64,000 bases of DNA, from positions 62,001 to 126,000 of the forward strand of contig JAHLKI010000046.1 of assembly GCA_025602905.1 (NCBI GenBank). Direction: 5' to 3'. Position 1 is the first letter of the stretch; every line of letters starts with the position of its first letter. The stretch is from Phlyctochytrium arcticum. Its lineage: Eukaryota; Chytridiomycota; Chytridiomycetes; Chytridiales; Chytridiaceae. Position numbers and translations under genes: made by a program. This document shows, piece by piece, positions 1 through 64,000 of the stretch. Below the pieces are notes generated by a model. It was not told the DNA's origin and ran no database searches. It was given only the letters and a program-made list of their open reading frames with translations.

Positions 1-32
1 TTGTTCCTTTCCAAACTCAATTTTCCATTTAG

Positions 33-1122
33 GTCATCCACCAACTTGCTAGCAGTAGGATTGGATACCACGGTATATTTATGGGATGAAGTAGGTCGTT
101 TCGGTTCTCTCGTTTGTCCGTGCCTCTTACTAAATTTTGGGTGCATTACCTAGAAGACATCCACACTACACGAGCTATGGTCGGTAGCAGCGCCCGACTA
201 CATCTCGGTTTGCTCGTTTTCACCGTGCGGGACACGGATTGCTTTAGGTTCGGAAGCTGGATATTGCGAAATATTCCAGATTCCAAAAGATGATTTCCGG
301 AACGCGCGGTGTCGAACGCGGATTCATCACAGAAACGGTCTAGGTGCCATGTCGTGGTCAAAACAAGGAACGGACCTTTTGCTGAGCACGGGGGATAAAC
401 TCGGGGTAATCCGTACTTATAATACAACTGCTAGACGGCCTGGTGAACCTACTCGAACTCATTGTCAGCTGTTGCATGAGTGGCGGGAACCACACCGTGA
501 CCGTATTGTGGGTCTTAGCTGGTCGCCGGATGGCAGCACACTCGCAAGCGGAGGGAACGACAATCTTGTGTGTCTCTGGCAGTTACAAAGGGAGAATCCT
601 CTGTTGACGGTCATAAGAGAGCACTTGTCTGCCGTTCGAGCGTTGGCTTGGTGCCCGTGGAACCCGGAGCTTTTAGCAACTGGCGGAGGATTGGAAGATC
701 GGAGGATAAGAGTCTTTACGTCAAGAGGTAAGTCATGGATCGTTAAGATTGTTTAGAGGTTTTGGGGCTGAGATGGAGCTGGTGCAGGAGAGAAAAAAGT
801 GGAAATTGAGACGGGTTCCCAAGTTTGCGCCGTCAAGTGGTCAAAGAACTACAAGGAACTTGTATCTGCACATCACACTAGCAGCGATCAACTCGTCATC
901 TGGAGTTGGCCCACCATGACTGAAGTCGCTCGGTTGCCGGGTCACACGGCCCGACCACTGTTTCTCGCCATGAGCCCACGCGGAGATTGCATTGTTACGG
1001 GGGCCGGAGATGAGAGTATCAAGTTTTGGAAATGTTTTCAAATTCCAGAGGGGCAACGACCCCTACGGCCCCTTGAAGAGCAGGCAGAAACGCAGCGGCG
1101 GCTGACCTCGGATATGCGGTAG
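33..1122 (+). CDS. Cdc20/Cdh1-family WD40 activator of the APC/C (3' part)
   Basis: WD40 propeller of the Cdc20/Fizzy-related family, which brings substrates to the anaphase-promoting complex. Exons that join in phase: 33-90, 154-727, 788-1122 (TAG); introns of 63 and 60 bp (gtaggt..ctag and gtaagt..gcag). Bases 1-32 are the tail of an upstream intron, so the N-terminus (C-box, destruction-box readers) lies outside the window. Family signatures: NLLAVGLDTTVYLW in the first exon, LASGGNDNLVCLW, HLSAVRALAWCPW, LVSAH and VTGAGDESIKFW in later blades. Odd points: the usual C-terminal Ile-Arg tail is replaced by Met-Arg, and a blade has a longer linker (about residues 100-125 of the visible part). 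Whether it is Cdc20, Cdh1 or a meiotic Ama1-type member cannot be decided without the N-terminus. Confidence 0.85.
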
Positions 1123-1286
1123 GGGCCAGCACAAGTTTTTGGGCAAAACAAAAAGTTTTGGAGATTTGCTATATATATATTTTTGAGCAGCGCCCGTTCC
1201 TTTCAAGTATTTAGTAGTAGATAGAACTTCGGGTAGTCTATATGACAGGATTTCGAAATCCTAAACAAATACAGTTTTCATGTTTC

Positions 1287-1893
1287 TTAGTAGTAAAATA
1301 CGCCAAATGCTAAATGATACCAAAGGTCAGTGAACAAATGTAGAATGTACCGCGATACATGTAATACTCACCAACAGCTACGCAAAAGAGTGAATCGTTG
1401 ATAAATGTGTCCTGAGCCACATTGTCCGTATCCGCGTCCCAAAAACATCGGCAACCCATTCTATTCGAATTTTGAGGTCAGCAACAATTCTATACACGAG
1501 CCGCTGAATCCATGATAGTACCTAACACCTTCCCCCCGCATCTCCCCAATAACTACATTCACGATATACTTGTACCGTGGTAAATCCAACTCTATAGGTG
1601 ATATCAGATGATGCGACCAGCGATGTTTTACGAGATGAATGTACCCTTTAAGCGGTTCTTGACCTCATCGGCAATCTCGCGGGTCCACTGGGAACAAGTG
1701 TCGGGGTGATATGTGGCTCCTGTGAGTCGGTCGGCCAGGATTTGATGTATGACTTTGGAGGCTATCGCGGGACGGAATCTTGACCGTACATTAGTTGGGA
1801 ACTCAACCATAAAACTACCAAAACCACCTACTTTTGCTTAAAGTTGGGCCGGATACTGTACGCTGGGGGCTCCTCCACCGCCTTCTCCGTCAT
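1287..1893 (-). CDS. Tctex1-type dynein light chain TCTEX1D2/DYNLT2B
   Basis: Light chain of ciliary/IFT dynein (dynein-2; also inner-arm dynein f in algae). Five exons, all phases consistent: 1893-1832, 1778-1645, 1591-1522, 1460-1372 and 1309-1287, giving 125 residues, close to the family's usual size. The product contains IRPNFKQKFRPA near the N-terminus, then PRYKYIVNVVIGE, RGEGVRMGCRCFWDADTDN and a C-terminal FCVAVAFGVFYY; these are hallmarks of the TCTEX1D2 branch rather than DYNLT1/3. Start ATG at 1893 was chosen because the conserved region begins soon after; the frame is open further upstream. It is convergent with the Cdc20-like gene and divergent from RPB9. Its presence implies a motile or IFT-built flagellum. 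Confidence 0.9.
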
Positions 1894-2069
1894 TTCCTTA
1901 GGTCCTTCAGGTCTGAATTGCTGCCAAAATGCTGGCCAAAACACATCAAAACACGCTCTGGCTTTCGCTGTCTCCGACGACGTGTCATCTTGCAGCGGCA
2001 CAGTTTCCTTATGGTGCTGTATCGGATATCCTTGGCCTGGCCAAACGAGAAACTGTTTATGCAAAGGAA
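1894..2069. promoter_or_regulatory. Shared divergent promoter of TCTEX1D2 and RPB9
   Basis: Only 176 bp separate the inferred start codons of the minus-strand TCTEX1D2 gene and the plus-strand RPB9 gene, so this stretch must hold both 5' UTRs and core promoters. No clear TATA element was seen. Confidence 0.5.
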
Positions 2070-2620
2070 ATGTTTAACCAAGACGACAGCCGGGCAGGAA
2101 AGGCCGCCTTCCGCTTCTGCTCAGAATGGTAATGTAGCCGTGATCCTCAGTATGGTGGATATGAACTAACACACTAATTGCAGCGACAACATGCTGTATC
2201 CTCGAGAAGACAGGGCGACTCGGCGGCTACTCTACGGGTGTCGACACTGCAACCACGTTGAAGAAGCGGATTCTACCTGTGTCTATCAGCATATTGTATC
2301 TGCACAAGCAAAGTAGGGGGATCATCAGAGATCTGGAGGCAGGAGGCAGAGATTAACTTGGTTCTTCTCAGAGAACAAACCCTAGGATCAAAGGATTTGG
2401 CCAACGACCCTACGTTCCCAAGAGCCAGCAAGACCTGTCCGAAATGTGGATATCATGAGTGCGTCTTCTTCCAATCTCGCTCAAAACACCGGGATGCTAC
2501 AATGAAGGTACGCCTTGTTTTTGTCCAGGACTTTGACTTGTCAATGGTACTCATCAAAGTTTCATCTAGCTGCGATACGTATGTTCAAATACGCAATGCG
2601 GACACCGTTGGACCGATTAA
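2070..2620 (+). CDS. RPB9: RNA polymerase II subunit Rpb9
   Basis: Small zinc-ribbon subunit of RNA polymerase II, involved in start-site selection, elongation, proofreading with TFIIS and transcription-coupled repair. Exons 2070-2128, 2184-2312, 2372-2507 and 2570-2620 (TAA) join in phase to 124 residues (yeast Rpb9 has 122). N-terminal zinc ribbon: FRFCSEC-DNMLYPRED, then YGCRHCNHVEEA. Linker: DLANDPTFPR. C-terminal zinc ribbon: TCPKCG, VFFQSRS and the last exon VCSNTQCGHRWTD. The last exon is only 51 bp and lies in a different frame from the longest open frame there, so automatic calling could miss it. The start ATG gives a short 13-residue leader before the first ribbon. Confidence 0.95.
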
Positions 2621-2825
2621 GATCGAGTCCATTGACCGGATAGTCATTCGCACGGAGACGTTGTTGGCTCCCACACCATGTACAAAGTTTTCCCTCCTAT
2701 TTAATTTCAATCCTTGTTATACCTATGTAAAAATGTATTTACCCTTCCACTCTGCACAATCATTCGCCTAGTCTCATTGCGCGGTGTTAAGTTATGTCTG
2801 AGAGTTATGCCAAACAAAACAAGAA

Positions 2826-4405
2826 TCAGTCAAGCTCAATAATCTCTTCGACCGCTGGCTGCTTCCCGGGAGTTGCCACAACGTCCGAGGATAGCGGGCG
2901 TGGCAAGATTTCCGGGGCGGGAACGACAATCATTCGTCCAGCGAATTCGTCGCCGTTGAAACAAAAGAAATTCTGGATAGGGGCATCCTTCATGGAAAGG
3001 ACTTTCAGGATGTCCTGGGCCGTGAAACCTCCAAGGATGGCGCAAACGGGATTGATTTCTGCTTTGGAGGTCCGAGCGATTGCCCTATACAAAAACTCTT
3101 AGAAGTGAAAACTCAAGAGAAAGTCGAACAATGGACCACTTACATCAACTCGTCATCCGGAAGGCTTTCGGGATCACAGTCGATTTCGGAAAAGTATTGC
3201 TGCTTGATGGACAAGATTTCCTTCTCATCTGCCTTTTCTGATGCATCCGGGAGCCGCCCATGCCGATCCTGAAATCTCCAGAGAACTGCGTTTCAAAAAG
3301 TTATTACCAACACACTTGCAAAGCACACTAATTGTACCGTTTGAAATGAAGAAGACTGGGTCCGAGGCATTTGCAAACGCGCGCTTTTGCTTTCTGGAGA
3401 GTTGACTGAGGTCGCGTACGCCCCATTTATGCTGCAAAGCTCTTTCCAAACTTGCAAAGGTCGCTTCTTTCTCTATCCGCTCTACTTTCGAATCTTCCTT
3501 GTTCGAAGACTTTCGTTCTCTATGACGTTACTTTACGTTAAACCGGGCACGGGTAGAAGGTCAGAAAAAGAGCTCATCCGTACTCGACGTAACCATGCTT
3601 GAGAAGGTCACAAAATATGTACCCAGTCGCTCCATGAGTGCCGGCGCAATAGAGCTTGATGTTGTGCGCTCGACATGCCTTGTCTGTCCGATTCTGGCAG
3701 AGAAGTTTAGAAACCATCCATGGCTCAATCAGGAGGTTGTCTATTTACCATTGTTTGCAGATCTGCGTTGCATAGCGTCACAATATCATAGTTTTTCAAA
3801 AACTCAATGGGTTGCTCCGACAGCGGTTTGCTTATGACCTTGAGCTCTACTCGGGGGTTCAAAGCCTGGATTCTGGGAGCCGCCGCTTCACCTCTCTGAC
3901 CAACCAACAAAACGTCAGGAGAATGATAAACAAATCAGTCGGGCCCAAATCATGTATACATACGTTCTTGCCAATGTCCTCCTCGCGCAAGAAGAATTGC
4001 GCTCCAAGATCCTCTGGATTGACAGTCTCGGGCTCCAAGATTGTCAAGGCACCAATACCGGCTAGCACCAGATTTTTACAAATCTCATTTCCTAGTCCGT
4101 TCAGTCCTGCCACGAGGATTCGGGCAGTACGCATTCTGCTTCCTACGTGAGCAAACAGTTCTTTTGAAAGGCTGTGGTGGTGGAATATACCGTTGCTGAG
4201 CTTCTAGTCCCCATAATCGAATTTGTCGGTCATAAAGATCAACCTCATCTTTGGTAATGCCCTCGAGTTCCTGTCGTTTGGGCGCTTTTGATTTCGGAGG
4301 GGATATTTGGTCGTCTGTCCTGGTCCTCTTGGCAGAATGTTGGACGGGCAGGTCTAATTCCTCAACCACATCTTCCTCCAAAGGACGTTTACGATCCGTA
4401 GCCAT
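2826..4405 (-). CDS. AOS1: SUMO-activating enzyme E1 subunit 1 (SAE1/Aos1)
   Basis: Regulatory half of the heterodimeric SUMO E1, partner of Uba2. Multi-exon. The first exon (4405 to about 4203) encodes MATDRKRPLEED and, after a basic linker, DEVDLYDRQIRLWGLEAQQ. The next (about 4138-3970) gives the adenylation-fold start MRTARILVAGLNGLGNEICK with the glycine-rich loop and LREEDIGKN. Later exons give AAAPRIQALNPRVEL, LKNYDIVTLCNADLQTM, IKLYCAGTHGATGYIFCDLL and, at the C-terminus, TSKAEINPVCAILGGFTAQD followed by PIQNFFCFNG. These match the ThiF/E1-like Aos1 family in order. No catalytic cysteine domain is expected in this subunit. The start at 4405 is preferred over an upstream in-frame Met because RKRPLEED resembles a natural N-terminus. 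Confidence 0.9.
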
Positions 4406-4779
4406 TTTGCAAGTTTTCGATCGATCTTGGTCACTTTCAACTTTGTCGGACTCGGCCCTCGGGTGACCTGGGAGCCGCGCCACGACTGTCACACCGGCAT
4501 CTTTTTGACAGTCGAGAGGGTCTTCAACTTGACTTGATGTGTGCTGTCGAGCCCCATCGAGGACACATCGTTCGCTACAAGGTATGGAATGGAGGAATAT
4601 ATGCAATCAAAAGCAGAGAAATCAAAGTGATATGTGGGGCCGCTCTCCATGGTTGAAAATGCTTTCACGACAATGAAACTTTAGTAATCTAAGAGTAGAA
4701 TTCAATATTCGCAGCATCTCTATTTGAAATCAAATAGAGATACTAGACGTCCCGGTCTGCACATCGACTGATACATTTG

Positions 4780-6211
4780 TTAATCCAAGGAATCCCGCAT
4801 AGAAAGGATGTCCCAACCATAAGTCTCTGCCACCACTGGCATCGCCACATCAAGTTCCAGTGCGTGCTGTGTGATTCGTTTTACAATTCCAGTCGGGTTT
4901 TGGTATGGGTGTCCATCGGTTGTCAACAAGGATTGCTTGCTGAAGGATTCAAACTTGTCTCCTGGAACGACAGACAAAAACAATAGAGGTTGCGTGGGGT
5001 CCAATTGATGCTGCAGAAGGTTCAGGCCAGTCCCCTGATCACATTAGAAATTGGACCAAACAGTCAATGATAATGGATTGATGGTAATGTCAGTATACTT
5101 ACTTTGATTGGATGTTTCTCCGAAACTGTCATCTGGAATAAGCAAAAGGGAGGAAACAGTGCGTCAACAGAGGCAAGAGTTCGGGACTCACGACAATTGT
5201 ACGTGTTGCTGCGTATGTCGGTTCGGTCTTTAAAGACAACAGGGTCGTATCATCTCCAGAGCTTAGATATTCATCATTATTCTCAGCTAATCGCACAACG
5301 CCCATAATCTGATTCACTGCGTCGTCAATTGCCTCCTCATCATTGGTCAAGTGTGCCAAATCAGTCACGTCGTTCCAATTGTCAATGCCGGCCCAGTTCA
5401 TATGATTCTCGGGTTCCCATCCAACAAAGTCCGACGAGAATCCCTTCCATTTGATCAACGCCTCCCAGAGGCTAGTGTCTGGGTCTTTGCGTTGGGCCAA
5501 CACACACTCTATTTCCCAATGTTCCTTTGTCGTGTTGTCAGTGTGCCGCAAGAGATCCTCTATCTTCACATGGTCAGGAGGTCTCTGCAAATCTCGTCTC
5601 GAAAGCTTTGCAACTGTGCCGACTTTGTTTTTTTTGCGGGGTCCCGGGTTCAAGAATTTCACATTGTAGGAACCGCCGTATCCGAGCACTTCCTCAATCT
5701 TCCAAGAGAGATCCACGCAGTCCACTACTGTAGTCTTGGATCAGTTTATCTGCCATGGCATGGGTGGCAAACTTGACGACCGCGCGTTCGTACGGCTCCT
5801 CGGTAAAAAAGTACAATACCTGGCCACTCACGGCCGCACTTGGATAAAACTCTTTCTCGACACTCGCGAAACATTTTGCAAAGTTTTTGACCAAAGATTG
5901 GACATTATCCAAGTTGTTGATGTCTAACTGATCGTCAACACACTTTGCCACAATTGTGCGAGGGACTGTGCCCCAGAATGCCGCTACTTGTTTGAAGTTC
6001 TCAATGGAAAGGTGCTGGCATATACCGTGTTGTGGTACCCGGTTGTAGTCGTTCCGTCTGGGTCAAACAGAGAGAGTTGAGCTAGACCACAGGCAGCTAG
6101 AATATGAGGAAAATGGCTATTGACAGCGACAAGAAAGTCAGCAACGAATTCGCATCCAGCGGTAGAGACTCTGACGTTTTCAAAACGCTTGTTTCTGTGC
6201 AGGGTGTCCAT
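4780..6211 (-). CDS. Unassigned multi-exon gene with a chromodomain-like segment
   Basis: Several long minus-strand open segments in different frames (6211-5984, 5951-5694, 5725-5129, 5004-4780), with introns between them, look like one protein-coding gene. The best recognisable part, at about 5400-5560, is chromodomain-like: HWEIECVLAQRKDP, then EALIKWKGFS and VGWEPENHM. It is preceded by WKIEEVLGYGGSYNVKFLNP, which looks like a small beta-barrel of the same fold and resembles the C-terminus of Gypsy-type integrases. The flanking parts (FENVRVSTAGCEFVADFLVA; LSVVPGDKFESFSKQSLL) were not recognised. Further exons may lie up to about 6400. Function unknown; a chromatin or methyl-lysine reader role would be a guess. 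It lies upstream of SAE1 on the same strand and is divergent from DRC2. Confidence 0.45.
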
Positions 6212-6754
6212 GTTCTTTCCTGTAGATCAAATATCTTTTGGTAGAGTTTGTTCTGTCTCTTTGAGACTCCCATGTTATCCAGTCAATCAAACAATACCTC
6301 AGCAACGGCAATTTGCAAGAAGTCTGCGCATCCCATCATGCTAACTTCGTCAACAATCAAGATCTTCCGCCGGATCCATCAGTATGTATACCTGCAGGTC
6401 GTCGTCCACCATCTATCTTGCCGTTCTGCTTTCTTGGTTCCTTTGACGCCGCCCAAGACCCAGGAGCAAATCCAAAGCGCGTTTTTCCCTACGTTGCGGA
6501 TGTCCTTCTCGTCCCATCGCCAACCTTTCAAGGACAGTGGACTCACAGTCTGTAAAATTTGTATAGCGCTTCACCCCACATTCTCCCACCGACACGACGC
6601 GCCAACTATGTATCCACTCCAGACCGGCCAGGCCTCCAAGAGGTCGCGGATCACGTGTGCTCGCTGAGTAAGCCAAAATTCCGACAATTGCGCAGGATTT
6701 GCTTGGGATTTGGGCAGGCTGCAAAAGTCGCAAAACTAATACACAAGTTCAGCT

Positions 6755-8671
6755 ATGCCACCAAAGAAGGGGAAAAAGGGCGGAAAGGGTGGGGACAAGC
6801 TCTTGAAGGGCGAATACCAGATGATGAAGGATGAGGAGAGCCGGCGGCGGTACTTACAAGAGATCAAAGACAAAGCCAAGGTGGACGGGGTTTTACAAAA
6901 CTGTTGGTACAAGAACTGAAATGATGTGTGTGATAGGAAAAGCAAAGTCTTGAGGAGAAAAATGCCATGCTGAACAATCTGAAGATACAAAACAGATGGC
7001 GGGAAATCATGAAAGCAGGTCGGTACATGTCAAGATAATCTCACTCTTGGCAAGCGGAATCTGACATGGTATCAAAGCCAAGGCAAAGGACATCTCACAG
7101 CAACTCGATATGCTGAGACAGATACATGAAAGGCACTTGGACAGGAAGAATGCGGCCATCGCCAATTTGACCCGCGATGTGGAGGAAGCTGACCTGCAAT
7201 TTGCCACGGCCCTTCAATCCCATTGTGTGAATGTTGATACATTGATCGATCTCCAGTCTGCACGACTGCATACGCTACAAACCCAGTTTGAGACGGATCT
7301 CGGCATCCTCGACGGCGAGTTCAATTCAGAAAGGTTTGGAGATATCCGGCATGCATTTGGATCTGGCTAATGAGCCAAGTCAGAATGAGGCTTCAAACAC
7401 AGCATGCCAAAGAAAAGGCCGATATACTGGGAATCATGTCGAGGATGGAACAAGATTTTCAAGATACAGAAGCTGACGCCCGACACGAGTATTCGTCAAT
7501 GCGTGATGATGTCAAGAATAAGGTAAACCTTCAAATCCAAGCTTTCGCGCACACCCCTCGTACCTCTTTCTGACTGAAAGTAGAACCTCGAAGAGAAACA
7601 TGCTTTGCGCATCCAGTTAGAAGGCAGTGTAGAAGATCTCTGGCGACAGTTTCAATCGGTAGGCCGTCTGGATGTATGTGGGACCAGCATCCGTTGCTAA
7701 ACAGACGTGATAGGCACTCAATCAATACAATGCATCAACGGAAGAGCGAAAGAAGCAGTTCGAAGATCTGAAGCAAAAAGATCAAAAGAATGCCAAAGAT
7801 ATCGAGCAGCAGATGAAGAAACTCGTCAAGCTTCAGGTCGGTGAGAGCATACTACCGATCTGTCACCATTTTCCAACTCATACTTGTTGCTTTCCCAGGA
7901 ATCAGTTGTGCATTTAAAAGCCAAATTGACGACAAACTCTAAGGAATACGAAGAACGCAACCATGTTTTGCGAGAAGAGAAGGAGGCTATCCAATCCCAT
8001 TTTCAATCCCTCAAGCGCAAAATGAATGCTTTCCGGGAACAGGAGCGACGGAAATTGACTGAGCTGACTATTGTCAGTAACAAAGTCATCAAAGACCTTA
8101 AAAGCAAAGTCGAGACGGCCGAGAAGATTATTCGATTGGCCGAGATGAATCGCAAGCTGGAAACTGAGGAAGAAAAAGTGTTACCGTTCTATTCGGAAAC
8201 GTGGAAGGACGGAGTGAATCCTCAGGCTCTTGATGAGGTACGTTGCGGATCTGCTGCGCTTGTTTGTAAATGTCTGAACTTAGTCGCAGGCCACCGGAGG
8301 AGTGGATATCGAAGTTCCCCAAGAGTTTGAGGCCATGGAACAATTTCATAAGCGATACAATAAGGTGACCCTTGATCGCTTTGCCCTCGAACGACAGAGA
8401 GCAGCGTTACAGGAAGAAAATGACCACCTGCGCACGATTCTGAAACAGTACTTGGACGGGATTAGCATCAACGAGACTGTGTTGGATCATGCCAACCCAC
8501 TGGTGGTCATCAATGGTAGAGTACTTTGCCTATAGGATGGGGTGGTCACATGTATTAATCAGATCTACAGGTCGAACGAATGCTGCTTTGCCGCACCCAC
8601 ATAGTCACCTCAACATAACGTATGTGGAAGCTGCCCATCAGCGACAGCAAAGATTTGGCGTGCTCATGTAA
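6755..8671 (+). CDS. DRC2: Dynein regulatory complex subunit 2 (DRC2/CCDC65)
   Basis: Coiled-coil core subunit of the nexin-dynein regulatory complex, which links outer doublets and controls dynein in motile flagella. Eight or more exons with short introns. Conserved order as in animal CCDC65: a basic start MPPKKGKKGGKGG; LKIQNRWREIMK; QIHERHLDRKNAAIANL; ALQSHCVNVDTLIDLQ; DGEFNSER; SRMEQDFQDTEADARHEY; NLEEKHALRIQLEGSVEDLW; EQQMKKL; a long acidic/basic coiled coil with KVIKDLKSKVETAEKII; then ETEEEKVLPFYSE, FHKRYNKVTLD, LKQYLDGISINETVL and NPLVVING. The last exon (from about 8572) encodes LNITYVEAAHQRQQRFGVLM then TAA. Near-complete correspondence supports a functional gene and a swimming life stage. 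Confidence 0.92.
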
Positions 8672-8837
8672 CGCCCGTCACGAAGTTATGGACCAATTTA
8701 CTTTTATGATGTTTATGTACAAATATTGGCTCTACATAGTGACAGAACTATAGCATTTCCTGTAATTACGTTCTACGATAGCTACTCAGACTAACGTAGT
8801 GCCTAGCGGGACCTGTGAAATTCCGATCCCTATCCTT

Positions 8838-9746
8838 TTACTTTCGTGATGCTTTTGGTAAAAAGAGAACAATTTGTTTGCGTCCTTGCGGAGGTGCTGG
8901 TTGCGGCGGTAACGATACGGGCTTAAGAATGGTTTCTACCTGCTTGAGAACAGCGTCAACTGACCCAACAGGCTTCTTTGTGATGGTGAGCTGAACTTTG
9001 CACCCCTCCTCCAAAAACTGAGTAGCCTTTGCCATCTTGATGTCCAAATCGTGTTGTGATATTGCTGTACCAATCTCCAGTTCTTTTGTTATATTGTTTT
9101 TGGCGGATTTTCCCGATTTCGCCTTCTTGGGTCCTTTTGCGTCCGCCTTTGCCTGTTTTTGAGCTTCATGTGACATAATTCGACATGATGGCGGTCCATT
9201 GGTTTTTGAGAGTAAAACAAGATCATGGGTGCGTCGATCAAACAACTTTAATGCTTCTGTGACAGATTTCAACCCCAAATCTGACCCATCCTCAGCGACG
9301 ACACTGACAAACAAATGCGGGATCTTCTCATTCTTGTAGACTTTGGCACCTGGTTCCGAATCAATACTGGCAGGTTTCGATGAAGGCTTGTTCAGATTGG
9401 AGGGTATTAGCCGACAAATTGGTGGATCAACTTTTGTGTTGACGAGTTTGAGGTCGAATTTACCAGAGTCCCGCAACGCCAATGCCTGACGGAGTGACTT
9501 TGGTCCCAGATTCTCATTGTCAGAAGTGATTACTATCACTGTTTGATGGGGTATTGCTTCGTTTTGCAGTGGGCCTGCCTTTTCAGTGCTGCTCGTGGGA
9601 GGTGTTCCTGCGCGAGATCTGCTGGTTGTTGCTACTTGACGGACGGTGGAAATCAGCTGCTGGGCAACCGGTATTATGGGCCTACTGCAAACCAGTCTTT
9701 GCGATACATGGGAGACGACTCTTGTACAAAGTCTGGCTGCCTGCAT
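8838..9746 (-). CDS. Mitochondrial translation initiation factor IF-3-like protein with two N-domain-like repeats
   Basis: Single-exon frame of 302 residues. Residues 1-45 are rich in Arg/Ser/Ala and lack acids, as in a mitochondrial presequence. Residues about 61-114 (SLRQALALRDSGKFDLKLV, PPICRLI) resemble the IF-3 N-terminal domain. Residues about 138-192 (SVTEALKLF, HDLVLLS, PPSCRIM) resemble it a second time. A Lys-rich linker (195-217) leads to the IF-3 C-terminal domain at about 220-298 (KELEIGTAISQHDLDIKMAK, FLEEGCKVQLTI). Bacterial IF-3 has one N and one C domain, so the apparent repeat is unusual. The start at 9746 is chosen over an in-frame start at 9923 because the targeting-like sequence begins here. 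Confidence 0.8.
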   Translation of the reverse strand: MQAARLCTRVVSHVSQRLVCSRPIIPVAQQLISTVRQVATTSRSRAGTPPTSSTEKAGPLQNEAIPHQTVIVITSDNENLGPKSLRQALALRDSGKFDLKLVNTKVDPPICRLIPSNLNKPSSKPASIDSEPGAKVYKNEKIPHLFVSVVAEDGSDLGLKSVTEALKLFDRRTHDLVLLSKTNGPPSCRIMSHEAQKQAKADAKGPKKAKSGKSAKNNITKELEIGTAISQHDLDIKMAKATQFLEEGCKVQLTITKKPVGSVDAVLKQVETILKPVSLPPQPAPPQGRKQIVLFLPKASRK

Positions 9747-10211
9747 TGCGGTTGCCTGAATGTCAAACCAAAATGTGGAATTTTTTGGGCAAGTGGAGAC
9801 GATCGGCACTTCTCCGGAGACGACCTGGGAGATGACCTTCTGGATTGCATTTTGAGTCTTTACATAGACCCCTACCGGTAGAGGACTTGACGACCCGCCC
9901 ACAACAAACAACAACCTCTGCAAAATGGCAACGGACTGTTAAATTTGCTCCCACAACGCTCGTTGCCCCAGTGTGATGGAATATCGGAAGCAGTGGCACC
10001 CAGCGCACACTATTGACATCAATGAAGTATACGAGGAGACAGAGACATATCGACCGAGACAGAGACATGGCAACCAAGCATACCTCTACAAGTTTCACTG
10101 GTATCTTGGATATATCAAATTCATGAAGGCAAGTCAGCTACGACGAAAAGCTAGTAATCGAAGGTTGCTAAATCAAGGCTGGAAACTGTTTATAGGACCA
10201 GTACTGCTGTT

Positions 10212-11285
10212 CTAAGGATACGTATACATCGCCTTCAGAACCGGAAAAGTTGTTCGGGTCGATGAAAACTTGCTTACTTTATACCCGTGTTGAAAGCCGT
10301 TTGCGCTTTTGAGACCAGACTTCTACCAACAGTCGCGCTCATAAAATGAACGTATTCTCCAATGTTCATTTGTCGCAGGTAGACCAGATTCATGCCGTTA
10401 CCGAAGCTTATATCGGAAAGTACCGACTCAGAAGGGCAAAAAGCATCTTGTGCCATTCAAGAGTGTTGCCCTTCTCTACCCAAAGAGGATAGTACCAATC
10501 ACGGAACCAGTGAGCGTCAACGGCGTCAGGAGGGTACTGATTTTGACCACAGGCCATGTTCTGAGAAAGTTTGCGCGGCTTCGGAAGCATAGCCGGAGCG
10601 GTTGAAGAAGTCATACTGGCATATATCGGCACTACCCTTCGTGCCAAATGTCCCAATCCGGCGTGTCGTGAACTCCTTGTAATGAACCCTCGACAGAACG
10701 GCACAGCATGTTCAAAGACTTAGTTTTGATCCCATAGTTAGTGTTGGCCCATGAGTTGTGTGCCTCACCGATCCAATTTTTATGGGCGGCGCGCGACCAG
10801 TCATCAAAGCGTAATCGCCAGGCACCCCATCCGTCTCCCACGGAACTGTCGTTTGTGCCCAACTGAATTATCAAAGGTTTGGATGCCCCGAAATTTTCGC
10901 ATCCTGGTCCGATTGGTGCCGGAATATTCCGCGGGACCAAACAGCCTCCGTTGGTTGGTCCTCATAAATTTCCACAACGTGTTGTAGAATGGGACGACCC
11001 ATCTCGTTGTCATGCTGCCAACATTCATAACGGTACTAGACATGTAAATGGCGACGCGTGGCAGGACACACGAGTAGTCATTGGTGGGCCGACATTTTCG
11101 GTAAGATAGCCTTCAATGGCAGCAGCAGCGTCGGGATGGCATGTGCAGGTTGCGTCCACGATGGTCGGCGAACTTCCAATGATCAGACCAAGAAGTATTG
11201 GGACGCATAATGCAAGGATCAAAAATCGGATTCTGGCAGCTCCTCTACGCCGCGGCCCAAGTTGGGACGCTGATGTTGCTGCCAT
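10212..11285 (-). pseudogene. Degenerate copy 1 of the secreted ~360-aa paralogue array
   Basis: Recognisable over the full length of the family: start-like MAATSASQLGPRRRGAA at 11285 and the family ending YTYP-stop at 10212. It is broken into at least five overlapping frames (11285-11025, 11043-10804, 10940-10632, 10704-10408, 10456-10274), so several indels are present; one lies near 11045 just after the TTRVSC motif. It keeps LCRSVE and WFRDWYYPLWVEKGN. It is the outermost and most decayed member, which suggests it stopped being maintained first. Confidence 0.85.
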
Positions 11286-12465
11286 GATGAATACGCGGGA
11301 GGGGGCAATGAGCATGAAGCTGGCAAGATAAGGCAAATTGGTAGACGCTCGAGCTCACCTCCCGCCAGCCGTCATTATTTATATCATCCTTCATTCTTCT
11401 CTGGTGTTGTTGTACCAGAGAAAACATAATATCTCTTGTCAAAGCTGCTCCGCCCGAAAATAGTGGGGGCTCACACCCAGAATTGGACTTCGCATCATGC
11501 TGTTGAAGTTGAAAGTGTTCTCAGAGCTGTGCTGCGCATTGTCTTCTGTTTCCAGTATGGTCGATCCCCAAAATCATTCGCTGGTAATTTGGCATTGCCT
11601 GGACTGGTAACCTTGCCCTCATTTCGACGAACTCCCGCTCAGAGGTAAATTGAGTCCTTTTACACTTGAGTAACATGTCGAATTCTTAACTATTCATATC
11701 AAAGAAAGACGTCTTATGAATTAACGGAGGTAATTTGGGTTAGGTGGAGGGATTACTGAAATCTTTTGCTGCATTTGCGAAACTGGTCTGGATTTTTCTC
11801 TATAGTTTTATTCGTCCGTTGGGAATTTGTCTTCCCGCTCCTGTACTCTTCTACATGCACTCCATACTGTTCGTTCTAAATTCTAACGCGTCTGGGGCTA
11901 GGTCTTGAGTATCCTTCCCACTGAATCCCACCAAACCCGAATCCAGCCGGAAATCCAATTGGTACATTCACGAAGACTTGGGAAGAATTCACTTTATGGA
12001 TGGATTTGCCACATACCCAAACAGCAATGCAAAACAGGGTCATCGGACGTTTTCAAGCTCATAATCTAGTATGATAATTGCGGCCCACTTTTGCTTTCGC
12101 CTGACCCAGAAGGCAAATATCTGCCTGGGTATCTTCATGTAGTTAGCCTCCGAAACATTCGGCCTAACCCACTGTTGACGCTTCATTTATGACAAATAAA
12201 TTGATCCGATGTACTGCAGGAGCTAGTATCTTATCCAGAAAACGGGGTACCATGCTGTTGACTTCATTGGAAGAAACGAGGAGACAAAGAATTGGCAACC
12301 AAGTATGTTATGGTCGCAAGCCGTTCACCATCTCACACATCTCACAGATATCACAGGTGTATTTGAAGACAAAAAGGAACATCAGGTCTATTAGCCACGA
12401 CTAGCAAATTGAGTGGGGATGAATCAAGCGTGGCTAATTCAAGACTATAGAAAATGAAGGGCCTT
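11286..12465. other. Spacer between array copies 1 and 2
   Basis: No convincing gene. It carries duplicated flanks of the array: a GTCGAT-centred near-palindrome at about 11557-11570, a tract around 11625-11660 (cgctcagaggtaaatt) that recurs near 18040 and 20270, and the conserved 3' flank of copy 2 at about 12356-12405. Confidence 0.6.
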
Positions 12466-13545
12466 CTAAGGATACGTATACATCGAGTTCAAATCCGGAA
12501 ACGTTAGTCGGGCATCATCAAGCTGAGCTGGCTTATACCCCGAGTTGAAAGCCGATATCGCCATCGGGATCAAACTTCTCCCAACGGTCGCACTCATAAA
12601 ATGAACATATTCCCCAACGTTCATTTGTCCGGTGTAGACGAGATTGATGCCGTTACCGGATAATTCAGTTGGAAAGTACCGACTCAGAAGGGCAAAAAAC
12701 TTGTTGTGCCATGCAAGAGTGTTACCATACTGCACCCAAAGAGGATAGTACCAATTACGGAACCAGATGGCGTCCTGGGTGTCAGGAGGATATGCGCTTT
12801 GAACATTTTCCATCTGCTCCGTGTAAAAACGCGAAGCTTCGGCAGCATACCCGGAGCGGTTGAAAAAGTCAAAAGTGCACATATCGGAGAAGTACCCGTC
12901 GCCCCAAACGTCACGAACAGGTGTTAAGTGAATTCCTTGCGATCCGACCTCGACAGAACGGCACAGCAAATTCATAGCCCTGACTTTGATTTCGTAGTCA
13001 TTGCCCCAGTCATCGTTTCCCTGAGCCAAAAAATGTCGAAAGTCGGTGCGCGTGTCGCTGTCAAAGCGTACTCGCCAATCCCAAAAGCCATTTCCAACGT
13101 CCTGACCGTCGCCCAACATGGCTACTAGTGGTTTCGGTTCACCGAAATTTTCGCATCCAGGTCCAATGGGTGCTGGCAGATTCCGCGGGATCTCACAGGT
13201 CCCGTAAGTATTTTTCAAAAACTTCCACGCTTTGTTGTAAAATGGGAGGATCCATCTCGTTGTCATACGGTCAACATTCATGAGACCACTGTTCATGTAA
13301 ATGGCCACGTCGTAGTTACAGGACACACGAGTGAAAATATTTGAACTGAGGATCCCATGTACGAGATAGTTTTCAAAGGTGTCAGGAGCGTCGGAATGGC
13401 ATGTGCAGCTTGCGTCCACGGCAGTGGGAGAACTTCCGATGAGCAGACCAAGAAGTAATGGAACGCACAAAGCTAGGATCAAAAATGGTATTTTGGCAGC
13501 ACCACCACGGCGCGCTCCGAGTTGCGACGCTAATGTTGTTGTCAT
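12466..13545 (-). CDS. Secreted/anchored ~360-aa array protein, copy 2
   Basis: Intact 359-residue frame without introns. Basic start (ARRGGAAKIP), then a hydrophobic run FLILALCVPLLLGLLIG and a VDA-type site just before CTCH, as in a signal peptide or signal anchor, so the product probably enters the secretory pathway. Conserved family features: CTCH near residue 47, TRVSC, NLLCRSVEV, DMCTFDFFNRSGYA, WFRNWYYPLWV, GEYVHFMSATVGRSL and a C-terminal MYTYP. Most cysteines are shared by all copies, suggesting disulfides. No zinc-protease HExxH or other catalytic motif was seen. Copy 2 is the most divergent intact member (FTRVSCNYD, KNTYGTC). Function not recognised. Confidence 0.85.
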   Translation of the reverse strand: MTTTLASQLGARRGGAAKIPFLILALCVPLLLGLLIGSSPTAVDASCTCHSDAPDTFENYLVHGILSSNIFTRVSCNYDVAIYMNSGLMNVDRMTTRWILPFYNKAWKFLKNTYGTCEIPRNLPAPIGPGCENFGEPKPLVAMLGDGQDVGNGFWDWRVRFDSDTRTDFRHFLAQGNDDWGNDYEIKVRAMNLLCRSVEVGSQGIHLTPVRDVWGDGYFSDMCTFDFFNRSGYAAEASRFYTEQMENVQSAYPPDTQDAIWFRNWYYPLWVQYGNTLAWHNKFFALLSRYFPTELSGNGINLVYTGQMNVGEYVHFMSATVGRSLIPMAISAFNSGYKPAQLDDARLTFPDLNSMYTYP

Positions 13546-14132
13546 GATGAATACGCAGGAGAGGCAAGCGGTGGGGCCATGGGCCTAAAACTGGCAAGAT
13601 AAGGCAAACTGGTAGACAGCCAAGCTCACCGCCCAAACATCCTGCCGTCATGATCCCTATCATTCTTTATTCTTTCCTTGTGTTGTTGTACCAGACGAAG
13701 CAGAATTTCTCTGGGCAAAGCTGCTCCACCCGAAAAAAATGGGGGTTCTCACTTAAATTCGGACTTTGCGCAATGGGTCGACGAAGTGGTCGTTACGTTT
13801 TATAATCCAACAATCTTAATTCGTTGGGTTTTCCACCGAGATACCATTCCAAACCTGCTCTATGGGCTGCGCCGTGCATTGTTTTCTATTTGGAGTATGG
13901 GGGTCGATCCCCAAAAAATCATTCGCTGGTAATTTTACGTCCCCCGGAGTGTAAATTTAAATCGTTATTTTCAAACTTCCATTGCGCTCTAGTCCAATGG
14001 TAGCAATAGCTGGGATATTCGAAATAGGGGTCATGACGCTCTCCAATGGCTGTTTGGCGAAAAGTTACGATGGCTTAGGCAGGAAAAGTTGAGGTCAACT
14101 TCCCTTTATCTTGTCCAGATCCCTACCTCGTC
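13546..14132. promoter_or_regulatory. Divergent intergenic region between array copies 2 and 3
   Basis: 587 bp between the divergent start codons of copy 2 (minus) and copy 3 (plus). It contains a near-palindrome GGGGTCGATCCCC at about 13900-13912 inside the repeated motif tatgggggtcgat...cattcgctggt, which also lies upstream of the other copies. A shared control element is plausible but not shown. Confidence 0.45.
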
Positions 14133-15215
14133 ATGGGAGCAACATCAGCGTCCCGACTTCGGCCACGCCGTAGAGGTGCTGCCAAAATACCATTTTTGAT
14201 CCTAGCATTATGCGTCCCAATACTTCTTGGTCTGATCATTGGAATTTCGCCGACCATCGTGGACGCAACCTGCACATGCCATCCCGACGCTCCTGCCACC
14301 CTTGAAGGCTATCTTGACCAAGACGTCGGCCCACCAATGACTACCCGCGTGTCCTGTAACCCCGACGTGGCCATTTATATGACCAGTACCGTCATGAATC
14401 TTCCCAAAATAACAACGAGGTGGATCGTCCCATTTTACAACAAGGCTTGGAAGTTTATGAAGACCAACTTTGGGGGCTGTTCGGTCCCGCGAGATTTTCC
14501 GGCGCCCCTCGGACCGGGATGCGAAGATTTTGGAGCACCGAAGCCCTTACTATTACAATTTGGCACCGGCCAGAGTCCCGTTAGTGATGGCTGGTCTGGC
14601 TGGCGAGTACGCTTCGATAACGACTCGCGAGCCGCGTTTCGACACTATGTGGGTCAGGCCCACAATGGGTGGGCCGAGAATGACTACGGGATCAAGGCTA
14701 CCGCTATGAACTTGCTGTGCCGTTCTGTCGAAGTTGCATCACAAGGAGTTCACGAAACGCCGGCTTACCCGGTGTGGGGGGCCGGTTACTTCGCCGATAT
14801 ATGCCAGTATGACTTCTTCAACCGTTCCGGCTATACTTCCGAAGCTGCGCAAACATATTCGGAAAACATGGCCGAATCTCAGAGTTCATTACCTCCTGGC
14901 ACCGTTAACGCTCACTGGTTCCGTGATTGGTACTATCCTCTTTGGGTAGAGAAGGGCAACACTCTTGCATGGCACCAAACCTTTTTTGCCCTTTTGAGTC
15001 AGTACTTTCCAGCTTCATATGTCAATAACGGATACAATCTCAAATATAGCCGACAGATGGACGTGGGAGAATACGTTCATTTCATGAGTGCGACTGTTGG
15101 GAGAAATCTGGTTCCGATGGCGCAAACCGCCTTCAACTCGGGCTATAAACCAACTGAGTTTGCAACGGCTCGAACAACTTTTTCGGCTCTGAATTCGATG
15201 TATACGTATCCTTAG
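14133..15215 (+). CDS. Secreted/anchored ~360-aa array protein, copy 3
   Basis: Intact 360-residue, intronless frame and the only plus-strand member. N-terminus RPRRRGAAKIP followed by FLILALCVPILLGLIIG and then TCTCH after a VDA site, indicating secretion or a type II anchor. Family motifs: PPMTTRVSC, ITTRWIVPFYNKAWKFMK, CSVPRDFPAPLGPGC, DGWSGWRVRFDNDSRAAF, LLCRSVEVASQGVHE, DICQYDFFNRSGY, WFRDWYYPLWVEKGNTLAWH and GEYVHFMSATVGRNLVPMA. The whole central region is almost identical to copy 4, which lies in the opposite direction 680 bp away. Biochemical role unknown. Confidence 0.88.
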   Translation: MGATSASRLRPRRRGAAKIPFLILALCVPILLGLIIGISPTIVDATCTCHPDAPATLEGYLDQDVGPPMTTRVSCNPDVAIYMTSTVMNLPKITTRWIVPFYNKAWKFMKTNFGGCSVPRDFPAPLGPGCEDFGAPKPLLLQFGTGQSPVSDGWSGWRVRFDNDSRAAFRHYVGQAHNGWAENDYGIKATAMNLLCRSVEVASQGVHETPAYPVWGAGYFADICQYDFFNRSGYTSEAAQTYSENMAESQSSLPPGTVNAHWFRDWYYPLWVEKGNTLAWHQTFFALLSQYFPASYVNNGYNLKYSRQMDVGEYVHFMSATVGRNLVPMAQTAFNSGYKPTEFATARTTFSALNSMYTYP

Positions 15216-15893
15216 AACTACTTTAGTCTTGCATTAGCATAGGAAGACCATTAGCTACGAGCTCTATGCACTTATTCAATACACCTGCATAAAATATCGT
15301 AAAACATTGTTTTGACTGGCGTCCTGGGAGAACGATCTGCGCACACTATCAAACTATCGAACCAATACGAGCGGAATTCGTCGCGTAAACTCAAGTGGCC
15401 TGAACTTCATGGCCACAACAAGTAGAACTAAGTAGAAACCCGAGCAAACACCACTTCATAGAAGTAAGCCGGCACGTTCCTACGGCAAGAAAACAAAGTC
15501 ACGCCACGTTGGGCAACTTCAAGCGTACATCTAGCCAGCAACAGAATGTATGACGCGAAGGTAATGAAACATACCAAGCGGACGATTCTCCAGTCTTTTC
15601 CGCGGAAAAAGAAATAACGCCTTTCGTTTGGAATCAACATCACCCCAAAGTGCTCAGCTCTGATGACCGAAAACTATCGAAGGACAAGATGCGTACGGAT
15701 TTTACCCAAGTTGAAATGTCCGAAGGCAATTCAACACATTCAAAAATGTGCGCCAGTAATTCAACTATTTTTCCATTTCGTCACACTGGTATATTTGAAA
15801 ACAAAAAAGGGAATCAGCTACCGTAGCTACTTAATGATGATCACAAGTTTCTAATGCAAGAGTGCGTACAATGGCGGGACCAGTGCTGCTGTT
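15216..15893. other. Spacer between convergent array copies 3 and 4
   Basis: No gene seen. The part next to copy 4 holds the conserved 3' flank (ggtatatttgaaaac, then cagctaccgtagc) at about 15789-15830. The side next to copy 3 lacks an obvious match to it. Confidence 0.5.
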
Positions 15894-16976
15894 CTAAGGA
15901 TACGTATACATCGAGTTCAAAGCTGGAAATGCCGTTCGAGCCGTTGCAAACTTGGTTGCGTTATACCCGGTGTTGAAAGCCGTTTGCGCCATCGGAACCA
16001 GATTTCTGCCAACGGTCGCACTCATAAAATGCACGTATTCTCCCACGTCCATTCGTCGGCTATATTTAAGATTGTATCCGTTATTGACATATGAGGCTGG
16101 AAAGTACTGACTCAAAAGGGCAAAAAATGTCTGGTGCCATGCAAGAGTGTTGCCCTTTTCTACCCAAAGAGGATAGTACCAATCACGAAACCAGCGAGCG
16201 TTAACGGTGCCAGGAGGTAATGAACTCTGAGATTCGGCCATGTTATCCGTATACGTTTGTGCAGCTTCGGAAGCATAGCCGGAGCGGTTCAAGAAGTCAT
16301 ACTGGCAAATATCGGCGAAGTAACCGGCCCCCCACACCGGGTAAGCCGGCGTTTCGTGAACTCCTTGTGATGCAACCTCGACAGAACGGCATAGCAAATT
16401 CAAAGCGGCAGCCTTAATACCATAGTCATTCTCGGCCCACCCATTGTGGGCCTGACCCACATAGTGTCGAAACGCGGCTCGCGAGTCGTTATCGAAGCGT
16501 ACTCGCCAGCCAGACCAGCCATCACTAACGGGACTCTGGCCGGTGCCAAATTGTAATAGTAAGGGCTTCGGTGCTCCAAAATCTTCGCATCCCGGTCCGA
16601 GGGGCGCCGGAAAATCTCGCGGGACCGAACAGCTCCCAAAGTTGGTCTTCATAAACTTCCAAGCCTTGTTGTAAAATGGGACGATCCACCTCGTTGTTAT
16701 TTTGGGAAGATTCATGACGGTACTGGTCATATAAATGGCCACGTCGGCATTGCAGGACACACGAGTAGTCATTGGTGGACCGAGGGCTTGGTCGAGATAG
16801 CCTTGAATGGTGGAAGGAGCATCGGTGTGGCAAGTGCAGCCGGCCTCCACGACAGTGGGTGAACTTCCAATGATCAGACCAAGAAGTATTGGGACGCATA
16901 ATGCTAGGATCAAAAATGGTATTTTGGCAGCACCTCTACGGCGTGGCCGAAGTTGGGACGCTGATGTTGCTGCCAT
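15894..16976 (-). CDS. Secreted/anchored ~360-aa array protein, copy 4
   Basis: Intact 360 residues, same architecture as copy 3: basic N-terminus, hydrophobic segment ending before AGCTCH, then the conserved cysteine-containing body. It differs from copy 3 mainly in the first 60 residues (EAGCTCHTDAPSTIQGY, QALGPP) and at scattered positions (NAR for NAH before WFRDW, SRRMDVGE). Stretches such as FGTGQSPVSDGWSGW and the following ~60 residues are the same in both, pointing to gene conversion or a recent inverted duplication. Confidence 0.88.
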   Translation of the reverse strand: MAATSASQLRPRRRGAAKIPFLILALCVPILLGLIIGSSPTVVEAGCTCHTDAPSTIQGYLDQALGPPMTTRVSCNADVAIYMTSTVMNLPKITTRWIVPFYNKAWKFMKTNFGSCSVPRDFPAPLGPGCEDFGAPKPLLLQFGTGQSPVSDGWSGWRVRFDNDSRAAFRHYVGQAHNGWAENDYGIKAAALNLLCRSVEVASQGVHETPAYPVWGAGYFADICQYDFLNRSGYASEAAQTYTDNMAESQSSLPPGTVNARWFRDWYYPLWVEKGNTLAWHQTFFALLSQYFPASYVNNGYNLKYSRRMDVGEYVHFMSATVGRNLVPMAQTAFNTGYNATKFATARTAFPALNSMYTYP

Positions 16977-18320
16977 GATGAGTAAGGGGGCGGAGCGGGC
17001 GAAGTTGCTCGGCGGGGCAGTGGGCAGGAAGCTGGCAAGATAAGGGGAATGGGGTTAACATTCAACATTTCCTGCCAAACAACTTTCCGCTAACCAGCCA
17101 TTGAAATGCGGCATGACCCCTCATTCATTTTCGAATATATTCCAGCCATCGTTACCATTGAGACGGAGGAATGAGAATGTTGTCGAGCCTTTGTGTTTTG
17201 GATTGAAGGTTACAACAATACTTGCGGAGTTAAGGAGGAATTTAATTCTAGACATTGCGGGTCTCTGTTGATACCGTAAAAACACCAGCAAATGATCTTT
17301 TCTCTGGGTCGACCCCCATAAAAGAATTAGGAATACTTGTGGGATTGAAAGAACGACTTAATTTTAGGCAATGCTGGTCCTACATGACTGTAACAATGTT
17401 AAATCTTTGTAGGTAAATCCAACAGTAAATGATCTTCTGGGGGTCGATTCAGGGGTCGTCGACCTGCATACCACCAACAAATCTCAAATTTAAAACCCCC
17501 ATATTGAGAGTGCGCGGCCAACTCCTTAAAGTCTCACAATTCTTAGTAAAGTTAAGCATCACCAGAACCTTGGAACGGTATTCATGTCAGCGGAAACACA
17601 TTTTGAATCGTACGAAAGGGCTGAGTTTCATTTCAGGTTCATAGTACTTGACCGTTCTAATCGCGAATTACATTGAGATCTGAAACAACAAAAGAAAGCC
17701 TGACAGGTTTTTTTTTGCTTTCCTCCAGTTGCGTTCTTTATTTATTTATTTATTCGTCGTGAGGGCCTGCATACCCCCAAACTATGGACCGCTCGACATC
17801 CGGAATGCATTCTTTGGTACAACGTCGGATTTTGGCAATTGGTCCTCTTCTACTGACATCTCGTATAAGCGATTCTACTATCATTCTAGAAAAAAAGTTG
17901 GAATTTTTTTGATTCGTCACTGAGAGAAACACATGCCCAATTGCGCAGCGCCGATACCGGAAAACCTTTCTGAGTATCTTGGCTGTGATCGGAAAATAGC
18001 CAGAAAAGATCCTGCCGTCATTTCAACGAATTCACGCCCAGAGGTAGGTTGATTTCTCATGCCTTAGCAAACATATTCAGTTCTCACGCATCATTAAAAA
18101 GAGAGAGGATCTTAAAACGCAACTCGACATGCTTAAAGAGTAAGCATCTGTGATGAAAGCCAGTCGTTCACTATCCCACTTCTACAAACACGTCTCACGG
18201 ATTTAACAGGTATATTTGACAAAAAGGGAAATCAGCTACCGTAGCCAGGACCAGGAGAATGGGCAAGTAGCTAAGAATCAAGCGGAGCTAATTCAAGACT
18301 GCAAACAATGTAGAGGCCTT
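16977..18320. other. Spacer between array copies 4 and 5
   Basis: About 1.3 kb, A+T-rich, without a supported gene. It contains an exact GGGTCGACCC palindrome at 17306-17315, a second imperfect version at about 17439-17462, a run of T and TTTA at about 17708-17752, and the conserved 3' flank of copy 5 at about 18209-18247. Confidence 0.55.
17306..17315. repeat. GGGTCGACCC palindrome upstream of copy 4
   Basis: Perfect 10-bp inverted repeat about 330 bp before the start codon of copy 4, embedded in a longer recurring motif (accagcaaatgatc ... gacccccata). Confidence 0.7.
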
Positions 18321-19397
18321 CTAAGGATACGTATACATCGAGTTCAAGGCCGAAAAGGTTGTTCGGGCCGCCGCAAACTGAGCTGGCTTATACCCCGAGT
18401 TGAAAGCCGATGTCGCCATCGGGACCAGATTTCTGCCAACAGTCGCACTCATGAAATGAACGTATTCTCCCACGTCCATTCGTCGGTTGTATTTAAGATT
18501 GTAGCCGTTATTGACATATTCGGAAGGAAAGTACTGACTCAAAAGGCCAAAATAGGTTTGGTGCCATGTGAGAGTGTTGCCCTTCTCTACCCAAAGTGGA
18601 TAATACCAATCACGGAACCAGTGAGCGTCAACGGTGTCAGAAGGATAATCATCTTGGCCACTGGCCATGAACTCCGAATACGATTGCGAAGCTTCGAAAG
18701 CATAACCAGAGCGGTTGAAGAAGTCATACTGGCATATATCGGCAAAGAACCCTTGGCCCCACACGTCGTACGCCGGAGATTCGTGAACTCCCTGTGATCC
18801 AACCTCCACATGACGGCACAGCAAGTTCATAGACAAAGATTTGATCCCGTAGTCATTCACGGCCCATCCATCGTGTGCCTGACCCAACCAATGTCGAAAT
18901 GCGGCGCGCGAGTCGTTATCGAAGCGTACTCGCCAGGCATGCCAACCATCACTCACGGGACTTTCTCCAGTGCCAAACTGGGCTATCAATGGTTTCGGTG
19001 CCCCAAAAACTTCGCATCCTGGTCCGAGTGGTGCTGGCAGATACCGCGGGACTGAACAACCCCCGTAGTTGGTTTTCATAAATTTCCACACCTTGTTGTA
19101 GAATGGGACGATCCACCTCGTTGTTATTTTGGGAAGATTCATAACAGTGCTGCTCATGTAAATTGCCACGTCGGCGTTACAGGACACGCGAGTAGTCATT
19201 GGTGGGCCGGCGTCTTGGTCAAGATAGCCTTCAATGGTGGCCGGTGCGTCGGGATGGCATGTGCAGCTTGCGATGGTGGGTGAACTCCCAATGATCAGAC
19301 CAAGAAGTAATGGAAAGCAAAATGCCAAGCTCAAAAATGGTATTTTCGCAGCACCTCTACGGCGCGACCGAAGATGGGACACTGATGGTGCTGCCAT
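18321..19397 (-). CDS. Secreted/anchored ~360-aa array protein, copy 5
   Basis: Intact frame; 358 residues from the Met at 19397, preferred over an in-frame Met at 19475 because it aligns with the starts of all other copies. Hydrophobic segment FLSLAFCFPLLLGLIIG, then SCTCH. Family motifs are kept: PPMTTRVSC, GGCSVPRYLPAPLGPGC, FGTGESPVSDGWHAW, NLLCRHVEVGSQGVHE, FFADICQYDFFNRSGYAFEA, WFRDWYYPLWVEKGNTLTWH. LCRHVEVG groups it with broken copy 6 rather than copies 3 and 4. Confidence 0.87.
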   Translation of the reverse strand: MAAPSVSHLRSRRRGAAKIPFLSLAFCFPLLLGLIIGSSPTIASCTCHPDAPATIEGYLDQDAGPPMTTRVSCNADVAIYMSSTVMNLPKITTRWIVPFYNKVWKFMKTNYGGCSVPRYLPAPLGPGCEVFGAPKPLIAQFGTGESPVSDGWHAWRVRFDNDSRAAFRHWLGQAHDGWAVNDYGIKSLSMNLLCRHVEVGSQGVHESPAYDVWGQGFFADICQYDFFNRSGYAFEASQSYSEFMASGQDDYPSDTVDAHWFRDWYYPLWVEKGNTLTWHQTYFGLLSQYFPSEYVNNGYNLKYNRRMDVGEYVHFMSATVGRNLVPMATSAFNSGYKPAQFAAARTTFSALNSMYTYP

Positions 19398-21090
19398 GAT
19401 GAGTAAGTGCGCAGGGCGGTCGGCGAGGTGGTGGGCACGAAGCTGGCAAGATAAGGCCAATGGGTTGATGCTCAAACTTCGCCGCCAAATAGCCGTTGGG
19501 GGCCATATTGTCCCCTTTTCATTGCTTGGATTCCAGCCGTTGAGACCGACACACTATTGTGTTTTTCATTTGGGATTATCAATACTTGTGGAATGAAAGA
19601 AAAGATTTGAGTAGGAACTTTAACCATTGATCTCCTGAATGAAGATAATTTTGGCAAAAATCCAACACCAGCAAATAATTGTTTAGGGGTCGACCCCCAT
19701 ATTCGAGTAGAACAAACACAAAACAGTGTTAATATAGCAGGGCACCGCTCGTGGAATGTCAGTGGAAAGGTAAGCACCACGAAACCGTCCAGGAAACCGT
19801 CCAAAAAATTAAGAGTTGTCTGCAAATGAGTTACGATTGTTGGTAGATACACTACTGCGCCGTTCCCATTGTTGATCACACTCGGAAGGGTCATTTGTAG
19901 TGACAACAAAAGGCCTGGACCCTTACTCGCAACATGGCAGTCGATTCCATCAGCTTGTTCCTGGGACGGAGGCTTACGTCGCTGATTTTTTAGATATGTT
20001 CCTCTTCTCTATTGTGGGGCTGAACCAGCGACCTGCTATCCCCAGCGCGCTGATATAAACCGGTCTCATCAGTTTTGGAATTTGGTCTCCTTTACTATCA
20101 TCTGGTATATGACGCTTTAGCCATTTTGGCGAAGGAATCCTTTGCTGAAGAGATTGAGCGAAAATGTACCTTAATATCATGCCAAATTGCGCAGCATTGA
20201 ATCCCCAGAACGTTTTTAAGGGCGAGCCTGTGGTCCGACAGTCATTTGCCCTCATGACGAATTCATCCCCAGAGGTAGATCGATTGCTTATGCTTTGATA
20301 CCGTATTCAGTTCTAATGCACTGTTGCGAAGAGAGAAACTGGTCACGTCTGAGTTTACATGCTAGGGGGGCATCTCTAGGTCGTTAGCCAGCGGGAATGA
20401 TTACTCTTTACTCGAAACCTGCCCGTCTGGCTCTCTACATTGACAGCGTCAAGAGAGGCCGGTGCCAGCGCTAAGACCTGAACAAAGGTTCATGTAGCTG
20501 CGCCAGTTTTTTCTGCACGCATATGTAAACAACCAACGATTGGACGCGGGAGTGAAGCTATACCTGGCTGAATGCAAAACACACTACAACCCTCCTATTC
20601 AACAAAATTGAGTGGATATACTTGCGAAGCTATCAAGCTGAAGGTCATTCGCTGTGATCAAAGAGCGAGCTCTGACGGTCAAATAGCGACATTCCATTCT
20701 CGGCATTCGAGAAGAAGTGATTGGAATAAAAGAGACCGGTCGGACACGGGTTCAGCAAGAGCAAAATGTCCCATTTTTTGACCCCCGGACTATATTTTTA
20801 TGACAACATCGCCTCCAAAACCGTCTGACCCATATAATGCCGATGGGAACTTCCAGGTTTTCCCACGCTTTATTCGCAACACTAAAAGCTATAACTATCA
20901 TTGGAACAAATGAAGATACAAAGACATGGCATACAGCGTCTTCTATGAAAGAATACCGTTCACCATCTCACTTCTACAAACATGTCTGAATGCTCTCTCG
21001 GGTATATTTGAAAACAAGAAGAGAGGTCGACTACCGTGATTACAACTACCAGACAAGGCTACAGACAACGCTAGAACTACTATTGCTATT
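19398..21090. other. Spacer between array copies 5 and 6
   Basis: About 1.7 kb with no supported gene. An exact 12-bp palindrome GGGGTCGACCCC lies at 19686-19697. A tract near 20255-20290 (gacgaattcatccccagagg) matches tracts near 11625 and 18030, showing that the spacer was duplicated with the genes. The conserved 3' flank of copy 6 lies at about 21001-21040. Confidence 0.55.
19686..19697. repeat. GGGGTCGACCCC palindrome upstream of copy 5
   Basis: Perfect 12-bp inverted repeat about 290 bp before the start of copy 5, preceded by accagcaaataattg and followed by ccatat as at the other copies. Confidence 0.7.
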
Positions 21091-22171
21091 CTAAGGATAC
21101 GTATACATCGAGTTCAAAGCTGGAAACGTTGTTCGGGCCGTTGCAAACTTGGTTGCGTCATACCCCGAGTTGAAAGCGGTTTGCGCCATCGGGGCAAGAT
21201 TTCTACCAACTGTCGCACTCATGAAATGAACGTATTCTCCGACGTTCATTTGCCGACTGTACTTGAGATTGTAACCGTTATTGACATATGAAGCCGGAAA
21301 GTACTGACTCAAAAGGGCAAAGTAGGTTTGGTGCCATGCAAGAGTGTTGCCCTTCTCTACCCAAAGAGGATAGTACCAATCACGGAACCAGTAAGCATTA
21401 ACGGCGCCAGGAGGAAAGTCACTCTGAAATTCAGGCGCGTACTGCGAATACGCTTGCGCAGCTTCGGAAGCATAACCAGAGCGGTTGAAAAAGTCGTACG
21501 TGCATATATCCGCGAATTTACCACCGCCCCAAAGGGAGAAAGCGGGGGTTTCGTGAACGCCTTGTGATCCAACCTCCACATGACGGCACAGCAAGTTCAT
21601 AGACAAAGATTTGATCCCATAGTCATTCTCGGCCCATCCGTTGTGGGCCTGACCCAAAAAGTGTCGGAACGCGTTGCGCGAGTTGTTATCGAAGCGGACT
21701 CGCCAGCTAGACCAGCCATCACTAACGGGACTCTCGCCAGTGCCCAACTAAACTATTAATGGTTTCGGTGCTCCGAAAGCTTCGCATCGGCCCAAGTGGT
21801 GCCGGCAGATTCCGCGGGACCGAGCAGCCCCCGTAGGTGGTTTTCATGAATTTCCACACCTTGTTGTAAAATGGGACGATCCATCTTGTTGTTATTCTCG
21901 GAAGATTCATAGCAGTGCTGCTCATGTAAACGGCCACGTCGGCGTTACAGGACACACGAGTAGTCATTGGTGGGCCGGCGTCTTGGTCAAGATAGCCGCT
22001 GATGGTGGTGGGAGCGTCCGTGTGGCATGTGCAGCTTGCGTCCACGACGATGGGTGAACTTCCAATGGTCAGACCAACAAGTAATGGAACGCATAATGCT
22101 AGGATCAAAAATGGGATTTTGGCAGCTCCTCTACGCCGCGGCCCAAGTTGGGACGCTGATGTTGCTGCCAT
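21091..22171 (-). pseudogene. Copy 6 of the secreted array protein, broken by a frameshift and a stop
   Basis: The N-terminal half reads well from Met 22171 (MAATSASQLGPRRRGAAKIP) to PAPLGP. There the plus strand reads cttcgcatcggccca where siblings have cttcgcatcctggtccga, a short deletion that shifts the frame at about 21789. About 40 bp further on an in-frame TAG (near 21748-21750) replaces a sense codon before the LGTGESPVSDGW motif. The C-terminal 218 residues remain open and conserved down to the family ending. Few other lesions are visible, so inactivation looks recent, unless the assembly is wrong here. Confidence 0.85.
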
Positions 22172-23280
22172 GATGAGTAAGCGGGCGGAGCGGGCGAAGT
22201 TGCTCGGCGGGGCGATGTGCAAGAAGCTGGCAAGATGAAAGGGAAGGGTCGACATTCAACCTCTCAAATTTCCTGCCAAGGAGCCATTGGAAAGCGATTA
22301 CCCCTGCTCCATTGTTTGGTATCCCAACGGTTGCTACCATCATCGTGGAATCACAAATTTAGGCACCGCCAGTCTCTATCGACGCCTATGAACGTATATC
22401 ATGTCAACTTTTGCGCGCGTATCAGTCGTCAAATAACCTACAAATGGGTTTTGGAGGGTCGACCCCCATATTTCCAACGGTACACAATATCAAAACATCA
22501 ACATCGAGGGCAGCTTGTGGAATGTTTTTGGAATGGTAATCACGAACGGAGCTATGGTGTTCAGGGCGGAGGAAAAAGAAAACAAGATCTGTGCGATAGC
22601 GCCGAGTATTATTCTTGGTTCATGGAGGACAGTGTCCATTTAGTCGTTCCCCTGCTATCACAGTCTGAAATTCGCAAAGTCTCGTGCAAGACGAAAGAAG
22701 ATGTGAACGACCAATAGCCCGGGTTCTGTCTGAGCCAGCTGAGCCAGCGAGTTGTTATTTGGTTGAGGGTTTTCTTCGAATATCTGTAAAACATGCTTAC
22801 TTTATTTACCCACTGTGCTGAGCCAACGGACCTGCAGACCCCCAAACTTTATCGACCGGTCCACATGCTTGATACGACATTTAGCTTTGGCGATTGGACG
22901 AAATGTGTCGGCTAGTAGCCATCTCGGGTACGATACTGTAGTGATTGATTGCGCAGATGCAAAATGGTATAGTACAGATGGTAATCATTTGCTACAAGAT
23001 GGCCAATATGGCAGTCACCTCCAACACAGCGTCTTCTCAAGAGCGGGGAGAGTATAGTCCTTTCCAGCTCCACCACTGTGAATCCAGTTGTCCCGGGGTT
23101 GACCAACATCGACAATATTTGGCAAGGAAGTAATATGAACATGCGGAGGTAAAACACGGGTATCTGTATGCGAACCCGGTGCCTTGGAATGTATCGTCAT
23201 CGTTCTCGGTAAAGTCCAAAACCAAAGGGCATTCAAAGGGACCGCAGTGATTGCGCATCCAACCGTACTGTGTGGGTCCC
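22172..23280. other. Spacer downstream of the array
   Basis: About 1.1 kb without a convincing gene. It holds the last upstream palindrome of the array, GGGTCGACCC at 22456-22465. Small open frames on both strands show no recognisable motif. Confidence 0.5.
22456..22465. repeat. GGGTCGACCC palindrome upstream of copy 6
   Basis: Perfect inverted repeat about 285 bp before the start of broken copy 6, followed by cccatat as at copies 4 and 5. Confidence 0.7.
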
Positions 23281-23782
23281 TTAGATGACCCGCTTCATGT
23301 CTGACTTGACTTGGGCCTTGAGTCCAACTGGTTCACCATTCTCAAACTCCACCCCCGCAACGCCACCATCCATATCCTGCAACATTTCGAGATAAGCTTG
23401 ATCTTGGGGGAGCATCTTGGATACCGAATCGGCTCGGGCGCTCATTGATTGAAAAGCCGTTGAGTTCTCTCCACCGTCCTCTGCAGGACTTTGTGGTATG
23501 GGACCTTTTGGATCATTCTGACTGGGGCCGTCTGTTGTTTCCGTAGGCTGATCATTTGAAGTCAGTCGGCGCAGGAAATTTGACACGAATCCCCTCTTTG
23601 CATCCCGAGTTGTGACAAATGTGCGATATGGGACAGCTCTCATCGAGCTTGCAACTGGACCATATACCTGAACAGCAAATGAGCACCGGGTCACAAACAC
23701 TTTCAAACTGTAATAAGCCTCATATAGTGTGGATGGCACGACTGCCCACCTTTTGCGTCCATCCTCGCAAGGTCCCGCGCAT
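23281..23782 (-). CDS. Small predicted mitochondrial protein, unknown function
   Basis: Two exons join in phase 0: 23782-23750 (MRGTLRGWTQK) and 23667-23281, giving 139 residues. The first ~35 residues are rich in Arg, Ser and Thr with few acids (VPYRTFVTTRDAKRG), as in a mitochondrial presequence. The middle is low-complexity and Pro/Ser/Glu-rich. The C-terminus (MDGGVAGVEFENGEPVGLK, then KSDMKRVI) looks conserved in style but was not assigned to a family. The gene is divergent from MCM3, with about 205 bp between start codons. Confidence 0.55.
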
Positions 23783-23987
23783 TATTGTAAATAGAGGTGG
23801 AAAAAGTCGGTGGATTGGTGAAAGATGAAATATTTTTGAGTACGTAATCGAGCTGACAAGGGGTGCGCCATGTTTCGTGTCCGGTCGCTCGGACACGATC
23901 TTGGGCGGAATTTGAGGAATTTGAAGATTGGGATTTCTCTATACGACGATCATACAGTTGGCCTTGAACCATTTTCATACCGCAAGA
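23783..23987. promoter_or_regulatory. Shared divergent promoter of the mitochondrial gene and MCM3
   Basis: 205 bp between opposite start codons; it must hold both 5' ends. No TATA box or MluI-type (ACGCGT) cell-cycle box was seen by eye. Confidence 0.4.
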
Positions 23988-27099
<3,112 letters not shown>

Positions 27100-27447
27100 G
27101 GAACGGACTTTTATCTATTTACTATACCAATTTCTTTTGTTTTGACTTCTTTTTTGTACATATGTGTTTTTCAGCGCGTTGCTCGTTCTATATACAAGCA
27201 TCCTGACCACCATCTTACTCCAAATTTTGGTATCGTACTGCTAGGCCCGCGGCATTATGAGCAAGGACTTCGCTATGACCATATGAGGCAGAAAACAACG
27301 ATATTTATTCAAAACTATATTGGTAAAAATATGAACTAGCTACAGCTAACCACAGAAACAACGAATCCAAACATATAGACATAGGTATAACTACATAGAA
27401 AAAGAGGGGAAATGGTACAGGAAGAAAGAAGGTAAAAATCACAACGT

Positions 27448-29410
27448 TCACTTGGAGACGGAGCGATGAGGAGAATGGGAGACTGAGCGAGGTTCAATCT
27501 CGAGAGAGCGTTGGTACGATTGCTGCCAGAATACAAATCAATACTTTTGAGTAGGGATGGCGGATGTGGGAATATGTTACCTCTTCGCTCATAACGGGTT
27601 GGGAGAGGATAAGCGCAATAATGTTGACGTCGCGTTGAATCGCGTAAGTTCTGAGCTGAAAATTCTGGATTTTGAGAATGACGTCTCCCATCAATAAAAA
27701 TTTCGGGAGGTTGATGGTGCCGTCCGGTCTGCGGTCCTTGTTTTCGTCAATGTAGAGTAAATCTCGGAGAAACACGCCCCTGTTCAAAAACAGTTAACGC
27801 CATATGGCGACAGATAGGGATGAGACGAGTCTTACAGGTATGGGATACAAGGTAAATCACTTTTTCGCAACGTCTGTCGATACAATGCAAACGATTTCTC
27901 TGAACTCATCAACTTTTCGAGGGCTTGGTATTCACGGTAAGATTGGCGGTTTTGTAGGAGTTTGCGTGTTTGGCGAAGGCGAAGGACTGCAGCGCTGTTT
28001 ACGCCGGCCAGGACTGCCATTAGAGTGTTGTAATTGTTCAAATTGCGCAGGATCTATGGGATGTAGGATTTAAAATGAGAGAAAGCTGCATAGCCTGAAA
28101 GCAAATGGAGGTTGTACCTGAGCGATTTTCATAAATTTCCCGAGCACCTTTGCCCGGGTCTTTATCTTCTTTTGAACGAGAATGCGGGTGCTGACCCTAA
28201 CGGCGAACAGTTAGTTCTCAGACATGAGTAAAAGCGCAATGGGGAGTTTCTCACCAAGCCGAGATGAAATTGAAATGTCCAATGCTGGCGGCGACAGAAG
28301 GTGCATGTCGGCCTTTTGATTGCAGGTTCCAAATGTGCTGGAGCAAGTCTCGAGGTTTGATCCGGCGAAAGATTTCGCTTTCCAGTACATTGAGTTGCTG
28401 GGCAATGGCTTCATTGTCCAATTCCAGGAACGAGATGGAACTGGTGTTTGGTAATGAGCCTTCGGATAATTTTCGAGAGCCTAAACTGGGAGTGCTGATT
28501 CCTTCCTGTATGCTTTCGCAGGCTGTTGGGGCAGACGACACAGAATTGGTGGTGGATGTCATGGACTGCCGTTTATTTCCTGCGTCACTGGCACTGCTAC
28601 TTCCGTGGGTGGATCGCTTGAGTCCCATGTCGTTCTGGAACGACAAATGACCACCCATTGTGGGAGAACGGGGATCCGTTTCCATGCTCGCATGGGATCG
28701 AACAGAAGGTGCAGCTGACGATCCGTGTCGTTCCATTGTGACTGGTGAAGCTGGTATATCGTCATCCAGATCCGGTACACCCCAGTCAAAGGCATCTTTT
28801 TCCCGGTCTGAGGGCGACTCGCGAAAGACAAGGGTGCTCAGCTTTTGGCAAATAGCAGCGTACGCTGGCCGCTGTGAGCAGATTTCCAAAAACACATGAA
28901 GGGTAAACCGCATCTTGTGGGAATGGAAATCGCACCAGTACTCTGAGCACCAGCTGATCAAGACATTACACACTCTATGTAACAGGTCAGATACGGGGTA
29001 TTAATTGCATGAGGCGTCCACATACCTTAATTGAACAGCGGATATGGGAGCTGCCTTGTGCGTCGTTGTATCGTCCTTGTCATCAAAGGCATCGAATCGA
29101 TCCATTAGCCTGTCCAGTAACTCGCTTGGACGGAGAAACTTTCGATACAGAATGAGAAAGATTTTGACAAATTCCATATCTAGACATGATTTTGTAAGTT
29201 TGACAAGAATTAGGGATTGTAGATAAACGTTTTCTCCTTACCGTGAGTGTTTGGAGACGTCAAACGCTCAATAAGCTCGTCAACAGTGAATCCATGTCGC
29301 CCAGAGTTGACCGAGCTCAAACTGCCAGAGTCGGACGTTGGGGCCGACATGTGTTTCCAAGCATTATTATCCTGAGTGGACGTATAGTCCCGGTAGGCAG
29401 CATCGTCCAT
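27448..29410 (-). CDS. Ras guanine-nucleotide exchange factor (RasGEF_N plus Cdc25 catalytic domain)
   Basis: Multi-exon gene for a roughly 550-residue exchange factor activating Ras-family GTPases. Exon 1 (from 29410) has a Ser-rich start and TVDELIERLTSPNTH; exon 2 has DMEFVKIFLILYRKFLRPSE (RasGEF_N). The large exon (about 28981-28251) continues with FHSHKMRFTLHVFLEICSQR, a Ser-rich acidic linker, then the catalytic-domain start DNEAIAQQLNVLESEIF and GHFNFISAW. Later exons give LVQKKIKTRAKVLGKFMKIA, NNYNTLMAVLAGVNSAAVLR, YRQTLRKSDLPCIPYL, GVFLRDLLYIDE and INLPKFLLMGDVI. The last exon encodes QSYQRSLEIEPRS and ends at TGA 27448-27450. No SH3, PH or other targeting domain is visible, so it is a minimal RasGEF. 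Confidence 0.88.
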
Positions 29411-30930
29411 TCTCGAGAAGTTTCAACTTCTGATTCGTTGGCTTTGGCGAACAGCGACTAATTGACCACCGGTGGCATTCCCGAGGCCGCTGAACGATTT
29501 CGTTTAGTGTCTGGCGAGCTCCAGCTTCCAAGACGAGAAAGAGGGATCGCTCTGTATGCCAGGCTATATGGAAACGAATGAACCGCCAGAGGACCGTGTT
29601 TACGTTCCCCTGGGATCACTGGAAATTTCCCACAACAACAAGTCCTGGCCAATTAGAGTTCGCCTCTACCATATACTAGACATTAAACGCCAAGATCCGT
29701 TGGACAAATGAAGGAAAACGGTGAGGTTAAACGTCCCCAAAGGCGAAGGAACCGTCAATAGATCATCAGAACAGTAATGTGCATTCCAACCTGATCTCCA
29801 AGATCCAGTCCAAGATCTGCTGGACACTGTCAGCCGTCACCGAGTAAGTCTCCATATTGTGAGCACTGGTGGGCAACGTTGCTAATGCTTCCTAGTCAGC
29901 ACAGCCCTGTCTCCATCCTACATGAACGTCCTTTCACATTTACAGGGTTTCGCGGGATTGAGCTTGCAGTCAGACATGGTATCCTTGATGCTGCTGCCGA
30001 GCATATACAAAACAGACGTTAAAGTCTACCCTTAGATTCAACTCCCCAAATTACACCATGCCCGGCCGCATCAGTGGTTGCTGTAGTGGGAAAGACGATG
30101 ACGAAAGTCTCGAGGATTCAGAGCTAGACCCAGAGAGCTTTCTGCCGACCACCCCTCCCTAATGTGACCGCGAAAGGCTGCTGGACTACCTCAAAGCTTT
30201 GGTCGTCCATTTGTGCCGGCCGCAGCCGTGCCAATTAACTTGACGGGTACGACCTGGATCAGCATAGTGACAAGTATATGAAGTGCCCTTGCGACTTCTA
30301 CTCACCAATTGCACATTCTTACATGCTGGAATACCCTCATAGCGTGGGGAGAATATGACCATGGCCCAAAAATCTCAACATTGCCTAAATGACATTCAAA
30401 CGGGATGGACAACTCTTCCGACACATCTTCTGAATACTCTATCCACCGATAGAACTGCTCTCACGTCATGGACTTTTGGCACATCTTGACCTAGCCTGCC
30501 CAAATGACTCCCTCAATTTGCAGAATTTCTCGTCGTTATTGTAGAAGAGGTCCGCTATGTGCTTGTTCCAGAACGACCGATATAGCGCATCCTGGGAAGA
30601 TATACGGAATTGTTTATGAGATTCGGCTTATGGGTTTCTATTCAGTCCAAGACTTTCACAATCTCACAAAACTCTAGACTCCCATCAGGCTCCCTCAAGC
30701 CTCCTGTCAAGCCTCAAGAGTCAAGGTCTCTTGTGGTGCGTGGGCCTTAACACGCGCCAACAGCACTTCGGGATAAACCCTCAGCATTAACATAATTAAC
30801 ATAATCCGGAAAAACAAGATTGAGTATCGTATTCAATGCACATTTCCTAACTTTCGCTTCTGCTTGAATAGCGCCACGCGAAAGGATTGCCTTAACAACC
30901 CTACTGAAGTCTATTATTGAAAATGCAGAA
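29411..30930. other. Gene-poor stretch between RasGEF and the NTPase relic
   Basis: No convincing gene in 1.5 kb. A 34-codon frame at 30058-30162 (MPGRISGCCSG, then acidic, ending TTPP) follows a TATA-like catataca at about 30002 and a C/A-rich leader, so it may be the surviving 5' end of a lost gene; this is weak. The right half is A+T-rich with stops in all frames. Confidence 0.4.
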
Positions 30931-32354
30931 ATGGTTGAAGGATGCATTCAGTCTTCAGACCAAGTATTGCTCCCATGCCCTCATCAAGTCAAGATCGAAA
31001 AAATATACGTCAGGGAGTGCTATCAAGATGTTTATGAGTTGCTCTTGGAATCCATTGGTCAAGGCAGAACAACTTTTGCAATATCCGGGACACCAGGCAT
31101 CGGAAAGTCACTATTCTTTGTCTACAAGTTGTACCGCTTTAAGCAGCTCTTGAAGCATCACTCTCGAACGGAAACTCTGCCTTCAAATCCGAAAACTCTG
31201 ATTTTCCCGCCCAAACAGGTCGTTTATTAAATTGGCGATATTTACCATCACTTTGACTTGGAGAAACAACGCGTTACCCGCATCAAGCAATCTGGTGCGG
31301 AAGAATTGCTTTTGAAATCAAATACATTCTATGTTGTTGATGGAAGACAGTCTAACCCGCTCCTTTCGAAGGGTTTAGTATTGTTCATTTCATCCCCCAG
31401 TTCAGAATCATACAAGGAGTTCATGAAGCAGAACTCGCCCATGGAATGGTACTTTCCTGTTTTGACTCTGCCCGAGTTACAGACTTGTCAACGTCTCTGC
31501 TATCCGGAGCTGCTAATTGAATTGGTTCAAGAAAGGCATCGTATCTGTGGTGGGGTGGCTCGCTTTTTATTTGACACAGATTATTCTATTCCAGTACCAA
31601 TACAAATGCAAAGTGCTTTGGCTGACGTTGATGCTGTTCGCGAGGTCAAATATGTCGGAGAGACAACAAGGATCTTTCCCAAATCACATGCGCTGATGCA
31701 CATACTGGTGGGAAATGATAAGCGTGGGAATGCTTACCAGGCTACCGAATTGGATGTGGCGTCAAGGTATGTCGGGGAACAATTGTGGATACGGCATTCT
31801 GCTGTAATGATTACCAATCTGCAGAATATGTTCCCCGGTACGCCTTCAAAACTTTCGTTTGAGATATTTGGAATGGAGAGAAACTTCGGCGGTGTGCCTA
31901 ACGAGATTTCAAGACATTTGTTGTAAATATATAGACATAGGGTATTTTCTGTTGGTGGGCCAACTCTCAAATGCAGATGCTTGGAAAGTGGTACCGATTC
32001 GGTGAATGCTCTCGATGGCCAACGAACTACGTTTGGAAAAGATACCATCCCTACTGCTAAAGACCTTTCGGGCAACTACTACGAACCAACAGACGATGAT
32101 AATCTTCCAGCAATTGATTCTCTCAGTGCTCAGGGATGTTCCAAGTCAGAGTTGCAGCCGAGCTTCTAATCCGCGGGATTCGGATTTTACGACAATTGTG
32201 CAAGTTGTACGACGAACCGAAACTCTACTTCGTTGTTCCTCCACATCGGTTTCCTTTCTTTAAGAAGCAGAGTTTCGGTTCGTCGTCGGGCACAGATCGT
32301 GTGGCCGAAATCTTTGAATTGAAGCAATATGTGTTAGAACTCCCTGTCGTTTAA
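30931..32354 (+). pseudogene. Crinkler/RHS-like P-loop NTPase, broken
   Basis: Resembles the NTPase found in Crinkler (CRN) effectors of oomycetes and chytrids and in retrotransposon-hot-spot proteins. It shows KIYVRECYQDVYELLLES, Walker A ISGTPGIGKSLFFVYKL (31081-31131), FYVVDGRQSNPLL and HALMHILVGND in one frame. That frame is cut by TAA at 31228-31230 and TAA at 31924-31926, yet family-like sequence continues in the same frame after both (CRCLESGTDSVNALDG, NLPAIDSL). At about 32133 the reading moves to another frame (MFQVRVAAELLIRG, KLYFVVPPHRFPFFKKQSF, QYVLELPVV). Two nonsense changes and one indel indicate a relic; no N-terminal translocation-type domain was found. The family call is from motif memory. 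Confidence 0.65.
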
Positions 32355-33660
32355 TAAACCTGTTGTATTGTTGCAAGTTTGTTTCATTCAAAGAAGGATG
32401 TATTTGCTAAGTTGGACATACGACCATGAAAGTGCTCTCGGTAATTTCGCTTCCGAACTCGATGAATAAGGAATGTTCATAGTTTTTGTTGATGAAAATG
32501 TAGCAATTGGGGCTCTTGTGTGGGAAAATTGCGGGTGGCGGCGTAGCAGTCTGAAAACATCTGAGATATCAGTTCTGTACAAAGGGCAGTACCAGAGGCA
32601 GCACCAGAACCAGTGCAGTGCTCATGTTTTTTTGAATCTTAATCAAAAACCTCAATTTTTCTCATGTACGATACTGGACTTAGTGACTGTTGAAACGTAT
32701 CTAAAATGGTAATACCGCAAGCCAACGTTCCTCTGACTACAAGAGTGGATCCCGCAACCCGCCGGAGCGTAAAGTTTCTAATATCTGCAACGCATCTGCT
32801 GGAGGGTCAGAGTGAAAGACCTGTGGCGCTTTGCTCCTTCGACCGGTTGAGGCAGGACGACTTTCGAATTTCACCAGAGTAGGCGCTTCTTCTGCTTAAA
32901 AACGCGGAGTCAACTTATGGCATCCCGGAGAACAGGCGAAATCACCTGCTTGAGGAACTGATTATTCGGGAGGGTAACGGGCTGATTGCTGCACTCCGCG
33001 TTTCGATTAATCACATGAATGACAGATACTCGCAAGCAATCTCCTGAACGCAAGAAAAAAAGATAGACATGTATAGATTCCAAAACAGATCAAGACAGCG
33101 TACATGGAGAAAGTTGAAGTCTGACAGGTGCCCGGCACGGATATTGAAGTACACAATGAACCAATCTTCCAATCTTTTAGTCAATCTGCGTCTACACAAA
33201 CACTCCTGCGTCAATATTACAAGTGCAATGTGACTTGCTGAAGCACAAGGAAATCATAATTGGCCATTATTTCTACGATGTCAACGCTACCGTTCATGTA
33301 GGGTGTGCGCACTGAGCGATACATCGTGTCATATCTTTTTCAAGGGCGCAGTGATGAGACTAGTGTCATCAACCGGTGAAAAACTGCAAGTCAATCCAGG
33401 TAAAGATGGGAAAATGACGGCAAAAACTCATCGCATGACGGATATGGCAGGGCGGATCGAAGAATATCATTTTCGGGATCAAAGACATTAGCCAATTAAC
33501 GAATGCTATCTTTGTCCTCAAAGTAACTCTACTTGTTTATGCGGGAGACGCTCGGTTGGGCGACAGATGTGAATTTGACTAGGGCGATGCCGTACGCTCA
33601 GAATCACAAAACTCTTCCAGCACAGAAAGCAGTTCTGGCCGGGATCCTCTTAGGTGCGAT
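32355..33660. other. Gene-free stretch
   Basis: About 1.3 kb with only short open frames on both strands and no recognisable motif. Confidence 0.5.
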
Positions 33661-34926
33661 TCAAACTTCCTGAGTAAATGGGGGCGATGCAGTCTTAAGA
33701 TTTCTGAGCAACATTGCCAGAACATCGAAGCGTCGCTTTTTCAGCGCAATGACAGCGTGATCATCCAATGGTCGCGCACCATGCTTCTCAATCAAAGTAT
33801 TTTCAATATATTCCAGTGGTATGCCCCATGCGACTGCGTTATAAAGCACAGAGGGGTTTGAGACCGATGCACCCTTGGAAAGCAAAAGGTCAGCGACTGC
33901 AGTCGCCCGCGTTAGGAAAGAAGCTGCTAAAATGTAGGCGACATCGTCATCAGGTGACATTGCATTGACGTTCACATCTTCGCGAGCTAAGAGCACCTCC
34001 AAAGTTTCGATATGGCCGAACTGTGCAGCATTCCTGAGTGCAGGTAGGTACCAGTCGCCCCTATTTTCATAAGCAGGTACCTGGTCAGGTAAATGGGACA
34101 GTAGGATACGAAAGATTTGGGGATTTTCCGTAGCAATGGCCAGAACACCCGCCGTAACCGTAGTTTTCCGTATGAGTTTCTCGCCAATTTCCACAGAATG
34201 AATCACATTCCAAAGTCCGTCTATTTTTGTGCAACGCTCCAGGAAGAAATCAAAATATTCATCATAGATCGGCTCATGTTCCCCTTGAACATCTTCGATG
34301 GTGAGTTGGAGTCCACACTCTGAATCGACTAGATCGTACTGTATTGGGCCAAAAGCTCCAAATGTTTAATTGGCATCTTGTTTGAAAGGCAACTTCGAGT
34401 CAAGTACAAGGCACTCTAGCATGCACCACGTCTTTCCCCGATGCAATGTGTCAATGCAAACTCAGCACAAGAATCCAGATCATGTCGCAAAAGTTGGATG
34501 ATATCAACCTCAGGGCGTCTGTTTAATTGTCCATATCCATATCGATATTGTACTGGCGGTGGTTCTTGAAGACTCGGATCGGCAGCTATTTCCAATATTT
34601 ACATGACATACTTTCGGCGGAACTCCAGAGGGAAGGGCGGGAAATGGGATTCATTGAGAAATGCCTCAATTAAAGTTCCATCTATAGGTCTCCGGGAAGT
34701 GTATTGTAGCAGATTTGACGAATGTCGTGCGGGGAGCGGAGGAAGTGTAGCGTTCGGCAAGTCAAAGTAAATCGAGTGTAAGTCTTTGCGTCCAGATACG
34801 AGAAAATGACTTCTGCGATCAAAACTACAGAGAAAACCTGAGGTACGGGCATCGATTTTGGTTATTATGGAGCGGAGTTTTGGACGCGAGTAAAAACAAA
34901 TCAAAACCACTGAAATCGCAAACACG
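33661..34926 (-). pseudogene. Ankyrin-repeat protein relic, copy 1
   Basis: Minus-strand open segment 34206-33661 encodes ankyrin-like helices (PALRNAAQFGHIETLEVLLA, VADLLLSKGASVSNPSV, KKRRFDVLAMLLRN). Upstream, in other frames, are FPLEFRRKYVM (stop at 34599-34601) and VDIIQLLRHDLDSCAEFALT at about 34430-34510. The same order occurs in the better-preserved copy at 39.4-40.6 kb, so this copy has at least one nonsense change and several indels. Confidence 0.7.
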
Positions 34927-37202
34927 ATGATCGGCAACAAGAAGCTCAAGAGAACCTACACCCGTCTCGACCGCTGGAAGCTACACTTCAAACTCGTCTC
35001 GGCCGCACTCGCTCAAGACTACGAAACCGCCTTGGCAATATTGGACGACTGCCAAACCTGGGATGCACCTCCTCCCCCAAAACCCGAGTATCCAGCGGAC
35101 CCAGTCAACAAACGTGAGCACATTCAACTAAAAAGTGAGAATGAAGAGCACGAACCTTCCACTGCCCGGAATCACGCCATGCATGCCGCGATCCAGACTG
35201 TAAATTTGGATCTGATCGAGGTATTACTGGACGCGGGCGCTCGCCCGCAGTACCATCCCGTTGTATGGCCAAGTCCGAGAGGAAAACGTACTTTGAGATT
35301 GCGGCTCAGCAGGGGCAGACGGCTATGGTGAGGTACTTACTGGACCGGGGCCTTACCCCCTCGGAAAGAATAGCAGACGCCATGGGGATGGCAGCAATCC
35401 AGCAGGATAATCAGGAATTAACACGAATACTACTAGAGCGGAAGCTGTTATGTAGGGACACGGCATTGCACGTGTCTGTGTTTCATAACCGTCTACATAC
35501 GATCAAGGAGTTTGATTTAGCGTCCGATGAAGACGAACCAGGGAGATGCGCCGAGAAAGCCGGGTATCATGGCCACTTGGACATGCTGGAGTACTTGATG
35601 AAGCACTTGCCGGTGTCGGAGCATGAGCGGGTCTTGAAAGAAGTCTATCGCGACGCGGGAAGTGTAGCGGTTGTCGAATACTGTCTTGGTTTATTGGGTC
35701 CTGATCTGGCACACCCCATCCGCCCCGAAGCGTTAGATCAAGCCATGAAGGAATCCCATATGGAAGTGGTAAAGTACTTTATTGCACAAGGAGTCGAAGT
35801 GGATGAGGAGGAAGTCCATGATACCCTTTCACACAGGTTGCAGGTCGGAAGCTACATGATGCAGATGTTGCCCGCTGGATGGTCTTACGACGACTACCCT
35901 TGCAATGAAGACGACATGCTGTACTTGTTTACCTTGCTGGATCCAGATCGTGAAGTCGAACCCAATTTTGCGGCCACTGCTATAGAACGACGTTTCTGGC
36001 GACTGGCTGAATTATTTCTGGCTCGCCCAGAATTCAATGTTGACGAGTTAGATTCTTATTACGCGGAATCCATTGTCCCGATATTGCGGAAGGACGGTCG
36101 AGAAGACATAATTCGCCGGCTGATTGATCTGGATACATGTGAAAGCCACAGCATGAATAATGACGGGAAGATACCATCGTGCAACGGTTGCACCGTGGCG
36201 GGCGTCTTGAACCAAGATCGGTATGACGAGTATGGACCGTTGAGCAGCGATGCTGCCCGGATCACTGAGCGTATAGCGCAGGATAAGGCTCTGGCTAAGA
36301 ATGAGCTGGACTCTTGGAACTTTTCGGGGGTGGCGGGCTACCTGGTCGATTTGCTCCTTGACCACACCATGCACCAACCTTTAGAAAATTTCATCCGTCC
36401 CATGAATCTGGAACCAGATGTCGCGGTCCAAGTTTGTTCCTCCCTCCGTCGTATCTGTGCCATTGTTGCCCAAATGCTGCAAAGTAGACGCAAACCTGAC
36501 ACACTGATGCCAGTTCTTAAAACGGCTTTGAAGTCGCTGAGCCAGACTTCAAAATGCGAAAAAATATCGACGTTTTTTATGGAGGGAGTCTGTCCGCTGG
36601 CCCTCGAACGGGGAGATGAGCTTATGTTTGCCATGTTTGTGGAGGCCACGGGACTGTTCGATTTCGAAAGCGGTGAACGCAACATCCTGGCTGCCATCCA
36701 CGGCGGTGTTCTCGAAACCGTGCAACAATATATCTACCGCCCTGTTTACGAAGACGACAATGACTGGGTCGACCACTATCACTGCGATTTAGAGCCAGGG
36801 GAAGACCCCATAGCCGGTCGAGCTCGATTGATTGCCAATGCCGCTTTTGACTTCAACGAGCCTCACTGGCTCCCCGCCGCAAATCGCGTTATCCACCACT
36901 CTGATCCGTCCATCCTCCACCACCTTTGGCCCACAATGTGGAACCCAACAGATTCAATTGAACTCTATGTCGCCCTGCCTTTACTCAATATCGCCTTTGT
37001 GCAACACTGCCCCAAGCTGATTTCTACGTTAACCTGTTTAGGCGCCAACTACTCTGATTTTTGGGTTTCTAAAATGTTTGAGATCGCTCTGTGGGATACG
37101 GGTAAAGTCCGGCTACAGGATATCGACGTGTTCTTGAAAGGTGCTGAGAAGTATCAGACAAGAGTGCCGGTGCTTAAACCTGCTTTGCTTCCTACTTTTT
37201 AA
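34927..37202 (+). CDS. Long ankyrin-repeat protein with one apparent frameshift
   Basis: Two frames together would make about 750 residues. The first (34927-35331) starts MIGNKKLKRTYTRLDRWKLH and contains the ankyrin helix pair HAMHAAIQTVNLDLIEVLLDAGARP. The second (from about 35265 to the stop at 37200-37202) begins with the next repeat, YFEIAAQQGQTAMVRYLLDRG, and continues with repeats such as AEKAGYHGHLDMLEYLMKHL and ALDQAMKESHMEVVKYFIAQG, then a less repetitive acidic C-terminal half. The switch lies at about 35262-35268 and needs a 1-nt change; no intron fits, so it is a real lesion or a sequence error. No N-terminal F-box was recognised. It is divergent from the ankyrin relic to its left. 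Confidence 0.65.
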
Positions 37203-38289
37203 TTTGTCGGTCATTACCTGACGCGTTTTTTTGGTAGTAGTATGTAGTTGTATCTAGATGTTGATAATACCTTTAGTTTATTCAATGCCTTTGTCATTCG
37301 TCGTTTGTCGATCCCTGGGCTACACCCTTAACTGAATATTATAGATTCTGACTTGTTTTAGTCTCTCTGCGCTGTAGCAACTTTGTCCTTGGTTGATTGC
37401 AATTTCCCACGCTCTGCTTCATCACTTTTTATTTTTTCAAGACAAAGTAAGCAGCCATGACATTTCGCACGATATTCGTCTTGCCACATGTATGTTAGAT
37501 TCGCTACAAATTACTATTCCATCTTGCCAAATTACCATGTTGCTCGTATTTGATACAGGGGGAAGGAAAACATATTTTAACTCCTTGCTCACCCAATGGT
37601 TTATTGCGAGTCGCACAAAGATTTCCCTACGATGGCTCTTGAAGAAGGTGCTATTTAAGGCGTCCTCATCATCTTAATGACTGCCGTTCGCCCCAACTGA
37701 TACGATTTTTGGACTGCAACTTCCATTCTGTACCAAAACGTGTGAACTTCATTTTCGTCATATGCGAGCATACTTGCCAAAAGAGTTGAATGTGCTGGGT
37801 GATTCGCCATCTTGAATCACGCTTTGGGACAATACGGAAAGCAGCGTGTGTGAAACAAGGTCGAAGGTTCCAACATGAGCAAAGGAGGCTAATCATCATC
37901 CATCGGTTGTTTCCTTTGTTCGAATCCATTCGGAAAGCGCACAAGCATAGTCATAACTCAACTATATACATCACAGATGGCCACCTCAAATTACTTTACT
38001 TTTGACGCTTCTTCAAGTTTGATGCCTTCTCTCAACGTCAGGTTATTCAACCCACGTCCGCCGAAAGGTTAAATATGTGCTTTGGAGATACGCTAGTATT
38101 AGTCGGTTTACTCTATCTATAGGTGGAGGTTTCTAGTCTATTTTTGTCTAATGTCATCTAGTTATATAATGGAAAGTTTTCCAAAAGGCAAGACAATTTG
38201 ATGTTGACGGGGGTAGTGATTTTGCTTCCTTTTTCGCGGTCTGCGACGGGGCATGGCTCATATACCGACTCTACCGAACTCCACTCACT
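37203..38289. other. Gene-free stretch
   Basis: About 1.1 kb, A+T-rich, with no open frame longer than about 95 codons and no recognisable motif. Confidence 0.5.
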
Positions 38290-39420
38290 CTATCCGCCGG
38301 CGCTCAGAGCCGTCAGACTGTAATGGTGCACCATCCCGCACTGGGCGGTAAAATCTGCAAATACAGCAGTGCGGACATCATACAACTTGGTTGAAATGAC
38401 TTCCCATTTCAGATCACTTGGTGGCGGTGCATCAATGTCGGTCTCGGAAGACGTAGCGGGCGGAGGGATTTTACTAGCGCGAGCGAGCGCGTACAGATAG
38501 GCCATGGCACTGCCTTGTAGGACTTGGCGGGATCGCCACCTTGAATCTTCCAAGTAAACTCGCGGATGAGGTTTGCGGTATCAAAATCGTCAGCCGGCGC
38601 ACCGCCTTCTACATGATACCCCGGTAAGCGGTAGGACAGCCAAGAGTCCTTTCCTTGGTGGACGTAGTAGCCGCCCCAATGGGTGTGGGTTCGAAGGCTG
38701 CAGATGGCTGCTCCTGAAAATGTTCGTCGTGGTTAGATACTTACGGAAGATGGATTGACTCGAGAAGCCATATTCGGTAACGGCAAATGCTTTGCCGGTA
38801 TTGGCAGTCATCTTGGATGCCTCAGTTGCCCATCGCGATTATTGAGTGTCATTCTACAAATCAAATGATTTAGTGTCAAGAGATAAGCAGCAGGCTGTCT
38901 ATAAACGCGATGAACTTACATCTGCAACATAGAAGTGATCACGAAAAGACAGCGACGATTTCGCTGGAAAAGACACCGGTTTTGCGGTTTGGAGTCTGGC
39001 ATTAACAGATACGTGTATTAGAGGTCGCCCTCAACTGCGATGGGCCCGTCAAAGACAAGATGCTTTGCGTCAAGATACTTGATATAGGCCGACATTTCCA
39101 AGATCCATTCGGTTGTTGGCATGCCAAACCAACCTCCAAGCTCGTTTCCCAGCTCCCATCCGATAACAAATTCATCGTCCCTGTACAGGCGATCGGTGAA
39201 AACGTTTTTGCGAAGGACGATGGCACGAATTGACTTGTATCGGTGTAAAACTAGCGTCTTTCCACGAAACGCCGCGAGTTCCTCGACTACCTGCGCCAAT
39301 TCGACCAGTGCATGAACGGAATGATAACCCCGGACGCCAGAGTCGCGAAAGCGGAAGCCATGGCGGGGAACAGCGTGTGGAGGAGACCCTTATTGAATGA
39401 TAAATGCAAATCCTGACCAA
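38290..39420 (-). pseudogene. Relic of a GH5-type endo-beta-mannanase
   Basis: Segments in order resemble fungal glycoside hydrolase family 5 mannanases: LYRDDEFVIGWELGNELGG with the acid/base Glu (about 39135-39170), SAYIKYLDAKHLVFDG, a later VTEYGF with the nucleophile Glu (about 38764-38781), then SLRTHTHWGGYYVHQG. Introns are plausible between some segments. However, the N-terminal half is missing, a stop follows the EGDL segment (about 39015), and a 1-nt frame change occurs near 38520 (SYKAV in one frame, GSAMAYLYALARASK in the other). The piece sits directly against the second ankyrin relic, consistent with a rearranged subtelomere. Confidence 0.6.
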
Positions 39421-39422
39421 GG

Positions 39423-40605
39423 CTATGCCGTACGTTGAAAAACATGAAAATCTTCCAGCACGGGAAGCAATTCTGACCGAGATATTCTTATGTGTGCCTC
39501 CATCTCTTCCTGAGTGGATGGGGGCGATACGGTCTTGAGCTTTCTTAGCAACATGGCCAAAACGTCGAAGCGTCTCTTTTTCAGCGCACAGATGGCGTGA
39601 TGCCTCAGTGGTCGCGCACCATGCTTCTGAATCAGAGTCCGTTCAATATATTCGAGTGGTATGTCCCGCTCGATTGAATGACTAAGCACAAAAGGATTCG
39701 AAACCGATGCGCCCTTAGAAAGCAAAAGGTCAGCGACTGCTCGTTCCCGTTAGGAGAGACGCTGCAATAGCGTAGGGTGCTTCGTCGTCAGGTGATTTTG
39801 CATTGACGTTCACATCCTCGCGAGCTAGGAGGACCTTCAAAGTTTCAACATGGCCGAACTGTGCTGCATTCTTGAGTGCAGGTAGATACCAATCGCCATC
39901 GTCGTCGTAAGCAGGTACCGGGTCAGGCAAATGGGATAGCAGAAAGCGAAAGATCTGGGAGTTTTTCGTAGCCCTGGCTAGAACACTCGCGTTTACCGTA
40001 GTTTTCCCTATGAGTTTCTCACCAATTTCCACAGAATGAATCATATCCCAAAGTCCGTCAGTTCTTGAGCAACGCTCCAGGAAGAAATCAAAATATTCAT
40101 CATAGATCAGCTCATGTTCCCCTTGGACATTTCCCATAGTAAGTTGGTGTCCACACTCTGGATCGACTAGATTGTATCGGGCCAAAAGCTCCAAATGTTT
40201 CATTGGCATCTTGCCCGAAATGCAACGTCCCGTCAAGTACGAGGCGCTGTACCGTTCACTACGGCCTTTCCCAATGCAATGAGTCAATGCAAATTCGGCA
40301 CAGGAATCCAGTTCATGTCGCAAAAGTTGGATGATATCAACCTCAGGGCTTCTGGATAATTGAGCACCTCGACGGCGTCTTGGCGGTGGTGCTTGAAGAC
40401 TGGGATCGGCAGCTATTTCTTGCAATATTGACATGGCATACTTTCGGCGAAACTCCAGATGGAAGGGCGGGAAATTGTCCTCATGGAGAAAGACCCAGAT
40501 CAAGGTTCCATCTGTGGGGAATAATTGTGCTTCGGGACGGGTGTTGATAAAGACTTGACGAATGTCGTGCGGGGAGCGGAGGGAGTGTAGCGTTCGGCAG
40601 GTCAA
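39423..40605 (-). pseudogene. Ankyrin-repeat protein relic, copy 2
   Basis: Close paralogue of the relic at 33.7-34.9 kb. The N-terminal frame (40605-39730) includes FPPFHLEFRRKYAMSILQEI, VDIIQLLRHELDSCAEFALT, IYDEYFDFFLERCS, MIHSVEIGEKLI and NAAQFGHVETLKVLLA. The C-terminal frame (39725-39423) includes MLSKGASVSNPFVLSHS and KKRRFDVLAMLLRKL. One frame change at about 39740 separates them. Similarity to copy 1 covers nearly the full length, including the 5' flank around 40560-40720, so a segment of more than 1 kb was duplicated. Confidence 0.7.
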
Positions 40606-41153
40606 AGTAAAGCGAGTGTAAGTCTTTTGCGATCAAAACCACGGAGAACACCGGAGGTACTGACATTGTTAGTCCTTCACTCCTTGTTTCTTCTGAATAG
40701 TCGCTCAGATCTTTGGATTTTTGCGGCTCACTCACCCCAGCACTCACCCAAGTTCCTTCAATTTCCAGTCAATTTCAGTGGTCAAGTCTCAACTCTGGTC
40801 TCAACTGAAGTCTCAACTGAAGTCTCAAGATCTCTTGTGGTGGCTGGTATATTAGGGGGTTTCAAAATCAGAATTGAGGCCTCAACTTGCGTGCTCAAGT
40901 TGAGGCACTCGAACCAGCTCCGAGCCCTAGCTATTTCCCCATAAGGGTATATTGTTGGGAGTACAGGCGATGTCATCCGGCTGCGATGTCATGGCTGTCA
41001 ACTTGAACAACCTTGAAGGCTGAGTTTGGCTGTCATGCAGGATCATGCAGGATGTCCATGGCATGAAATGATGAAATGCTGAGATCCAAGAGATCCAAGA
41101 AGCATGAGCACGAGCGAAATGATGAAAGAATGAAATGGTGGTGACCAAAAAAT
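40606..41153. other. Region upstream of the SANT-like gene
   Basis: No gene supported. It contains a short direct repeat of tctcaactgaag units at about 40789-40830, and ends in the TATA-type promoter described next. Confidence 0.4.
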
Positions 41154-41164
41154 CATATAAAAAG
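41154..41164 (+). promoter_or_regulatory. TATA-type core promoter of the truncated SANT-like gene
   Basis: catataaaaag about 95-105 bp before the ATG at 41259, followed by a C/A-rich leader. It is one of the clearest TATA elements in the window. Confidence 0.55.
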
Positions 41165-41258
41165 CGCTTGGCACATCCATGCACACAAATCTACTCTACC
41201 CTCAACTACAAACTATCGATACACACATCTACACAACCACCTCAAATATCAACCCAAC

Positions 41259-41667
41259 ATGTCCTCTAACGGAAATCCTTCGTCTTCCCGCGCTACTAGT
41301 TCTCGCAACAGAAACCCATCTGCGCGAAGTCAAGAGGCCGCGGCATCAACCTCGTACTTCAAATGGACCATAGTGCCCCAGCAGCATCTTCTGAACTGGT
41401 TGGGTGAAGATGACAACTACAACCGGTTCCGCAACGCCGGCAAAGTCGATGCTAGTGGTCGGTCGCGCAGCTCAGGCAAGACGAAAATTGCTGTAGCTGG
41501 GGAAGCTGCCGGGTTTTTGGGAACCAAAGGATTCCAGGCCGATGCCAAGCAAGTGCAATCCAAGGTCACCCAGTTTGAAGACAAGTACCGGGCGGCCACC
41601 AAGGAGCTGGACCAAACGGGGAATGGCCTATTAACGACCGAAGCGAAGATGGGGGTAGAGTCCATTC
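41259..41667 (+). pseudogene. Myb/SANT-like DNA-binding protein, truncated by a telomeric junction
   Basis: The frame starts MSSNGNPSSSRATSS and contains a trihelix/SANT-like region: YFKWTIVPQQHLLNWL, NRFRNAGKVD, KTKIAVAGEAAGFLGTKG, ADAKQVQSKVTQFEDKYRAA, LDQTGNGLL. This layout (start of the helix bundle, then a Lys-rich last helix and TGxGL) resembles Myb/SANT-like proteins often associated with transposons. After about residue 136 the frame runs directly into GGGTTAGGGTTAGGG at 41668 and then into the 3' end of LINE A, so the natural C-terminus is gone. The promoter and N-terminus are intact, so a fusion transcript is possible. Confidence 0.65.
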
Positions 41668-41684
41668 GGGTTAGGGTTAGGGTT
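41668..41684 (+). repeat. Telomeric repeat tract at junction 1
   Basis: GGGTTAGGGTTAGGGTTTA joins the broken SANT-like gene to the 3' end of LINE A. The G-rich strand reads rightward, so an ancestral chromosome end would have pointed right. Confidence 0.85.
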
Positions 41685-41993
41685 TATGGTTCGTTTAATT
41701 CAGAAGTATGTGTACAAGTACAAGAAGTAGATACACAAGCTATCTATCTAGAGAATAAACTAACTTGAGAGAGAAATCGAAAAACTAGAGTAAAAATGTC
41801 TGGGAGGAGAGTAGGTGACTAGAAAAAATAGGAGAGTACGCCGGAAAGTACGCTCTATGATGTCTGTAACTATCCAGAGATAGTCCATAGTGATCTTGGG
41901 TGGTTTGGAACCAAAATATATGGCAAAGTTGACAAAAGGTGTGTGTTGAGAGAAAACTGATGAGGTATAGTGATGTTTGGGTTAAGCCAATGT

Positions 41994-42283
41994 TGTAGAG
42001 GGCGCCGAGTTGAGTTGAAATGATTAGGGCCATATCGATCCAACAGGGTTGTATGAGGTAGTGGCGAGAGAAAGGCGGCGAGTGTGTTGATTGTGGCAAA
42101 AGTGATGAGGTATGTTGACTCTCGGCTGTAGTGAATCTTGTAGAGGGCGTCGACTTGAATGGAAATGATTAGGAGCATATCATTCCAGCGACGTTGTATG
42201 AGGTAGTGGCGAGAGGATGTCGAAAAAGAGCGAACATGCTATCAAAAACATGAAGCCAGGCAGCTAGGACGTTGATGAAGCAT
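41994..42283 (-). repeat. 145-bp tandem repeats in the LINE A 3' region
   Basis: Two copies starting at tgtagagggc, 41994 and 42139, exactly 145 bp apart. Each contains ttgaaatgatta..catat and tgtatgaggtagtggcgag. The same unit is found three times in LINE B. Confidence 0.7.
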
Positions 42284-43251
42284 AGAGAAGGTGTTGAGAG
42301 TGTTGCGGGAGAGTGTGGGTGTCGAATGAGGTCAATTGTACTTTGCCAGGTCTTGAATAGCGCGTGCAGTGCTGCGCATCGGCCTGCGCAGTCCAGAGGC
42401 ATGTTGGGCGCCATTCCGAATCCAAAGATGAAGCACGACACTGGGAATGGTGCAGCGCCGTTCCAAGGACATTGTGGATGGCAAAGAAAGGGCATGAGGT
42501 GTCGAAAGTGTCGAAAAAGCGAAATGCTTGACCAGGGTACAATTTCGCGCCGAGGGGTTGAAGACGATGACGAAAAAAAATATAGATAGAGTCCTGGCGT
42601 GCGGGCAGTTGGTGGCGAGAGTGTTGACGAACATGTGGTCCAAGTTTCAGCCGAATCCGACGCGAATTGCCTAATTGAAGTGGTCAACGGACAGAGTGGG
42701 AAAAAATCGCGATATGCAATTCCTCCCAGAATGTCGAAGACATTCTGAACCCAAGGCAAAAAGGGACATGGGACCGCATCCGGACTGGTTGGAGGAAGGG
42801 TGGAGGTGTCGTCCGTGGGTACAACGTCGTTCGGGGAGCCAAAAGACACATTTGTCGTGAGAGGTATGACCCCGGACCTATCACAAAGTCGAAGTTGCCC
42901 AGAAGATGACCTAGGGGCTTGTGATGAGGTACTTTGGTGCGGGGAGTGTGGCTGAAGATGAGGTATGATTTTCAAGCTGATCGGGAGGATTTTCCTTAAG
43001 TCAAGTGGTCGAGAAGGAAAGGACCAGAAAAATCGCGGAAAAACCGTGGCAGCATTCCAAAAAGCATTTCGAACTTGAAACCAGAGGGGGAGTAAGCAGT
43101 AGAGAAAGTAACAGAGTGGGAGCGTGGAGCAGAAACCGAAGTTTCAGTGGTAGGAACGGGGTTTGGTGGCGGGTGTAGGGGGGGGGGGGTGGCGAGAGAT
43201 GTGCGACAATTGATGGAAACATGAGCTTGCTTACTCGGACTTTCACCAGGG

Positions 43252-43547
43252 ACGCCCGGCACGGGGCCGAACGTATGGTGCACCTTTCGGCCCTGCACAG
43301 AGGTTGGGGAGGGATGGGATAGATGTTGTAGGGGGGGTGGCGGGTGATGTGCGGAAGTTGGCGTAGGCATAAGCTTTCTTGCTGAGACTTGTACCAGTGA
43401 CGCCCGGCACTAGGACGAACGTATGGTGCACATGGGATGTTGCTGTGGGGGAGACTGCGGCAATGGTGTCGAATTTTCAAAACGGAAAAAATATCGCGCG
43501 GCCCGACCTCATATCAAATAATCCAGAGAGTAGCTCCAATGCTGCAC
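43252..43547 (-). repeat. 148-bp tandem repeats in the LINE A 3' region
   Basis: acgcccggcac occurs at 43252 and 43400, 148 bp apart, each followed by gaacgtatggtgcac. A 12-base run of G lies just before (43178-43189). LINE B has three copies. Confidence 0.6.
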
Positions 43548-44227
43548 CAAAGAGACCAGAAGGTGTGGGAACATGTACTGGAAGGTATACTGGAGGAGAA
43601 AACGAGGGATGAGATGTGGGATGATGAAAATTACGTTGCTGACGGTCGAATTCGCCCAAAATTTCGAACTTCGCCAAAAGAGCCTCAATCTGTAGGTAGT
43701 TTCGTGGGTTGATAGAAAACATCGTGCCATTCGATAAACTGCAGGTTGGAGACCGGTCGGGACAATGTCAATTAAGAGAATATTAGGAAAGCGGTAGGAT
43801 ACTTATCCGAAACACCGAAATTGACAAAGAACCCGATCCAGAGCACCAACGGCCGTCGGACTTGCACCGCTCGGCCCGCAAAGGGTATCTCGAGAGTTGA
43901 GAGGAGGAGTGGGAGTGGTATGGGGATGATGGAGGGTGATCGACTCGTCAATGCCGGCGGCGTGCCCAAAGCACCCGCGCGACGTGGTTGTGAGGCACGG
44001 GCGATTGACGAGGAGGGACCTGCTTTCGCAGGGTGGATTTTGAAAGGGTTGTGGTGGGGTGTGTTGAGGAGTGGGGTATGATAGGTGTCGAAAAGTTGAT
44101 GGTCCGTTGATTAATGCTGATTTTGGGAAGGATCGCTTGTCAGTTGAGTTTTGAAATTTGGTGCTGACATAATCCCGATTTGGAGCGGAAATCTTGAGGA
44201 ATGGCGAAATGCTGAAAGACAAAGGCC

Positions 44228-47200
44228 TCAAGAGGAACCAGACGAGATGGGGGAAGGGAGCAGCTCGGCCACTGACGGTTGGGGAAGAGCGGGTGGTGGT
44301 CTCGTCAGTGCTTTCTGCTCCTCGGCATCACCCCACTCTTCTTCAAAAAGATCGTTGTAAACAGACTTGAGAAGGCGAGCAAACAAATATCCGTCTCCGT
44401 GGTTCAACGCAGCGTCCAGAGCCGAATATAATTCACCGTCCAGATTTGCCAGATGAAGCCGCTTCTTGTCGAATGTAATCCAAGTATCCAACTGAGACCA
44501 TTCCGCGAGCGCTTCGAAACCAGGCATCGCACAAGTGATCATACACCGGCGGTTGGCAGCTCTCTTGCACACACCGCACATCTTTCGACCCATCATCGTG
44601 TTCTCCCGCCAATGCAAAGCCCAGGAACGGAGCGCGACGGGATAAATCCATAAAGCACGATCGATGTAGGTGCCAGGCCGACGGTTGAGAATGTAAGCCG
44701 GTAGTTGTGCTCCAGGACCAGTTTGATTAACACGACGTTGAACAATGTCTTCAACGCCCTTTTTTCTGATCCAAGACTTCCAACCAATCCGTGGACGTTC
44801 CCCTTCGTTAAGGTCCGCGACACCAACGGCAATCATCCAAGTTTCTATCTCCACAGGTTTCCGCAAACAACGTGGCAAGATGGCATTGATAGAAAGCTCA
44901 GAGACTCCCGGGGTGACAATAGACGACAGATGAAACAATGGGTTTGAGCGCGGCATTCGGTCCAGATGGAGATAGTATGATCCAATCATGGTCACCGCAC
45001 GGTGGTCCCATCTGCCCAAAGCTGACATGCTTTCATGTAATCCGCGCGGTGCCAATCTGCCAAAAATCCATTCCAGACCGCGAATGTGTAGTTGTTCCAG
45101 CCCATCCCGTAGTTGTTTCCGAGCGGGATCATACAAACTCCAGACCCAGAAAGCAGGTAGACCAAAGTCAGTGTGAGAGCGCACAAAGATCTTGTATAAT
45201 GTCAGGCGGACATTTTCAGACCACAAGTCTCCGCTTAGCGTCAATGCCTTTAGCATTTTGTCTGCCTTGCTCAGTCGCACCTCCAAATGTTCTGTCCAGA
45301 TAATTCCGCGCGCAGAAGTGGGGAAACCAAGATACCGATAACTAGTAACATTTGGCACGGCCTTACCGGAAAGTATCAATTCCGGCGGTCCGTCCGCGTC
45401 CCAGCTACCTTTCCAAGTAATCCCACACTTTTTGTTATTGAATAGCATGTCGTTCAAAGTAGCCCAGCCTGAACAAACGTCCAAAAACATTTGAGCTTCT
45501 GCAATGTCGAGAGGTTGTAATTTGAGATCATCGGCATAACCCAGAATAGGTGGGAAGCGTCGAGATCCAATGTCCGTGAAGTCGTTGATAATCAACAAGA
45601 GCGAGTCAATGAAAATGTTGAATAAAAGCGGCGACAGAAGTGAACCTTGAAATAAACCGCATTCCCGCTCCAAGGGACCAGTCAAAGCTCCGTTCACGAC
45701 AAATCTAGAAGACGGCAGCCGACACATCATACTTGAAATCAAAGCGAGAGCCCACACACTGGCTCCGGCCTGCGCGGCGCGTTCCAAAATCAAATGAAAC
45801 CGCACGCGGTCATAGGCAGCTTTCAAGTCGAGGTAAATACAAATATCCGCCCCTAAGCGAATACTTTCGTCACTGACCAAAGCTTGAGTTGTTGCTGCAT
45901 GCCTCGAGCGAAAACCACCTTGCGCGGGATGAACATCAGTCCAAGACTCTTTCTCCCACGCTGACAAAACACGACGTTCAAACAAACGACGCAACACCGA
46001 AGTGTTTGATATTGGCCGGGTATCCTCAGGGGCGACTTTGTCGCCCACCACCTTAGCCAATAACGTTACGTTTGAAGAGTTCCAACAGAGCGGCGTGGTC
46101 CCCAACCGGACACACAAAAAGAAGAATAAAGAGATATGCGTTGCGAAGACTTTGCTACTCATCAAAGCCTTCAATAACACTGGAGGGACATTGTCCGGAC
46201 CAGAACTCTTGTCAGAAGGGTAAGACTGGATAACTTTCTCCACCTGCTCCCAATCGCTAATTTTTTTGGCCATATCCTCCGCTTGCTGGTCATACTGTTC
46301 CGGGCAGTATGGGGCAAGAGAGGGATTAGGTGACGGGCTTTTGAAAATATGGGAGTAATGGGACGTGACGGCCTCCATTGCCGAGACACTGGGATCGTCC
46401 GTACCAATACACGGCTGCTTCCCGCGCATACTCCTTTTGAACAAACGGGTCGCGGTATTAGCATTGGTAATCATACGAAGACCTTCTGCCATCTTGTCCG
46501 GTCTCTTCTTTGCCTCCGAAGGGACATACGAACCGAGAACACGTTCACCAACGTCAAAGATCCAAAGAGACAGAGCTTCACCCACAACATCAAGCACTTC
46601 TTGACGTTCATCGAGAGAAAAAGACGGGCCATCACTTTTCAAACGAGTCAGGGCGTGCGTCAATTTCAGCTCATCCAAATCATACAGCTGGGTGAGTTTT
46701 CTTTGAATCCGTTCATCAGACAGATACTTTGTGAAGAGACGACGTGTGGGAGATTCTTGCGTGTCAGGCGGTGTAAGCGGTGTTATCGGTGAATGTCTCC
46801 ACCGAATTTGCATCATGTCGTGATCTGACTCAACCGGACTAGGAACATAATGCCATTCTAGATCAATATCTTTGGCCAGGATATGATCAACCCGGCTCAG
46901 ACCGCTTGCGGCAGGAATCAATCGCATACTTTGACGGGATGCCGCAGTCCAAAATGTCTTCGCGCGAGGTGCTGGGTGGTTGTTGAATTTCGCTGAATCG
47001 CCGGTCTTTTGACCCAGACGAACATTGATATCTCCAATAATAGCGACGGGGGACGGCGTCGTTTGAGGTGAGAGAGTTGATGAGACTCTGGGTTCGGGAA
47101 GAGAGGGAGGGAGGTAGACAAAATGGAAGGGTGTGTTGTAGAGGGAGATTGTCAGTGAGTGTTCGGATTTTGAGGTGAAGTTGATATGGGATTGAACTCG

Positions 47201-47392
47201 AGGGTGGACAATGGCTAATAGTCCGCCGTTCTGATGGCCTGTGGTGCGGGGAGTTGATGGATAGTAAGACCACCATTGGGAATAGGGGTGTGCCTTGACA
47301 TATGTCCAATCAACAAACCAGGTCTCGGCCACTATAATAATGTCATACGTGTTGTCGTCTAGCAGATCAATGAATGTGTGGAATTTCTTATA
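44228..47392 (-). CDS. LINE A ORF2: endonuclease-reverse transcriptase
   Basis: Open for about 1,054 codons. Endonuclease: VAETW, GDINVRLG (near 47020), SRVDHILAKD, VESDHDMM. Reverse transcriptase: SSGPDNVPPVLLKA, LLAKVVGDKVAPEDTRPISN, HPAQGGFRSRHAATTQALV, CIYLDLKAAYDRV, GLFQGSLLSPLLFNIFIDSL, GYADDLKL with the catalytic YADD (about 45526-45543), then YRYLGFPTS. C-terminal zinc knuckle CGVCKRAANRRCMITC. The frame has no ATG before the endonuclease, and a stop lies just upstream of 47392. The usual N-terminal Asn motif would have to come from another frame overlapping the end of ORF1 (CIHSMGID), which suggests a frame lesion at about 47395. Very similar to LINE B ORF2. Confidence 0.85.
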   Translation of the reverse strand, partial: YKKFHTFIDLLDDNTYDIIIVAETWFVDWTYVKAHPYSQWWSYYPSTPRTTGHQNGGLLAIVHPRVQSHINFTSKSEHSLTISLYNTPFHFVYLPPSLPEPRVSSTLSPQTTPSPVAIIGDINVRLGQKTGDSAKFNNHPAPRAKTFWTAASRQSMRLIPAASGLSRVDHILAKDIDLEWHYVPSPVESDHDMMQIRWRHSPITPLTPPDTQESPTRRLFTKYLSDERIQRKLTQLYDLDELKLTHALTRLKSDGPSFSLDERQEVLDVVGEALSLWIFDVGERVLGSYVPSEAKKRPDKMAEGLRMITNANTATRLFKRSMRGKQPCIGTDDPSVSAMEAVTSHYSHIFKSPSPNPSLAPYCPEQYDQQAEDMAKKISDWEQVEKVIQSYPSDKSSGPDNVPPVLLKALMSSKVFATHISLFFFLCVRLGTTPLCWNSSNVTLLAKVVGDKVAPEDTRPISNTSVLRRLFERRVLSAWEKESWTDVHPAQGGFRSRHAATTQALVSDESIRLGADICIYLDLKAAYDRVRFHLILERAAQAGASVWALALISSMMCRLPSSRFVVNGALTGPLERECGLFQGSLLSPLLFNIFIDSLLLIINDFTDIGSRRFPPILGYADDLKLQPLDIAEAQMFLDVCSGWATLNDMLFNNKKCGITWKGSWDADGPPELILSGKAVPNVTSYRYLGFPTSARGIIWTEHLEVRLSKADKMLKALTLSGDLWSENVRLTLYKIFVRSHTDFGLPAFWVWSLYDPARKQLRDGLEQLHIRGLEWIFGRLAPRGLHESMSALGRWDHRAVTMIGSYYLHLDRMPRSNPLFHLSSIVTPGVSELSINAILPRCLRKPVEIETWMIAVGVADLNEGERPRIGWKSWIRKKGVEDIVQRRVNQTGPGAQLPAYILNRRPGTYIDRALWIYPVALRSWALHWRENTMMGRKMCGVCKRAANRRCMITCAMPGFEALAEWSQLDTWITFDKKRLHLANLDGELYSALDAALNHGDGYLFARLLKSVYNDLFEEEWGDAEEQKALTRPPPALPQPSVAELLPSPISSGSS

Positions 47393-49973
47393 TCAATGCC
47401 CATGGAATGGATGCAGAGAACTCAGCGTCTTCCAAATCGGCAGATGAGTGATCGGGCTCCAGATCAATGGGGACAGAGGGGGGACGCGACGGAGAAGAAG
47501 ATGGTCTAGCCAAGACCTCATCTTTCCAATCACTAAAGTAATCCGCTGTCCTTGATTTAGTTGACCGGTTGATAATATCAGACGCCCGCTGGAGAAAGTG
47601 CTTTACCGCATTACCACGCGGCGCACCATTGAGGCTAGCAGGGTTGTCAGACAATGGGTCAAATGAATGATCCACGTCGAACTGCAGTCTTTCGAGATGC
47701 GCCAAGAAGGCCGGCTTGTAGTGGGCATCGATCAAAACTTCAAGGGTGTTACCAACCCACGAGAGGTTGTGAATCTGAGTCAGGCGGATATGGAAGGCAT
47801 ACATCGCCTTCTTTACTTTACCAAACGGCAAGCGGGGAAAGTTAGAGATATACACTCTTTTTAACTCATGCTTCGATTCCTCTTCTGGGGTATGCTGCTT
47901 TCGCAGTCTTTGGCGAGCTTCAATGGCGGCTTTCGATTCCTTTTCCAACATCAAAAGACCAGCACGGACATCGCTCTGCGTTTTTTCATCATTGAAGCGA
48001 GACGCTATGTCGGCAAAAGTTGGCCGGCCTCTAGTGTCATTTTCAGGACCGGCGACATTGCGGGACGAGACATTTCGCATGGGAGAAGGAACTGGGACCC
48101 AGCCGTTTTGTTCTGTTAACGAACTCGCGGCGGCCTTCGAAAGTGGGGCTGGTGGAACTGTACCACGGCTCTGGTTTGCGATAGAGTTTGTTCCATTGGC
48201 AATGGTTCCATTCTGACCCGCCGCTTGTTCTATCCGAGCACGTTGTTCCGTGTTTACCCGAGGAAGCCTATTGCGCTTAGCAGGAGGAGCGGGTATAGCC
48301 GGGGGCTGAGCTGGGATTCGGGTTATATGTTGTGGCGTTGGGGGCGCGATGACAGGGGTAATTGGGGGGTGAGCTGCTTGTTTCTTTTCCCCCGAGGCCT
48401 TCTTGACTGATTGATTTCCTTGCTTTTGCTTCTGACTCGCACCAAACTGGGCAGCCATCCTTTCCTCCAACTTGCGCTCAAACTGTTCATCGATCCGCTC
48501 CAACCGAGCATTCAGCGCATCGTTGAATTGGTCCATGTTCTTCTGCAACTGCTCCTGCATCAGAGACATCGCCCGCTCCAGGTAACCGTTGCGTTTCTTC
48601 AATTTCTCATTCTCCTCGCGCAGGATTGCTAATTCCCACTGAGCAGAGCCTTCGACCGCTTTTACGACACCGCTTTCGCCAGCCTTCCCTTCAGGAGGAC
48701 CAGTACTTTCCTTCCGCTCATGAACGACTATCTTTGGACCTTGCGCTCGCTTCCGTGGCGACTCCTTTGGCTCTTCACGTTCCGCTAAATTGCTGAGGCG
48801 ACGTCGTCCGCGCTCGACGCTACTATCGACCGTGCGGGATGCACTACGCTGTCTCTGTTGAACCGAGGCCGACCGTTGACTGTTGAGAGCGCTGTTCGGC
48901 TTTGATGTGACTTTTTGCCTGACTGACTGATGCTTCTTCGCTACAGGTTCTCGCTGGGCACCTCCCTTCAAGCGAGCTTTCGTCTGCGGCCTACTTTCCG
49001 CTTCATTCTCAACGTCGGCTTCATCGGCCTCATCCAGATTAATGCGACCTGCTTCACTGACAATTGGCTCACTTTCCAAGACACCGTCCGCACGACTTCC
49101 CTTGTCACCGCGGGACCTTTCCTTACTCTTTGCGACAGCTTTCACTGTACCCGTTGTTCCTCGGAGGCGTTCATCTTGAGCAACCGCCTCAAAAGCCTGC
49201 AACAAATCACGTACTTCGTCGTCGTTGCCACCACCACCGTCTTCACCGCTATTATCGTTGCCATCATCACCACCGTCTTCACCGCTATTATCGTTGCCAA
49301 CAACCGGCCCGTGTTCACCATTCTCAACCACGCTGTCATCGCCTGCACCGTCCCGACCATCATGCCGCCCAGTACCATTCTCTCCGGTCACTGCCTCCTT
49401 TTCATCGACACCGTCGTCACCATCACCACGTTCAACCGCTATCTCTTCCTCAAAGACATCGTCGTCCCTTTCACGCCCAACCACTTTGCCCTTGGTGCGC
49501 CCATTGCCAATCACCACTTCCTCATCAAATTCCTCATCATCACGACCAAGATAAGCATCGACATCATCGTCAAATAGATTGGCATCGCTATCATTGTCAG
49601 ATACGTCCAAACCCAGGCTGGCAACGTCGTCCTTCCACCCTTGACTACGGGATCTCGTCCCCTTCTCACGCAACTTGCCTTCGCGACGCATATGCTTATG
49701 CACTTCTTCAACCGCACACCGTTCTCCATCAGACTGCTCATTGGCACTCAGGAACTCATCGTCCCCGTTCGCCGCGGCACCACTGCTTGCAAACTGAGAC
49801 CAACCACGGTCTCTCTGCTCTGACACTGGCACACGCTGTGCCCTTCCCTGCGCCTTTCCAAAAAAGCTTGTCACCAGCTGCGTTGTTTTCGATGCAACGG
49901 GACTCTTGACCGCAAGCTTCTTCTTGGCTACACTGCCATCGGCATCAGGGTGAGAAGCTGGTTGGCGGGCACT
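47388..49973 (-). CDS. LINE A ORF1: RNA-binding-type protein, 5' truncated
   Basis: Open for about 861 codons up to the telomeric junction, with no ATG there, so the N-terminus is missing. The N-terminal third is strongly acidic (NLFDDDVDAYLGRDDEEFDE and Gly/Asp/Glu-rich stretches at about 49100-49600). The middle is basic and Ser-rich. A coiled coil follows (LAILREENEKLKKRNGYLER, QFERKLEERMAAQFG). The C-terminal part HELKRVYISNFPRLPFGKVK, LSWVGNTLEVLI resembles the RRM-like domain of LINE ORF1 proteins and matches LINE E ORF1 in position (LELSFIGANILELLV). ORF1 of LINEs coats the RNA to form the transposition particle. Confidence 0.75.
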   Translation of the reverse strand, partial: SARQPASHPDADGSVAKKKLAVKSPVASKTTQLVTSFFGKAQGRAQRVPVSEQRDRGWSQFASSGAAANGDDEFLSANEQSDGERCAVEEVHKHMRREGKLREKGTRSRSQGWKDDVASLGLDVSDNDSDANLFDDDVDAYLGRDDEEFDEEVVIGNGRTKGKVVGRERDDDVFEEEIAVERGDGDDGVDEKEAVTGENGTGRHDGRDGAGDDSVVENGEHGPVVGNDNSGEDGGDDGNDNSGEDGGGGNDDEVRDLLQAFEAVAQDERLRGTTGTVKAVAKSKERSRGDKGSRADGVLESEPIVSEAGRINLDEADEADVENEAESRPQTKARLKGGAQREPVAKKHQSVRQKVTSKPNSALNSQRSASVQQRQRSASRTVDSSVERGRRRLSNLAEREEPKESPRKRAQGPKIVVHERKESTGPPEGKAGESGVVKAVEGSAQWELAILREENEKLKKRNGYLERAMSLMQEQLQKNMDQFNDALNARLERIDEQFERKLEERMAAQFGASQKQKQGNQSVKKASGEKKQAAHPPITPVIAPPTPQHITRIPAQPPAIPAPPAKRNRLPRVNTEQRARIEQAAGQNGTIANGTNSIANQSRGTVPPAPLSKAAASSLTEQNGWVPVPSPMRNVSSRNVAGPENDTRGRPTFADIASRFNDEKTQSDVRAGLLMLEKESKAAIEARQRLRKQHTPEEESKHELKRVYISNFPRLPFGKVKKAMYAFHIRLTQIHNLSWVGNTLEVLIDAHYKPAFLAHLERLQFDVDHSFDPLSDNPASLNGAPRGNAVKHFLQRASDIINRSTKSRTADYFSDWKDEVLARPSSSPSRPPSVPIDLEPDHSSADLEDAEFSASIPWALI

Positions 49974-49975
49974 CT

Positions 49976-49999
49976 TTAGGGTTAGGAGTTAGGGTTCGT
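49976..49999 (+). repeat. Telomeric repeat tract at junction 2 (LINE A 5' end / LINE B 3' end)
   Basis: tttagggttaggagttagg then gttcg lies between the 5'-truncated edge of LINE A and the 3' end of LINE B. The part GGAGTTAGGGTTCG also occurs at junction 4, so it probably belongs to the element's own 3' terminus. Confidence 0.8.
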
Positions 50000-50300
50000 T
50001 TAATTCAGAAGAGTGTGTAGAAATACAAGAAGTAGATCTACAAGCTATCTATCTAAAGACTAGACCAAAAGTCAAGAAAAAATGCAGAACTAAGGTAAAA
50101 TGTGTCAGGAAAGGGAGTAGATGACGAGAACAAATAGAAGAGTACGCCGGAAGGTACGCTCTATGATGTCTGTAGGTATCCAGAAGTAGTCCATAGGGAT
50201 CTTGGTTTGTTTGGGACCAAAATGTGTGGGAAAAATGACAAATGTTGTGTTTTTGTGGCAAAGATGATGAGGTATTGTGTCGTTTGGGAGTAGTAAATCT

Positions 50301-50735
50301 TGTAGAGGGCGTTGAGTTGGATTGAAATGATTAGGGCCATATTGATCCAGAGCTGAGATATGAGGCAGTGGCAAGAAAATGGTGGCGAGGGTGAGATTTG
50401 TGACCAAAGTAATGAAGCAAGGTGACTTGCTGCCTAGTTGAATCTTGTAGCGGGCGTTGACGTGAGTTGAAATGATTAAGGGCATGTCGAGTCAGCGGTC
50501 TTGTATGAGGTAATGGCAAGGAAATGGCGGCAAAGGTGTGAATTGTGATCAAACTGATCAAACAATGTGACTTGCGGGTGTAGATAATCGTGTAGAGGGC
50601 GTCAACTTGAATTGAAATGGTGAGGGACATTTTGACTCAGCGACGTTGTATGAGGTGGTGGCTAACAAATGGCAAAAAGACCGGAGATGTCATCAAAAAC
50701 ATGAAGCCATGCGGCTAGGACGTTGATGATGCATA
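50301..50735 (-). repeat. 145-bp tandem repeats in the LINE B 3' region (three copies)
   Basis: Units begin at tgtag 50301, 50446 and 50591, exactly 145 bp apart, each with gggcgt, ttgaaatg and atgaggcagtgg-like blocks. The units have diverged from one another but keep the same period as in LINE A. Confidence 0.75.
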
Positions 50736-51701
50736 GAAAAGGTGCTGGGGATGTTGTTTGAGGGTGTAGGTGTCGAAAGAGGTCAATTGTACTATGCTAG
50801 GTCTTGAATAGCGAGCATGGTGCTGCGCAACGACCTGCGCAGTAGAGAAGCATCTTGTGCGCAATTCGAAATCCAAAGACGTCGCCGGGTGGAGGGAGTG
50901 ATGCAACGACGATGAGTGGACGTTGAAGATGGCAACGAATGGGCGGTTGGTGTCAAAAGAGGTGAAAAATGTCGAAATCCTTGAGGGGGTACCAAACACA
51001 CCCGCGACGTTGAAGAAGACGATGAAGAAGGGGAATCAGAGACCCGGGGAGCTGGCGGGTGATGGGGGGAGTGTTGAGGAAGGCGTGGTCCAATTTGCAA
51101 CCAAATCCGGTACGATTTGCTTAATTGAAGCGGTCCAGTAGGGCAGTGGGAAAAACGCGCAGTAACAGTTCCTCCCAGAATGGCGAAGCCATTCTGAACC
51201 CAGGACACAGGGGGACTTCGAGCGGCATCCCGAAGGGATGCAGAAAGGTAAGAGGTGTCTGCTGTTGATTGAGTATGATGCCCATAGAGCCGTCCGTGAC
51301 CGTTTTCCCGCGATTTACCACCGTGACGGACAATGACAGTGAACTTGACGAAATCAGCCCATACGACGCTGAATACATTGTCGTTGGTAGGGAATACGTG
51401 GGAAATGGTGTGGAACAAATCTGACAGCCAACGGAGACACCTCACCTAAGGCGAAATGACACAGAGGCGTGGTACCCAAAATCGCCACGGCCCGTCCCTT
51501 CAGTACAACGTACGCACCGTAACGTCTACCACTGCAGCAAAAATCCAGAAGCAGCAGACAAAGTATACGGAGAGAGGCACGAAGCAGAAACCGAAGTTTC
51601 AGAGGTGGGAGAAGGATTTGGTGACTGGTATAGGGGGAGTGGCAAGAGATGAGCGGCATTTGATGGAAACATGGGCTAGCTTACTGGGCATTACGCCAGG
51701 G

Positions 51702-52144
51702 ACGCCCGGCACGAGGCCGAACGTATGGCCACCTGTCGGCCGTGCCCAGAGGTTGGGGGAGAGATGGGGTTGATGGTGTAGGGGGGTGGTGAGAGGTGTG
51801 CGGCAAATGGAGGAAACATGGGCTAGCTTACTGGGCATTACACCAGGGACGCCCAGCACGAGGCCGAGCGTATGGCCACCTTTCGGCCGTGCCCAGAGGT
51901 TGGGGGAGAGATGGGGTTGATGGTGTAGGGGGGGTGGCGGGTGATGTGTCGAAGTTGGCGTAGGCGTAAGCTTTCTTGCTGAAACTTTTACCAGTGACGC
52001 CCAGCACTAGGCCGAGCGTTTGGTGCACACTTGATGTCGGTAGGGGGGAAACTGGAGAAGGGGTATCGAATTTTCAAAATGGAAAAAATATCGCGGGACC
52101 CGACCTCATATCAAAAAATCCAGAGAGTAGCTCCACTGCTGCAC
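51702..52144 (-). repeat. ~148-bp tandem repeats in the LINE B 3' region (three copies)
   Basis: acgccc boxes at 51702, 51849 and 51997 (147 and 148 bp apart), each preceded by ccaggg or ccagtg and followed by gaggccgaacgtatgg-like sequence. The first two units are nearly identical. Confidence 0.7.
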
Positions 52145-52822
52145 CGAAGTGACCAGAAGGTGTGGAAACATGTACCCGAAGGTAGACTGGAGGATAAGGC
52201 GAGGGATGAGATGTGGGGTGTTGAAAAATACGGTGTTGAGAGTCGATATCGGCCAAAATTTCGAACTTCGTCAAAAGAGCCTCAATCCAGAAGTGGTGTC
52301 GTGAGTTGATAGAGAACATCGTCCCATTCAATAAACTGCAGGTTGGAGTTCGGTCGGAAGCAGATCAATTAAGAGAAGTTTAGGAATACGGCAGGTACTT
52401 ATCCAATAAGACCGGAATTGATAATGCGACACGTCCAGAGCTCCAACGGCCATCGGACTTTCACCTCTTGGCCCGCAAGGGATATTTCGAGAGTTGGATG
52501 GAGGAGTGGGAGGGGTATGGGGATGTTGGGGGGTGCTCGACTCGTCACTGCCGGCGGCGTGCCCGAAGGACCCGCGCAACGTGGTTGTGAGCCACGGGCA
52601 AGTGACGAGGAGGGGAGAGCTTTCGCAGGGTGGTTGTTGAGAGGGTTATGGAGGGGTGACTTGAGGAGTGGTGTATGAAAGGTGTCAAGAAAGTGATGAA
52701 CCGTTGATTAATGTCGGTTTTGGAACTGGTGCTTGTCTGTTGAAATTTGAGATCTGGTGCTGACGTAATCACCGTTTGGAGCGGAAATCTTGAAGAGTTG
52801 CAAAAGTTGAGAGACAAGGACC

Positions 52823-55732
52823 TCAAGAGGAACCAGAGGCGACGGGGGATGGGAGCAGCTCGGCAACTGATGGTTGGGGAAGAGCGGGAGGTGGTCTTGT
52901 CAGTGCTTTTTGCTCCTCGGCATCACCCCATTCTTCTTCAAAGAGATCGGCGTAAACAGACTTGAGCAAGCGAGCAAACAAATAGCCGTCCCCGTGGTTC
53001 AACGCAGCGTCCAGAGCCGAATACAGTTCACCATCCAGGTTTGCCAAATGAAGCCGCTTCCTATCAAAGGTGATCCAAGTATCCAACTGGGACCATTCCG
53101 CGAGCGCTTCAAAACCAGGCAAGGCACAGGTGATCATACACCGGCGGTTGGCAGCTCTCTTGCAAACTCCACACATCTTGCGACCCATCATCGTATTCTC
53201 CCGCCAATGCAGCGCCCATGATCGGAGCGCAACGGGTTGAATCCAAAATGCACGGTCGATGTATGTGCCAGGCCGGCGGTTGAGAATGTAAGCGGGTAGT
53301 TGAGCGCCCGGGCCGACTTGATTGACACGACGTTGAACAATGTCTTCAACGCCCTTCTTGCGAATCCAAGCTTTCCAACCAATGCGAGGACGTTCTCCTT
53401 CCTTCAGATCCGCGATACCGGCGGCAGTCATCCAAGCTTCTATCTCCACCGGTTTCCGCAGACACCGTGGCAATATGGCATTGATAGATAACTCCGAGAC
53501 GCCGGGGTTGACAACAGACGATAAGTGAAACAACGGGTTTGAGCGGGGCATCCAGTCCAAGTGGATATAGTAGGAACCAATCATGGTCACCGCACGGTGA
53601 TCCCATTTGCCCAACGCCGACATACTTTCGTGCAACCCGCGCGGCGGCAGTCTTCCGAAGATCCATTCCAGCCCGCGGATATGAAGTTGTTCCAACCCAT
53701 CTCGCGTTTGCTTGCGATCTTGATCATGCATACTCCAAACCCAAAAGGCGGGAAGACCGAAGTCAGTGTGGGATCGCACAAAGATCTTGTAAAGTGTCAA
53801 GCGGACATTTTCACACCAAAGATCGCCGCTAAGCATCAGTGCCTTCAGCATTTTGTTTGCCTTGCTCAGTCGAACCTCCAGATGTTCTGACCAAATGATG
53901 CCGCGGGATGAAGTGGGGAAGCCCAGATACCGGTAACTGGACACATTTGGCACGGCCTTACCGGAGAGTATCAACTCCGGCGGGCCATCCGCGTCCCAGC
54001 TACCTTTCCAGGTTATCCCGCACTTCTTGTGATTAAATATCATGTCATTTAATGTTGCCCAGGCCGAGCAGGCGTCCAGAAACATTTGCGCTTCTTGGAT
54101 GTCCAAAGGCTGTAATTTCAAATCATCGGCATACCCAAGGATAGGAGGAAATCGGCGTGAGGCAATGTCTGTAAATTCATTGATGAAAACGAGCAGCGAG
54201 TCTATGAAGATGTTGAAAAGGAGTGGGGATAGGAGTGACCCTTGAAAGAGACCACACTCCCGTTCCAATGAACTAGTCAAAACTCCATTGACCACAAATC
54301 TAGACGATGGCTGCCGACACATCATACTGGATATCAGAGCCAGTGCCCACACACCAGCTCCGGCTTGTCTTGCCCGTTCCAAAATCAAATGAAATCGGAC
54401 GCGGTCATAGGCAGCTTTGAGGTCAAGGTAAATAGAGATATCCGCCCCTAAACGGATACTTTCATCACTGACTAACGCTTGAGTTGTTGCCGCATGCCGA
54501 GACCGGAAACCGCCCTGTGCTGGATGCACCGCGCTCCACGGCTCTTTTTCAAAAACAGACAAGACTCGGCGTTCAAACAATCGACGCAACACCGAAGTGT
54601 TTGATATAGGCCGGGTGTCCTCCGGGGCGACTTTGTCGCCCACCACCTTGGCCAATAACGTAACGTTCGAGGAGTTCCAACAGAGCGGTGTGGTCCCCAA
54701 CCGGACACACAGGAAAAAGAATAAAGAGATATGTGAGGCGAAAACTTTGCTACTCATCAACGCTTTCAGCAACACTGGCGGGACATTGTCCGGACCTGAA
54801 CTCTTCTCAGACGGGTAAGACTGAATGACTTTTTCCACTTGCTCCCATTCGCTAATTTGCTTGGCCATATCCTCCGCTTGCTGGTCATACTGTTCCGGGC
54901 AGTATGGGGCAAGTGGGGGATTAATTGAAGGACTCTTGAAAATGTCGGCATAGTGAGAGGTAACGGCATCCATTGCCGAAACAGTTGGATCATCCGTACC
55001 GATACGCGGTTGTTTGCCACGCATACTTCTCTTGAATAATCGGGTGGCGGTATTGGCATTGGTAATAAGACGCAAACTTTCTTGCATCTTATCCGGCCGC
55101 TTCTTTGCTTCCGAAGGAACATACGACCCGAGAACACGCTCGCCAACATCAAATATCCAGAGAGAAAGAGCTTCACCAATAACATCAATAACTTCTTGAC
55201 GTTCATCGAGAGAAAAGGACGGGCCATCGCTTTTCAAACGAGCAAGGGCGTAGGTCAACTTCAACTCATCCAAATCATATTGCTGAATGAGTTTTTTCTG
55301 GATCCGTTCATCACAAAGATACTTTGTGAAGAGGCGACGGGTAGGAGACTCTTGGGTTGCGGGAGGTGTCAAAGGCGTAGTAGGTGAATGACTCCAACGA
55401 ATGCGCATCATGTCATGATCTGACTCGACGGGACTAGGGACATAGTGCCATTCAAGCTCAATGTCCTTGGCCAGGACATGATCCACACGACTAATTCCAC
55501 TCGCGGCCGGGATTAACCGCAAGCTTTGACGGGACGCACCGGTCCAGAAAGTCTTAGCGCGTGGGGCAGGATGGTTATTGAATTTCGCGGAATCACCGGT
55601 CTTTCGACCAAGGCGAACGTTGAAATCTCCAATAATGGCGACGGGGGGCGGCGTCGTTTGAGAAGAGATAATTGCGGAGACTTGTGGTTCGGGTAGAGAG
55701 GGAGGGAGGTAGATGAAGTGGAAGGGTGTGTT
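52823..55732 (-). CDS. LINE B ORF2: endonuclease (partial) and reverse transcriptase
   Basis: Open over its whole remaining length of about 970 codons. It starts at the truncation with YNTPFHFIYLPPSLPEP, then GDFNVRLGRKTGDSAKF, SRVDHVLAKD and VESDHDMM. The reverse-transcriptase block is complete: SSGPDNVPPVLLKA, HPAQGGFRSRHAATTQALV, SIYLDLKAAYDRV, GLFQGSLLSPLLFNIFIDSL, GYADDLKLQPL (about 54120-54140). The C-terminal knuckle CGVCKRAANRRCMITC is kept. No stop or frameshift was seen, so the copy looks young, but without the start and first endonuclease motifs it cannot act alone. Confidence 0.85.
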   Translation of the reverse strand, partial: NTPFHFIYLPPSLPEPQVSAIISSQTTPPPVAIIGDFNVRLGRKTGDSAKFNNHPAPRAKTFWTGASRQSLRLIPAASGISRVDHVLAKDIELEWHYVPSPVESDHDMMRIRWSHSPTTPLTPPATQESPTRRLFTKYLCDERIQKKLIQQYDLDELKLTYALARLKSDGPSFSLDERQEVIDVIGEALSLWIFDVGERVLGSYVPSEAKKRPDKMQESLRLITNANTATRLFKRSMRGKQPRIGTDDPTVSAMDAVTSHYADIFKSPSINPPLAPYCPEQYDQQAEDMAKQISEWEQVEKVIQSYPSEKSSGPDNVPPVLLKALMSSKVFASHISLFFFLCVRLGTTPLCWNSSNVTLLAKVVGDKVAPEDTRPISNTSVLRRLFERRVLSVFEKEPWSAVHPAQGGFRSRHAATTQALVSDESIRLGADISIYLDLKAAYDRVRFHLILERARQAGAGVWALALISSMMCRQPSSRFVVNGVLTSSLERECGLFQGSLLSPLLFNIFIDSLLVFINEFTDIASRRFPPILGYADDLKLQPLDIQEAQMFLDACSAWATLNDMIFNHKKCGITWKGSWDADGPPELILSGKAVPNVSSYRYLGFPTSSRGIIWSEHLEVRLSKANKMLKALMLSGDLWCENVRLTLYKIFVRSHTDFGLPAFWVWSMHDQDRKQTRDGLEQLHIRGLEWIFGRLPPRGLHESMSALGKWDHRAVTMIGSYYIHLDWMPRSNPLFHLSSVVNPGVSELSINAILPRCLRKPVEIEAWMTAAGIADLKEGERPRIGWKAWIRKKGVEDIVQRRVNQVGPGAQLPAYILNRRPGTYIDRAFWIQPVALRSWALHWRENTMMGRKMCGVCKRAANRRCMITCALPGFEALAEWSQLDTWITFDRKRLHLANLDGELYSALDAALNHGDGYLFARLLKSVYADLFEEEWGDAEEQKALTRPPPALPQPSVAELLPSPVASGSS

Positions 55733-55733
55733 G

Positions 55734-55743
55734 TAGGGTTAGG
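55734..55743 (+). repeat. Short telomeric tract at junction 3 (LINE B / unit C)
   Basis: agggttagga directly at the 5' truncation of LINE B and before the 3' end of unit C. Confidence 0.65.
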
Positions 55744-56948
55744 AATAACGGTTCTTATTAGGCTGGAGGCAATGTAGATACATCAGGTACTATCTAAATG
55801 ACTAAAGTAATCAAGCTACATAGAGAAATGTCCAAAAAAAAGTGAAAACAAGTATAAATGGTCGAAAAAGTAGCATAAATACGCCGTGAAACACGCCAAA
55901 GCATGGCCAGGATATGTCCAGTAACTCCAAAGAATAGTGTGGGAACTTGCAAATTCTCATGGAATGGGCAATTTTTGGGAGGAAACTTGAAATTTGAGAG
56001 AAAAGTTGAAATGGTGATAAAGGAAGTGAGGACCAGAGTTGTTAGGAGAGTTAACCGGCGTGCGCAGAGTAGTGCTGAGTTGAAATCAAGGGGCAGCAGG
56101 CTTGCTTTCTGAAAAAACTTTGTGGTAAGGTGGGAAAATGTGGAAAAAATGTCAACTTCATGCCTTGGGCATGATGAGAGAGCTTGAAAATGGTGTGTGC
56201 GGGGATTGCCATAGTCTACAAATGGTGTTACGGGAAGCTGTGCCGAGTTTGAGGTCATTTGAGTGATTTTTGATGGAGTTGGAAAAAATGAGGTATTGAT
56301 AGTGTTTTCCCATATTTTGCAGAAGTCATATTAGAATGAACAAATACGGCAGGAGGATGATGAGATTTCGCCCACAGTTGCCGGCATGGGTGGTGTATGG
56401 GGTGGTGGGGTCATACTGGCTGGATGGGCGCATTTCAGGGAGCGCAGTATGAGGGAAGAGGTGTTTTTTGTGGATGTCTGGTCTTGAAGAGCTGAAGGCA
56501 GGGAGAGATGATGGGCCTCACTAGTACATGTAGTAGTCGGAGCCAGGGCGGCTGTTGTTCATTGAGAGCCCAGATCGACTTAGGGACAGGAGACCACAGC
56601 AGGAGGAGAGAAGCGTGGGAAAAAAACGAAACTGGGTGATGTCGAGTCAACAACCGGCCAGAGACGGTCGACGCACATGCCCCATGGGCTGGCAAGCGGG
56701 GACGTGGATGAGTTGACTTAAGAGCATACCGCATTAGCACCAAAAGTGAGGCCAGGAGGGGAAATCGGGTGTTTTGCCGAAATAGTAGATTGCAAGACTT
56801 GAGGTATTGAATTCCAGTCAAAATGAGGCAAACTGATACTAGGGTATTCCATTTGGGTACCATTTCGAGGCTGGGACGAAGTCCCAGAACGAGAAATGCA
56901 TTTTGGAATTTGATGGGTTTTATTGTTGGTGGGTGGAGATGAATGCCA
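55744..56948 (-). mobile_element. Unit C: 3' fragment of a second LINE family
   Basis: About 1.2 kb with no retrotransposon ORF. It starts at a telomeric tract (ataacggttcttattagg) and ends at another. Its 3'-like features resemble the other units: short G-rich blocks and a stem-loop (56871-56887) identical to two in LINE E. It is interpreted as a strongly 5'-truncated element related to LINE E; orientation is inferred from the neighbours. Confidence 0.6.
56871..56887 (-). other. Stem-loop in unit C
   Basis: CTGGGACGAAGTCCCAG: a 7-bp perfect stem with a 3-base loop. The same 17 bases occur twice in LINE E. Confidence 0.6.
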
Positions 56949-56999
56949 GGGTTAGGAGTTAGGGTTCGTTAGGGTTAGGGTTAGGAGTTAGGGTTCGTT
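56949..56999 (+). repeat. Compound telomeric tract with an element stub, junction 4
   Basis: Reads agggttaggagttagggttc, then gttagggttagggttagg, then again GGAGTTAGGGTTCG. The first GGAGTTAGGGTTCG is the terminal signature of the A/B family without any following element, that is, a stub of roughly 15-20 bp between two telomere tracts. Confidence 0.75.
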
Positions 57000-57481
57000 T
57001 AATTCAGAAGAGTGTGTAGAAATACAAGAAGTAGATCTACAAGCTATCTATCTAAAGACTAGACCAAAAGTCAAGAAAAAATGCAGAACTAAGGTAAAAT
57101 GTGTCAGGAAAGGGAGTAGATGACGAGAACAAATAGAAGAGTACGCCGGAAGGTACGCTCTATGATGTCTGTAGGTATCCAGAAGTAGTCCATAGGGATC
57201 TTGGTTTGTTTGGGACCAAAATGTGTGGGAAAAATGACAAATGTTGTGTTTTTGTGGCAAAGATGATGAGGTATTGTGTCGTTTGGGAGTAGTAAATCTT
57301 GTAGAGGGCGTTGAGTTGGATTGAAATGATTAGGGCCATATTGATCCAGAGCTGAGATATGAGGCAGTGGCAAGAAAATGGTGGCGAGGGTGAGATTTGT
57401 GACCAAAGTAATGAAGCAAGGTGACTTGCTGCCTAGTTGAATCTTGTAGCGGGCGTTGACGTGAGTTGAAATGATTAAGGG
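57000..57481 (-). mobile_element. Unit D: 3'-end fragment identical to LINE B
   Basis: About 480 bp that appear base-for-base identical to LINE B 49998-50479 by eye, including two 145-bp-spaced tgtag boxes (57300 and 57445). It is cut at 57481, where cttagggttagg follows. It is a very short 5'-truncated copy, so it should have arrived recently. Confidence 0.8.
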
Positions 57482-57493
57482 CTTAGGGTTAGG
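57482..57493 (+). repeat. Telomeric tract at junction 5 (unit D / LINE E)
   Basis: cttagggttagg separates truncated unit D from the 3' end of LINE E (atgtgaggagagtg). Confidence 0.7.
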
Positions 57494-57915
57494 ATGTGAG
57501 GAGAGTGTTATTTGAGAGCATGCACATATACAGAACATATCTATCTATAAGACTAACTAGAAAAAACGAGAAAAAGGAGCAAAAAATGATAAAACTACGA
57601 AAAAAGGCGATTTCAGACTGGAGCCCGGCAGTGGGGAGGAACGGTGAGTGAGGGGGAGTAATCCAGAAAGATGCGCACGGCAAAGAGCGTTAAGATGTCC
57701 TAAGACACCTTATGTGCAAGGGTGGGTGAATGGGTCGAGAAAACGCGAAAAATGGTGGTAAGAAGGGACTTGGGGTTTGGAGGGCATTTCAGCCTGAGAG
57801 ACGCGTGGCCCGTGCTTGGGAAGATGTGGTGGATGAGGTAGAGCAGCGGGGCAGAGGTGGAGGCCGAGGTGGTGGTGAGGGAGGTGATGTAGCGGTGATG
57901 GCAACAATTCCAGAG

Positions 57916-57981
57916 CTGGGACGAAGTCCCAGAGTAGAAGACGGTGGTGGTAACAATTCCAGAGCTGGGACGAAGTCCCAG
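57916..57981 (-). repeat. Two tandem stem-loops in the LINE E 3' region
   Basis: CTGGGACGAAGTCCCAG at 57916-57932 and 57965-57981, in a 49-bp tandem unit (caattccagagctggg...). In RNA sense this folds as CUGGGAC-UUC-GUCCCAG. Confidence 0.65.
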
Positions 57982-58274
57982 AGTAAAAAAGGATGGTCGG
58001 GGAGAGTGTTGCGTGGTCTGGGGGAGGTCGAAGGCCGGGTGGTATTAATGATGGGGATGGCCAGGACGTGGGGTAGCGGGGGTTGCACACAGCGGTGATT
58101 TTGGTGAAGGGCCCGATGGAATTAGTGATGGGGATGGCCAGGAGGTAATGGGGATGAGAAATGCGTGGGAGGGGTGAATGCAGGCTGCGCGGTGCCGATG
58201 GTAACGGCATACGCCGGGAGATGATGTGGGGAGAGTTGTCGGTGGGAGAGAAGGCGTGGAGGGTTGCTGTGTCC

Positions 58275-61200
58275 TTATCCAATGCCGGTGATGGGAAGGC
58301 CGATGTATTTGGTGGAGGGGAAGGTCGCGGCCGTGTGGTTGTTGTGATGGCGAGGGTGGTGGGGATATGGGTGAAAGCGCGGGGAGGTCGTGGCGGTGAT
58401 GCAGCGGGCGAGGGGACGCGCGCGGGCTTCAGTGGAGGCATCATGCGGTGGTGGGAAGGAGGGAAGGACGGAGGGCCTTTCTTGAGGAGCTGGGGCCGTG
58501 ACCGTGGTGGGGATGGGTGGTTGGAGTTGGTAGGATGCGCGACGAGACCCGTGAGGGCGTCGGTAGCGGTAGCGGTGATGTTGGGTGGGATGGGAAGGTT
58601 GTTGTGGTGGTAGCGGCAAGTGGGGGAGCGGTGGGCGTGATGGGGGCGCGGTCCGGGGTGAGGAGGATGCGGTGTGTGCGGGGGTATTATCAGAAGCCGT
58701 GGGGAGTGCTGGGGTATCTTGGGAAGAGCCTGTGTTGCTGGGGGTATCGGGTATGTTGCGGGGAGGGGAATCATCTACACTACTTACTATTCTACTACTA
58801 GGGGGAGGGGGGGATGGCGGTGCTTGGTCTTGGATGTCGAGGTTGGCAGAGGTCCAGGATTGCATGGTCGTGTAGAGGAGAGTGAAGTTGTCGTAGTCTT
58901 TGTGGTTGAGCGTCTCGTCGAGGATGTTGTAGTGGGGGGCGTGGTAGCCGCGTTCGCGGAGCTTCTTGCGTTGGGCGAGCGTGTTGGTGAGGTGGGTGAT
59001 GATGGCGGGGGTGGTGATGTCGCGGAAAGGGTTGCAATCGACGATATGCCCGCGGGTAAGGCGTTGGCGGCAGATGGGACATTGGAGATGGGGGTTGAGG
59101 TTGTTGAGGCGCCAGCGAACAATCTGGCGGGCGAGGGAAGGAGGGCGTTGGAATATGCCAGTATCGGCGCCGACACCGTGGCCAGTCCTACAAGTGTTGC
59201 TGATGGAGTTGGCGAGGATAGACGGGTTGGCGAGAAACCCATTGCGAACGGAGCGGGCGGGTATAGATCGGTTGTCGAGGGGGTGGGTGCTGGAGGAAAG
59301 GGTCGCGCGGTGTTGGAGGATGCGGTCACGGCGAAGGAATTTCTTCCAAGTAAGACGGGGGCCGGTGAAGCTGGGGGGGTATGCATTGACAATGTTGTTG
59401 TAGGCGGCGAGGAGTGGTTGAGTTTGGAGACGGAGCCGAGGGATGATTTCACCGAGGGACCATGGGCCACACTCGGGAAAGCGGGCATTCACTACGGCCC
59501 AGGGGGAGGTGGCGGAGAAGGTGTTGTTGTAGGAGGAGAGGCGGAACGCGAAGGATGCAGCAAACTCGGTCATCTTGCGGACGGGGTTGGTGAGAGAGGT
59601 TAGTGATTCCATTGTTGCGAGGGACGTGGCGGAGGAGGTGTTGAAGATCCATTCCAGGGCGGTGCGGTGGTTGGTGGTGAGGAGGGTGAGGAGAGATCGT
59701 TGAACATCTGGCGGTTGACCATCCAGCCATAGGCCGAAGGCCTCCATACCATAAGTACAGAGCGATTGGATGAATGTGCGGTAGATGGTGAGTTTGGTGC
59801 CGGGGGTCCAGGCCTGGCCACGCATCATGGTATAAGAGAGAAGGCGGTCGGCTTTGGTGGTGGTGGTGGTAATGAACTTGGGCCAGTTAATGCCGCGACG
59901 GGTATGGGGGTATCCTAGGTACTTGTATTCGGAGACGTGGGGGGAGGAAGCCATCTTGGAGGGGGAGAACGGCATCGGGTGGAGCGCCAATAATGCCACA
60001 TTTAGCCAGTCCAAACTTCAGAAATTCGCATCGGCCCATGCCTCACAGAGGGCGAGTGAGGTGCGGATGGTGGGGAGGGTAGCGGCCTGGAGTTTGATGT
60101 CGTCGGCAAAGAAAAGGGCGTTGGGGAGGTTGTTGTTGGGAAAGTCGTTGGTGGGCGCAAGGATAACGGCGAGCGGGTCTATAAACAGGTTGAAGAGGAG
60201 AGGGGAGAGAACCGATCCTTGGAAGAGTCCGCGGATGATGGGGATGGGGTCGCAGCGGGTTCCATTGACTACCGCTACGGTGGACATGAAGCGGCAGAAC
60301 AGCGCGAACACTAGACTTAAGTCGCGGCGAGGGGCGCCACGCCCAGCCAGAACTTGCATCAGGTGTCGATGTGGGACATGATCGTACGCACCCACCACGT
60401 CGAGAAAGACCTGAAGCTGGGCACCTAGTCTACACGAGGCGTCGGACGCGAGAGCTAGGTGGGTCGATCCTTGACGTCGCTGGAATCCGCCTTGAGAAGG
60501 ATGAACTTTGGCCCACGGGCGGCCACGCCAGCGCGATGGAGACGTCCTTCAAAGATACGGCGGAGAATTTGAGTGAGGGAGATGGGGCGACAAGCAGAAA
60601 TACGAGAGTCGGTGGTGGTTTTGGGGATGAGTACAAGTTTACTGGTATTCCAACATTGCGGGGTTGCCCCCACAGCGAGGAAGTGACGGAAGATGGCAGT
60701 AATGTCTTGTTCGAAGGTGGTGGAGTAGGTAAGGGTGGTGAGGAGAGTTTGATGGAGGCCGTCGGGCCCTCCGCTACGGCACTTGGGGTATCGACGGATG
60801 GCATCACAGATGGAGGTGAGGGAGAAGGCGCGGCGTTCGGCATGGGATAGTTCGTAGGTGAGGGAGCCGCCTGGGTCGTCTGGAGGCGTTGATGAGCAGG
60901 TGGAGAAGGTGGTGGAAAAGCGGGCGGTGGTAGCGTCATTGGGCGTGAGGTTGGCATCACCGCTGGTGAGTGTGGGTTGAAGGCCACGGCGGGAGCGTTT
61001 GAATGCACGGATGGCGGCGGTAGTGGTAAGGGGGTCATGGAGGTCGGTGGTGGAGATGGGGATGACTTCGGTTGATTGGGGGCGGGACTTGGCGCGGGAG
61101 ACGCTGTAGTAGCCGAGGGTATGTTGAGCAACCGAGAGGAGGGTATCTTGAAGAGCTAGACCAAGGGTATCAACGGTGGAACACACAGCGGCACGGTCGG

Positions 61201-62140
61201 ATAACGGTGTTTCTTCGGCAGAGGCCAGAGCGGTAAGTAGTGGTCCCCGAAAGGCTAAGTACTTCTGACATACACGTTCGCACACGTCGGTCCGAACGAG
61301 GTCGCGCAGATGGATAGATCGGCTTTCTGACGCGGCCCCGTCCACTCCCCACCAACCAGGAGGATAATTAACCGGACGTCTTTCTCCGGGCCTGGCTGAT
61401 GGTGAGTGCCCGCTAGCTAGAGTCTGGAGGGGAGAGGGAAGAGAAGAGAGTTCGAGAGACATTAGTCCATGATCAGAGCGAATGACATTACGATAGTAGC
61501 CCCAGTCCGGAACTAGTCCAGGCTGTGCAAACACGAGATCTGTTGTAGTCTTGCCGTGGGTAGGTCGGGTATGAATAAGGTCGTGGGTATCGGTGATGGT
61601 GAAGATGGTATCGCGCCGGCCAGGCTCGGTGGTAGTGGAATCATTGGTGAGAGCGCCCAGACGGATATTAACGTCGCCAAGGAGAATATGGGGAGGGGGA
61701 TGTTGTGTGAGGATGGTAGTGATAGTATCGTCGTCGAGGCGGGGAGGGAGGTACACAGCGCGGATGATGTGGTGAAAGTACCGGAAGGTAATTGAGAATT
61801 CACTGACACCGATGAGGGAGACATGGTGTTGGTAGAGGGGAGGGACAACAAGAATCAGACCACCATTTTGATGGCCGACGGTGCGCGCTGTTGCGGGGAG
61901 GGTAGAGCTGGCCATGATCCAGTTACAAGACGTAGCATTCCTGGGCACGCCCCACGTCTCTGCAACGACGAGGGCGCCCCACTGCCAGCGGTCAAAAAGC
62001 TCCTTGAGTGTGGTATATTTGGCATCACTTAGTCCTTGGGCATTGACATAGGCGAGGGTATATGGGAGACGAGGTATATGGTCGGGGGGTATAGGGGGAG
62101 GATCGTGGTCTCTGTCGCGGGGTGGAGTTTGGCTAATCAT
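58275..62140 (-). pseudogene. LINE E ORF2: endonuclease-reverse transcriptase with two lesions
   Basis: Starts at ATG 62140, which overlaps the ORF1 stop in ATGA. Endonuclease: LAYVNAQGLSDAKY, VVAETWG, GDVNIRLGALTND, RSDHGLMSLEL. Reverse transcriptase: GGPDGLHQTLL, TSKLVLIPKTT, CRPISLTQILRRIFEGRL. A 1-nt frame change then occurs near 60520, and the new frame continues HPSQGGFQRRQGSTHLAL, FLDVVGAYDHV, GLFQGSVLSPLLFNLFIDPL, LFFADDIKL (FADD instead of YADD, about 60091-60116). An in-frame TGA at 60018-60020 interrupts next, then SEYKYLGYPHTRRGI, the knuckle CPICRQRLTRGHIVDC and a Pro/Ser-rich tail. The TGA fits a CGA-to-TGA change. Confidence 0.8.
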
Positions 62141-64000
62141 TCTTCTAGCGGCATACTTCCCTTGGACATAGTGGGGGTGATGTGGGTGAGGGGATCCTCA
62201 AACTCTTCATTATCAGAGACGACGTCCATATCGGCGGTGGGGGAGCTGGCTTTGTTGGTCGTAGTATTTGGGTGGCCAGGACGGTGGAGGATTGTACCCG
62301 AAGGGTAGGTCGGCGGGGGAGTTGATTGGTTGAGGGAGGGAGTGGTGGACAGGTCCTGGGTTCGGGTGTCGGTAGGGGGTGCCGCAATGTCCATGTCGGA
62401 AGGTGATGACGGGCGGGAAGGAGGTGGTGCGCGTGTGTCTTCGGGGATGGGAGGGTAGCGGTCCGCAAAGCGCTTTGCACGGTTATCATCGACGAGTTTC
62501 ATCACGCATTCGCGGAGAGGAAGGCCGGGGGTGGTGTAGGGGGAGAAGGAGTCCGGGAAGAGAGGGAGAAGGTCGGCGGTGGTGGCAAGGGTGAGGTAGA
62601 AGGTCGCGACCATTGGGGAGACGGTACGGGACAAGATGCGGTGGAGTCGTTTGGCGGCGTGGTCACGGACGGTCTTGCGCTGTTCTTCGGTAGGGGATTC
62701 GCTGCCAGAACGCGTCGGGTCATAGTTGTCGAGGACGGGGAGGCCAACGTCTTTCAGTTTGGCAATCAGAGTGGGGGCATGCTCGGGGCGAACCAGTAGT
62801 TCGAGGATATTGGCTCCAATGAAAGATAGTTCGAGTATCTTGGTAGTGTCGATGGAGAGATTGTGGAGAATGTTGCGGAGTTCGGCGTAGTGTCCCCGGT
62901 AGGTACACCGCGCGTGGATGAGGACGGGGGTGGGTTGGGCGGCGGGATCGCGGCGGAAGGGAAGACGATTGGTTGGGCGGGGGTTGAGACGACGGAGAGA
63001 GTCAACAATCATCGGCTTTTGCTCCGAGGGGAATCGTGCGGCAATTTGAGCAAAGGAAGGACGGGCATAAGGGGTGGTGGCAGTAGCTGTTGCAGCAGCG
63101 GGGGTAGTGGAGAGCGGGCCGACGCGATTGGGGGAGGTAGTGGTAGCGGGGATGTTGGGGGTGGGCCTAGCGGAGATCTGAGGGGGAGAAGAACCGTTAG
63201 CAATTGCAGGGAGAAGAACGGATGGGGAAGAGTCAATTTTAGTCACCAACGAGGCAACCAGACCGGCGAGAGAAGTCATCATAGTTGTGGTGTGTTCCAT
63301 GAAAGCATTGACACGGTTATCGGTGTCTTCTTGGCGTTTGGCAGAGTCCTTCATAAACGCAGCCAGGATGGGGTCGGTGTGGGTGGGGACAGTGATGGCG
63401 GTGGTGGGAGTAGGTGTGGGAAAGACGGGGATGGTGTGGGTGAGCGTGAGCATGGGCATTTGGGTGAGGAGAGCATTGTCATTGGTGAGGTCGACGGTGG
63501 CGGTGGCAGGGGCGGCAATGGTGGTAGTAGTAGTGGGTTGTTGGGTGGTGATGGGTGCGTCGACGTCGAAGGGAGTGGGGGATTGACCGGTGGGGCGGCG
63601 AGCCGCGGGGGTAGGCGAGAGGCGGCGCGCGAGCGGTGTGTCCGCGGGCGGGCGTGGTTGGAAAGGTACGGGGGAAGCGCGGCGAGGAGGAGGAGAAAGG
63701 GAGAGCGAACGCTCTCCCAATGAAGGAGAGGAACGGCGGCGTTTGTTGGTAGCGGATTTGGGAAGAACGGGGGGCAAAGCGTTGTTGGAGGGGATAGCGG
63801 GGAGGTTGTTTACTTTGAGCGCATCCTGTAGGGTGATCTTGGTCGAGCACGCTTGACATTTGAGGCGAAGATTCTTGCCGTTCATGCCATCGCTATTGAA
63901 GCTTCCGATACAGCCGTTTTCCTTACAGACTAGAGCCTTGCGGTGTTCGGCAAAGTGGGTCTTTAATAGGGCAACCTCGGGGCTGTCGGGCTTGCGTGAA
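62137..64000 (-). CDS. LINE E ORF1 (5' end outside window)
   Basis: Open from the stop at 62137-62139 to the right edge, at least 620 codons. Near the visible N-terminus is a zinc-ribbon-like set of cysteines: VCKENGC, then LKCQACSTKIT (about 63840-63930). A Pro/Ser/Thr-rich linker follows. The C-terminal domain (VLIHARCTYRGHYAELRNIL, ILELSFIGANILELLV, LIAKLKDVGLPV) is RRM-like and aligns with LINE A ORF1. The stop overlaps the ORF2 start by one base in ATGA, an arrangement typical of termination-reinitiation. Confidence 0.75.
   Translation of the reverse strand, partial: SRKPDSPEVALLKTHFAEHRKALVCKENGCIGSFNSDGMNGKNLRLKCQACSTKITLQDALKVNNLPAIPSNNALPPVLPKSATNKRRRSSPSLGERSLSLSPPPRRASPVPFQPRPPADTPLARRLSPTPAARRPTGQSPTPFDVDAPITTQQPTTTTTIAAPATATVDLTNDNALLTQMPMLTLTHTIPVFPTPTPTTAITVPTHTDPILAAFMKDSAKRQEDTDNRVNAFMEHTTTMMTSLAGLVASLVTKIDSSPSVLLPAIANGSSPPQISARPTPNIPATTTSPNRVGPLSTTPAAATATATTPYARPSFAQIAARFPSEQKPMIVDSLRRLNPRPTNRLPFRRDPAAQPTPVLIHARCTYRGHYAELRNILHNLSIDTTKILELSFIGANILELLVRPEHAPTLIAKLKDVGLPVLDNYDPTRSGSESPTEEQRKTVRDHAAKRLHRILSRTVSPMVATFYLTLATTADLLPLFPDSFSPYTTPGLPLRECVMKLVDDNRAKRFADRYPPIPEDTRAPPPSRPSSPSDMDIAAPPTDTRTQDLSTTPSLNQSTPPPTYPSGTILHRPGHPNTTTNKASSPTADMDVVSDNEEFEDPLTHITPTMSKGSMPLEE

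Follow-up and report, generated by a model that had tools for sequence, protein, structure and literature searches.

A one-directional stack of LINEs with TTAGGG-like 3' tails at a contig end of Phlyctochytrium arcticum

How do LINE retrotransposons come to lie head to tail, each with its 3' end in a short telomere-like tract? One end of contig C46 in the P. arcticum assembly (31.48 Mb in 91 contigs) raises this question. The window, which is the whole stretch of 64,000 nucleotides analysed here (G000:C46:62001-126000), holds the inner part of a LINE stack that begins at window position 41668 and continues to the end of the contig (136,586), 10.6 kb beyond the window. We propose, with slightly better than even confidence, that these are LINEs with an element-borne telomeric tail that were added in turn at eroded ends and then spread by recombination.

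The stack and its LINE families

Self-comparison and junction reading gave the outward order A1-A2-B-A3-C-B'-C', with every unit on the minus strand and its 3' end facing inward. The single orientation that had been predicted is thus confirmed, and it extends to the contig end. LINE A1 occupies 41668-49975; its 3' tail (41668-41682) reads GGGTTAGGGTTAGGG on the plus strand, and its 5' end abuts the tail of A2 directly. The A1-type 3' tail also occurs in copies in C12 and C27, with other flanks there. A2 (49976-55733; tail 49976-49998) is 5'-truncated. It is followed by only the terminal ~1.2 kb of a LINE B (55734-56947; tail 55734-55743), by a double tail (56948-56998) composed of a 21-nt A tail at 56948-56968 and the tail of A3, and by only the terminal ~0.5 kb of A3 itself (56969-57482), which is 100% identical to A2 across 508 bp. 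A B-A joint at C3:1716857 does not have the additional 21-nt A tail. LINE C (57483-64000, on to C46:127140; tail 57483-57493) ends on its 5' side in a tandem-repeat array with a period of 63 bp (C46:126764-127141). Outward of C lie B' (~8.69 kb), which over C46:127140-128355 is 99.75% identical to the B of the window, and C', the outermost unit, which reaches the contig end. As predicted, a telomere-like tract stands at each 3' junction (41668-41682, 49976-49994, 55734-55743, 56948-56993 and 57483-57493), with the G-rich strand on the plus strand, and each tract ends a minus-strand LINE.

The original prediction described five units of two families, each truncated at its 5' side and each attached separately. 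The stack of LINEs is real, but the window contains three families: A, with two subfamilies, B and C. A2 is indeed truncated, whereas C reaches its 5' array. The attachments are not all independent either, as A2-B-A is part of a 7.0-kb unit that is found at ~100% identity in two further contigs.

A1 ORF2 (1054 aa; 44228-47392, minus strand) combines an APE-type endonuclease with a reverse transcriptase (RT), matching RVT_1 at 70.7 bits and Exo_endo_phos at 22.9 bits, just below the cut-off of 24.5. It carries the motifs GDIN, SDH and YADD. The motifs GDxN, SDH and [YF]ADD are diagnostic, and we found them in A1, B and D, the last being a further family that is full length (7.99 kb) at C57:56455-64448, where both ORFs are open (ORF1, 757 aa; ORF2, 1121 aa) and the 5' end is a 22-bp array. 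Another D copy lies at C6:724111. The ORF1-like frame of A1 (866 aa stop to stop; 47388-49988, minus strand) extends across the 5' junction (49975) and may thus lack its start; it has no Pfam match, and its C-terminal part shares 33% identity with B ORF1. In A2, the ORF2 fragment (971 aa; 52823-55738, minus strand) matches RVT_1 at 72.6 bits and Exo_endo_phos at 22 bits, its endonuclease part being cut by the 5' truncation, and is 90.5% identical to A1 ORF2 across 970 aa. The ORF2 domains of C sit in separate frames, with the endonuclease (PF14529, 32.8 bits) in 60455-62197 and the RT (PF00078, 53.8 bits) in 60018-60548. Overall, A1, A2, B, D and one C frame each match RVT_1 above its cut-off. 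For an APE-type domain N-terminal to the RT, B, C and D exceed the cut-off, and A1 and A2 fall just short of it. The RT matches L1 ORF2 and R2 structures. The 5' end of B is a 19-bp array (copies L122 and L098). The elements therefore show the general features of APE-type LINEs, namely two ORFs, an APE endonuclease and RT in ORF2, and variable 5' truncation.

These families had been taken as possibly unrelated. That does not hold: ORF2 of A and B is 58% identical at the amino acid level, C or D shares ~29-30% with A or B (29% for C), and by these alignments A, B, C and D are one extended group of APE-endonuclease/RT LINEs. ORF1 of A, B and D contains no CCHC knuckle by the pattern used, and the Pfam matches of these LINEs include neither a Myb family nor a restriction-like endonuclease, for which that search held no dedicated profile. 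The host genome encodes both chitin synthase and radial-spoke domains, which together support the predicted zoosporic fungus.

The tract as a probable part of the element

The tract itself could have arisen by chance, but we reject this. TTAGGGTTAGGG occurs twice in the window, where shuffles give an expectation of 0.00; genome-wide it is not enriched (19 occurrences; reversed control, 21), with eight of the 19 being LINE tails and the remaining 11 having no family core by eye. TAGGGTTAGGA occurs 56 times against 24 in the reversed control, and 50 of these 56 are LINE tails; the remaining six, whose sequences were inspected, have no LINE similarity.

We surveyed the tails in 63 rows of 3' ends. 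One of these (L050), a core matched by chance within C, was dropped, and the others collapse into 37 distinct junctions when ends of the same family, inner flank and tail length are counted once. The 3' ends combine AGGGTTAGG with a family core and can hold up to ~1.5 additional repeats. In 36 of the 37 junctions, 6-16 nt of perfect repeat precede the core, and the tract of the remaining one (C50:88436) has an extra T. Tract length varies among junctions, and none exceeds about three repeats. The variants beyond the repeat are family-specific (TTAGGGTTAGGAGTTAGGGTTCG in A2, TAGGGTTAGGAATAACGG in B and TTAGGGTTAGGATGTGAGG in C) and recur at unrelated flanks elsewhere, so the tracts look like the 3' tails of the elements. 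The tails being family-specific, separate telomere tracts at the junctions were rejected. The tails directly abut either non-telomeric DNA or another copy, in its interior or at its 5' array; of the 37 junctions, 36 have non-telomeric sequence on the inner side and one has another A tail (21 nt) there. Interior copies bear the tail as well. One exception is a B copy at C3:1715732, which begins at B position 91, next to the 19-bp array, and has no tail. Taken together, the sequences indicate that the short TTAGGG tract behaves like a 3' tail that belongs to the element itself.

The original prediction had read the tracts otherwise, as remnants of telomerase-made telomeres that had primed reverse transcription with their G-rich 3' ends, element attachment and telomere addition alternating. 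Such an origin would agree with the presence of a TERT gene and with the differing tract lengths, and telomere is how comparable tracts have been read in the cited accounts of MoTeR arrays, which are separated by (TTAGGG)n from half a repeat to >20, and of FoTeR, whose 3' ends carry 3-7 repeats (PMC12857005). Yet all 37 distinct junctions stop at about three repeats and pass into family-specific variants, AGGGTTAGG is the lower bound in all but one junction (that one with an inserted T), and interior copies carry the tract. Neither priming by a TTAGGG chromosome end nor the alternation is thus supported by these junctions, with their short tracts and family-specific cores and an inner side that is non-telomeric in 36 of 37, and we regard a telomere-remnant origin as rather unlikely.

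The genome search for TERT that had been proposed found the gene. It has an RNA-binding domain (five of six PDB matches are TERT), a C-terminal extension and a weak TEN domain; among the ORFs tested the TERT RT core had no domain match, and two ORFs of the region had no PDB match. Loss of telomerase was rejected on the strength of these domains. Since TERT is present, telomerase may have added one or two repeats at a junction. The telomere repeat of another chytrid, Batrachochytrium dendrobatidis, is reported to be TTAGGG (PMC11797018), and we infer TTAGGG for P. arcticum. The 31.48-Mb assembly contains no (TTAGGG)4, and telomere repeats or sequence of the C46 stack occur at none of 39 contig ends (500 bp each of C1-C21, excluding C8 and the right end of C3). 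True telomeres are therefore not in the assembly, and because of this no stack is proven terminal.

Position, proposed serial addition and shared blocks

We tabulated 58 tail-bearing 3' ends by hand. For 36 of them a contig end follows within 35 kb on the 5' side; these 36 include two in C50, three in C75, one in C63 and one at the left of C8, which are outside the following cluster count. Nine clusters reach a contig end and are cut off there (C3, C46, C57, C33, C8 right, C66, C65, C47 and C28); all nine have their 5' ends outward, for which a coin-toss model gives 0.002, or 0.008 when counted as seven distinct inner flanks. The head-to-tail arrays thus stand 5' outward at contig ends, while no telomere is assembled and some copies are interior: in C12, at two places in C6, in C41 and its near-duplicate C63, and 110 kb inside C17. 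Interior fragments without a 3' end also exist (for example, C4:574215-575502).

If a later element had inserted inside an earlier one, the earlier element should resume beyond it. Within the assembled part it did so for none of the 12 overlying units with both ends seen (five in C46, four in C57 and three in C27, the C-B' joint being common to C46 and C27). The predicted build-up by successive additions is supported by this result, in a one-directional stack that points to the contig end. An element might still resume past an assembled end. Three interior copies (C12:697644-702096, C41:42019-47051 and C6:414923-434569) were tested for target-site duplications and none has one, with at most 4 nt common to the flanks; on their 5' side they adjoin other DNA, with no tract. 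Many interior copies with such duplications and no TTAGGG would have spoken against end attachment. Instead, all three carry the tail and lack a duplication, in a sample of interior copies with a 3' end.

These observations also bear on a simpler view, in which ordinary LINEs with a simple-sequence tail insert anywhere, and the clusters reflect subtelomeric tolerance and contig breakpoints. Interior copies do exist, contigs tend to break in repeats, and Hebe is a known subtelomeric LINE with target-site duplications. The absence of resumption in 12 units, the absence of duplications in all three copies tested and the nine of nine outward clusters make this view quite improbable. The lack of resumption and of target-site duplications fits a process in which tailed LINEs are added where DNA ends are free and interior copies are relics of such additions; in M. 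oryzae, interior relics of MoTeR reportedly keep the 3' telomere motif, and a similar relic origin has been proposed.

Blocks of the stack recur elsewhere. A2-B-A is present in C3 and C6 with periods of 6997-6999 bp and three A copies each, so that this 7.0-kb tandem unit stands at ~100% identity on three different inner flanks (C46, C6 and C3), and C-B'-C' is common to C46 and C27 at ~100% with different inner flanks. The shared blocks, tandem unit included, point to later recombination, going by their identity. Recombination could even be the whole story, if break-induced replication from short TTAGGG motifs let worn ends capture outward stacks from other chromosomes, and few junctions arose by retrotransposition. 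The recurrence of the two blocks agrees with this, and such capture with tandem amplification is described for M. oryzae. It is nevertheless improbable as a sole cause: independent A copies have flanks of their own and have diverged (C57 99.0%, C6 99.2% over 2 kb, C33 86%), many different family-on-family joints exist, and ORFs are open in D, A1 and B. Independent additions and copying of outward blocks, the latter also described for MoTeR arrays in the same literature, both seem to have occurred.

Five contigs (C50, C27, C17, C75 and C8 left) contain stacks that face each other 5' to 5'. The facing joint is identical in C50, C27 and C8, running from C position 1762 to 3705, and this inverted C joint may be either a real fusion that spread or one chimeric joint reused by the assembler. 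Its recurrence, together with contigs that have common flanks (C41/C63, C6/C65/C66 and C33/C8), would suit an artefact in which repeats were chained in a false order. For the stacks as a whole we consider this highly improbable, as dozens of joints follow one rule, the order A2-B-A3-C is read in both C46 and C3, and C57 has a different order under the same rule.

A possible mechanism and its relation to known telomere-linked elements

In the mechanism that we propose for the serial addition of tailed LINEs, the transcript of a two-ORF LINE with an APE-type endonuclease and RT probably ends in about two telomere-complement repeats. Where a DNA end is eroded or broken, its 3'-OH would serve the RT as primer, and the RT would copy the tail first, writing TTAGGGTTAGG, and then the element body. 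The new end would erode from the 5' side of the element until the next was added. The identical outward blocks and 7.0-kb tandem units would then have arisen between stacks through break-induced replication, unequal exchange or rolling-circle copying, and the tail might leave a putative seed extendable by telomerase.

A bolder claim, which we hold as doubtful though conceivable, is that this APE-type LINE group carries a telomerase-like template of about two CCCUAA repeats at its RNA 3' end and heals worn or broken non-telomeric ends by adding TTAGGG first and then a kilobase-long element, so that telomerase, the addition of LINEs and recombination among LINE stacks would together maintain the chromosome ends of this fungus.

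Set beside MoTeR, FoTeR and CNL1, APE-type LINEs that do comparable work in what is probably a zoosporic fungus would be an instance of convergence, and the element-borne tail suggests a route from an ordinary LINE to an end-healing element, between retrotransposon tails and telomerase templates. Among the titles and abstract openings of the matches listed from the open-licence PMC literature, we found no description of telomeric LINEs in zoosporic fungi.

Several telomere-linked retroelements are known, and we compared the stacks with them (PMC12857005, PMC7367193, PMC8381367, PMC12810828, PMC5537684, PMC10088271 and PMC2861651). The stacks work like MoTeR or HeT-A arrays, yet they differ from each in a defining feature: the type of endonuclease for MoTeR, and the tail and telomerase for HeT-A. 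HeT-A, TART and TAHRE of Drosophila, which have a Jockey-clade RT, likewise form head-to-tail arrays with 3' ends inward, and they are truncated by end erosion and added onto DNA ends, as is proposed here; they have a 3' oligo(A) tail and serve as telomeres in a host that lacks telomerase, whereas the elements here have a TTAGGG-like tail and the genome has TERT domains. TRAS and SART of Bombyx, with an R1-clade RT and a Myb-like domain, are, like the elements here, APE-type LINEs linked to telomere repeats where telomerase is present. They insert at a fixed, endonuclease-specified position inside telomere repeat arrays, while no such array flanks any junction seen here (36 of 37 on non-telomeric DNA, one on an A tail).

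End-directed stacks and 5' truncation are also reported for the Athena Penelope-like elements of rotifers and for GilM and GilT of Giardia, and the 3' end of most Athena copies likewise has a short stretch of telomeric sequence, which has been interpreted as a sign that they attached to uncapped ends. Athena is described as lacking an endonuclease and having an RT nearest to telomerase; the elements here have the APE domain and an RT that matches L1 ORF2 and R2 structures. Hebe of Adineta vaga is, like the elements here, a two-ORF APE-type LINE; it is concentrated near telomeres and has a poly(A) tail, target-site duplications of 7-12 bp in intact copies and no 5' truncation.

In the literature cited, the fungal telomere LINEs MoTeR1/2 (Magnaporthe oryzae), FoTeR (Fusarium oxysporum) and CNL1 (Cryptococcus) belong together in one R2/CRE-like group, whose endonuclease is restriction-like. 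They resemble the present stacks in their head-to-tail arrays with 5' ends outward (at chromosome ends there, at contig ends here), a short 3' telomere motif, 5' truncation, tandem amplification and interior relics in which the motif persists. In MoTeR and FoTeR the restriction-like endonuclease lies on the C-terminal side of the RT and there is no APE domain, with CNL1 placed beside MoTeR; here the endonuclease is of APE type and N-terminal to the RT, in elements with two ORFs. The tracts of MoTeR and FoTeR are read as target telomere, whereas the tracts here, of at most about three repeats, appear to be part of the element. The 5' tandem repeats of FoTeR are a further likeness to the arrays found here.

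Joints and flanks common to several contigs

We found that LINE C position 1762 is joined head to head with position 3705 of the same family, and that this inverted joint recurs in three contigs, C50 (75878–81343; L050), C27 (33350–38815; L114) and C8 (1–4883; L051), with flanks that differ among the three. The inverted joint is either an end-to-end fusion that spread or a single chimeric joint that the assembler used again. Identical inner flanks adjoin the LINE stacks within the contig sets C41/C63, C6/C65/C66 and C33/C8, and represent either haplotype copies or subtelomeric duplications.

LINE 3′ ends

The LINE B copy at C3:1715250–1715900 (L098) lacks its final 90 bp and the tail, and is immediately adjoined by a 19-bp tandem array. 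Among the small number of LINE 3′ junctions whose tract begins TTAGGG, the preceding base is frequently T.

Coding sequences interior to the stack

Six copies of a ~1.1-kb coding repeat lie in both orientations at window 10193–22263, with 73–93% identity among them by self-comparison; the one copy of the six searched against Pfam had no match. Immediately interior to the LINE stack are ankyrin-repeat genes (window 33576–40632), one portion of which is duplicated at 81% identity, likewise by self-comparison.
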